From positions 166,244,837 through 166,308,836 of the forward strand of contig NC_055988.1 of assembly GCF_018446385.1 (NCBI RefSeq): DNA of 64,000 bases. Reading direction: 5' to 3'. This stretch comes from Zingiber officinale. Taxonomy: Eukaryota; Streptophyta; Magnoliopsida; Zingiberales; Zingiberaceae. Below the pieces are notes generated by a model. The model saw nothing but the letters and a program-made list of their open reading frames with translations, did not search any database and was not told the origin of the DNA. Every line of letters begins with the position of its first letter. Position 1 is the first letter of the stretch. Positions 1-64,000 of the stretch are shown in pieces. The translations under genes and the position numbers were made by a program.

Positions 1-826
1 GACAGCCAAATCGCTGCCGGCAATGTCACCAATCTGGCCGCCGGCAGAAACCACAGCCTACTATCCTCGACAGATCGAAGATGGCGGCTTGGATCGGGAA
101 GAGGGCCTCGACTCCTTGCTCCCGTCCGAAACCAAATGCGTGCAGAGGCGGCAGTGGACCGAGGCTAGGGCACGGAAGCAAGAAATCTCCAGCAATGGTC
201 GGCACTGCTTCGTGCGGCGGCAACCACAAATCGGGATCTAGGGCACGGTCCTTTGCTACTTGAGCACAGCAAGAGCAGCAATGTCACGAGCTCCGGGAGG
301 AAGAAGCTTGGGTTGCCGAAGGGATAGGATCGGGTGGCAGTCAGAGGAGAAGAAACTCCGGGATACTCGGATGGCCACCGGTTGAACTTCATGAGGCGTT
401 TCAACCATCGACACTGGAGGAATCGGTGCCGGAGAGGAGAAGAGGAAGAGGGGTGCTAGGGCACAAGAGAAGGAAAGAGAAGAAGGCAGTGGTACCGGCT
501 CGGGGAGGAAGAAGGAGAGGAGAAATGTCGGCTTCTCTTGGTCTCGGCTTTAGGTACGCGGGAGGAGATGGAACCGTCGCAACCGGCGGTTAGGGCAGCT
601 CAGTGTCAGGTTCGGCAGTGAGGGAGAGAAAACGCCGATTAGGGAGAAAGAAAAGAAAAGGAAAAGAATAAAAATAAATAAACTTTTCCTCGCTTAGATT
701 GGGTAACCTAAACAGGCTTTTCCGGACCCCGTTTTTATCCCCATTAACTCGTCCGTAAGAGCTCCGAAAAATTCCCAAAAATTACTGAAAATTCCCCTTT
801 TTATTTTCTTTATTTCCCGGTATTTT
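1..826. other. Unassigned GC-rich stretch, probably old repeat
   Basis: This stretch is GC-rich to about position 600 and becomes AT-rich towards 826. Short open frames exist on both strands, but none resembles a protein I recognise and none has splice context. It stops where a sequence shared with the LTR at 3232-4126 begins. The run of short A- and C-rich phrases near 750-810 looks like LTR sequence of another family, but I cannot assign it. Confidence 0.3.
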
Positions 827-975
827 ACACTTTTAAATTAGTTGAATATCCGAGAAGGGTTTTTGGTTTAATTTTTGTAGGGTAATTCATCCCTCCCCTC
901 TTGCCGACCTCCAAAGGGACCTACAAGTGGTATCAGAGTCAGGCGTTTCAGGAGGACTAATTGCCGATTGAAGCA

Positions 976-1953
976 ATGAGATGGTTGGACCAAGCATCGT
1001 TCCACCCAAAATTCGAGGGGGACTTCGCAGACTGGAAGCGACGTATGGAGGTATTCCTAAGAACTGATTTCGAAATTCGGTTTATTATGAAATATGGTTT
1101 TGTAGCTCCGATGAATCAAGATGGAGAAGAAAAAGAAGAGAGCCACTTGACAAAGAAGGAGCAGAATGAGTCTGTAGCAAACAACAGTGCGGAATATCAC
1201 CTGCTGAGCGTGTTGCCACCTCAAGAGATCAACCACATCGAAAGCTATTCATCTGCCAAAGAACTCTGGGAGAAGTTCCTGGAACTCCACGAAGGCACGC
1301 CTGAAGCGAAGCTCGCTAAAAGAGACATCCTCCGGAACAAGCTAATGAACATCCGACTGGAAAAAGGTGAGAAGGTAGCCAGTCTACACGCAAAGGTAAA
1401 AGAATTGATTACTGGTCTCGAGAACCTCGGAGAAACGGTAACAAATCGGGAAACAATACGCTACACACTCAACGCGTTTCCCAAAACATCAGATTGGACA
1501 TCAATCGTCGACGCCTACTACATTTCGAAAGACCTGGAGGTAAGTACTTTAGAAGAACTGTTCTCCACTCTTGAATTGCATGAAACCAGATGTGCAGGAA
1601 CAAAGGAATCAAGCCAGATGATTGCGCTAAACACAACCAAAAGGGATGAACCCGAGTCAGACTCAGAGGATGATCAGGAAGCGTACATGGTAAGAAACTT
1701 TAAAAAGTTTTTTAGAGCTAATAAATTTAAAGAAATGCAGAATAAAAAGTATCCAAGAAATAGAAGAAGGATGCGTTACTACCAGTGTCAAAAAGAAAGA
1801 CACCTAAAAGAAGACTGCCCAGAACTAAAGAAGGACAAAGGCAAGATTCCCAAGAAGCACAAGAACCTAAAAGCTACTTGGGACGACACTTCTTCATCTG
1901 AGTTCGAGATTCAAGAATATGTCGGGATAACACTGATGACAAGCTACGAATGA
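976..1953 (+). CDS. Copia gag polyprotein (E0), fossil frame
   Basis: This is a nucleocapsid-type gag of a copia element. The N-terminal part has the UBN2/DUF4219-like phrase around FEGDFADWKRRMEVFLRTDF, followed by the helical region with ELWEKFLELHEGTPEAKLAKRD. A basic, acidic and serine-rich tail holds a degenerate zinc-knuckle region near residues 270-285. The first ATG of the frame is at 976; the frame also stays open for a few codons upstream without an ATG. The gag looks whole over its length, and no pol follows it. Confidence 0.75.
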   Translation: MRWLDQASFHPKFEGDFADWKRRMEVFLRTDFEIRFIMKYGFVAPMNQDGEEKEESHLTKKEQNESVANNSAEYHLLSVLPPQEINHIESYSSAKELWEKFLELHEGTPEAKLAKRDILRNKLMNIRLEKGEKVASLHAKVKELITGLENLGETVTNRETIRYTLNAFPKTSDWTSIVDAYYISKDLEVSTLEELFSTLELHETRCAGTKESSQMIALNTTKRDEPESDSEDDQEAYMVRNFKKFFRANKFKEMQNKKYPRNRRRMRYYQCQKERHLKEDCPELKKDKGKIPKKHKNLKATWDDTSSSEFEIQEYVGITLMTSYE

Positions 1954-3216
1954 CAGAGTACATCAGAACCCATTATCGATGAAGGGGGAGTGACCTCAGA
2001 TGGAAGTAGCGAAACAGGGAGAGATTCAGGCTTCAAGTATGATATGGTAAGTGAGGTATGCCTCTTACCCCGTGATGAACTTTACTTTGGTATTAAGGTA
2101 ATGGCAAAATCCATGTATAAATTAGAAAATAAAAAATACCAAATTAGAAAATGAAATTTTAGAAACAAAAAGAATTTTGGCAAAATCATGTCTTATAGAG
2201 GATTTTGAAAAATTGAAAATTGAAAATGAAAAACTAAAAGAAGAAATAGAAAGATTGAAAAAATCTAATGGTCCAAATATTTCTACTTTTAGAAATTATA
2301 GAGGTTTAAATTGGTATTATAGATTTCATCAAAGTCAAATTAGAAATATATAAAAAATCTATGTACCTAGGAAATACTTGGTTAATCCTGTAGGTAGGAA
2401 CCTCTACTGGGTTTCAAAACTTGTTTAATTTAAACTTTAAATTAGACTTAGCATTTTCAGCAAGGAAATTAAACAACTAATTTCATTATGAAGCTTTGTC
2501 TAAGGAAGTGGTTGTTGCTTCAATAACCAAGAAGGCCTAGTGTCTCGCCACGACCTGGAAGCCAAGTATCGAAATGAAAAGTTTAATTGACTAACTGAAA
2601 AAGCATTAATTTAAATTATTTAATGCTTTAAAAGAGTTATTCAATTTGTGTTAGAAAATATTTTTTTTAACTTGACTTAGAAATTTTGTTTAAAAATTAC
2701 CTTAGAAACTGTTTATGAAAGTTAACTTAGAATATTTTTTTTGCCTTAAGATTTAAAAAAAAAAAATTGACTAAGATTTTTTTGCCTTAGAATTTTTTTT
2801 TTTTTTAAAAAATTGACTTAGAATTGTTTCTTATGAATATTAACTTAGAAATTTTTTTAGGAAATGTTGAAATAAGTTTCAAACTTAAAATTTTAGAAAA
2901 TTTTTGTTAACATTTATGACTATTTTTTTTTAAAAAAATATTTTACTTAAATTTTTTTTTTCTTTTCGAAAGAAAAATTCTGACGAGTGTCTTTTACTTA
3001 GACAGTTTTAAAATTTTTTTACACTTAAATTTTTTTTTTTAGAATTTACCTTAGACTTGTTTATAACCCCAATTTTTATGTGATCAAAGGGGGAGAAGTA
3101 TGTTAAGTCTAGGGGGAGGTAATATAATTTTTCAATTGAAGAATATTTGGACTTATTTGAATATAAATTGTTTTTATTGCATATGTTTACCCTAACTTAA
3201 CTTGGGTTGCTCACAT
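1954..3216 (+). other. AT-rich non-coding interior of E0
   Basis: No gene is present here. A block at about 2488-2580 is strikingly like blocks in the two gag-only elements further right. The remainder (about 2640-3060) is a loose repetition of GACTTAGAA-type phrases separated by long T and A runs. The polypurine tract follows. Confidence 0.6.
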
Positions 3217-3231
3217 CAAAAAGGGGGAGAT

Positions 3232-4126
3232 TGTTGGAACCCCAAGGTGTTTTGATGTGATCAAACAAGCTAAGTTAGGTCCTGTGTTTGTTTAACCCTT
3301 GTGTCTAAGTGTGCAGGAGCTTAGGAACACAGGAAGTCGAGCGGAAGACGCGGCTAACGAGAAGGACGACACGGGGAGAGAGCCGATGGGCTCGGTGCGT
3401 CCAAGGGATGAGGTGACCGCGGAAGAGTACACCGGTGGACGAGAAGAACGTGCGCAGCATTCGAGGGATGAGAAACCGGGAAGGAAGGCTGCTCGAGGAA
3501 AAGGCCGGAACTTGGGTTTGGGTGAGCCCTATTCTGGATGGCTGAGATCACTCAAGCTAGCGGAGCCGGAGCGAACAAGACCCGGACTGAGATGAGCTGA
3601 ACAGGAGATGAAAAAGTCAACGCTGTTGACTTTGGGCTCCGGGGCACCCGGAGCCCTCCTGGGCGCCCGGAACCCTTCCGGGCGCCCAGACCTGGATTTT
3701 GACCAGGATCGCGTCAAACGCGATCTGATCGTTGAGGGATAAAATTTTATCCCCCCGGGCACCCGGAACCCATTCGGGGTGCCCCGACCAGTGCTATAAA
3801 TATAACACTGATCTGGACAGTCAGAACATCTAACTTGTAATCAGTTTTCTATGTGCTTTCAATTCTGTTTCTTTTATTTGTGCTATCAACGCTGTAAAGA
3901 GGCTACTCCACCCGAAGGAGATAAACAGATAGTGTGCTTATTTTCCTTGGATTAGCAATCCCCTGATTGCAAACCAAGTAAATCTCTTGTGTCTGCTCTT
4001 TTCCTTTAGTCTCTTAGTTTTATTATTACAAGTGTCTTTTAAATTAGTTGAATATCCGAGAAGGGTTTTTGGTTTAATTTTTGTAGGGCAATTCACCCCT
4101 CCCCTCTTACCGGCCTCCAAAGGGAA
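3232..4126 (+). repeat. 3' LTR of E0
   Basis: The LTR starts TGTTGGAACCCC directly after the polypurine tract. It holds a cluster of GGGCGCCCGG-type palindromes (about 3640-3785), a perfect 18-base palindrome centred on AAAATTTT (3736-3753) and a TATA box at about 3795. The last bases are missing where it meets the antisense element. Confidence 0.75.
3789..3810 (+). promoter_or_regulatory. LTR TATA box flanked by inverted repeat (E0)
   Basis: CTATAAATATAA sits between CAGTG (3789-3793) and CACTG (3806-3810), so the TATA box lies in the loop of a small dyad. This matches the arrangement, though not the sequence, of the A-family LTRs. Confidence 0.5.
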
Positions 4127-5578
4127 CTTGGAACCCAAAGAGAATCGTTCTAATATTTTCTCCAGATCCTTGACTTGAGTTTTCAAACTGGAATTCTCTT
4201 CCTCAAGTTTTTGGACTTGAGTCGAGTTTCCAGTCTGAATTGGTTCAGTCAAAGATTTGGAGTTAGTCACTTCTTTAAGGACAGCTACTTCCTTTAGAAG
4301 TGACTTAATTCTAAGATTTGACTTAGCTAATTTTCGTAACAAGTAATTAACTAGGTTGTTAAGTCGAGGGATACTTATAGAGGGATCGGGCCCTTCGGAA
4401 ATGGATACGGATCCGTGGCTTCTTTCTGATTCTGCTTCCGACTCGCTCTCGCTCTCGCTCTCGCTCTCGGACACATCGATCTGGTCTCGGGCCATCAAGG
4501 CAAGAAGGCTCGTCTGTTCAAGCTCGTCGTCGGTATCCTCTTCTGAAGATTCTTCAAAGGTTGTTTTTAGTACCTTCTTCTTTCTTTGCTTCTTTGCATC
4601 CTTATGATTGGGGCAGTTGGCCTTGATATTCCCCTTTTGGTTGTATCCGTAGCAGGTCACCTCAAACTTGACCTTTGAGCTCGGTTGACCCTCCTTGGAT
4701 TGGACTGCCTTCTTTAGGTCTTTCTTGTTGAAGCCATTCTTTTTCTTGTAGAGCTTCTTTACCAAGTTCACGAGTACAATTGTTAGTTCGTCGTCTTCAT
4801 CGTCTGAGTCTGGTTCTGGTTCCGATTCTGGCTCGGTTCTTCGTCGTGATCTTGGTTCGCGTGTTCTATTGGTACCTACAAGCAAAGCTACACCTTTCTC
4901 AGGTGGCTGTGTGTTAGTTTGCTCATGAAGTTCAAATTCAGAGAATAATTCGTCTAATCTAATGGAAGATAAATCCTTGGAGACTTTGTAGACATCTACC
5001 ATTGATGCCCACAATGTGCTCCTCGGAAAAGCATTAAGTGCGTATCTTATGATGTCCCTATTCTCGACCTTTTGCCCGATCGCGTAGAGGGAGTTTAGGA
5101 TGTCTTGTATACGAGCATGAAGTTGGCTGGCCGTCTCGTCTTCCTGCATTTTCAAATTATATAATTTATTGAACAAGAGATCTCTCTTGCTTACCTTAGT
5201 GTCGGAGGTGCCCTCGTGGAGTTCGATCAACTTCTCCTAAAGTTCTTTTGCGCTGGAGAATGGTCCAACTCTGTTGAGTTCCTCCTTGGTCAGTCCACAC
5301 TGGAGGGTGCAGGTCGCTCTGGCATCAGCTTCCATCTTCTTGATTAGGGTCGGTTCTCATTTTTCTCAGGGTGTTGGCTTGCCGTCTTCGTCGGATGGCA
5401 GTTGTAGTCCGGTCTTGATGATCATCCACGTGTCGAACTGTGTCTTGAGAAAGGTTTCCATTCGCCCCTTCCAATATCTGAAGTCTTCTCTGGAGAAAAG
5501 TGGGGGGCGAACGATGCTGAAACCTTCTTGTTGGCCATTAGCGATATGCAACAATAAAAAAAAAAAGAAATATCCCAA
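4127..5578 (-). pseudogene. Copia gag remnant (family B)
   Basis: Minus-strand frames show REDFRYWKGRMETFLKTQFD near the start, an IELHEGTSDTKVSKRDLLFN region, a CCHC-like zinc knuckle (CYGYNQKGNIKANCPNHKDA) and a coiled-coil tail. A hexamer repeat in the DNA (about 4440-4470) encodes a run of Ser-Glu pairs. These are hallmarks of copia gag. The copy is a fossil with about one or two breaks and loses its end at 4127. Confidence 0.7.
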
Positions 5579-5796
5579 GACTAGGTCTTGGATTAGTAGT
5601 GCGGGAAATAAAGTTAAGAATTTGCGAACTCGAGTGGTGTTGCACCAGTCTCGAGTAAAAACCGATTCAAAAAATTAATTAGAATATAACTATTAAGCTA
5701 ATTCTATTTGACTCCATAAAATTGAAAATACCATGTAAAAAAAATTACGTGATTGATGGTTGCACCAAATCAACGCGACCCCGCTCTGATACCAAT

Positions 5797-7010
5797 TGTT
5801 GGATCGAAAGCGCTAGAGGGGGGGAGGGGTGAATAGCGCTCGTGGCTATTTCGTTCGTTTCGGAATCGTAAAACAATCAAGTAAATAAACACAGCGGAAA
5901 AATAAAAGAGCACACGCTAACACAAGTTGGTTACTTGGTTCGGAGCCTGTGGCGACTCCTACTCCAAGGCCCGCGATCGTTGATCACTTCCGGTGGGTAA
6001 CAACTATAAGCTCGAAAGTTGTTATTACAAACTAAGTACAATGTAAAAGCAGTAAACAAACTTTATACCGACAATGAAATACTGAAAGCTGAAGCTCCAG
6101 GTCGTCGGGATCTCGTTGCAGCACTTTGGGATCGTCTCGTAAGCAGATGTAGCAGAAAGAAGTTATTTTGAGCTGTTGTTCAAAGTCCCCTTATAAACAG
6201 TGTTGGAGGCGCCTCCAAGCTGTCCGAGGTGCCTCCAACGAGCCGATTCAGCCGCTTAGATCAACGCAGACTCCTTCTGCGCTTATCCTCCTCAAGGCGC
6301 CTTAAAGGCCAGTCTAAGGCGCCTTGAACCCCAGCTCCAAGGCGCCTTCAAGTCCATATAGGGCGCCTCCAGCGTTTTTGGACAGCTGGCTTCGACTAGC
6401 ACCCGAGGCGCCTCCAAGCCCCATGGAGGCGCCTCAGACACTGTTCATCCGAGGTCTAAGTTGCTCCTTTGTTCCTGCAAATTATGTTAGTCCCAAACAC
6501 ACCCCTGCAAAACAAATTTAGCACAAAAATAATATGATAGATAAACTTGATAGTCATCGGACTATCCGGGGCTGACTTTGGATTTCCAACCGGAAACCCT
6601 AGGTCGACCCAACGCCTACTATTCCCTCTACGGGGAGCGCGTCCTCACCTACTCCACTCAGGAGATTTACCTGTTACCAGTGCGATCCTCCAGATTGACT
6701 GGACTTTTGCTCAGCGTTCGAAGCTTCCGGACTTTCTGCTGGACTTCTACTTCTCGGCTGGTCCAGTCTTTCACCTGGTTCGTGACACCAGGACTTTCCA
6801 CCTAGGGTTACCCCCCTAGGACTTTTTGCATGAAGCTCTTGACCCGCCAAGACTTTCCGCATAGGGTTACCAGCCCCTATGACCTAGGGTTACCACCCCC
6901 TAGGGTTTTCCACCTGCCTAACCGCAGCTAGGACTTCCTTGAAATACTCAATTAAGTATGTTAGATCACAAGACAACTTAACTTTGAATTCCTTTGCCAT
7001 TATCAAAACA
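5797..7010 (-). repeat. 5' LTR of family B
   Basis: Read on the minus strand, the 1.2-kb LTR is bounded by TGTT and AACA. It holds about eight GGCGCC-centred palindromes (6200-6450) upstream of a TATA-like TTTATAAGG. The right edge at 7010 meets gypsy sequence directly. Confidence 0.75.
6200..6450. repeat. GGCGCC palindrome array in family B LTR
   Basis: Repeated 10-12-base palindromes of the types GGAGGCGCCTCC and AAGGCGCCTT are spaced roughly 15-40 bases apart. Between them lies unrelated sequence. They sit just upstream, in LTR sense, of the TATA-like box. Confidence 0.75.
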
Positions 7011-7039
7011 ACGGTCGATCGTCGGATGCTTCCCGCACC

Positions 7040-10000
7040 AACAAGATCCACCCCAGCCAAGCGAAAGCAACCACCTTTATAATCGCTGACCTGGAGGTGG
7101 TGAAGAAGGCAGAGTTGGTTGTTTGCCTTAGATAAAATCATGATGTGTTTGCTTGATCGACACACGAGCTTCCCGGTATCTCCCTGAGCGTGGCTCAACA
7201 TGAGTTTCATGTCCAACCGGACGCTCGACCTATGAAGCAAAGAAAGAGGGACTTTAGTGCGAAACAAAGTGTGATCATCCGGGTGGAAATAGAGAAGCTG
7301 CTGGAGGTCGACCATATTAGGGAAGTTCAATTCTCGAGCTGGCTAGCCAATATCGTATTAGTCTCTAAGTCAGGGAATAAATGGCGGGTCTACATCGACT
7401 TTCGCGATTTGAACAATGCGTGCCCGAAGGACTTCTATCCATTGCCCAGGATAGACCAGATGGTGGACTCGATGGTGGGTTGCGAGCTGATCTAGATGCT
7501 CGATGCATACCAAGAATATCACCAAGTGTCGCTCGCCCACGAGGACCGGGAGAAGGTCAGCTTCATTACGACCAATGGAACATAATACTACAATGTCATA
7601 TCGTTCAGACTCAAGAATGTCGGAGCCACTTACCAAAGGCTGATGAACAAGGTGTTCCGACGGTAGATCGACCGTAATATGGAGGTATACATCAACGACA
7701 TATTAATTAAATCCCTCCGATTTGCTGACCTATGCACAGATATCAACGAGACCTGCCAAATGCTGAGGACCTATGCAATAAAGCTGAACCCAGGCAAGTG
7801 TCTATTCGACGTGAAGAGTGGTCGCTTCCTAGGTTACATCATCACCGAGAGGGCATTGAAGCCAATCTAAGCAAAGTCAAAGGTTTGCAAGACATGCCGC
7901 TGCTTCGGAACTTGAAGGAAGCTCAACGGTTGACCGGTCGGATCAAGGCGCTGTCCAGATTCATATCCAAGTCGTTTGATCAAAGCCTGCCATTCTTCAA
8001 AGTGCTTCACCGAGCTATAAAATTTTAGTGGGACGCCGAGTGCAATCGGGCATTGGAAGAGCTCAAGGAATATCTAAACTCCGTGCCTGTATTGGCCAAG
8101 CCGGTTGTTGATGAGCCACTTTGGATTTATCTGTCATCCAACAAACATGTCGTTGGATCAACTTTGGTTAGGTAGAATGGCCAAGAGCAGCAGCATGTAT
8201 ATTTTTTGAGTCATATATTGAAGGATACAAAGTCTCGCTACATCGGTCTCGAAAAATTAGCGTATGATTTGATTCTCGCCACTCGGATGCTTCGTCCGTA
8301 CTTCATAGCACACAATCATTGTGCTAACAAATAGCGCCTTGGGTCGAGTCATTCTCAATCCCGAAGCATCGGGAAGGCTAATCAAATGGACGACCAAACT
8401 GATCGAATTCGACATTCAATATCTACCCCGAGCGGCAATTAAGGCTCAGGCCTTGGCGGATTTCCTCATAAAGGTCCAGAATATTGAGCCGAAGGCAACA
8501 TGAAAGATATATGTTAACGATTCGTTCACTCGGCAAGGCAACGGAATCGGCATACTGCTTATCTCACCATAGGAAGACCGGATGCAGCTCTCGGACTACA
8601 GAGCTACCAACAATGAAGCAGAGTATAAGGCATTGATAACCGGCCTACAGGCAACCCGACATGTGGGAGCCGTTAAAGTCCTCATCCACTCGGACTCTCA
8701 GTTGGTCGCTCAACAGCTATCCGAGACGTTCGAGATAAGCAACGTCCGACTCCGGCTCTACGCGGAGGCCTTCGAAAAGCTGAAGACAAACTTCCAGGAG
8801 GTCATTATACAAAAGATCCCCCGATCAAAGAACCAGTCGGCAGATGAGTTGGCAAAGTTAGTCAGTTCGCTGTCGCCGATCATTATAGGGAAGCTGATCG
8901 AACAAGTCTCACTTGTGGCACATATCGATCGAATGGAAGGAATAACCTTCTCGAACAACTGGAGGACAAATCTGACAGAGTTTCTGCGTTCGGGAGCAAC
9001 ACTTGCCGATCCGAAGGAAGCTCGTCTGCTGAAGAAAAGGGTCGGACGATTCACCTTGTTTGGGAACCAACTTTATAAGAGAGCCTTCTCCAGATCCTTA
9101 CTTAAATGCGTCGGGTCGGAAGATGTCAAGTACATTCTACGGGAGGTGCACCAAAGCTATTGCGGAGGCCATCCGGGAGGTCGTGCGCTAGCACGGAAGA
9201 TACTCTTGGCCGGATATTTTTGGCCGACTCTCCAAGAGGACGTCGCTCGAATGGTGGCCACTTGCTTGTCCTACCAGAAGTATCACAACCTTCCTCACGG
9301 ATCGACCGACGAAATGAAGGTGTCCACAGTATCTTGCCCGTTCGACCAATGAGGTATGGATATCGTTGGGTCATTCCCCATGGTGACAGGTCAGCGAAAA
9401 TTTCTGCTCGTCGCGGTCGACTACTTCTCGAAGTGGGTGGAAGCCGAGCCGCTTATGAGAATAACCGAGCAGATGGTCCTCAAATTTATGTGGCAGATCA
9501 TCATTTGCCGGTTCAGCATCCCATGCTGACTCGTATAAGACAATGGCCGGCAATTCGCCGGTCGGAGGTTTAGAGAATGGTGCGAAGGCTATAGCATCCA
9601 ACAGGCTTTCATATCGGTGGTCTACCCCCAGGGCAACGGATAAGCCGAAGTAGTCAATCGGGAGATCCTTAGAGTTTTATGAGCTCGGCTCAACCACGTT
9701 GAAGGCAGCTGGGTCGACGAGCTCCCCAGCGTGTTGTGGGCCCTTCGTACAACCCCGAAGGAGGTGACCGGTATAACCCCCTTCCATTTAGTATACGACG
9801 GCGAAGCAGTTGTCCCCGTGGAGGTCGGAGTAGAATTCGATCGGGCGCAGTACTATGATGAAGGCAACGCCGAGTGGAGGCTCATGGAGCTCGACTTGGT
9901 AGACGAAACACGGGTGAAAGAAGCGGTTCGTCTAATGGCGTATCGACAGCAAATTAAACAGAATTACAACCGGAGGGTGATCCTGAGGTCCTTCCAGGTC

Positions 10001-10186
10001 GGCGATCTCGTTTGGAAGAAAGTGAAGCCGGTTGGCGACATCACCAAGCTTGAAGCCCCATGTGCGAGACCTTTCAAGATTTTGCAGAAGCTCCGTTCGG
10101 GAGCCTACTACTTAGAGGATGAAGAGGGAAGGCAGCTCGAGAGGCCATGGAGTGCAAATCATCTCCAATCCTACATGGACCGATAA
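7040..10186 (+). pseudogene. Gypsy pol remnants (RT, RNase H, integrase)
   Basis: Reverse transcriptase is recognisable from WRVYIDFRDLNNACPKDFYP (about 7382-7441). RNase H-like sequence follows, including ATNNEAEYKALITGLQA near 8600. Then come the integrase zinc-binding region (HQSYCGGHPGGRALARKIL, near 9150) and the integrase C-terminal region (TTPKEVTGITPFHLVYDGEA, near 9750). The domain order RT, RNase H, integrase is that of Ty3/gypsy. The region is broken, with roughly eight to ten breaks. Confidence 0.8.
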
Positions 10187-10274
10187 GAGGTGCATGAGTG
10201 AATACCATGCATTTTTGTATGGCTCCCAAACGCAAGGCAAAATGTGAATAAAAAGTGAAGGCCTCTTGAAATAT

Positions 10275-10545
10275 GTCTCTCTCAACGGTCGAACGACGAC
10301 GTTAAATCCTGGCTAACGACAACGGTCGAGCGGCGACCTTAGATACTTGTCTCCATCAATGGTCGAGTGGCGACCTTAAACTCTTGTCTCCCCAATGACA
10401 GAGCGACGACCTTAAACCCGGGATTATATCAACGGTTGAGCGGTGACCTTAAACTCGGGTCTATAACAACGGTTGAGCGACGACCTTAAACCCCAATGTT
10501 CGCCTAATTTTCCTCAACGGTCGAGCGACGACCTTAAACTAGTGG
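10275..10545 (+). repeat. Short degenerate tandem repeat after gypsy pol
   Basis: About six imperfect copies of a unit of roughly 40-60 bases are built around CAACGGTCGAGCGGCGACCT and TTAAACTC. The stretch is non-coding and lies between pol and the antisense ORF. Such spacer repeats are common in Tat-lineage elements. Confidence 0.65.
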
Positions 10546-10889
10546 CTCAATGAGCGAGAAAGCGCCGATGAATAGCCGACTGTGTGCTCGGGTTACGCAA
10601 AAGCTTGAAGTCTTCAAAATATAGTGACCATTCGACACTATTCGTCAAGATACTTCCAGAACCGATCGGAAGTTCGTAGAAGCGTGATCGAACTCTGAAT
10701 ACAAAAGGGATCAGTCGGCTAGATAGACTAATCGTAGACGATCAAATTCACGAGGCCACGAGTTCGTGCAATGCTCAAAGAGAAAAGGGAGTAAAAAAAA
10801 ACGTACAAGAAAATAAAGCTTGTCTGAATGGACAAGCATTCATTAAGACTTCAAAAATTTTTATAGAAATTGTACAGGGACGCTCGACC
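10546..10889. other. Gypsy spacer without genes
   Basis: This stretch holds no open frame of note and no recognisable site. It belongs to the untranslated region between pol and the antisense ORF of the gypsy element. Confidence 0.4.
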
Positions 10890-11305
10890 TCACTCAAGAT
10901 AGTCTAGGGCGTCGTTAGGCAGCGACATCGTAAGTTTATCTCGGCTGATGATGATGCTGGTCAGAGCTGCCGACAGGTATCCACCTTCTCTAAGCTGGTC
11001 GATCGTCTCGTCGATCGCCAAGTCGAATAGGCAGAGTGCTCGGTTTGCAACCTTGTCGTTGAACGCATCCGAACGGATATAGTTCTTCTTCATCGCCTTG
11101 AACCGGCCGACCTCAGCATCCTGATAAGTCTTCAATGCCGCTCGAGAGGCCTCCAGCTCGTCCTTCGTGGTGGTCAGTGCGGTATCTTTGGCGGCAAGTT
11201 AGTCACGAAAGGCGGCTTCTTCAGCTGATCGACTCTTCCGCTCGGTGACCAAGAAATCTTCAGCTTCCTTGAGTTTTTGGGCGAGGGTTCGAGCCTCCTT
11301 ATTCT

Positions 11306-11908
11306 TAGGGTTGTAAACAAGCTAAGCCGAGCCGAGCCGAGTCGAGCTTTGGGGTGTTCAAGGTTGTTTGATAACGTAACCAAGCCGAGCCGAGCTGAGC
11401 TCAAAATGAACCAAGCTTTTGAAATGAGTGTTCAAGCTTGGCTTGGTTTATTTCTTATGAACTTGAGCTTGTTTGAAGCTTGGCTTGAGCTTGGTTCGAG
11501 CATGGCTTGAGCTTGGTTCGGGCTTGGTTCGTTTAGATGTTACCAAGCTCTCAATTCAAGTTTGTTTGATTGTTTGAAACTTTTAATTGTTTGATTGGTT
11601 ATTGAGCTTGATAATTTAAATTTATTTATTTATTTTATTTTTTATTTAGCATATTGAAAAGAGTTTTATTAATGAATATGGTTCATAAACGTTGTTCACG
11701 AATGTTGTTCACGAACGTTGTTCATGAATGTTGTTCATGAACGTTAACGAGCTGAACACATATGTGTTCAAGCTTGTTTGTTTAGCTTAACGAGTTGTTT
11801 AAGCTTGTTTGTTTAATTAATCTTATTTATATTGAACGAACATAAACAAGCTCTTACCAAGCCGAACACCAAGTTTGTTCACGAACGTTTGGTTCATTTA
11901 CAACCCTA
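11306..11908. mobile_element. hAT-type MITE
   Basis: The 603-base element has 12-base perfect terminal inverted repeats (TAGGGTTGTAAA / TTTACAACCCTA) and an 8-base target duplication CTTATTCT (11,298-11,305 and 11,909-11,916). Both are diagnostic of hAT elements. There is no transposase. The interior is rich in GAGC/GCTTG phrases, and a 13-base tandem repeat of the type GTTCACGAAYGTT lies near 11,685-11,745. It interrupts the antisense ORF of the gypsy host. Confidence 0.9.
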
Positions 11909-12633
11909 CTTATTCTTCGCCTTGAGGTCTTCGATGGTCCAATTCTTCCTTGCATTGGTCAACTCGATTTTATTGTTGAATATGGTGACCTGTTTATTGA
12001 GCCGAGCTAGCATAGTGGCATAGGCGACACTCTTGTCGCGTTCAGCCTCGAGAAGTTTATTGCTCTTCTTCAGATAGACCTGCAGTTTGGCCACCTCGGC
12101 ATTCGTTTGTTCTTGATAGGCGGAGGATTGTCTGCTGAACGCCTTCATCTTCTTCACTTCCTCCTCCAAAAATACGAGCCTGTGGCACATGACTAGGCTT
12201 TCCACCCAGTACTGCAAATAACAAAGCGAATATAAGCACTGATCAAAAATCTGTTGGACCCCGTGGAAGTTTTGATATGATCAACCAAGTTGGTTAGGTC
12301 CTGCTGTGTTTGATCCCTGTGTCTGAGTGTGCAGGAGCTTAGGAGCACAGGAAGTCGAGCGGAAGACGCAGCTAGCGAGAAGGACGGCACGGGAAGGGAG
12401 CCGACGGGCTCGGTGCGTCCGAAGGACGAGAGAGCTGCGGAAGAGTACTCCGGTGGGCGTGAAGAGCGTGCGCGGCGTTCGAGGGACGTTAAGCCGGGAC
12501 GGAAGGCTGCTCGAGGAAAAGGCCGGGAATTGGGTTCGGGTGAGCCCTATTCCGGTTGGCCGCAATCACCCAAAAGATCGGAGCGTCGGAAGTCAAAGTG
12601 GAGCAAAGAAACAAGCTGGAATGTTGAGCTGCC

Positions 12634-12775
12634 TTGCTGAAGGCGCCTCCAAGGGCGCCTTCAGGCTTGATGAAGGCGCCTTCAACAGTCTGTTTTGACC
12701 GTTTGCACTGCGGATAAAGTTTTATCCGCTGACCGAGCTGGAGGCGCCTTAAACCTTGTTGGAGGCACTTTGGAC
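12634..12775 (+). repeat. GGCGCC palindrome array in A1 5' LTR
   Basis: GAAGGCGCCTTC, AAGGCGCCTCC, AAGGGCGCCTTC and GGAGGCGCCTTA types alternate at short spacing. Two neighbours form a larger dyad with arms GAAGGCGCC and GGCGCCTTC around a 6-base spacer. The matching arrays in the other A-family LTRs are at about 15,890-16,025, 19,930-20,125 and 23,165-23,340. Confidence 0.85.
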
Positions 12776-12791
12776 CCTCGGGATAGACTTT

Positions 12792-12816
12792 CCAGGAGCT
12801 ATAAAAAGGCTCCTGG
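12792..12816 (+). promoter_or_regulatory. Hairpin-flanked TATA box, A-family LTR
   Basis: TATAAAAA (12,800-12,807) lies between perfect 8-base arms CCAGGAGC (12,792-12,799) and GCTCCTGG (12,809-12,816). The same structure is at 16,044-16,068, at 20,148-20,172 and in the LTR starting at 22,782. It is the likely transcription start region of the LTR. Confidence 0.75.
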
Positions 12817-13186
12817 AGCTAGGAATTGAACAACAACTCAAGCATTCAATCTGTAGTGTTTCCTAGCAATAGTTATGAGCTTTTGAAAGTTTAAAAGGCT
12901 TCTCCGCCTTCAGCAAAGGAGAGTTTCTTTTAGTGCGCTTCTACTGCCCTGGATTAACAACCCCCTTGGTTGTAACCAGGTTAATTCTTCCGTGTCTTTC
13001 TTCTACTGTTTTATTATTTTATTAACTATTGCACTAACTGAGTTGAAAGTACGAGGAGGGTATTTTTAGTTTTTGTTTTCAGCAATTCACCCCCCTCTTG
13101 CCGGTCTCCGCTGCACCAACAAGTGGTATCAGAGCCTGATCGCCTCAGAAGGACTAACCGCCAACTGAAGCACTACGATCAAGACG

Positions 13187-14618
13187 ATGGCCGGAGCAAA
13201 CATCCATCCCCCGAAGTTTGACGGAGACTTCGCCACCTGGAAGCGCAAAATGGAAGTATTTTTTAAAACAGATTTTGATATTCTTATTACAATGAAATAT
13301 GGTTTTGCAGCGCCGAAAGACAAAGAAGAAAACACATGGAGCAAGAAGGAGCAAGCCGATTTCGTCGCCAACGGAAAGGCAGAGTTCCACCTGCTCAGTG
13401 TGTCGGATCGGAAGCTACGACTCAGCGAAAGATCTGTGGGAGAAATTCCTGGAGCTTCACGAAGGTACTTCCGAAGCGAAGCTAGCGAAGCGCGACATCG
13501 TCCGGAACCAGTTAACAAACCTCCGGATGAACCAAGGCGAGAAGGTAGCGCAACTCCAAGCGAGAATCAAGGAGCTGATAACGCAACTAACGAACCTTGG
13601 AGAAGAGGTAACCAACCGGGACTCTATCCGGTACGCGCTCAACGCCTTCCCTAGAACTCCAGAGTGGGATTCCTTAGTAGATGCGTATTACATCTCTAAG
13701 GACCTCGAGGTAAGTACTTTAGAACAATTATTTTCCACTTTTGAACTTCACGAATCTCGAGTTTCATAACCCAACGGAGTAGAGAAGACAAGTTAGAACA
13801 TTGCCCTAAAGGCAAAGATAAACAGTTCTGACTCCGAAGCCTCAGTCGACGAATCCGAAGCGACACTACTGGTAAGACGCTTCAATAAGTTTTTTAGTAC
13901 TAATAAATTTAAATCGCAGAGGCATCATCGAAAGAAGAGGACGGTTCACTGCTACAACTGCAACGAAGAGGGGCACATCAAAGATGACTGCCCAAAGCTA
14001 AAGAGAAAGGAGAAAGAAAGGGAAAAGCCAAAATACAAGAAGCCAAAACCCTCCAAATACAAGAACCTAAAGGCAACGTGGGATGATTCGTCATCCTCCG
14101 AATCGGAAGTCGAAGAATTCTCGGGACTAGCACTGATGGCCAACCATCAGAAAGAAGAAACGTCCAGCTCAGAGATGAGCATCGACGAAGGGGGAGGAAC
14201 GTCAGAAGAAAGCTGTAGTGAAGGGGGAGCGTCACCAGACCAGGTAAGTAAGGTACGCAATCTAACCCCAACTCAATCCTTCAAATTTATCAAGTCTCTT
14301 TCTAAAGAGTTAGATCAATTAGAAAAAGAGAATGCTGAACTAAAATTGAACTTAGCAAGGGCATGCCCGTTAGAAATGTATGATCATCTAAAATCAGAAA
14401 ATGAAAATTTAAAATTAGAAATTGAAAAATTGAAAAATGATGCATGCTTAAAGAAATTTCCAAAGTCAAAAATTAGAACTTATGGTAAATTAAATTGGTA
14501 TATAAGGAAGCGTCAAGGTCAACTTAGAAAAATACCAAGAAACTATGTACCCCCTAGATTTTTGAATAATCCTGTAGGTAGGAACCTCTATTGGGTTCAA
14601 AAATCTGTGCTTAATTAA
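13187..14618 (+). pseudogene. Copia gag remnant (A1)
   Basis: The gag starts after the primer site with IHPPKFDGDFATWKRKMEVF. It has the FLELHEGTSEAKLAKRD helix region, a CCHC knuckle (CYNCNEEGHIKDDCPKLKRK, near 13,950-14,010), an acidic/serine stretch, a coiled coil and the end motif NPVGRNLYW. It is close to the A2 gag and more distantly like the E0 gag. It is broken, with about three breaks. Confidence 0.8.
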
Positions 14619-15503
14619 TTTTTAAAAAAATTAAAAGTTTACAGTGAGAAAATTAAAAATTGAAATTCTTTATGGAAGCTTTGTCTAAGGAAGTAGTTGT
14701 TGCTCCAATAACCAAGAAGGCCTAGTGCCTCGCCACGACCTGGAAGCTAAAATATTGAAAGAAAATGTTTAATTAACTTTCTGAAAAAATATTAAAAAAA
14801 AAATTTAAATAATGCTTTAAAAGTTTGTAAATCTTTTTAAAATTCAAAAAAAAAATCAGATTGTGAAAATTAAAAAAATTAAATTTGACTTAGAAATTTT
14901 TTATTGACTTAGAAAATTTTTTCTAAAAATTCAAAAATTTGACTTAAAATTTTTTTATTGACTTAGAAAATTTTTTCTGAAAATTCAAAAATTTGCCTTA
15001 ATTTTTTTTTTCCTAAAAAAAAAAATTTAAATTTGACTTAGAAATTTTTTATTGACTTAGAAAATTCTTTCTAAAGATTCAAAAATTTGACTTAGAATTT
15101 TTTTTTTCATATTGACTTAGAAATTTTTTCTTAAAATTCAAAATTTTGACTTAAATTTTTTTTTTACCTTAATTTTTTTTTTTTTTTACTTAGAAATTTT
15201 TTTTCTGGTGCTCATTTTTAACTTAGAATTTTTTAAAAATTCTATAGATTTCACTTAACTTAAGTCATTTGTTTCTTAAACCCGTTTTTGCTGTGATTAA
15301 AGGGGGAGAGAAAAGTACAAGTTTAGGGGGAGTTAGAAAAATTTTAAATTTCTATTATTATTTTTATAAAAAGTGTTGCAATTTTACTAATTGCAAAAAT
15401 TATGCTTAACTTGTTAGTTTAGTAATTTTTTTTAAAATTACTTTTTATGTCTAGTTTAACCCTAACTTGAACTTGGGTTGATGCACATCAAAAAGAGGGA
15501 GAT
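14619..15503 (+). other. AT-rich untranslated interior of A1
   Basis: No gene is present. A conserved block at about 14,672-14,770 is followed by several loose copies of a GACTTAGAAATTTTTT-type phrase (14,870-15,240). The polypurine tract then leads into the 3' LTR. Confidence 0.6.
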
Positions 15504-16373
15504 TGTTGGACCCCGTGGTAGTTTTGATGTGATCAACCAAGTTGGTTAGGTCCTGCTGTGTTTGATCCCTGTGTCTGAGTGTGCAGGAGCTTAGGAGCAC
15601 AGGAAGTCGAGCGGAAGACGCAGCTAGCGAGAAGGACGGCACGGGAAGGGAGCCGACGGGCTCGGTGCGTCCGAAGGACGAGAGAGCTGCGGAAGAGTAC
15701 TCCGGTGGGCGTGAAGAGTGTGCGCGGCGTTCGAGGGACGTTAAGCCGGGACGGAAGGTTGCTCGAGGAGAAGGCCGGGAATTGGGTTCGGGTGAGCCTT
15801 ATTTCGGTTGGCTGCAATCACCCAAAAGATCGGAGCGTTGGAAGTCAAAGTGGAGCAAAGAAACAAGCTGGAATGTTGAGCTGCCAGTTTGGAGGCGCCT
15901 CCAGCCTTGCTGAAGGCGCCTCCAAGGGCGCCTTCAGGCTTGATGAAGGCGCCTTCAACAGTCTGTTTTGACCGTTTGCACTGCGGATAAAGTTTTATCC
16001 GCTGACCGAGCTGGAGGCGCCTTGGACCCTCGGGATAGACTTTCCAGGAGCTATAAAAAGGCTCCTGGAGCTAGGAATTGAACAACAACTCAAGCATTCA
16101 ATCTGTAGTGTTTCCTAGCAATAGTTCTGAGCTTTTGAAAGTGTAAAAGGCTTCTCCGCCTTCAGCAAAGGAGAGTTTCTTTTAGTGCGCTTCTACTGCC
16201 CTGGATTAACAACCCCCTTGGTTGTAACCAGGTTAATTTTTTTGTGTCTTTCTTCTACTGTTTTATTATTTTGTTAACTATTGCACTAACTGAGTTGAAA
16301 GTACGAGGGGGGTATTTTTAGTTTTTGTTTTCAGCAATTCACCCCCCTCTTGCCGGTCTCCGCTGCACCAACA
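15504..16373 (+). repeat. 3' LTR of A1
   Basis: This is the partner of the LTR at 12,252 and has the same length of 870 bases. The palindrome array differs by gain or loss of whole units: it has one extra unit near 15,890 and lacks one near 16,020. Confidence 0.9.
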
Positions 16374-16378
16374 AAATC

Positions 16379-18460
16379 AACTATGAAAATGCGAAACTTA
16401 CTCTAGTAGACATTTAGGTGTGACTATTCGCGAGCGCCCCAGGAGGCATCATCGCCGCACGAGATCGGGCGTCCGCCCATATTTGGGCAAGCGGCCCCTG
16501 GATGATGATTTAGTGCTCTGGGGCTCGGGATGAAGCGTATGCCCACTCACACCACTCTTCCGTCGGCAGATGAAGAATGACTGTGATATGGTGTTGACCG
16601 CTCGGGGATGATTGCGCAGAAGTAGCCTGTCCGGACGGTCGGGATGAAGACGTCGGGCGAATGCCTGACTTCTGGTTTTCACTTTTGGTGGCAGGAAGGC
16701 CACCGACGGCGCGCAGACTGTTCCCTAAGGCAGATCGGGCAGGGAGGGAGTCCAATTTGACGACTCAGGGGTGGTGGACTCTTGGACAGGAGCAAGGGTC
16801 GACGCCCTTACCCATTTAGCGAACCACACTCTCAAAGTGGCGGAGCGCGATGAAGGCTCCCCCCGCCGCCTCTTGCACCTGATTAATGGCTCGGCTGAGA
16901 AGGTTGAGCCCGAAGCCCCCTTAACTTGGACGATCGTCTGTTGTTTGGTAGGAGTTTGGGAGCCACCGATCGCTACACCACTTGCCAAGGAGGGAGCCGC
17001 TTCGCTCTCATCCTACAGTTCTTCTTGGGAGTCGATCGACTGTAGGTCGCGACTCTCCAATTCTTCTACAGTGGCCGCATTGACCACGGCGTCCACAAGC
17101 TTCACCTTGCTGGTTAGACGTGTGCGAAGCATGACTTCGACTGCAAAAAAGGAAGAAAAATCAATTAGAATCAAAGGAAGGAGTAAAGAGGTCACATACC
17201 TAGGCTGAATGGAAGTCGGGTGCGAATCGGACTCAAGCCGAAGATATAAAGGACACCCTACAACAGCAACTTGTGGATGCCATACTTTTGATTGGCCAAC
17301 ATTGAAGCTGCATTGAGGTAGTCTGATCGGCTCTTATACTTCTTTAATGGAGGCTGAGTCGCCACATCGAGCTGCCAGGAGGTGGGAAAGTCCGGTAGCT
17401 CGGGAAAGCGTACAAAAAAGAAGTACTTCTTCCAGAGTTTATTGGAAGTCGACATTTTATCAAAGAAAACCAAACCCACTCAGGTTTGGAAAAGAAAAGT
17501 CCTCAACTCGGAAGATTTGAGATAATAAAAGTAATGAAAGAGTCAGAGAGTAAGTGGAATGTCGTGCACGCGAAAAAGAACCACCACCCCACATAGCAGC
17601 CGAAAGGAGTTCGACACCAGTTGATGGAGGGAGACTCGGAAATATTTATACACTGCAGAAAAAATGGGTGGATGAGAAACTGCAGACCGGTGATAAAATG
17701 GTCCCTAAAGAAGCAAATACAGCCGGGTGATGGAGAATTTGGCCGATCGAAGGGAGAAGGAAGAACAACTTCGTATTTGGGAGGAAGCTCAAAAGAGGCT
17801 TTAAGACTCTCAGCATTGTCGACGTCAAACTGGGACTCGGTAGAGGTGTACTAGGGCCCCGGGATGCTGGCGGGAGGCTGCAAGGAACTTGCCATTGCAA
17901 AACAAGAAAGAAAGAGAAGGAATAAAGTGGCAGGATTGTCGTAGGAACACTGAGATGTCGAAAAACTCGAGGACGTGGAAGAACAGACGCTGGAAGACGT
18001 GAAAACAAGGGGAGGTAGGGAGAAAGCTTATTAGAAAGGTCGTCGGAGGAGCGAAAAAGAAGGATGTCGCCGGAGCACAGGAGCGTCGTTGAAGAATTCG
18101 CTTCAAGTGTGCAAATGCGGCGACACGCACATGTTTATAAGCCTTGGGGTCAGCCGACCAGAACCGCCCGATTTAGGTTGCAGAAACTCAGGCCAAGATC
18201 TCATCGTTAAATTTGAACCGTCAAACGCCACATCATGATGGATATCCGCCTGCCACATCAGGCGTGCAGCGACAGAGAGCAAGACACGTGGCGCATCGCC
18301 ACATGTCGACATTTAATGAGGGCATGGGGGCGTGCTCAGCCTTAAGGCGAAGAGATTTTCATGATTTTCCAGAAATCTGGGTGACGTAAGCTTGCCTCAC
18401 GCTCCCCCAATACAACCCAAGGAAAGATTTGACAAGTGCAAACCTTCGTCGTGCCGATCA
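16379..18460. other. Gypsy sequence between A1 and the gypsy 3' LTR
   Basis: The N-terminal part of the antisense ORF lies in 16,440-17,896. From 17,897 to about 18,460 there is GC-moderate sequence with no gene. It would hold the promoter of the antisense ORF, but I see no clear box. Confidence 0.4.
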
Positions 18461-19566
18461 GATTGAGGGAGCATACCTATGGCCAAACAACACGCTTCGA
18501 CAGACCAACCGGCATGGAGTGTTCACATCCCAATTAGAAGCCAAGTTAAGGCCGAAGGCCGATCGGGAGGAAAGCTGCTCAGACAAATATCCAGTCCACA
18601 GGAGGTCAATGAGGGGCCCCACCGCGTTATCACGGTGGAGGTCAAAGCGTAGATGGCATGTGATGCAGTGATAATGAGGGGCCCCACCGTGCTACCACGG
18701 TGGAGGTCAAAGTCAAGGTGGTCAACGCGTAGATGGCATCGACCGGTCAGGCGAGGCATGTCCCGATCGAGGGCGAAGGCCTCGATCCACCTCCGCCTTC
18801 GACACATGGAGAAGTCAAACGACCAACACTCAATGAAGACAATGTGCAGAAGCCGCCTGAGCGGCTTGCCCACTCGGCAAAGCATCAGTATTCGACATTG
18901 GCATACGGAACTTCAGCCGAGCAGCTATCCCGTTCAGCTAGACAACCGGGCTTGGCATCGAAAGAGGTCAACTTTGGTCGAGCGACTACCCCGCTCGGCC
19001 TGGTAGCAGGTCTTGACAGCAAAAGAGTGGAATTTCGATCGAGCAGACATGTAAAGGAGTATCGAGGTTCTGGCCGACCGAACGGGGCACCAGAGTGGCG
19101 AATCATCGGCCGCGCGACCAACCCGCTCGGCCTAGCAGTGTACTCCCTCTGATATCCAGCAACATCCTTTTGGGAGCTAGTGCCGCTGACACCGAGCATG
19201 GACAACCAGAAGATCGTACGACAGAAGCTTCCACTGTTACTTCAGAGATATGTTCGATCCGTTAAGGTATTGTGTCAGGGACTACTAACAAGTCTTTTCA
19301 AGGAAAATTTTGAGAAGCGTGCCCGCCTTGGGAAGCGTGCACGTGCTATTGAAGCTCTATATAAAAGGGGGGGGTCCAAGCATCGGCGGAGGTATGCGAT
19401 ATTCATTATTTGTGGTATAGTCTTCTTGTTGCTCCACTTTCCACTTCATCGTCGGTGACTGACTTGAGCGTCGAAGGGCCAACGCCGAGGACCCTTCCCT
19501 GGATTGGCATTGATGTAGTTTGTGTTGTAGGTACATGCGGAGTCCACAGGAGGTCAACGTAAGCAC
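18460..19566 (+). repeat. Probable gypsy 3' LTR, left part
   Basis: The stretch carries TATATAAAAGGGG near 19,360 and ends in sequence typical of a U5 region. It is cut at 19,566 by the A2 insertion and resumes at 23,701 for about 50 bases. The start is a guess, because the partner LTR is not in the window. Two tandem-like copies of a GAGGGGCCCCACCG phrase lie at 18,610-18,690. Confidence 0.4.
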
Positions 19567-20488
19567 TGTTGGACCCCGTGGTAGTTTTGATGTGATCAAC
19601 CAAGTTAGTTAGGTCCTGCTGTGTTTGATCCCTGTGTCTGAGTGTGCAGGAGCTTAGGAACACAGGAAGTCGAGCGGAAGACGCAGCTAGCGAGAAGGAC
19701 GGCACGGGAAGGGAGCCGACGGGCTCGGGCGAGAAAGAATCTAAGACTACTCGGTGGGAAAGAGTTGCGCGACGTTCGAGGGACGTTAAGCCGGGACGGA
19801 AGGCTGCTCGAGGAGAAGGCCGGGAATTTGGTTCGGGTGAGCCCTATTCCGGTTGGCCGCAATCACCCAAAAGATCGGAGCGTCGGAAGTCAAAGTGGAG
19901 CAAAGAAACAAGCTGGAATGTTGAGCTGCCAGCTTGGAGGCGCCTCCATCAGGCTTGGAGGCGCCTCCAGCTTGAAGGTGCCTCCAGCCTTGCTGAAGGT
20001 GCCTCCAAGGGTGCCTTCAGGCTTGATGAAGGCGCCTTCAACAGTCTGTTTTGACCGTTTGCACTGCGGATAAAGTTTTATCCGCTGACCGAGCTGGAGG
20101 CGCCTTAAACCTTGTTGGAGGCGCCTTGGACCCTCGGGATAGACTTTCCAGGAGCTATAAAAAGGCTCCTGGAGCTAGGAATTGAACAACAACTCAAGCA
20201 ATCAATCTGTTAGCAATTCCTAAGCAACTAGTGAGCTTCAAAAGTGTAAAAGACTTCTCCACCTTCAGAGAAGGAGATTTTTCTTACTACGCTTTTCTAC
20301 TGTCCTGGATTAACAACCTCCTTGGTTGTAACCAGGTTAAATCTCTGAGTCTTTTCCATTCGTGTTTCTTTTTCCGTTTCATTAATTTAGTTGCTGATTT
20401 AAATTCTGAGTTGAAATCCGAGGAGGGTATAGTTTGTTTTTGTTTTCAGCAATTCACCCCCCTCTTGCCGGTCTCCGTTGCACCAACA
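19567..20488 (+). repeat. 5' LTR of A2
   Basis: It starts TGTTGGACCCCG and ends CACCAACA. It has an expanded palindrome array (19,930-20,125) in which several cores read GGTGCC instead of GGCGCC. A block at about 19,731-19,770 is unlike the partner LTR. Confidence 0.88.
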
Positions 20489-20553
20489 TGTGGTATCAGA
20501 GCCTGATCGCCTCAGAAGGACTAACCGTCAACTGAAGCACTACGATCAAGACG

Positions 20554-21983
20554 ATGGCCGGAGCGAACATCCATCCCCCGAAGTTTGACGGAGACTTCGC
20601 CACTTGGAAGCGCAAAATGGAGGTATTTTTTAAAACAGATTTTGATATTCTTATTACAATGAAATATGGTTTTGCAGCGCCGAAAGACAAAGAAGAAAAC
20701 ACATGGAGCAAGAAGGAGCAAGCCGATTTCGTCGCCAACGGAAAGGCGGAGTTCCACCTGCTTAGCGTGCTGCCACCACAAGAAGTAAATCGGATCGGAA
20801 GCTATGACTCAGCGAAAGATCTCTGGGAAAAATTCCTGGAGCTACACGAAGCTAGCGCAGCGCGACATCCTCCGGAACCAGTTAACGAACCTCCGGATGA
20901 ACCAAGGCGAGAAGGTAGCGCAACTCCAAGCGAGAATCAAGGAGCTAATAACGCAACTAACGAACCTTGGAGAAGAGGTAACCAACCGGGATTCCATCCG
21001 ATACGCGCTCAATGCCTTCCCGAGAACTCCAGAGTGGGCCTCCTTAGTAGATGCGTACTACATCTCTAAGGACCTCGAGGTAAGTACGTTAGAACAATTA
21101 TTTTCAACTTTTGAACTTCACGAATCTCGAGTTTCAGAACCCAACGGAGCAAAGAAGACAAGTCAGAACATTGCCTTAAAGGCAAAGATGAATAGTTCTG
21201 ACTCCGAAGCCTCAGTCGACGAATCCGAAGCGGCACTACTGGTAAGACGCTTCAATAAGTTTTTTAGTACTAATAAATTTAAATCGCAGAGGCATCATCG
21301 AAAGAAGAGGACGGTTAGCTGCTACAACTGCAACGAAGAGGGACACATCAAAGATGGCTGTCCAAAGCTAAAGAGAAAGGAGAAAGAAAAGGCAAAGCCA
21401 AAATACAAGAAACCAGAACCCTCCAAGCACAAGAATCTGAAGGCTACTTGGTCAGATTCGTCATCCTCCGAATCGGAAGTCGAAGAATTCTTGGGACTAG
21501 CACTGATGGCCAACCATCAGAAAGAAGAAACGTCCAGCTCAGAGATGAACATCGATGAAGGGGGAGGAACATCAGAAGAAGAAAGCAGCAGTGAAGGGGG
21601 AGCGTCACCAGACCAGGTAAGTAAGGTACGCAATCTAACCCCAACTCAATCTTTCAAATTTATCAAGTCTCTTTCTAAAGAGTTAGATCAATTAGAAAAA
21701 GAGAATGCTGAACTAAAATTGAACTTAGCAAGAGCATGCCCGTTAGAAATGTATGATCATCTAAAATCAGAAAATGAAAATTTAAAATTAGAAATTGAAA
21801 AATGATGCATGCTTAAAGAAATTTCCAAAGCCAAAAATTAGAACTTATGGTAAATTAAATTGGTATATAAGGAAGCATCAAGGTCAACTTAGAAAAATAC
21901 CAAGAAACTATGTACCCCCTAGATTTTTGAATAATCCTGTAGGAAGGAACCTCTATTGGGTTCCAAAATCTGTGCTTAATTAA
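20554..21983 (+). pseudogene. Copia gag remnant (A2)
   Basis: The order of motifs is the same as in A1: FDGDFATWKRKMEVF near the start, a CCHC knuckle (CYNCNEEGHIKDGCPKLKRK, near 21,320-21,380), a coiled coil and NPVGRNLYWVPKS at the end. It is broken, with about two or three breaks. Confidence 0.8.
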
Positions 21984-22781
21984 TTTTTCAAAAATTAAAA
22001 GCTTAAAGTGAGAGAATTAAACATTGAAATTCTTTATGGAAGCTTTGTCTAAGGAAGTGGTTGTTGCTTCAATAACCAAGAAGGCCTAGTGCCTCGCCAC
22101 GACCTGGAAGCTAAAATATTGAAAGAAAATGTTTAATTAACTTTTTTGAAAAAGCATTAAACTAGAATCAAATAATGCTTTAAAAATTTCTAAATCTTTT
22201 TAAAATTCTAAAACGTCAGATTGTGAAAATAAAAAAAAAAAATTTATTGACTTAGAAAAATTTTTCTGAAAATTCAAAAATTTGACTTAGAATTTCTTTT
22301 GGGAAAAATTCATTTTGACTTAGAATTTTTTTTAATAATTAATGTTAAGGTAGAAAATTTTTCTGAAAATTCAAAAATTTGACTTAGAATTTTTTTTAGA
22401 AAAATTCAATTTGACTGAGAAATTTTTTTTCTTAGAAAATTTTTTTCTGAAAATTCAAAAATTTGACTTAGAAGATTATTTTTTTGAATAACTTAGAATT
22501 TTTTTTTAAAATTCTATGCATTTCACTTAACTTATTTGTTTCATATTTTCTTAATCCCATTTTTGCTGTGATCAAAGGGGGAGAGAAAAGTACAAGTTTA
22601 GGGGGAGTTAGAAAAAATTTAAAATTTCTGTTATTACTTTTATAAAAAGTGTTGCAATTTTACTAATTGCAAAAATTATGCTTAACTTGTTAGTTTAGTA
22701 ATTTTTTCTTTAAAATTACTCTTTATGTCTATGTTAACCCTAACTTGAACTTGGGTTGATGCACATCAAAAAGGGGGAGAT
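21984..22781 (+). other. AT-rich untranslated interior of A2
   Basis: The conserved block (about 22,036-22,131) and GACTTAGAA-type repeats (22,230-22,510) occur in the same order as in A1 and E0. There is no gene. The polypurine tract AAAAAGGGGGAGA lies just before the LTR. Confidence 0.6.
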
Positions 22782-23700
22782 TGTTGGACCCCGTGGTAGT
22801 TTTGATGTGATCAACCAAGTTAGTTAGGTCCTGCTGTGTTTGATCCCTGTGTCTGAGTGTGCAGGAGCTTAGGAACACAGGAAGTCGAGCGGAAGACGCA
22901 GCTAGCGAGAAGGACGGCACGGGAAGGGAGCCGACGGGCTCGGTGCATCCGAAGGACGAGAGAGCTGCGGAAGAGTACTCCGGTGGGCGTGAAGAGCGTG
23001 CGCGACGTTCGAGGGACGTTAAGCCGGGACGGAAGGCTGCTTGAGGAGAAGGCGGGGAATTGGGTTCGGGTGAGCCCTATTCCGGTTGGCCGCAATCACC
23101 CAAAAGATCGGAGCGTCGGAAGTCAAAGTGGAGCAAAGAAACAAGCTGGAATGTTGAGCTGCCAGCTTGGAGGCGCCTCCAGCTTGAAGGCGCCTCCAAC
23201 CTTGCTGAAGGCGCCTCCAAGGGCGCCTTCAGGCTTGATGAAGGCGCCTTCAACAGTTTGTTTTGACCGTTTCCACTGCGGATAAAGTTTTATCCGCTGA
23301 CCGAGCTGGAGGCGCCTTAAACCTTGTTGGATGCGCCTTGGACCCTTGGGATAGACTTTCCAGGAGCTATAAAAAGGCTCCTGGAGCTAGGAATTGAACA
23401 ACAACTCAAGCAATCAATCTGTTAGCAATTCCTAAGCAACTAGTGAGCTTCAAAAGTGTAAAAGGCTTCTCCGCCTTCAGAGAAGGAGATTTTTCTTACT
23501 ACGCTTTTCTACTGTCCTGGATTAACAACCTCCTTGGTTGTAACTAGGTTAAATCTCTGAGTCTTTTCCATTCGTGTTTCTTTTTCTGTTTCATTAATTT
23601 AGTTGCTGATTTAAATTCTGAGTTGAAATCCGAGGAGGGTATAGTTTGTTTTTGTTTTCAGCAATTCACCCCCCTCTTGCCAGTCTCCGCTGCACCAACA
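22782..23700 (+). repeat. 3' LTR of A2
   Basis: This is the 919-base partner of the LTR at 19,567. It has intact GGCGCC cores (23,165-23,340) and the hairpin-flanked TATA box. Confidence 0.9.
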
Positions 23701-23750
23701 AGCACCACATCCCCAGCTTTCCGTCTTTTCAACTTTCGGTCAGGATCAAT

Positions 23751-25357
23751 ATCCATTAAAGAATTAGATATTTTTTATACTAATAATTTTTCTTTTTTCC
23801 ATCTAACTATTATCATGGTAAAAAAACATATTAGAATTAACTTTGTGTGTATATATATAATTTAATCGAGTATTCAGGTTGGATATTAGATATCGGTAGT
23901 CCATCAATATTCTCCTTCATTTGTGTTGGATATTAAATTTTCCATCAAGTTCGGATGAAATTGTTATCCATATGGTAGATCCATATAATATAGAGGATCT
24001 AATTGTCATGTTCTAAAGCTTCCTTTTAAATTTAGAGGCACTTTACAATTATATAGAACATATGTTTTTTTTTCATTTCAATCATTTTACTTGTATTCTA
24101 TGTAAGACATCACTTGTCCCCACGAGAGTACCCAGTTAACTAGAGAGTGACAGCTTTACTACAATGGGGCAAAAATCAATTCTTGGCTAGCACATGCTTT
24201 TGGAAAAAACTTCTCCCATCCTCTAATCACTTGACAGTTGAATATAAGAGGCCCTTAAGATTTATATTCCTTCACATAACTCAAGGATAAATTGTGAGAA
24301 ATGTCTAGGACGAGTGTAACTACCTTTTGCTATAATATGTAAGACATTGCTCAATCCTTTTATTTTTTTTTTAAAAAAATCTTAAATATTTAAAATTATG
24401 AACCTCCTATCTTAATAATTATCTTATTATATTAATGCTTTTAAACTTAAATTTTATATTTTCTATATTTACTCTACTAAATTTAAAATCTTTTAATTCT
24501 ACTATATATATTTTTTTTTATCAAAATTCAAATTTAATATCAATATTTTCACATATCTCACATACCCAAATAATATCATTACCAAATAATATAGGTATCA
24601 TATCTTGAATATGTCTAATAAATTTATACCTGATTAGTATAAACAGATATAGATTTATAACTAAAAAAAAATAATAATGAAATAATAATTTTTTATAATT
24701 TATGATTTTATAAAAATGATATATCAAACAGATATCTTTAATTTCTAATAGTTACGATTAAAAATTATAAAAATAAGTATACCAAACAAACAAGCATTGC
24801 AACGGTGTGAGAGAGCTGGGGTGATGGATGTCAATATAAAAATAAAGTTAATAAAAATTAAATAAAATCAAATTGAAAAGAATTAATGGAACTAAATACA
24901 TTTAAATATCTGCTACGAGTTTAATAATGTAGAAATGAAATTACTTTTAGAATCATAGAAAAATATAAACATTAATTGAAAAGGATTTTTATAAGATTTA
25001 TCTAGTGTTCCTGATGTTTAATAGATATTTTTGAGGACAAACTCAATTAGAATTATTAGATGTCTATCCTCCCAGTCTTCCAACCAATTAAACAGACCCT
25101 AAATTGTAACCAAAGCATTCAATAACAGCAAGAACAACTGGGTCTGTGGGAAGATAAGGCTAACTGTATTGTTCTTCAAGTTTCAGCTCATAGACGAGAG
25201 TTGGCAAATGACATAGTCGACGGGCGGTCCGCGGAGAATAACGCAACAGTTTGCGGACTTAAACAAATCGATCAAAAAGTTCTAAAGGGGTAACAGTGAG
25301 ACACCGCCGGTGTCGATTCTGAGAATTCGAAACTTTTCTTTGATGACTCCTGGTTGC
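23751..25357. other. AT-rich intergenic stretch
   Basis: No coding frame, RNA gene or repeat structure could be supported. It lies downstream of NUP50, so the 3' UTR and poly(A) signals of that gene fall in roughly its last 200 bases. Confidence 0.5.
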
Positions 25358-26758
25358 TTAATCTGCATCCTTTGTGGGTTCTGAAGTAGAGGCTTTATTC
25401 CCTTTGTGTGCCGAGACTGATTCGAGAAACTCTTGCACGATGCTGCTATCTTTGAACTTGAGCGCCACCGTGATTAGGCCGCCTTTCCCTTCCCCCGCGC
25501 TGTTAACGCAAGCAAAGGTGATTCCTTTCTTGTCCATGTTGGTGAGAGACATGTCTGGGTAAATGCTTGCATTTAAGATCAGTCGAAAATTCCCCTTGGC
25601 TCTCATGACAAGCCTTGCCTTTTCGACATCTGATACTGAGACATTCAGTTTAAGCTCTCCCTTCCCCCTTTCCTTCCAGCCTCCATCCATGTACTCGTAC
25701 ATTATCGCATCAGCAGTGAAAACCGCCTTCTCATTTTCTTCGCCTGTTTCTAGAGGGACCTCTTGCATTGACAGTTTCACACTTTTAGAGGTATCTGGTG
25801 TAGTGCCAAGCGACGACGGAAAGGAAGACCCCCCATTTGTAGACCCAGTAGAGAGACTAAATGTCGTTCCTGGAGATGTTCCAAACGAGAATCCTTCCTT
25901 GGATAGCGATCCAAATGTAAAAGAAGAGGTCGAGATTCCAGTTCCTGCAAGCCCTGAAACAGAAGAGCCGAAGGCAAAAGATGAAGTTGAGAATCCAGTT
26001 CCAATGAGCCCTGAGAAGGCATTTTGGCTGCTTGATAATTGTTGGAATGAACTCAGAGGTGCAGCAGGTGCTGCTGGCTCTTTCGGATCATTTGTCGCAG
26101 TTTTTTTATCACTTTCTTCGACTGCATTTTCAACATTTTGTCCAGCATCCCCCTCTGTTTCTTCAGCTTCCTTTCCATTTTCTTCCTGTTGATCTTCGAT
26201 TCTTTCTTTTACAGATTCATTGTCAGTTTTCTCTCTGCCATTTTTTTCAGCTTTACTGGTTTCCTCAGGTCGAACTTCCTCTGCAACAGGAATATTCTTC
26301 TCCTTATCGTCAGCAGTATCTGATAATGGTTCAGAAAATTTATCTGGTTTCTCACCATTCTTCTCTGCACCCTCGATATTGTCAGAATTAACAGCAATTT
26401 CAGTTCCCTTAGCAACATTTCCAACAGCACTGTTCTCATTAGATTCACCTTGTTCTTCATCTTGTGGTGTTGAGCCATCAGTTTTAGAAGAATCCATAGA
26501 TTTCTTTGCTTCTATACTAGTGTCCGAAGAAGCAACTAGGCGGATTCCGGCAAAAGGATTCGAAGAAGCAGCTGGTGCAGGCTGACTGCGACGGACCTTC
26601 ACGATTCTTCTGGTAGCCATCACTTCCTCAGTGGCCTTTTTAAATGTACCCATCTCCAAGTCAGGAGCATCATCATCCCGATCAGGGTCGTCCTTGGTAA
26701 GCTGTCTCCCAGCAACCCTCTTCTTGGATGGAGGTAGGGCATCTTCTGCATCTCCCAT
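25358..26758 (-). CDS. NUP50: Nuclear pore complex protein NUP50
   Basis: The 466-residue protein has the layout of plant NUP50. The N-terminus carries a basic PPSKKRVAGRQLTKDDPDRD segment, which in the family contacts importin-alpha. A long acidic linker follows (about residues 70-235). A stretch with FG/FxF units (FGSSVSGL, FTFGSLS, FSFGTSP) covers about residues 245-320. The C-terminal Ran-binding domain (about 335-455) contains DAIMYEYMDGGWKERGKGEL and KGNFRLILNASIYPDMSLTN. NUP50 sits on the nuclear basket and speeds recycling of importin after cargo release. The start is the first ATG after a splice acceptor at 26,787; the frame stays open upstream without an ATG. The whole CDS is one exon. 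Large frames on the opposite strand are shadows. Confidence 0.93.
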   Translation of the reverse strand: MGDAEDALPPSKKRVAGRQLTKDDPDRDDDAPDLEMGTFKKATEEVMATRRIVKVRRSQPAPAASSNPFAGIRLVASSDTSIEAKKSMDSSKTDGSTPQDEEQGESNENSAVGNVAKGTEIAVNSDNIEGAEKNGEKPDKFSEPLSDTADDKEKNIPVAEEVRPEETSKAEKNGREKTDNESVKERIEDQQEENGKEAEETEGDAGQNVENAVEESDKKTATNDPKEPAAPAAPLSSFQQLSSSQNAFSGLIGTGFSTSSFAFGSSVSGLAGTGISTSSFTFGSLSKEGFSFGTSPGTTFSLSTGSTNGGSSFPSSLGTTPDTSKSVKLSMQEVPLETGEENEKAVFTADAIMYEYMDGGWKERGKGELKLNVSVSDVEKARLVMRAKGNFRLILNASIYPDMSLTNMDKKGITFACVNSAGEGKGGLITVALKFKDSSIVQEFLESVSAHKGNKASTSEPTKDAD

Positions 26759-26786
26759 TGTCGCAAGTCTTAGATCGAACAATTGA

Positions 26787-29554
26787 CTGAACAGAAAACA
26801 GAAGTTTGTATTACCAACTTTGAAGACGATCTGTACTAATTGGCAGCAAAATTAGCTAATAATGTTTGCTCAATTAGCTGAAAATTGTTTGTATTAAATC
26901 ATTAGTTTCGAAGATAATTCCTCATTTTCTTAAAGAGAAACAGTTTCTTCAAAATATTTGATCATGCATGCCAAAAGAGTCTTGAAAATCAGCAACATGT
27001 TGAAAAGGCCATCCTTTCTAAAGAATGCTCTTCAATCACGGTAGAAACAAGAGCGACAATCTCTATTACCAGGGGAAAACTATATTGATTCTCCATAACC
27101 TAATGAAATGTGGAAACCTACCAATGCTCCGTGACAGTGGAAGCTAGCCATACTCCGACCAAAACAACAAAGGTAAGCTTTAAAAGGGGAATTTTATATC
27201 ACAGTTCAAACGATGTGAGTGGAAGTGGTAGTTTTCTTATAGCATAATAAGATGCACTAACAAGTTTGTGATTTTGCTGTTATTGATACTAAAGATAATT
27301 TTCACATAATATAAAGTTAAATCATAAATCAAAGGCAAAATACAATTTTACAGGGGTGTCTAGAACGAAATTATCTCTGAAATTTTTGCATCTTTCCTTA
27401 TCTCATTCAAAAATTCCATATAATAAGTCTTATTAAGAACTGTAAACAATAATTATTCCCTTGAAATTGTTAGCATATTGTGATATTATATGAACTATTA
27501 TTTAGGAGATATTCTTTTTATTCTCAATAAATTATTTCCACTTAACTTTGAAATATCGTGAGAAATTTCAAAGTTAGCAGCTAGCAATCAGAACTTTCCT
27601 TCTCTATTCATTTCAGATACTTGCAGAATAAAATACACCAAGATGTTTTATCTCGATAACAACATAATAATGACTTGTAGTTTCTTCCCTTCTTATGAAC
27701 TATTATCTGCTTTGCATCTTTTGCCAGTATGGGTTTATTAAAGAATATTTTGGATTCAAATTTTTCTAATCAGTTGGATATCCATGATGTTTTGTTATCC
27801 AACAAAGACTATAATTTTAATTCACAAGGATCATTCTTAACTGGCAAGTTTTTGAGCACTAGAGAATTAGACCAGAGTGTTGAAGAAAAACCACATTTTG
27901 AAGGTCGGTCTTCATAGAAGTAAAATGAGTTACAAGGTAAAGGATTTTACTTGTAAAATTTAAAACTTCAACTGTGAAAGAGATGAAAAAAGATTAAAAA
28001 CAAGGCAAACTGGCAAAAGATAAGATTGGACAAAAAGTGTCACTACAATTTGAGCTTATGGTATATAATGGACCAAGTTATTCTTTAACAGTTTATATCA
28101 GATTATTTTTTATTTGACAAGAAAGTTATATTGATGAAGATTTGTTACAACAAATATTGAGTGATTGAAGTAGAGAGGAGCTTCTACAATCTCGTGTGAT
28201 CATCGTGTGCCCCTTAGTCTAAGAGGAAAATTTTATAAAACTGTACACCATTTGACATGCTTCATGGATCAAAGTGTTGGACCATTAGGAAGCAATATGT
28301 AGAAAATAGATAAGAATGCGAAGACAAATGCGTGCAGTAAAAAAATTTTAAAAACACATTTATTTTAAGAGGAATTAGGTCTAGTTCCGATAATAATAAA
28401 ATGAGAGAATAAGTTGAGCAGCATGACAATGTTTGTATTTCTCTAGCTTTATTCTTGCAAAGTTTGACTGCATTCATTGACTTCAACTACTTAAATTAGA
28501 AGATGGTCCATTTTTTCTGTTTTAACCGAAAATATCAATCGTATCCTCCTGATATTTTCATTTTAAAGCATAACCGTAATGTACTTGATTTAAAAGAACT
28601 AAAGCATAAATGATACAAAAAACCATATCAACAAAAAAAATAAAAAATAGAGAACCATTATAAAGCAAGTAGAAAAGAAATGAAGAATAAAGAAATCCAA
28701 AGAGAGCAGTCATATGATTGCAGATTTCAAATTAGTGTTCTTCCTGAAGAACTCATATAGGCTAAAGCACTTCAAATTAGCATTCACATAAGTGTGGCCA
28801 GGTTTCCACCCCATTGTAAAGGTACGATTGGGCACTCGTCCAACCCAACTGGCCCATGAACGAAGAGGAACTCTATCCAACTCAAAATTACTAGCCATTT
28901 GGGACGACAATATCTCCTTCTTATGTGGACACCAATGACCACCATATAAGCTCATATGATACTAACGCGATATCCTGCCTCAACCCACCAACAATATTAT
29001 TGTGTGGTGGCCCTGAGCACATGTGCAGACATCTTCACTATTTAGACAAGAACGATACTTTTTTTGTGCTGGGATAGCGGACTTGTTCTTTGTATTTGGC
29101 TGTTAAGCACATATTAATTAGTGAATGACTTCATTTAAAGGTGATCTCGACCAAGATTCCGTAGAGAACTAGGCGGAGATAGTATTTTGTAATTGATTGA
29201 TCAGCATAACAGACAAACAAAGAGGTAGTCAGAAGATTATAATATACTTTTCTCTGTGGATATAAAACTCCTCCTCAGTGTTTGGATTGAATTTAGCAAC
29301 AACCACCACAAAAAAGGAAGAAGGGGGGGGGGGGAACAATACCTAAATCCAAATATTAGCGACTCAAAGCACCAGATCGCTCAAATTCATCAAGACAAAC
29401 AGTAATTCCTTGGCATCACAGACCAAAACCCTCAATCAGAACACAAACCAATCAAAGAAATTCCTTTGCGGAGAAACCGGTAAATCGAAAACAGGGAAGG
29501 GATCGAGCACCTCCAAGAGTCGTAGAAGAGGTAGCAGTGAGACGAGGAAGATAC
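26787..29554 (-). other. Leader intron of NUP50
   Basis: The acceptor TTTTCTGTTCAG ends at 26,787, 28 bases before the ATG. A good donor (CTCACG|GTATCT) is at 29,554, next to GC-rich sequence (about 29,556-29,690) that looks like an untranslated first exon. That gives a 2.77-kb intron inside the 5' UTR. The interior is AT-rich and has no gene I can support. The pairing of these two sites is inferred. Confidence 0.6.
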
Positions 29555-29690
29555 CGTGAGCTCGATCGATCGCCGGACGCGCTGTCGGTCGCGAGAGGAG
29601 TGCCCAAATCGCGGAAATGGAACGTGAAGTCTCCTGAAGCAGAGCAGTGACGGCGATGGCTGTATGGTAATTTTCTCTGTCTTCGTCGAA

Positions 29691-30883
29691 TAGTTCTAAT
29701 TCTAATGATTCGGAAACTGAGTTGACCTAACTAATCCTGACCGTTGATTTAAGAGAGAGTGTGGACAAATGGGAAAAGGGAGGAGAAAGAGGAGGCAATA
29801 ATTAAGACTTTGTGTGTTTTATAAAAATGGACAAATGTCAAATAAGGGACTCTATTTTTAAATTTTATTTTATTGGGACCATTTATTTAATAAGTGTTAA
29901 AATCAAAAGCGAAGTCAAGGGCCCAATAAAAAATTTAAAAAGTATTTTACCATATTTTTAAAGGTTAAATTAAAGAGGGTCTCATATTTAATCATACTTA
30001 AAAAAATAATTAAGGCCATTTTAAATGTCACTTATAAGCAACGAAATAAATTATGGATTAATTTGTAATCGGAAGAGCCTCGTATTCAAGCAATCGTAGC
30101 ATGCCAAAATAAGCCTCATATTTAAGGAATCGTAGCCTCTCAAAATATTATTTATTAATTTATCAAAATTAATTAAATTTTATTACAAATATTTTAATTA
30201 ATCAAAATCACCTACAAATTTTTATAGCAACTAGTCGTTATAACCATATAACAATTGCCCCAGTTAAATTACCATTATGAAATTTTTTTTTTTTTTAAGT
30301 TGGTATTAAATATTCAGTTTATGTTGATTGATCAGGTTTTACAAAAATTTCTCATCACCTACCAAGATAAATTAGGAAATAAGTATTTTAAGGTCAACTG
30401 TCCATTAATGAAAATTTATCTATTAATTCACTAAAATTAAAACTCAATCCTTAAATATCTAGAAAATTAAGAACGCGCCCTGTCATTATCTAGGACATAT
30501 TTTTTTTTTTTTTATCACGACTCAATTGTGATAGTGTAAATGGATTTAATTGACCTTTCAAATAACAATAATAATAATTATTTATCAAAATTACCAAAAT
30601 AATTTTCTTCGCCGGCGGAGGTGGCGACGAGGAGCTGAATAGAAAACATCAAAAATCACTAAAAACACTCAACAAGAAATATTATTTATTTTATGCTACC
30701 AATAAGTATTTATTCTATTTAATTTGACATGCCCCAGGAAATAATTTAATTTCCATTTATTATATTTTAATTCCTCTCTTGCCATGAATCAAGACCAGCT
30801 AAGATTCCTCGTTGTTTTTATATATTTTTAAAATTGTAAAATATAATTATTTACCAAAAAATTCCAAAGGCATCTAGTGGTAT
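29691..30883. other. Intergenic region between NUP50 and the GDSL gene
   Basis: The two genes are divergent, so this 1.2 kb holds both promoters. It is AT-rich, with no coding frame. I found no terminal repeats or array. Confidence 0.5.
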
Positions 30884-30892
30884 CTATAAATA
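30884..30892 (+). promoter_or_regulatory. TATA box of the GDSL gene
   Basis: CTATAAATA lies 57 bases before the ATG at 30,949, the usual distance for a short plant 5' UTR. A (TTCC)n microsatellite (about 30,921-30,942) falls in that UTR. Confidence 0.65.
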
Positions 30893-30948
30893 CTCATTCT
30901 AGTCATTGTTTCTAGCAACATCCTTCCTTCCTTCCTTCCTTCATCGCA

Positions 30949-33172
30949 ATGGCAAAAGCCGCCAAGGCTTTCTTCTTTGTGATCTCTCTATTTTTCCTCC
31001 TGAAGGGTAATTAATAATCTCGTGCATGTTTTTAGTTTGTGTAATTTTTTTTTTAATTTGTTAAAAAGTGTTTTTAATATGTTTTTTGTTTGGTTTTGCT
31101 TATGTTTCTTGTTTAGGGATTGAGAGTGGTTATGAAGATAACACAAGGAAAAAGTTGTTTGTGTTTGGAGATTCTTATGCGGATACTGGAAACTTAGGGA
31201 GAGTATTGGGGCGGAATGCACGTTCATGGTTTGAGCCTTATGGCATGACCTTCCCTAAGAAGCCGACGGGTCGTTACTCTGATGGCCGAGTTCTCTCCGA
31301 CTATGTAGGTTAGTATTTCTCTATCGATATTTTTTTTTACATTGTATTCAATAATAGGGGGTCTAACTTATGTTATTATCAAAATGAAATGAATTTTAGA
31401 AATTAGTTTCTGAGTATATATAAATTATATTTCAAATTTTCTTGGTAGATGAAACAGAGAGAAATACAATTACTTCTAAGATTAGTAGGATGAAATCTCG
31501 ACATAGTATGAGAAGACAATGGACATGGAATAGATGAGGTAGGTATAAACATACCTTTTTGTAACATAGATAATAATTGGGTCTTCAATAAATTGTGTTC
31601 TCAATTTGTCGGATATATGAATTAGGAAAAAAAAATATGATTCATCATCAAGTGAAAGTCTAAATATCTGAATTATCTATAAAAAAAAATTCATAAATTT
31701 CACTAGTATGATCTGAATATAGATAAATGTATTTCAAATTTACTATAGACAAGATAGAAAAATTAAGAGATATCTATTTTCAGAATTATGCCTAAATTTT
31801 CGTAGGAATAATTTTCCTTAGTTCTTTAGCATGATCTATAACCTAAAAATAGGCATAAATTCTCACCAATAGACAGGGAAGAGGATGGCCACCGAGATTT
31901 TATAAATAAATAAATAAAGAATTTTTTACATGGAAAATACGTGTCTCACTCCATGTTTGCCACGTGTTTCAAACAAACTCTCACACTTATCTATAGCTTT
32001 GAAATATATTTATATAATAGACGATTTGGGGCAGAGACAAAAAATAAGGATAAATAAATAAATACCAATTATAAAAGGTTCTTTTTGGTAAAATAAGGGG
32101 AAAATTTCATTTTTACCCATTGACTTTACCTATTTATCAGAATGCAATTATACCCCTTATACTTAAAAAATAACACTTTCCAATTACTATGGCAGCTTCT
32201 TTCATGCAGAGCAAGTCCCCAATTCCTTACAAGATCAGGAGATATGGCCCAACCCTACTCCCTTATGGTATGAACTTTGCGGTCTCCGGCAGTGGCATCT
32301 TCGATACCGGCAACTTCCAGAGCAACCTTAGCACTCAGATCGATCATTTGCAATCCCAAATCGATGACGGAGTCTACTCGAATGCTAGCATTCGTTCCTC
32401 CACCGCGCTAGTCGTCGTCTCTGGCAATGACTATGGACACTTCGGGGAACAAGATCCCAACTCTTGGTTGGTGAGTATTGAATCCTTCAATATCAAAACA
32501 TTTGAATTAGCTCTTTGTATCTTTTAACATGCCTTTCTATGGTCGCGACTAACCAAGATCTTCTTGTTGTGACAAATAGCACATTCACGAATTCATACGA
32601 AAATTGTTTGCACAATTCAAAGTAGATTTACTTCGACTACAAGAAATAGGGGTCCCCAAGGTAATGGTTACGAACTTGCATCCGATCGAGTGCACGCCAA
32701 TGCAGACTAGACCTAGCAACTACACGCTCTGCTCGCAAAACATCTCCCGAATCGCCTACGAGCACAACCATGCGATGAACAAACTCGTGTTGGACTTGCG
32801 GAGAAGCAACAATTCGAATACCGATTTCTTAATTCTCAATCTGAATAAAGCCTTCTTGAGCATACTCCACCAAGGTGCACAAAATTATATAATGTTTGTT
32901 GCAATGCTATGGCAACAAGTATCTTATTTTGTTTCCCTCCTTTATTGTTAGTGAGAGGATCGACGAAGATGAAGTATCCTTTGTTGCCGTGTTGTGAGAG
33001 TAGCTCGGAAAAGACCCAATGTGGATCCTTGGACGATAAGGGGCAAAAGTTGTACTCGGTGTGCCAACAACCGGAGGATCACTTCTATTGGGACTCGTTG
33101 CACCCGACACAAGCCGGTTGGGCCGCGGCCTTTGAGTACCTCAAGCCAACCATCAAAAGGTTCCTCGGATGA
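30949..33172 (+). CDS. GDSL esterase/lipase, five exons
   Basis: The exons are 30,949-31,006, 31,117-31,308, 32,196-32,470, 32,580-32,874 and 32,952-33,172. All introns are GT-AG and the phases agree, giving 346 residues. The family hydrolyses esters and lipids, usually outside the cell. A signal peptide is visible (MAKAAKAFFFVISLFFLLKG). Catalytic blocks are present: FGDSYADTGN with the nucleophile Ser, YGMNFAVSGSGIFDTG, VVVSGNDYG, and DSLHPTQAGW with the Asp and His. The pattern SPIPYKIRRYG and a late CCESSSEKTQCGSLDDKG place it with the Arabidopsis At5g03610 type, as I recall that protein. Length is normal. A cryptic alternative acceptor 14 bases into exon 3 (after ATGCAG) would break the frame, so the upstream one was chosen. 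It is transcribed away from NUP50. Confidence 0.92.
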
Positions 33173-33803
33173 GTAAATTGTTGGTGATTTCTATAAAATA
33201 GAAAATAACGGAAGGAATAAGGAACTTGAATTCTCTGTTCAATTGTGTCCCTTTATATATTGACGTCTTCAGTAGTGTTTATGCTGCCCTGCTAATGAAG
33301 TGGTTAGTTTAATAGTTTTGCTGGGTCAAAGTTGTAGCGGTTGGCTAGTGCTTAATGATATCGACATTGTCAAAATAAAACACACGATAAGTAAAGAGTA
33401 TCACACGCGAAAATGTGTCTCAAGTGACGACAATGACAATAGAAATCTATCAGGGTTGAGCATAGATGGCATTATAATAAGTAGGACTAACAATGTTAGA
33501 GCAACTGAATGATATATGTGACAATTAAGATACACCGCCGACGAAATGAGATGAGTTTGCGGCGAAATGAGATGGCCTTGAAATGCTAATTACTAAAACA
33601 ATACATTGTGTTCCTTCTTTGGCTTTCCTTTTGAATGTCTTACTTGCTCCAACTCAGAGTTCAACCACCGAGAAGACAAGGATCCATTGTAACTCATCTA
33701 CTCCTATTTCGAGTCCCCAACCACCTCCAGAAGTCTCAACCACTTGTAAGTAAATCCTTTTAAAGGTCACCACGATGTGCCTCTCTTCGTCCCAATTCTA
33801 AGC
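33173..33803. other. Intergenic stretch between GDSL and LysM genes
   Basis: It holds the 3' UTR of the GDSL gene and the promoter of the LysM gene. No further gene or repeat is visible. An ORF of 70 codons at 33,300 has no family resemblance. Confidence 0.5.
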
Positions 33804-34127
33804 ATGGCTTCCTCTTCCTCAGTTTTGTGGATGGCCGCGGAGAAGGTTTCGTGGTACTCTACCCTTATCTTGATGCTCCTCCTCGTTCTGAATTGTTGTG
33901 AGCCTGAGGAACAGCTGCCTAACGATACAACATTGGCTAGAAGGAGTCGGTCGATGAACGGCCAACCTTGCGATGAGATCTATGTGGTCAGGGAAGGTGA
34001 GACACTTCAGACGATAAGTGAAAAGTGCAATGATCCATTCATACTCGAGGAGAATCCTCACATTCTGGACTTCGATGATGTGTACCCAGGTCTCGTCATC
34101 AAGATCACTTCTTTCGGAGGGAACTAA
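33804..34127 (+). CDS. Small membrane-anchored LysM-domain protein
   Basis: The single-exon protein has 107 residues. A hydrophobic segment (about residues 18-32, STLILMLLLVLNCC) acts as signal anchor or signal peptide. After a short basic stretch comes one LysM domain (about residues 58-104) with the typical start YVVREGETLQTISEKC and end VYPGLVIKIT. LysM domains bind N-acetylglucosamine glycans such as chitin or peptidoglycan. Single-LysM proteins of this size exist across plants, and most have no known role. There is no kinase and no GPI signal. The start is the first in-frame ATG; another ATG at 33,775 is in a different frame. Its stop lies only 174 bases from the convergent stop of the reductase gene, so the 3' UTRs probably overlap. 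Confidence 0.85.
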   Translation: MASSSSVLWMAAEKVSWYSTLILMLLLVLNCCEPEEQLPNDTTLARRSRSMNGQPCDEIYVVREGETLQTISEKCNDPFILEENPHILDFDDVYPGLVIKITSFGGN

Positions 34128-34301
34128 TTTGAACTATGTATCTGTGTTTGTGGAATTCAATTACTTAAGGCATGAGAAGTTTGTCTCGATATTATTGTCT
34201 CGATTTGCAAAGGTACAAGAAGTTATTTCTCAAGAAAACTTAAGAATAGGTCCGCAAGTTGCCTAATTCTGACATAAAAGACAGTAACAACTTTCTCACC
34301 C

Positions 34302-40926
<6,625 letters not shown>

Positions 40927-41065
40927 GCTCGATGTCTCCAATCAAAATCAGTAAAACTCTCGCAACAGAAGTAGTCGCCCAACTTCCCTCTGCTCTCTCT
41001 GCCCGCGCGATCGGAGAGTCGAAGTCGCAGGATCTGATGAGACCATGGCCATCGGTATCGGCTGG

Positions 41066-41073
41066 TATATAAA
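41066..41073 (-). promoter_or_regulatory. TATA box of MDAR
   Basis: Read on the minus strand, TTTATATA lies 140-147 bases before the ATG at 40,926. This would put the start of transcription near 41,035-41,045 and give a 5' UTR of about 110 bases. No other box is convincing. Confidence 0.5.
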
Positions 41074-41412
41074 GCAACAGCGCGAGATTGGGAAGATGAT
41101 CGCCCACGTCAGCGATTGCGTCAGCTGATTGTGGTTGATCCCTCGGGATGGAAATCAAACCGGCCAGACCGGGTTGAATCATTAAACCGCAAACCGGAGC
41201 CGCAGATAAAATCAATCGAATGTAAAATGAAAAGTCCAAATTAAAGTAAATAACAATTTATGTAAAGTTTTTAAATACTGACCATTTCGTCCGTACCATG
41301 ACGTTATGGTAAGAATTCTAAATTATCATTTAATATCCATGATTTAATCGACATATTTATAGGAATTTATCCTTTAAATAAGGGGCGTAATAAAAAAATA
41401 TTGGACTTCTAG

Positions 41413-41917
41413 ATAAGCGTGTAAATGAGCGAAGTCGCTCATGAGTTATTCGAAACTCGATTCGATAAAAACTCGTTTGAGTTCGTTTAATGAAACTCGT
41501 TAAGATAAATAAATCAAGCTCAAGTTTCACAATATTCGGTTTGTTAGCTTGTGAACATGTTCGTTAAACTCATGAATCAATTTTTAAATAAAAAAATAAT
41601 AGTTTTGATAGTGAATTTATAGATTTTACACGTTACTTATGAAAAACATAGATAAATATATTAAATTTATTTATTAGAATAAAATTATAAATTTTAACCA
41701 GAATATTATAATTTTTTAAAAATATATAATTTAATTTTTAATAAATATTTAAATTTATAATTTATATTTATTAAGCTCGTTTAGACTCGATAAAAGTTTG
41801 AATAAGCTCGTGAGCCATAAATATATTCGTTAAATAAAGTTCGAGTTTGGCTCGATTATAAACAAACTAAACTTAAATATCCAAGAGTTCGGCTCGGCTC
41901 GACTCAATTACACCCCT
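41413..41917. mobile_element. hAT-type MITE, second copy of a related family
   Basis: The 505-base AT-rich insert has the 8-base duplication ACTTCTAG at both sides (41,405-41,412 and 41,918-41,925). Its ends are degenerate inverted repeats related to AGGGGTGTAATTGAG. The interior shares GAGTTCGGCTCGGCTCGACTC-type phrases with the MITE at 11,306. It lies 350 bases upstream of the MDAR promoter. Confidence 0.75.
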
Positions 41918-41925
41918 ACTTCTAG

Positions 41926-43533
41926 GCTTGTGGTGGCGTGCATTTCCCGATTTATTAAAATATTATTTTTTTAATACCGACCATTTTTTTTAAAAAAAAT
42001 TAACTATTCACACCCCCATCTGTCTATAGTATGTCATAAAATTATGGTCTAATTTAAAATTATAGTTGAGAAACTAAGTGGCTGGATTGAATAAAATATC
42101 GATTAAATTAAAATAATTAATTGAATGAATCGAATGGTTACTTATTATAACGTGTATTTCTTAAATAATTAGGGTTTAGTTTTAATGTATGACACACTTA
42201 TAATGATTAAATTACTAATGAAATTGGGATGTCTTGCAAAATATGAATACTTAATATAAAAATAATAATTAATTTGAAATTTCATTTTTTTTAAAAAATC
42301 TTGATTTATTCTATTTTATGTTAATTTTAAAATTTAAAATTTGATTAAATTGATTAAATAGAATGGGTACAGTTGACTGTTTATTTGAATCAACACCAAT
42401 GGTTCAATTCAACTGATCAATTGATAAATTAGATTGACTTAGATTATTTAATATTAATTGACTAATTACATCATCAATCCACTATTAAGAAAAGAACGAT
42501 AACCCTTCGAATTTTATATATTTATTCGTTTTTAATAATAAAATTCGACGGTTTGATGTGTCTAAAAAAAATTCTATTAGTCCGATTCTGATTAATGAGC
42601 GTATATTGGATTGATGAAAGGGCTTTATGATTTATCTGAAAGTAAACCGTAAAGGAAAAAAAAAAAAAGACTTTTAAAAAAATTAATGCATGATTTAGAA
42701 ATTTAAAAAAAATAGGTGCGTGATTTATGTGTAAATGGCCGAAAATAAAATGCCCAAACCGGACCGAACCAATTTCTCAACCCAGCTCAACTAAATAACC
42801 AGATCGGTTCGGTCGGGAGCAATTGATACGAACGCTGACCAATGGAACCACTGCCTCAATTTTGGAATTAAAAAGTAATTGCTAAAATGATTTACTAAAA
42901 TATCAAGATTATGCATCCTATATGAAAATATATATTTCCAAAACAAAATAGTTTTTTTATATATATAAATGGACATGAATAAAATAACCATAAATCTATT
43001 TATTTATACAGAAAATTATTCTTCACACAACCGTAGAAAAGGGTGTGTGGCATCCTTCTCATTCACATAATTCCCGTTAATTAATAAATATGCATGCCAA
43101 ACGAATATCCTCTAGATTCTACTGGAAGAATTATATAAAAAAAAATATGATCAGAACTACGACGCGTTAAATATTAGATCAAACATAAGTTTTAAAAAAA
43201 TAATAATTAAATATTAGATCAAATATCGGGTAATTTAGGTAGCACACAAAAATGACTTCGATTGACTCGAATTGAGCTCGTCCTATACGGATCTTCAAAG
43301 GCTGAAACGAGAATTAAAATGGTTTTCGCTATGAATCGTTCCGAACCAAAAGTTTACGAGGGGCGACTTATCAACGGCTAATGCTTTTCCAAAGCTCTCG
43401 GATTTGCCGATACAATTTCCTCGGGCCACTATCAGTCTGTCTCCGGTCGACTTCCGCCTGAACCAGACATCAACTCCATTCAACTCTTTCATAATGTGAA
43501 GTTGCTGGGGGGAGACATTTCCCTCTCCTCGCT
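41926..43533. other. Intergenic stretch between MDAR and the PPR gene
   Basis: This is AT-rich sequence with no gene. The 3' UTR of the PPR gene covers about its last 250 bases. A 65-codon minus-strand frame at 43,295-43,492 lies there and is best read as UTR. Confidence 0.5.
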
Positions 43534-46500
43534 TTAGCAGCCAATGCAGTATCTCGTTTTACAAGCGTTGATAAGGTATTGAACATGGCGATCCTCTATC
43601 GGTATTCGTTTAAGAAGTTCTTTAGCCGCGGCAAATTCCTTTGATGCAAGAAGCGCTTGGTACATTCTGCAAGGAACATTGACACAAGCAGCATGTAAGA
43701 ATACTACTAACAAACTAAAGCAGAAGCCATTCATCCTTAACTACTTCGACTGCGGAAATCTTTTCTCCTATAATTAAGGGCGCGGGCGTTGAAGATACAC
43801 AACAAAAATATCATTAAGAAATTTAAACTCCTGATAAAATATATTTATAAAAGAAGACAACCAGGCCGAGAGATCGAAAGCTTTCAATCCTGCATTACCA
43901 AAAGAAAAGCTAAGGGAGCAGGAGCGGCTTGCGGGCATCAATGTTGAAATCACAACTATCTAAGAATTTTTCTGGGACCGACTGGCTCTTATTATAGGAG
44001 AGCTAGCGGGTTATGAAATGAATTTTTCTTTCCCATCCCCACCTTAGCCTGCTTTTCATGGGGGTCGAATTGGGGCAGCCAGCCAAAATTAAAATAAATT
44101 ATATATGATTGTATAGATATATATGGTAAACTAAATCAGGTGAGCAAGCAAAGCAATATGTCGCATAAATATTCTAATACCATATTCACCTCAACCGGGT
44201 ATATATTCACCCACCCCTGCCTCGTTTACATTATCGGTCGGACTACCACCACAATGGTATTGTTCAAGTGCCAGCCAACATCATACCAATGTGTTGATAC
44301 ATGGTGTCCGCGGCAATAGTGGAATCGAGAAGAAGGTTGCTTGCCTAATATTGCCTTAGAAATCTCATGATCCTCATCAACTCGTCTAAAGGGACCTTGT
44401 GTCTTAACATGCCTTCCTGAATTAGAGGAACACAGGCGGAGGAAGTTTCACATGAGTGTCTAGGTTTCAACCTTGCGCTAATCAGCTGACATAATTATAT
44501 GTTTCGCCCATGTCGATTGTTACTGAATTTGTCAGAGAGTTTATACATTAAATCTAAACATTGCAGTGAATATACCTGTGAAAAAATTTGGAAAATTATA
44601 TTCGTTATAACAAGCGAAATCATACCTTATAAAAGTCAAAGAATTGTAAGCGAGACCAGAAGTTTCATATTCTGACCAAACACGCCAAGCCATTTGTGAA
44701 TTTTCTGCTTTGACACAGGTACTGAGAAGAAAATCAAGACACGTTCGCGAAGGATGAAGTCCGAGTTCTTTAACACCTTGTAGTAGTTCAAACCCACTCT
44801 TCAAATTAGTAGGTGTTTTAAATATTTGGCTAAACATCTGCAATAGTAGAAAACCAGTCAATAGCATTGCTATTTAGAACTGGAATGCATATCTGTGTAA
44901 ATAAATAAAAAAAAAATCCAGTAGTCGGGCAAGTTAAGATCATTTTAACCTTTTTTACTATCATTTTATTGTCCGTTAGAGTTTTATCTAATTGTTTCAG
45001 CCAATAATAATTTTGTTCCGGCAAATAAGTCTACACGTTCATCTTAACATTCTCATATAATGCATTAGATTAAATTATTCAACGAGACCAATTATTTTAC
45101 AAGTAATCAAGGAATTGATGTATGCAAAGTCAATGATGTTTACTAGAAAGGAAAGGAATCAATAATCTGATGCCAAATTGGTATTCGATCAACTCCAGCC
45201 AAGAACACAACTAACTGACGAGAAGTACAACGATTATAACTTTAATTTATTACGATGCAGTGGGTAAGATGAAATAACACAAGAAAACATGAAGAGGAAT
45301 TACTTATCTAAAGCAAACTTTTTGGAAAATTATCACACACGGGTCAACAGGTTGTGATTGTGCTGAGCGCACGGGTCGGTGACGACCTGTGAGAAGCTGT
45401 ATCAAGTTCAGCCCGATCTCAATTAACCGAGGTTTGCACTAAGCTAGAGTCAAACAGGGCCCAATTTTTTAAAATTACTAAAAAAAGATTAAAAATGATA
45501 ATTTTTATTAAATATTATATATATATATATAGTATTAATATTTTAATAAAAATTAATGGACCAAACTCATTCATGGTCCGTGCTAAACATGATTGAGTTT
45601 CGATCAATCCAGGTCATAGTGCAATATCCCCTAGTCAGGTTTAAGCCATTTTTAGTATCCACTCCTAACCCCTTGGAATATATCAAGTTTTGGATTTCCT
45701 AAAGGTTTAGGGATTCCAAGTCATTGTTGGTGCAATGACAGAAGTTTGGAGCATGTCTTTAGGGAGAGTCACTCTTTAAGGACATGAAAATTAATTTTTC
45801 AAACACCATAGAAGGTGGTAAACCTTCGTTAAAGTAAATGCACAAGGTTGAACATTGAAAAACAATGGAGAGTGGATATCTTCATTGTTTAGTTGTGGAT
45901 GCTCTAGGATGAGCATTATGAAGTGGATCAATGCTCAAGGGTGAGCATTGGATACAATGAAGGATATGAGACTTTCATTGTTGGAATGATGAATGCTCTA
46001 TGATGAGCATTGTAAACTGGTTAACGCTCAAGGGTGAGAATTAAGACAATGAAGGGTCGGTGACCTTCATTGTAGTGTTGTGAACGAGTAAAGTTGTGAA
46101 CAACATGTGAGTAACTCTTCAGGAGGAGAGTTTTTAATGTGTACCAAAGGGGGAGAATGTAGGGTTTAAGTTAGGCTTTCATTACCTAAACATTACCTAA
46201 AGAGGGAGTTTGCCCTCTAGGAAAGGGAGAGAATAAAGAAAACCCTCATTCATGCTTTGACATGAAAGGAAGTTGAGGCTATAGGATTAGCCTAACTTAA
46301 ATGTATTATCAAACATCAAAAAAGAGGAGATTGTTGGTGTAATATCCCCTGGGTCAGGTTGACCAAGTTCACTAAACTTGAGTTAGCTCAAGCTTGAGTC
46401 TTAATATTTAAGTTTCAATGTTTGACAATATGTGGAGATTGCATGTACAATCGTTCGATTGGGGAGATTGTTAGTGTAATTCACCTTTAGTCAAGGTTTG

Positions 46501-49500
46501 ATTAGTTAGATGTGAAGAAGAGTCAAGTAGGGTCAAGGTTGATCGGATACTTGACTGGGAAAATCCTAACTGGAGGTTAAGCAGTTGGGAAAATCCTAAT
46601 GAGTGAAGCTAGGCAGGTGAAAGTCCCGATGAGTGAAGTCAGACAAGTGAAAGTCCGGCAGTGGAAAAATCCTGGTGAATGAAGCCAGGTGAAAATCCTA
46701 GTGAGTGAAGTTAGGTGAAAGTGAGTGAAACCAAGCAGGTGAAAGTCCCAGTGAGTGAAGCCAGGCAGTGGAAAAATCCTGATGAGTGAAGCCAGGTGAA
46801 AATCCTAGTGAGTGAAACTAGGTGAAAGTCCTAGCAAATGAAGCCAGACAGGTGAAAGTCCCGGTGAGTGAAGTCGGACAGTGGGAAAATCCTGGTGAGT
46901 GAAGTCTGGTGAAAATCCTAGTGAGTGAAGCTATGTGAAAGTCCTAGTGAGTGAAGCCAGGCAGATGAAAGTCCTGGTGAGTGAAGCCGGGCAGACTGAA
47001 AGTCCTAGTGAGTGAAGCCAGGCAGACTGAAAGTCCTAATGAGTGAAGCTAGGCAAATGGAAAGACCTAGCGAATGAAGTCAGGCACGTGGAAATCCAAG
47101 TGAGTCAAGGTTGACCGGACACATGGTGCTGGGAAGTCCAAGTAGGTCAAAGGAGTGACCGGATACTTGGCACAAGAAAATTCAGATGAGTTAAAGATGA
47201 CCGGACATCCGGTGAAAGGAAGACCAAATGGGTCATGGAAGACCGAACACTTGGCACGAGACAGTAAATCCAAGTGGGTCAAGGTTGACCGATCACTTGG
47301 CATGAGGAGAAAAGTCCAAGTGGATTAAAGGATTGACCGGACACTTGGTGAAGAAATCCTAGCAGGTCAAGGTTGACCAAATGCTAGGCATGAGGAGTTT
47401 CAACAGGTCACGGTTGACCGGATGTTAGATTCGGGAACCCTTGAGCTTGAATTAAGCAAGTCATGGGTGGTTAATCGATCATCCGACTGATTGAACCAAA
47501 CCCCAATCAATTAGCCGATCGATTGGGAGAGTACTGCGACAAACAACAACCCAATTGATTGACCGATCGATTGGGAACCTGAATTGCGAGCACAGAAGCT
47601 TCCCCAATCGATCAACCGATCGATTGGGCACCGCCAATTGATCGATCGATCGATTGGTGGCTGGAATTCTCGCGCGACGCGAAAAATGCTGAATTGATCT
47701 GGCGATCGATTCAGGCCTTTTCCAGCAAAGCACAGAGGCGCTCTGAATCGATTGATCAATCGATTCAAGTCTTCTCAATCGATTGGGATATGACCGTTGC
47801 ACAGGTAGCGAGCAATGGACTGTTGCGATTGCGTGGATGTGACGTGGCAATCGATTGGGAGAAAGCCCAATCGATTAGGAGTAAGCTCAATCGATTGGGA
47901 GCCGTCAAGTATAAAGTCGTCACGAGCTTTCTTCTCCGTAGAGTTCACTCGAGCATTCTCCCGATCTTCACACGACTTCTTCGACTACTATTCGCCAGTT
48001 CTTGGAAGCTCTTGGAGACAAATGCTGATGCACTTCCAAGGTTCAAGAGGCATCTATAAGCAACAAGAGAGCAAGAAGAAGGTTTTTCATTTATATTCTT
48101 TGTATTTTTCTTCTTGCGTTGAGTTGTATGCTTGTGTGGGTGTTGTAAGAGGTTTCTCAACCTCCGATAGTACCGAGAAGGAGTTTCTTTCTTAGTGGAG
48201 AGGGCTCGTGTGTGTGGATCCTTGGATTAGTCACCTCATCTTGAGGTGGATACCAAGTAAATCCTTACTCGAGTTGAATCAATATAGCCAATCCAAATAG
48301 TTGGAACAAACAAGGCTCGATAGTAACAATAATGATGAAGACTGACCTGACCGATGATAAGATTGGCACTCGACACATCTTTCTCTTTCAGCTTCTTTAG
48401 TAACTCAAGTGCGGAACTAGTTAAGACAACAGAGGCATCAGATAGATAGCAATATATTTTGTACAGGAAGAAATACAGAGTCAGCTCAGAATACCCGGTA
48501 AGATTATATTGTATGCAGTACAGAATTACTCTACTGCATCCATCAAACCAACTGTTTGAATCCTTCAACTCCTCTAGCAGTTGAAGCAATCTATCCAATT
48601 CTCCTTCTGTTTGAAGATGTTCCTTGATTTCAAGGATAAGACATTAATCAATGATGTCTAACAATTATCCATTATGTATAACCTTAAATGATAGCTGAAC
48701 AAAACTTTGAAGAACAACCAACTTAAAGAGTACTTACAAGAAGGGATATAACAGCTTTAGGTTCTATGTTAGCTCTAGATTGCTTGATTTCAGCATAAAT
48801 ACCAAGTGCATCATGTATTTGTCCATTCGATGCGAGGGCTGACATGAGCACACCATTGATTTCATTAAGGTAATTCACTGGTATTTCTTTATTCAAAATA
48901 ATCTGCATAAGAAAACAAAATCAGTGTCATGCTAATCATTGTCTATATAAGTGATATTAGATTTACCCAGTCTATATTAACACTTTATCATAAGAGTAAA
49001 TACTAGAATCCTAATCTATCTTTTTCATCTATAACCTTTCATATTTTATCACTTCAGATTAATATTATATTATTATGAATCCAGAAGGTTCACAACAATT
49101 ATGATATATTTATGGGTATCTCTTCGAGATTATCTTCTCTAGAACTACCCTCAATAAGTTGCACTTTATCCTTAGACTTCAATAGTTAGCCCTAAAAAGT
49201 ATATCACAAATGTGGTAATCAACCCAACAAAATATAGAACATAAGACGTAAAAGGAGCAATAATTGCCTCAATCGTGACAAGGGAAGTGTATGCACAAAA
49301 AAAAGATTACCTGTTTTGCCATCTCAAAATTTCCAAATTTTGCATATGCATTCACAAGAGACATATAAATATACTTAGTAAATCCGACTTCAGAACAGCA
49401 CATTTGTTCACGGTACTGCATGAATTAATAGGTTCTTTTATAAGTGGCAAAGAATGAATTTGTGATCCATGGATCTAAAATAGAATCATGAAAATTGAAA

Positions 49501-52500
49501 TTTAGAAGCTCATTATCTACAGATCATACTAACCTTGACAATATCTTCTTCACATTCACAATTAGCTATCAAATAGCTGTAAGTCTCAGAATCAGGTTTC
49601 AGATTTGCATGTTCTATTTGTTTCAAAACCATTAGCGCTCGATGATTGTTTTTCTGCAATACAGAAAACAATGAAAAAGGAAATAAAAAAACACCCTAGA
49701 TACAAAAGAAAAGAGATCTAGGCACAAGGCCAAGGAAACAAAATCATATTCAGGGGTAGCTACTTTCATTTTGAATTCCATGTTTAGACAAGTTAGGCCA
49801 CATGAAAGTAGCTGAGGATAGATCTTAGATGTCATTTAAGATTAAGAATTATTTGCTAAAAAAAAATATTTGTTACAGGCATCAAAATTTAGATTATATT
49901 AATAAGGTAATTTGTCAGACTATCGAGAGAACCTTCGTACACATCACGGTTGCATATCAATGATTAACAACCAACTAAATAGTTATTAACAGTGTATAAG
50001 AAATTTATCATCTTTTGATTTTGGTTGCATCTATTACAACCCTCAAAGGTTAGATTGTTTTTCGGAGTTGACCAATATCAGAAAAGAATGTACAAAAGTT
50101 TGCTAGATGAAAATAACATTTAGACCCAAAAACAAAAATTCTTCAGCAGTGACAATGTTGAGAATAAATCACAACAGGTGAATACTATAACATTTTGGAT
50201 AGATGACCTACCAACCAATTTTAAGATAATATCAAATCAAGAAGACATATTGTTCAAATCTTGCTACAGCTGGTGAGTAAGAGAATAGAGTGCCAAATTA
50301 AACTAATTCATGAGCTGTCTTGAGACACTCTAATCAGCTAACCACACATAAAGTAGAGAATATAGTAGTCTAGGTTAAGATAGGTCTTCTAAATGGCATA
50401 AATTTTTGAGTAAGATGTGATATAATTAAATGTAATAGGTTCTTCATTTTTTTCAATGTTCTCAAGAAAGAAATTGTTATAAAAATGATTCATTCAATGG
50501 TTTTGAGAAATCTGTTTCATTTTAGAAAACCAAATGAAAGATACAGAGAAATAAACTAACTACTATACTTACCTCCCTAAAATACCCTGCCATAATAGCA
50601 TTATACATGGCTGTCGTAGGCATTACATTCATCTCCTGCGCATCTATTATTACATTGTATGCACCTTCGAACTGCTAGCCAGAAAATACTTAATTAAACA
50701 TCAAAACTTAACTTCATTAATATTGAGAAAATCAAAATTATGGTAAAAAAATACTATAATGTTGTATAATTTTCCACTATCCCTATTATTTTAGCCTAAT
50801 ACTCACTTATATATGTGAAAAGTATCTCTTTTCATTAAGTTCCCAGAACTATGACTAGTTCAGTGAAACAGCTCCAAAGAACATAGCATGAACGCATGCA
50901 ACAAAATAGCAAGTCATTCTTGCTACCCTTTGCTTAGCTGTTTTTCCTTAGTTGATTTCTCTATTTAACAGGTGACAAGAGTTCACCCATGTGGGACTAA
51001 CAACATTTGACATCATATGGTGCTTCCAAAATATTTACATATCTTCATGGCACAAAATGAACAAGAAATTGTACCAAATGAGTATATCATATAACAAAGG
51101 AACTACAAACCATGGACTTGATAATCAGGAATATTAGTAAAAACTATACCAACATACATCTTTCATCTTCATGTATAGGTGTATTATCCTTTTCAAGGTG
51201 TCTTCTGTTGGTTGCAAATTATGTTGCCGCATCACCAGAAAGATTGGATGAACCTAAATTAACAAATATCTCAATTTCAATAAAAAAATGCAATGAGAAC
51301 AAGTGGAAATAACTTTTGAAATGGATGAGACAAGTTCAAAATATTTCAACATAGACTGGTCAACACAAGTTATGAAACAAATGACCTCATTGCCAACCTT
51401 TTGATGTACAAAATTGTATCATTAATAATCCCCAATTTCTAGATCTTATAGTGTATGTACATCAGAAACAGGAAATAAATGATCTCATCTACTGTTTAAC
51501 TCAATTATAGATGCAAATTACAAGATTCTGTAGCCCAATTAACATAGTACCAGAATAAGTTATGGTGTAATTAAAAAATTAAGGTTGTTTACCTTGTAGT
51601 CTTTTTTATATTCCTTATTGTTAGACAACCCCACCTAGCGGGATAAGGCTTGGTTGTTGTTTTTTTATTATATTCCTTATTGTAACTTTACAATTTAAAC
51701 ACCTATAATGTGTGGTTTTCCCAATTAGGGCCCTAATGTGTCGGGCATGATTTAAAATCTCGTGCAATACCGAGCAACATGGGTGAAACATTTAGTTCTG
51801 CCCACCGACCAGCACCGGACATGTAGCGCAAGCCCACAGACGCATCGCGAGACTCGCGGCCGGCGTGGACGCTTCGTGCAAGCCCAAAGGTCACTAACAG
51901 CACATGGGGTGAAGGTGCTTTAATTAAAACTTACGTTAATTCAATCAACTTTTAACTATAATAGGGATAATTTAAATAGACTTAATTAAACCCTAACAAA
52001 ACTATCCCATTAACTTTATATATATTATTTTTGTATTTAAATATTTAGATTAAATTTTTTTAATAAATATATTTTAAATTTTAAAAATATCGAAACTATG
52101 CATGATATGATACCGAAACTGTATCGTTCTGAGACTGAAACGTCGGCATAGGTCAAGATTTTAAATCACGACGTTGGGTTTGTGAAAAAAATTCTTTTTT
52201 TCTTTCTAATTTCATTTTTATAAAATAACTTGAAAAAAAAAGAAAAAAAGACATTTCTCATCCTCCTCTTGCCATTATTGTATAATAGAATTTAATTCTG
52301 ACATAAACGCTGCTCATTTTCCCTCAATAAAAAAATATTACAAAAAATGGGGAAAATAAGGAAAAAAACAATAGATTGTTCTCTCATAACCAAACAAGAC
52401 CACAGAACCAACCTTTCCTTAAAATAAAGATATCAAGCTAATAATCAACAGCATAATCTACTAGTAACCTTTTTTTAAGGGAAGTAGTTAAACTTAAACC

Positions 52501-55500
52501 CAGTAGAGACTATCAGCAAAAATGAAACAGAAGATTAATGTTTTACTTCTCAGCCTGGTTAACTGTTCCAATGTTTGAGTTTCTGCATAACCATAATGGG
52601 CAGAAAACCTTGGTTATCTTGTTTTAATCCACATAGAAAATGGTAGTTGAAGAGAGAAGCATACCATCTCAAGTTGGCCACTTTGCTCACAAGCGTGCAA
52701 TATTGGACTAAGAACTTCAATTGGCACACACAGACCGGATTTATACATATGATCCACTATATCAAGGGAAACGCAAACCTGCAAGTAAGCATCGAACATT
52801 TCGTTCATGCAATAAGAAACAAAAGATAATGGTGAAAAAGCAAACTATCAAGTGAAGCTAAAGAAAACCTGACAGTTTTAGCATAGTCTATAGATAATCA
52901 GTGGAATATTCTAACTGATATGTACCAATAAGAATCCAGCTTGAACTTAAAACCATAATAGGTCTTAAAACCAGTACAACCAGTATAAGCGGACCCAATC
53001 CCATGTTGAATAGGTTATTTCTCTACTAATATCCAGATCTTTATATTGTTGTTAATTGTGCTTAGAGTTTATAGTCTCCCTACCACTAATTGCTTCAATT
53101 ATAAAAAATTCAACTTGTCTAATTATAGAACCTATCTCTTGTCTGTGAACATGACCATACCACCTTTACGCTATTTTCTCTTTTTATATCTAATGGAATT
53201 ACACCTAAATACTCTTGAATAGTATTGTTATTTTATTTTCTTACAAGTCTGCACATCTATTTTGATAATCTCGTCTTGCAATTGTGTCAAACATCACATT
53301 TAGATATTGGCGCTCTATATCCCTATTAATTACATGTAAGTCTATAAAAGAAATTTGATCCATGAATCCTAATTGCTTGTACCAGGGTTATATTTTTTTT
53401 CTTTTAATTAGAGTGCACAAGGCGATCACACAGGCCTTCAAAAGATGCACTTCATTTGCACTACGCCTAATTTGCAGTAGTTTTTCACCAATTTATTTTA
53501 GTTATCCCCTCTTTTTTGTTATTATTAAATAAAAATATTAAAGTTCAGAGTGAATTTATTCTAATTTAACTCATATCAATTAACAGAATATTGCCAGCAA
53601 AGAACAAACAACGAGAAATTTATCTTGACCACTATAATTATCATTAAAATTTCAAAATTTAGTTCTTCTAAATATATTTAAGTTAATCGATCTTGATTAG
53701 TTAAGCATTTCTTAAGTAAAGACTGCAATTTCTATGCAGAACTTGATTCCCTACTAGTAAGAAAAAGATACATATATCCATGATTATTATCTCTCTCAAA
53801 AGAACTCAAATGTTCAGCTAAGAAGCATTATCAATCATGAACATATTAGAACTGAAGGTTCAAATGGGAAATGGAACCATAGAAATTCTAGTTAATATAA
53901 TTAAAAATGATAAATTTGCATATTACTAGTGATACAATCTCGCATGCAAGAATTTGATAGAGAAATAATATTCAAGTTGGGTCTAATGTAGCTTGATGAT
54001 GATAATTACAATCAACTTCATAAGTAACAAAATCCAAAATTTTATTATGTTTGATTCTCTTTCCAAATCCTTTATGCAAATTTTTGTGTCCCTTGTATCT
54101 TCTCCTTACATAACAATTTAAATCTTCTCCAAGGTTTTAGTCATAGGTATATCAAGAATAATTTCTCAATATTCTCTTTCAATTTGGTCATTCAATCCAA
54201 CATCAGGAGCATAAGTACCTAGAATATTAATGAATTTTGAGCGACCTAAAAATAAAGGTAGATCCGGTACCTTAGCGACCCCCCTAGTGTCGACCCCATG
54301 GATATGGAGAGAGGAAAATGTTAGGACCAAAAGTAGCGGGGGGGGGGTTAATAGCTCGTCGCGTTCGCTCGGTGCTTGGCGTTGCTTGTTTCTTCAAGAA
54401 TATGCAGCGGAAATACAAAGAAACAATCACACAACGCTAACACGGTTGGTTTACTTGGTATCCACCTCACAAGAGGTGACTAATCCAAGGATCCACACCA
54501 ACACACACACCCTCCACTAAATAAAACTCTCCTTTATGGTAACTACCAAGGGCGGAGAAGCCCTACAAGACTCAATACAAGAAGAGAGGGAAAGGATACA
54601 AGAAATACAAGCTTACAATGAGTATAAACTCTAACCCTAGCTTCTCTTCTTGGCTTTGATCCGCCTCTTGACTTGGAAAACTTCCAAGATCCTTCAAGAA
54701 CTGGCGATCTGAGCTTTGTGAGTGCTGTGGAGTGAGGGAAATGGAGTGAATCGGAGAAGAGATTGCGCAGCCAACGACGCCTGCAACTATATACGACGCC
54801 AGCGGTCGGATCCCGATCGATTCGAATATTCCCAATCGATCGGGAGGCTTGGATCGATCCACGATCGATCCGTGGCTCATCATCGATCGCCGGATCGATC
54901 CACGGATCGATCCGGCGCTATCGCGTGGACAGGCGTCCAATCGATCCAGCGATCGATTTGGACATCTGGATCGATCCACGAATCGATCCGAGGCTCTCAT
55001 CGCTAGGAAAGGCCGGATCGATCCATCGATCGATCCAAAGAGGTTGCCGAAAACCAAGTCCCAAGCCTCAACCAACATCCGGTCAACCTCGACTGTTGAT
55101 ACATCACGCCTAGCATCGGTCACCCTTGACTGCAGGACTTCCCACCAGTGTCCGGTCAATCCTTGACCCACTGGACTTTACTCGTCGTGCAAATATCCGG
55201 TCACTCTCGTCTACTTGGACTTCCACGGATGTCGATCATCCTCGATCCATCCGGATTTTCCTCGCGGCTTCACTCACGGGACTTTCACCGGCTTCACTCA
55301 CCAGATTTCCTTCCGCCTAGCTTCACTCACTCAGACTTTCACCGGCTTCACTCACCAGATTTCCAACCGCCTAGCTTCACTCACTAGGACTTTCACCGCT
55401 TCACTCACCGGGACTTTCACCGCCTAGCTTCACCAGGGCTTTCCAACCGCCTAGCTTCACTCACTAGGACTTTCACCAAGTCAGGTGACTCGCCTAGCTT

Positions 55501-58500
55501 CACCACTAGGGCTTTCCTTCCCCGCTTCACTCACCGTGACTTTCACCGCCTAACATCCAGGACTTCCTAGTCGGTGTCAGGTCCTCTTGACCTACTGACT
55601 CTCCTTCAATCACACCGATCAATCCCCGATCGAATCTCCCCATGAACAACTGCATTGTCCATGTGTCTACATGTATTGTCAAACATCGAAACTATGACCA
55701 AGACCCAAGCTTGGTCAACTCAGTCACCCTTGACCTAAAGGATATTGCATCAACAATCTCCCCCTTTTTGATGTTTGACAATACCTTTAAGTTAGGACCA
55801 TTCTGAGTTAAGCTAGTCCCATAGCCTTAACTCCAAGCTAGTCCCATAGCCTTAACTCCATTCATGCCAAAAGTATGAATGTTGGTTCCCTTCATTCTCC
55901 CCCTATGAGATCCCCCATAGGTAATGAAAGCCTAGCTTAAACCACACATTCTCCCCCTATTGGCACACATCAACCCATCTTTGGGCACACATCAACCCAT
56001 GCCCCAATTTTGGGTACACATCAACAAATGCCCCAATGTTGAAAACTCTCCCCCTGAAGAATTGCTCATCGTTGTTCACAACTTCACTCGTTGTGGTCAA
56101 CACGATAATGAAGGTCCCATACCCTTCATTAACCTTAACCCTACATTCTCCCCCAATGTAGGCAAATGCCCATCCTTGAGCATTATCCACTTGAAGCCAC
56201 TTGAACAATGAGGATATCCACTCCCCATTAAAGTTCAAACGCTCAACCTTGAGCATGTTCTTAACGGAAGGTTGACCACCTTCCAAGGTTCATGAAAAAT
56301 AATTTTCATGTCTTTAAAGAGTCCCTCCCCCTAAAGACATGGTGGTAACTTCTGTCATTGCACCAACAATGACTTGGAATCCCTAAACCTTTAGAAAACC
56401 CAAATTTAGAAGTTTTGAGGTTCAAATACTCAAAATTTGAAACAAACCTCAACCTAAACTTCAATGAAGCCTTCCTTAACCAATCCATCCTTGTTTTCAC
56501 ATGAAAACACCCTTTGTATGTATACAAATGTATTTTAGGGGTTTGGAATGGTTACCTAGACTCAAAGAGGTTCAAAGATGCAAATCAAGCCTTCCCACCA
56601 AAATCAGCAACTTGGATCGATTGGAGTTGGGTTCAATCGATTGAACCTTTCCGAATCGATCCACCGATCGATTCAGACTACCGATCGATCGGTCGATCGA
56701 TCCATGAACTTTCTGGATCCTCGAATCGATCCACGGATCGATTCGGCACTCAATCGATCCATGGATCGATCGGAGCTCGATAGTTGCTGAAATTCCATTT
56801 CGATCAACTTCGAAACCCTAGAAAATTCTACAAAATCCAAAATCATGAAATTTCGTGTAGACATTATTTAGGCATACTTAATCATGGAAAATAGCTTTCT
56901 TGAAAATACATCATATTTTCAAAGATCGACACAAACTTGAAAACTTACAAAACTTTAGTGTTTTTCTTCAAGTGTCTAACTATTCAATGGTGATTACTAT
57001 CAAAAGATAGCCTTCACCAAGGTTTTCCAAAACATTTTAAAAACATTTTCAAAACCAATATCCCATCATGTTCCTTGGGCATAATGCACATGACTTGTAC
57101 ATTCCCAATGATGGGAAAACACATAACTATGTGTTTTGATGAACCTAAAACTCAAAAGAATGCACTAAATCAACATCTTGAGTTTTGTTCATCTTCCTAA
57201 CATCTCACTTGTATCTAATGTACACTAAAACACGGACAAGTCACCTTATAGTCCTTGTGAGATGTGGGATTTTGATATTTCCCTAATCTAGGGATCATGC
57301 ATATCTATCTAGGCATTCTAGAGATATTAGACATCCACCTAGGATGTCACTTGTCAATAATTGTTGTTAAATGTCATTCGTCCTTAATTACAAGGAATTA
57401 AACTTAATGCATGATTATGTTATGGCATACATCAAAAGAAAATAATTTTCAAAAGAAAATATCCTATTACTACATGATGTATGAATGTCATGACATGGTA
57501 TTTTTGGAGTTTTCATAATAAAACAATGAATTCAAAAATAGACATGATGTCATGGCATATGATGGGCAAACAATCATGGCAATGTTTAGCATAAATAAAT
57601 ATACCTAGATTACCTATCTAAATATCCTTAATCACTTAGCTAAACTCAAAATATACCACTTGTTTTTAACTTAAAATGATACCACTTGTTTTAATTTAAA
57701 ACATTAAACCTAGATTGCCCTAACTGCTTCAAAGAAATGCCAAAACCTAAATTGACATTTCTTATTTCTCTTGATTTGTTTATGCCACTTAATAATTAAA
57801 CATATCCTCAAATGTTGACATATTCCATTTTTCCTCAAGAGTGATTACATAAATCAAGGCCCGGATTGCCTTAAATTTCCAAGAGAATACCAAAATCCCA
57901 ACTTGGTATTTCTCAAGGTTTTCCCAATTTGTGCCATTTTAAGATAAAATCAATTTTTCACCATTAGACACATTTTACTCTTTCAAGGAGTAATCAATAG
58001 GTCCATTTCATTTTCAAAGGTTAACTAAAACCTTGAAAATGCTCCTTGAGTGTCAATTTCCTCAAAGTTGGGTTAACTACCCTTCTAATCGGAGTTGACA
58101 CTCTCTAACCCATTTATGGGGTAGAGAAAATGCTCCTAGGAACCCAACACCTATTGGTGCTCCTTGGATGCTCTAGGTACTCACTAGGGATAACTTCCCT
58201 AGATACCTTCCTAGTGACCTTGTTGGGCTTCTTAGAAGCCTTGGTCACATTTTCTAGGTCAACTCTAGGGATAGCCTCCCTTGTGACTTTGTTAGTGACT
58301 TTCTTAGACTTCTTAGAAGTCTTAGTCACTTTGGTTGCAAAGATACTTCTAGGGATATCTTCCCTTGTATCTTTGACTTGACCTCTAGACTTAGGGTTTG
58401 TTCCATAGCTATATGGAACCCTATGATAACTAAGCACATCCTTTTTAGCTTTGGGTTTGTATCCCAAACCTCTATAGCCATTGGATGACCTTTGTGCTCC

Positions 58501-61500
58501 TAGCCCTAGGTATTGCTCATTTGCCCTTTAAGGATATTCTCCATCCTTTTTAGGGTCTTTTCTAGTTTGTCAAGTCTTGACCTCAAGACTTGATTTTCTA
58601 TCATTAAATCCTTAGGTTTTGGTCCATGAGCATTTTTGATCTTGGGCATGTGTCTATTTTCCTTAGTGTTCCCGCCCAAGTGTCTATCTACCTTCCTAAC
58701 CTTAGGTTGGGTAGTTTTGGCATGTAGGGCCACATGCTTTTCCTTAAAGCCCTCATGCTTTCTATTCTTATGGTAAATTGCATTAAAATGATAAAAGTTA
58801 GAACTATCATGCTTTTCACCATAATGTAAGGGGTAGGCTCAATAAAGATACCTTCTTCTTTACCTTGGATCCGGCGGTCAAAATCCTTGAGCCCCATGAT
58901 CTTCCCTGAGGGGAGGTCAAATGGCCTATTGGTTTGCCAGAAAAGGGCAAGCCGCCCTTTCTCTGTGTTTGGGATGATCTCCTGGGCACCCTTTTTGTGC
59001 CAGGCTTCCTTCGCGCCAATTTAGGGCACTTGCTCTTATAGTGCCCATGTTCCCTACACTCAAAGCATATAATATGATTTTATTTTTAATTGAAATATTT
59101 ATACCTTTGCTTGTAGGGGTGGCATCTTTCCTTTGGATCCGGAGATAGAAGCTTCCTCTTGATCCGATCTTGATTCTCCTCCATTTGATTTTTCTTGACT
59201 CGTGGAGGTGAAGCTTCTTCAATCTCTTCATCTCTTGACCCGGATGTAGAAGCTTCTCCTTCTTCTTGATCCGGCGTCACCAAGGACTCCCCTCGATCCT
59301 AGAGGTGGAGGCTTCATCGTCTTGAATATGAAACAAGGAGTATGCTCCTCCTTGTTCCCTCGCATTCCCTTGAGGATGAAGCTTCTTGGATTTCCTCTTC
59401 TTGAGGTTGAGCATCTCTCGACCTCGGAGTCCTCCTCTTGGTCTTGCTCCAAAAGTCACCCTCTGGATTCTTCAGCGATCTTGTCAGATGGAGGATTTCT
59501 TTGAAGCTTAGCGATTTGCTCCAAAGTTCCTTTCGTCTTGAATTCTCGATTTTAGAAGAATGGTGCTTGGCGATAAATTGACCAAAAGCTTGGTCACTTT
59601 GTCATTGCCTCGCACCTTTGGACTTGCTCAGGCTCCATTTGCTTTTCTTTAGAACTTTGCCTTTCAATTTCTTGGAGCCTTGAAGCCTTCCATTAGAGCA
59701 AACCATTGCTCTATCTCCATCATAAGAAAATTTTCGATTCTTGATTTCCAAGAATCGAAACTCGTAGAAGTGTATGGTGGAGCCACCCTTGTGTCAAATC
59801 CAAGCCCATCTTGGAATTGCATTCTACAAGTTGAGCTTTTGAATTTCTTTGAACTTGAGAAATTTGCTTCGACTTCTTTACCCTCTAGCTTTTCTTGTTA
59901 TGCTTGACCCTTCCGGCGATGATTCCGGTGAAGAGCGGCCTCGCTCTGATACCACTTGTTAGGACCAAAAGTAGCTAGAGGGGGGTGAATAGCTCGTCGC
60001 GTTCGCTCGGTGCTTGGCGTTGCTTGTTTCTTCAAGAATATGCAGCGGAAATACAAAGAAACAATCACACAACGCTAACACGGTTGGTTTACTTGGTATC
60101 CACCTCACAAGAGGTGACTAATCCAAGGATCCACACCAACACACACACCCTCCACTAAATAAAACTCTCCTTTATGGTAACTACCAAGGGCGGAGAAGCC
60201 CTACAAGACTCAATACAAGAAGAGAGGGAAAGGATACAAGAAATACAAGCTTACAAGCTTACAATGAGTATAAACCCTAACCCTAGCTTCTCTTCTTGGC
60301 TTTGATCCGCCTCTTGACTTGGAAAACTTCCAAGATCCTTCAAGAACTGGCGATCTGAGCTTTGTGAGTGCTGTGGAGGAGCTGGCGAGAAATCTGGAGT
60401 GAATCGGAGAAGAGATTGCTGCAGCCAACGCACGCCTGCAGCTCCAACGGTCGGATCCCGATCGATTCGAATATTCCCAATCGATCGGAGGCTTTGGATC
60501 GATCCACGGATCGATCCAGCGCCTATCGCACCGCTGGATCGATCCACGGATCGATCCAGCGCTAATCGGCCGCGTCCCAATCGATCCACCGATCGATTTG
60601 GACATCTGGATCGATCCACGAATCGATCCAGAGGCTCTCTGTTCGAGCAATCGATCGATCGATCGATTCGAATCGGATCGATCCATCGATCGATCCAAGA
60701 CTGGTTTTGCCCAAACCAAGTCCCAAGCCTCTCAAACCAACATCCGGTCAACTCGACCTGTTGATACATCACGCCTAGCATCTGGTCACTCCTTCGACTG
60801 CTAGGACTTCCCACCAAGTGTCCGGTCAATCCTTGACCCACTTGGACTTTACTCGTCGTGCAAGTATCCGGTCACTCTCTTGTCTCTTGGACTTCCACCG
60901 ACGTCGATCATCTCGATCCATCGGATTTTCCTGCCGGCTTCACTCACGGGACTTTCACCCGCTTCATCCCCAGGATTTCCTTCCGCCTAGCTTCACCACT
61001 AGGACTTTCACCCGGCTTCACTCACCAGATTTCCAACCGCCTAGCTTCACCACTAGGACTTTCACGCTCATCACCGGGACTTTCACCGCCTAGCTTCACT
61101 CACTGGGCTTTTCCACTGCCAGCTTCACTCACTAGGACTTTCACCGGCTTCACTCACGGGACTTTCACCGCCTAGCTTCACTCACTAGGCTTTCCTTGGC
61201 TTCACTCACCGGACTTTCACCTGGCTTAACATACCGTTAGGACTCAAGTATCCGGCCAATCTTGACCTACTGACTCTCCTTCACACTCAATCCCCAGAAT
61301 CTCCCCACATGAACAACTGCACCTGCATTGTCCATGTGTCTACATGTATTGTCAAACATCGAAACTATGACCAAGACCCAAGCTTGGTCAACTCAGTCAC
61401 CCTTGACCTAAAGGATATTGCACCAACAGAAAATGCAGGTACATAGGTCATAGGCGCATGGTGGGATAAATCTCAGATCGTCAGTTCCTGAGAATCGACC

Positions 61501-64000
61501 CCTGGCCATTGCGCCAGAGATGGCATGCGCCCACCGTCTGCGCTACGTCCTGGGGGCAAAATGACCTAAGCTTATACATATCAGGGGCATAAGTTAACCA
61601 ATTAACAAGCTTCAACATTAATAATCTGCAAACATGCACCTATGCATATACCCTAATTAATGATCTAGAATTTAATTGGCTTTAATTATTTTGAATTGAT
61701 TTTTTCATTTACGTGGTGGTTGAATTGAATCAGAATAGCATCACAGACTTAGCACCAGATGGAAGGAGGTCATTGACTGACAGAAAGTTCAACGTTTTTG
61801 TTCACGGCCTTAGTAAAAGAGTTCAAAAGAATTTTTTTCCTTCCAATTTTTAACATCTACAATCTCTTTTATTTTATGAATTGCACAACTATGTTTTTCT
61901 TTTTTGAAAAAAAAAAACAAGCTATTACACAGAATCTCACCATTGTTGTCTTTCATGTATTATCATTGTTAAAAAACAATCTTTCCAATAAGAATTAAAT
62001 CATGAATATCAGAACAGCATGACAGAAGATGAGCCATAAATAACCTTATTGGAGCTGCAACAGAGTGATATGAGCTTCTCGTATGATGCAATGGAGGCTG
62101 CAATTCCAAGTTTCTGGTGTGTGTTAATGAACTTCGATATAACATCTTCCACCTTCAATGTTGACATCTTATCATAAGGTCAAATTACAGACTAAGAAAG
62201 GATGATAAGTGTAGTCTAAACTTAACCAGTAACAGACATAATGTTGCAGGAACCAACTTCAAAGCTAAAAAATTGAATAAGAACATTCACATAATGTGCA
62301 TTACATTTAGTTATGTAGATTACACTCAAACTAAACAAAATACATTATGTATTTTACTCAGTAAAAACTTCAATTGAATTCTATAAAATGATAAATAATT
62401 CATACAGAAATGTTTATGTACCAGCACAGTGAAAACTAGCATAGAAGTTATTTACTAGTTAAAACTAGCACAGTGAAGATGAGAATACTAAGATGAATAT
62501 GAGAAGTTATTAGAAAGAATAAAATCCAAAATACTAATATTCAAGAGCATCAATAAATAAAATGAAACAAAATAGGCTGAGATGGTATGGGCATAAATTC
62601 AAAGACAACCAAAAGGATTTTATAGTTAAAAGAGTTGAATCTAATAGAATGAAAGTTGTAAGGAGTAGAGAGATCAAAGAGAACATTACGCATAGTAACA
62701 AAATATACTTTCAATAATTTAAATATTAATAATGCTATGATTTTGCATAGAGCTCAATGGAAGATAAAATTCATGTATTCATGTAGACAGTTAATCTTAA
62801 GTAGTTGGGACAACCACGGCGACGACGGCGATGGTGATGATGATGTTGCGGGCAACATATTGAGTCCCATCACCAATCCCTGACATCTATGGTTCTCCGC
62901 TGTCATTTGGACTCCTAAGTTTCTTCTAAGGAGTGCAAGGAACAATGATCTACAGAAAAGAGCTTATTTTTAGAAAAAAACCAATAGAACCTCTGCTGAT
63001 TATATAAATTATTTTTCAATCAATTGCACCAGCAGAAAGCATGGAGAAGTGATTGTAAAGAGATGGGAAGGCAGGCATGAAGGGAAGAGGAAGCAGTCGA
63101 AATCGGTTCAACATTTAGGTTTGTACTGGTTGATATGGTATAGATCTCTAATCAAGTAGACTTATTTGATAAAATTTATTTATAGCCCAATTTCTAATCA
63201 CTGACTATGTACTAGAAAGATAAATTTCAGGGAGTAATATCTGTCTAAGGTTAAGTAACTTTCAAAATTTCATGTCTTTTATATTAAGCATTGAATAAGC
63301 ACAATTTCTAATCACTGACTATGTACTATAAACATAAATTACAGGAAGTATATTTGTAACTTTTAAATGATTCATGTCTTTTATATTGAGCATTGATTCA
63401 ACACAATTACTTTGTAAACTATGCTTAGCAATAAGGTTGTAAACAATGTTTAGCTACTCTTCATTTTCTCAACTCAGGAATTTATTGTTCAATAACTTGA
63501 GACTAACTTTGATCAGTAGACTTGATCTTTAATGTATCAATTTTGAGATCTTAGCTAGAAAAAGCAGCAAGCACAATTCTTGGATGGCAATAACGTGGGA
63601 CATAGTGAAATTTTCAATTGTCGTCCCCACTCCCATATAAGAAGCAGATTGGATTAGGATAGGGCAGGGTGGAGGAAGAAAAATACTCAGGGCAAGTTCA
63701 ATCGGGCTTAGAGTAGGTTTGTTCAGGGCAAATTCGGTGTGAATTTTAGGACAAGGGGTGGAGTAAAAAACAAATCCCATACATGCTCTGCCCCACATAC
63801 CAAACACAATCAGGTCAAGGCAGGGAAGTTTTGATGGGCACTAAACAAATTATCATCCCTACTTCAGACAAGGACATGCAACATGATCTCTAGAAACATT
63901 AAAATTATTATTGTTCATCATGAAAAGATTCTCACCACTAAGTTCGGTAAAGAAGTTACATATTTACAAATGAAGGATGAAATGTCCTCCTTCCATAGTC
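43534..64000 (-). CDS. Pentatricopeptide repeat protein, 5' end beyond the window
   Basis: The exons run 62,152-62,045, 52,778-52,665, 51,253-51,158, 50,671-50,573, 49,653-49,534, 49,415-49,311, 48,902-48,738, 48,622-48,495, 48,416-48,347, 44,837-44,626 and 43,666-43,534. A possible further exon, 64,000-63,936, is open at the window edge. All borders are GT-AG and the phases join, giving about 449 residues plus the partial exon. PPR units are plain, for example NVMPTTAMYNAIMAGYF, PDSETYSYLIANC and KYIYMSLVNAYAKFGNFEMA. The C-terminus (RTCLDFLLSTCVKAENSQMA, MYQALLASKEFAAAKELL) resembles Arabidopsis At4g21880/At4g04790, as I recall them. PPR proteins bind organellar RNA; the targeting peptide is out of view. 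The introns are unusually large (up to 9.3 kb) because of transposons. No damage is seen. Confidence 0.88.
46560..47085 (+). repeat. GTGAGTGAAGCC/GAAAGTCC minisatellite
   Basis: About fifteen to twenty imperfect units alternate GTGAGTGAAGCCAGGCAG with GTGAAAGTCCTA. The same minisatellite, on the other strand, is in both LTRs of the complete family C element (55,255-55,560 and 60,930-61,240). Confidence 0.8.
47090..47420 (+). repeat. Repeated GGTCAAGGTTGACC dyads (W-box-like)
   Basis: About eight units of 35-45 bases are centred on GGTCAA and TTGACC with the phrase GGACACTTGG. TTGACC contains the W-box core TTGAC, known as the WRKY factor site. Related motifs stand in the LTRs of the complete element near 55,080-55,200 and 60,740-60,880. 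Confidence 0.6.
47500..47905 (+). repeat. ATCGAT palindrome array in C' LTR
   Basis: About six dyads and three single sites are present. The dyad at 47,603-47,628 has 11-base arms (CCCAATCGATC and GATCGATTGGG) around AACC. A perfect 24-base palindrome centred on TTGATCAA lies at 47,744-47,767. Single CAATCGATTGG sites follow towards the TATA box. Confidence 0.85.
51615..51665 (+). repeat. SINE-like 3' tail fragment
   Basis: CCCCACCTAGCGGGATAAGG, followed by CTTGGTTGTTG and a T-rich run, resembles the 3' tail of a widespread plant SINE, as I recall it. The promoter part is not recognisable here. Confidence 0.3.
51746..52170. mobile_element. Candidate MITE with GATTTAAAATC ends
   Basis: The left end CATGATTTAAAATCTCG and the right end (CGTGATTTAAAATCTTG on the other strand) are inverted repeats over about 16 of 20 bases. 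The 425-base insert has a GC-rich left half and an AT-rich right half. No clear target duplication was found, so the superfamily is open. Confidence 0.45.
53100..53290 (-). mobile_element. LINE fragment (RTE-like 3' end)
   Basis: On the minus strand, scraps such as IQEYLGVIPLDIK followed by REN and a WSC/HVHRQE region recall the end of plant RTE-type reverse transcriptases (VGVAPIEDKMRENRLRWFGH as remembered). It is heavily decayed and has no clear ends. Confidence 0.4.
54319..55755 (-). repeat. 3' LTR of the family C element
   Basis: It holds the GAAAGTCC/GTGAGTGAAGC minisatellite (55,255-55,560), W-box-like motifs (55,080-55,200), an ATCGAT palindrome array (54,795-55,035) and a TATATAG box (about 54,788). 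Confidence 0.88.
54795..55035 (-). repeat. GGATCGATCC palindrome array in C 3' LTR
   Basis: The dyad at 54,890-54,915 has 11-base arms (CCGGATCGATC and GATCGATCCGG) around CACG. Several similar dyads follow. The corresponding array in the 5' LTR is at 60,465-60,710. Confidence 0.85.
55756..58100 (-). other. Non-coding interior of family C
   Basis: It has no gene. Next to the LTR lies the polypurine tract (about 55,756-55,770). Several TTCTCCCCCTATTGG/ATGTGTGCC phrases repeat at 55,890-56,060. A second ATCGAT array is at 56,605-56,775. The remainder is AT-rich. Confidence 0.6.
56605..56775 (-). repeat. ATCGAT palindrome array outside the LTR
   Basis: The dyads have arms CGAATCGATC and GATCGATTCG around CACG or CACC, together with ACCGATCGATCGGT-type palindromes. 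The geometry is that of the LTR arrays, but this one lies in the interior, 850 bases from the LTR. Confidence 0.8.
58100..59930 (-). pseudogene. Gag-type remnant of family C
   Basis: Minus-strand pieces show a zinc-knuckle region (near 59,000-59,070), basic segments, and a repeat of the type KVTREAIPR seen about three times (58,150-58,400). This is gag-like, but the family cannot be fixed. It is broken, with at least four breaks. Confidence 0.5.
59957..61428 (-). repeat. 5' LTR of the family C element
   Basis: This 1472-base LTR is the partner of the one at 54,319. It has the same order of minisatellite (60,930-61,240), W-box-like motifs and palindrome array (60,465-60,710). The primer site adjoins it at its left edge. 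Confidence 0.88.
62153..63935 (-). other. PPR intron, AT-rich, with LINE scrap
   Basis: No exon with good borders was found between 62,153 and 63,935. A plus-strand LINE scrap lies at 62,557-62,700. The remainder is plain AT-rich sequence. A further short exon cannot be excluded. Confidence 0.45.
62557..62700 (+). mobile_element. LINE fragment (RTE-like 3' end), plus strand
   Basis: The frame reads MKQNRLRWYGHKFKDNQKDF and continues VKRVESNRMKVVRSRE, close to the conserved end of plant RTE-like reverse transcriptases (NRLRWYGH). It is short and decayed, with no ends visible. Confidence 0.5.

Follow-up and report, generated by a model that had tools for sequence, protein, structure and literature searches.

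Palindromic box arrays before the promoters of Sirevirus-type LTRs in Zingiber officinale

The palindrome arrays upstream of TATA boxes in a 64,000-nucleotide stretch of ginger DNA (the window) belong, from their sequence, almost certainly to the RM box type of cis-regulatory region known from LTRs of Sireviruses (Ty1/copia), palindromic boxes before the promoter being a known hallmark of these plant retrotransposons. In the 2010 description, the RM box region consists of palindromic repeated boxes in the upper LTR before the TATA box, and no common binding factor could be named (Bousios et al. 2010, PMC2829016). It looks new that sister families of one genome carry different boxes, most with a central CG; among the open-licence papers listed, none concerned GGCGCC-type boxes or word switching.

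Arrays and Sirevirus Hallmarks in the Window

The LTR families are called F1, F2, A (copies A1 to A4) and F3 (F3a to F3c), with the following features:

924-938 (+), 13120-13134 (+) and 59944-59958 (-): LTR/PBS junctions
3088-3229 (+): repeated AGGGGGAG polypurine tracts of F1 (starts 3088, 3111, 3222), of which the last begins 10 bp upstream of the LTR
3661-3784 (+): degraded CCGGGCGCCCGG box array in the F1 LTR (about 3232-4130), TATAAA at 3795
5784-5798 (-): Sirevirus LTR/PBS junction CAATTGGTATCAGAG of F2
6203-6435 (-): GAGGCGCCTC and AAGGCGCCTT boxes in the F2 LTR (about 5799-7040), TTTATAAG right after the last box at about 6196-6189
12252-16373 (+): A-family element with two LTRs and a 5-bp duplication, AAATC, at 12247-12251 and 16374-16378
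12641-12750 (+): A1 array of (G/A)AGGCGCCT(C/T) boxes, followed by CTATAAAA
15890-16022 (+): A2 array of (G/A)AGGCGCCT(C/T) boxes, TATAAA at 16052
19935-20126 (+): A3 array of (G/A)AGGCGCCT(C/T) boxes, some decayed from GGCGCC to GGTGCC
23168-23317 (+): A4 array of (G/A)AGGCGCCT(C/T) boxes
47518-47897 (+): F3a array of CAATCGATTG boxes and CCCAATCGATC-AACC-GATCGATTGGG hairpins, GTATAAAG at about 47909
54816-55034 (-): F3b array of TGGATCGATCCA boxes, often in close pairs, TATATA at 54793-54788
55758-56332 (-): five AGGGGGAG tracts of the F3b-F3c element (55758, 55897, 55951, 56048, 56325)
56616-56770 (-): ten more ATCGAT copies preceding the polypurine tracts in the internal domain that the F3b and F3c LTRs enclose
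60461-60694 (-): F3c array, TATA absent at the matching place

The Sirevirus LTR/PBS junction, defined as CA-A(T/G)TGG-TATCAGAGC, was matched in the window as CA-A(T/G)TGG-TATCAGAG at four sites covering F1, F2, A and F3c (the 60.0k LTR), the F1 site having a final T instead of C; no junction was seen for the undelimited 47.5k LTR (F3a). Among the elements with their 3' end in view, which leaves F2 aside, multiple AGGGGGAG polypurine tracts with the last at -10 from the 3' LTR occur in F1, A3-A4 and F3b-F3c, and the 15.5k LTR has additional AGGGGGAG tracts with a variant as the terminal one. The C-rich integrase signal CCCCCTC lies near the LTR ends of the four A copies, F2 and F3c, and a weaker C-rich stretch was read by eye at the end of F1. 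Moreover, F1, F2 and A contain copia-type gag (Pfam; the five window frames scanned gave gag or zinc knuckle only), including gag-like matches in the internal coding part of the A element at 12252-16373.

Palindromic boxes are repeated in U3 upstream of the TATA box, as in RM boxes, F3c, the probable partner LTR of F3b, having the array without TATA. The TATA box lies about 6-30 bp past the last box in F1 (a decayed box), F2, A2, A3 and the 47.5k and 54.8k arrays, and in A1 and A4 it follows the final exact box by about 50 bp. The loose TATA scan pattern missed both TTTATAAG of F2, which was read by eye, and the degenerate TATA boxes of the ATCGAT family; degenerate TATA boxes were read by eye in several relatives in the genome. 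The preliminary description, which placed every array within about 300 bases before a TATA box, holds in its order of elements for most arrays, but not for the 60.5k copy, which lacks the TATA box of its 54.8k counterpart, nor in its distance at 47.5k, where the array itself spans about 400 bp.

The window arrays share with RM boxes the upper-LTR place before TATA, the high copy number, the junction and the polypurine tracts, as well as extra box copies in the internal linker domain (PMC2829016); the internal ATCGAT copies of F3b-F3c resemble linker copies known from envelope-bearing Sireviruses. In addition, the published RM boxes of Vitis, CGGTCGACCG, and Tnd-1, ACAATCGATTGT, recur in this genome almost letter for letter. 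The core signature CGG-CCG, found in 12 of 13 elements of the 2010 set with Tnd-1 as the exception, is present in the CGGGCGCCCG, CGGTCGACCG and CGGTC-n-GACCG words but, unlike in those RM boxes, absent from the AGGCGCCT, AGTCGACT and ATCGAT words. A further difference from the 2010 account is that at least six words coexist in this genome, changing between sister families. The maize Opie/Ji LTRs possess a palindrome-rich, hairpin-forming cis-region, reported to be an siRNA hotspot, which is similar to the window arrays (PMC5311732, PMC10760457). The Opie/Ji word CACCGGACNNNGTCCGGTG has 0 exact matches in this genome. Tnt1-type LTR enhancer repeats are likewise repeated, partly symmetric boxes before a copia promoter, Tnt1 belonging to a different copia lineage from Sireviruses.

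Palindrome Enrichment

For each stretch, 1000 dinucleotide shuffles served as the reference for the total length in perfect palindromes of at least 6 bp. The observed length was reached by 0 shuffles for F2 (6200-6450), by 25, 3, 2 and 1 for the A copies, and by 0, 3 and 0 for the F3 arrays at 47.5k, 54.8k and 60.5k, respectively. Repeated palindromes are present at all the places first described and most exceed the shuffles, F1 (3640-3785) alone not being significant (78 of 1000). The F1 array holds only two exact GGGCGCCC boxes plus decayed copies; since its relatives are richer in boxes (six exact GGGCGCCC boxes in L076), the array is taken as real. The expectation that family relatives would keep arrays was borne out; where F1-like copies have fewer boxes, altered versions stand at the corresponding places.

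Genome-wide, GGAGGCGCCTCC-N(1-25)-GGCGCC has 3773+3913 occurrences and the reversed pattern 4+2. CG-centred pairs exceed their reversed GC-centred palindromes for AGTCGACT (38769 v 620), GGGCGCCC (30657 v 234) and CGGTCGACCG (11582 v 53), words that were picked after sighting in arrays and the counts of which are inflated by family copy number, whereas the control CG-centred palindrome GGACGTCC is rare (30 v 8). This control replaced GGCCGGCC, which was rejected for being itself an abundant CG-centred pair (42782 v 3167). Scoring general coverage by inverted repeats was too blunt: besides 14 of 40 U3s, z of at least 5 was also reached far upstream (7 of 40 stretches) and in gag (1 of 40).

Box Words Across the Genome

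Of 40 Sirevirus junctions sampled in a single stretch of this genome, 29 are assignable to six box words (L044 and L067 owing their score to GTCGAC 0.8-1.0 kb upstream rather than to promoter-near GGGCGCCC boxes), five hold GGCCGGCC boxes and six have no recognisable array. Three members of the GGCCGGCC family (L063, L064, L077) have two boxes about 660-790 bp upstream of TTATAAAA, a nearer one about 117 bp upstream and another about 78 bp downstream, and the other two (L049, L078) lack TTATAAAA at the corresponding place. CpG occurs in each of the six assigned words and stands at the dyad in five. A CG at the centre, proposed as common to all cores, is found in every array of the window but in 21 of the 29 assigned junctions, GATCGGTC-n-GACCGATC hairpins making up the other eight.

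The families were also thought to be otherwise dissimilar, which is contradicted by F1 and A: they have 83-84% identity over 335-388 bp (3182-3566 in the window, up to a point about 75 bp upstream of the F1 array) and share GACCGTT..GGATAAA(G/A)TTTTATCC between array and TATA, F1 itself having GATCGTT. By these sequences, F1 (CCGGGCGCCCGG) and A (GGAGGCGCCTCC) are sister families with different boxes, and groups placing A among GGGCGCCC families have tree support of 98/96 and 98/97. On the tree of adjoining internal DNA, the box word changes at least eight times by parsimony, and GGGCGCCC, AGGCGCCT and CGGTCGACCG are not single clades. Conversely, F2 and A2 carry the same word with only box-sized matches common to both LTRs. 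This limited, reused vocabulary, with the same word in barely alignable lineages, fits protein sites. The broader proposal is tentative and less likely than not: Sirevirus promoters here may use a few recurring two-fold symmetric words, most of them CG-centred, families swapping the whole array while keeping symmetry and position, so that relatives would connect to different dimeric regulators of the host or evade siRNA against the old word.

Folding, Covariation and CpG Content

Regulatory sites, CpG islands and hairpins or siRNA have all been raised earlier (PMC2829016, PMC5311732, PMC10760457). The boxes could owe their retention to RNA hairpins that they form in the transcript's 3' U3, for stability, packaging or dimerisation, or to hairpins feeding siRNA, a reading that is unlikely although several features agree with it. 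In 31 arrays, folding is far stronger than in shuffles (median z -6.5; those of L044, L061 and L067 being picked at the wrong repeat), stem-loops with stems of about 10 bp and loops of 2-8 nt occur (TGATCGGTCC-gg-GGACCGATCA, GATCGATTGG-gagtatt-CCAATCGATC), the sense strand folds better in 22 of the 31, sense-strand GT exceeds AC wobble at the three positions flanking boxes (109 v 61), and maize Sirevirus palindromes are small-RNA hotspots according to PMC5311732 and PMC10760457. However, the sense gain is not general, since the three CCGGGCGCCCGG arrays for which the correct repeat was folded (L046, L047, L076) do better as antisense, and the GT excess comes mostly from one ATCGAT-box position (47 v 5; remainder 62 v 56), where T..G is attributed to GT between paired boxes; both points weaken a sense-strand hairpin as the selected feature. 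Wobble mismatches within 10-bp stems are near balance (GT 55, AC 44), a weak test given that such stems, with at most two mismatches, average 7.2 per 1050 bp in the 29 assigned U3s and 5.0 in 40 gag stretches. Moreover, siRNA targeting harms the element and so accounts for a cost, not for upkeep.

Box order and orientation improve folding in 24 of the 31 arrays, which favours paired units. In ATCGAT arrays the outer arms covary at offset 5 (93 paired v 72 expected) and offset 6 (96 v 70; 0 of 500 reshuffles each), offset 4 going in the opposite direction (100 v 107), and the same test gave no arm-covariation excess for GGCGCC and GTCGAC boxes. The ATCGAT covariation counts against a dimer model, because a dimer of fixed specificity does not need it. 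Together with the paired units and the word changes between sisters, it would suit a neutral origin, in which template switching during reverse transcription copies arm onto arm and multiplies boxes, giving symmetry without function. This origin is nevertheless very improbable, as it leaves unexplained the constant place before TATA, the reuse of the same few words and their CpG content, and the sharing with grape and tobacco elements.

The CpG in all six words, mostly at the dyad, could instead constitute a methylation switch, with a factor binding the symmetric boxes only if they are unmethylated, so that silencing and reactivation would be steep. Consistent with this, CpG o/e in the F3 arrays is 1.33, 1.78 and 1.86 against 0.45, 0.73 and 0.68 in the remaining LTR, and CpG transitions account for many single changes in AGGCGCCT (10 of 21), GGGCGCCC (6 of 12) and GATCGATC boxes (13 of 51). 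In the F1 array, CpG o/e is slightly raised. On the other hand, the F2 and A arrays lack CpG enrichment (o/e 0.52-0.77 v 0.79-0.86), and deamination indicates methylated old copies rather than regulation; such a switch seems improbable.

Proposed Symmetric Sites for Host Regulators

RNA pairing gives mixed results in the strand tests, so that symmetric sites read by host regulators at the DNA level are favoured over selected RNA hairpins, with modest confidence. That the RM words are sites for host dimeric DNA-binding proteins acting as a promoter enhancer is a reading we are slightly more inclined to accept than to doubt. Each family repeats a short CpG-containing two-fold symmetric word, singly or in close pairs, directly upstream of the core promoter, and this word would be the site of a host protein reading both half-sites as a dimer; many copies could provide a strong or stress-tuned enhancer, and a different word in a sister family would mean a different host regulator. 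The symmetry would also let transcripts through the region fold, probably making it a hotspot of siRNA and methylation like the one reported in maize Sireviruses, and the hairpin-derived siRNA is likely a by-product. The suggestion that the shared design reflects a common function or mechanism thus survives in part: the design is real, but its main cause is shared Sirevirus ancestry, the evidence on function leaning mildly to DNA-level sites.

The abundance of Sirevirus junctions here (77,642 matches in 3.09 Gb of the same genome) adds weight to the question of the boxes. Sister families with different words in one genome allow the host factor to be sought by a clean comparison, which could also test whether regulation or siRNA drives the word changes.

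Palindrome arrays and Sirevirus hallmarks in the window

The LTR families of the window, F1, F2, A (copies A1–A4) and F3 (copies F3a, F3b and F3c at ~47.5k, ~54.8k and ~60.5k), carry the arrays of palindromic boxes upstream of TATA at the places named in the preliminary description. When total palindrome length was compared with 1000 dinucleotide shuffles per array, the excess was clear in F2, in A2 to A4 and in each of the three F3 arrays of ATCGAT (observed length reached by 0–3/1000 shuffles), whereas the observed length was reached by 25/1000 in A1 and by 78/1000 in F1, the weakest case. The F1 array holds two exact GGGCGCCC boxes and several decayed ones and, since its relatives at the sampled loci L076 and L046 hold more exact boxes (6 and 3), sequence comparison suggests box decay as the likely explanation of its weak signal.

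Judged by sequence, these families bear the Sirevirus hallmarks defined by Bousios et al. 2010 (PMC2829016), namely four Sirevirus-type LTR/PBS junctions, CA-A(T/G)TGG-TATCAGAG (F1, F2, A and F3c), repeated AGGGGGAG tracts, the final one 10 bp ahead of the LTR in F1, A4 and F3b, and C-rich signals close to the LTR ends of A, F2 and F3c. F1, F2 and A, the three families scanned, also contain copia-type gag. That paper describes palindromic RM boxes 5' of TATA, adjoining CpG islands, in 13 of its Sireviruses, with a CGG-CCG core in every RM-box element save Tnd-1; where an envelope gene is present, additional boxes lie in the linker domain. The window arrays share this layout, internal-domain copies included:

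56616-56770, internal domain: ten ATCGAT, counterpart of the linker-domain RM boxes

Moreover, among the words in Table 3 of that paper, the Vitis word CGGTCGACCG is found unaltered at sampled locus L074, and the Tnd-1 word ACAATCGATTGT is matched at 10/12 letters in the 47.5k LTR. The arrays are a real feature of known kind; new here are box words not known before, in a new host.

Two A-family elements are probably non-autonomous Sirevirus derivatives, both with gag-like matches in the interior and the first with an exact 5-bp duplication, AAATC:

12252-16373: A-family element, ~4.1 kb, paired LTRs, ~2.3 kb between them
~19568-23701: A-family element, ~4.1 kb, paired LTRs, ~2.3 kb between them

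The 60.5k ATCGAT LTR (60415-60475) lacks the short TATA-bearing stretch of the 54.8k LTR (54765-54840), where other genome copies, by eye, have TATTTA, GATTTAA or GATAAAG. The ATCGAT LTRs also contain a second tandem repeat, of GTGAGTGAAGCCAGGTGAAAGTCC type (46600-47100, 55265-55500 and 60935-61230), farther from the promoter than the palindromes, and a long TCTCTCATCACAC-type tandem array occupies 37348-38024, outside these LTR assignments.

Box words across the genome

Junction matches numbered 38876+38766 genome-wide, against 1+0 for the reversed control. The census took the first 40 of 100 junctions listed, each with 3 kb upstream, a non-random sample, as all come from the same contig, within its first 2.5 Mb. 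Between 1100 and 250 bp upstream of the junction, 18/40 stretches contain a palindromic hexamer that recurs more often than in shuffles at p 0.02 or less (core ATCGAT in 8, CGATCG in 4, GTCGAC in 4 and GGCGCC in 2), compared with 4/40 adjacent gag stretches. Words were then assigned to 29/40 junctions; having been picked from these same junctions, they form a descriptive list.

Box words at the 29 assigned junctions
ATCGAT: 8
GATCGGTC/GACCGATC: 8
GGGCGCCC: 8 (L051 through homology alone, L055 decayed)
AGTCGACT: 2
CGGTCGACCG: 2 (L056 decayed)
AGGCGCCT: 1

Locus L041 (one exact and four near AGGCGCCT) was kept out, though no weaker than L055 or L056. The boxes of L061 may belong to a neighbouring element, since they lie 731-1039 bp before the junction and no TATA was found downstream of them. 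GCCGGC boxes (2-5 each) occur at 5/11 unassigned junctions of the sample, and no recognised array was found at the other 6, L041 included. At L071, two differently worded arrays lie within 1.3 kb, eight GACCGATC-type boxes at 1.05-1.22 kb and AGTCGACT boxes at 0.43-0.56 kb before the junction, so that the LTR may be chimeric or one array may belong to an adjacent element. A further LTR family (L049, L063, L064, L077 and L078) has GGCCGGCC boxes 800-1700 bp before the junction and AT-rich inverted repeats, some boxes adjoining AAGCTAGCTT repeats.

The proposed CG centre holds for the window arrays and for 21/29 assigned junctions; the other 8 have inverted repeats whose arms are separated by a loop, for example TGATCGGTCC-gg-GGACCGATCA. 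Genome-wide pair counts, all lower bounds, were set against the reversed pattern, a GC-centred palindrome of equal composition: at least 38769 vs 620 for AGTCGACT, 30657 vs 234 for GGGCGCCC, 11582 vs 53 for CGGTCGACCG and 4562+4672 vs 0 for CCAATCGATTGG..AATCGATT, these four having been picked after sighting in arrays, and at least 42782 vs 3167 for GGCCGGCC and 30 vs 8 for GGACGTCC; the counts are not independent events, because of this post hoc choice of four words and because family copy number inflates them. The maize word pair gave 0 vs 0 genome-wide.

Folding and possible function

The arrays fold far more stably than shuffles, with a median z of -6.5 in 31 arrays out of 49 stretches examined, many of these arrays being close relatives. 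The strand tests gave mixed results. The true box order and orientation folded better than the permuted or flipped mean in 24/31 (past z -1.64 in 8 of these) and worse in 7/31. The sense strand was the better folder in 22/31, and GT exceeded AC (109 vs 61) at three box-flanking positions, both in favour of RNA structure; however, one ATCGAT-box position supplies 47 vs 5 of this excess, which we attribute to GT between paired boxes, and without it the counts are 62 vs 56. Three CCGGGCGCCCGG arrays, moreover, fold better in antisense. Mismatches in 10-bp stems (GT 55, AC 44, other 136) also speak against RNA selection, but the test has little power, as stems of this kind are nearly as common in gag (on average 5.0 per stretch) as in assigned U3s (7.2). 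Arm covariation is strong at two ATCGAT-box positions, reversed at the innermost ATCGAT flank, and absent in GGCGCC and GTCGAC boxes. Because the strand tests are mixed and covariation is uneven among words, we prefer to regard the boxes as putative dimer sites, which would act as repeated sites for dimeric host factors. Hairpin-driven siRNA would then be a cost to the element, in line with what has been argued for maize (PMC5311732, PMC10760457). As for methylation control, another candidate, CpG enrichment lends it support in the F3 arrays only.

Family relatedness and change of word

The families had been described as otherwise dissimilar, which fails for F1 and A: they share 83-84% identity in the 335-388 bp aligned ahead of the array and are alignable again from array to TATA, whereas their boxes differ on both sides (GGGCGCCC vs AGGCGCCT). 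The flanking pair of 54 GGCGCC boxes is G..C in 17, A..T in 29, G..T in 4 and A..C in 4. In a tree built from 1.2 kb of internal sequence (30/44 rows, leaving out the 11 unassigned and L061, L067 and L069, with long or odd branches), parsimony requires at least 8 word changes. A falls among GGGCGCCC families (support 98/96 and 98/97), and none of GGGCGCCC, AGGCGCCT, CGGTCGACCG and GACCGATC forms a single clade, on well-supported branches. A quick-method tree of all 44 rows again requires 8 changes among labelled rows. Parsimony reads the scattered words mostly as repeated gain, the rival being gain followed by losses. The LTR of L042 groups with one lineage and its internal DNA with another; therefore, exchange between elements happens too and could have produced some word switches. 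Sister families that differ by the word of a whole array, within a mostly CG-centred vocabulary, are a lead worth pursuing.
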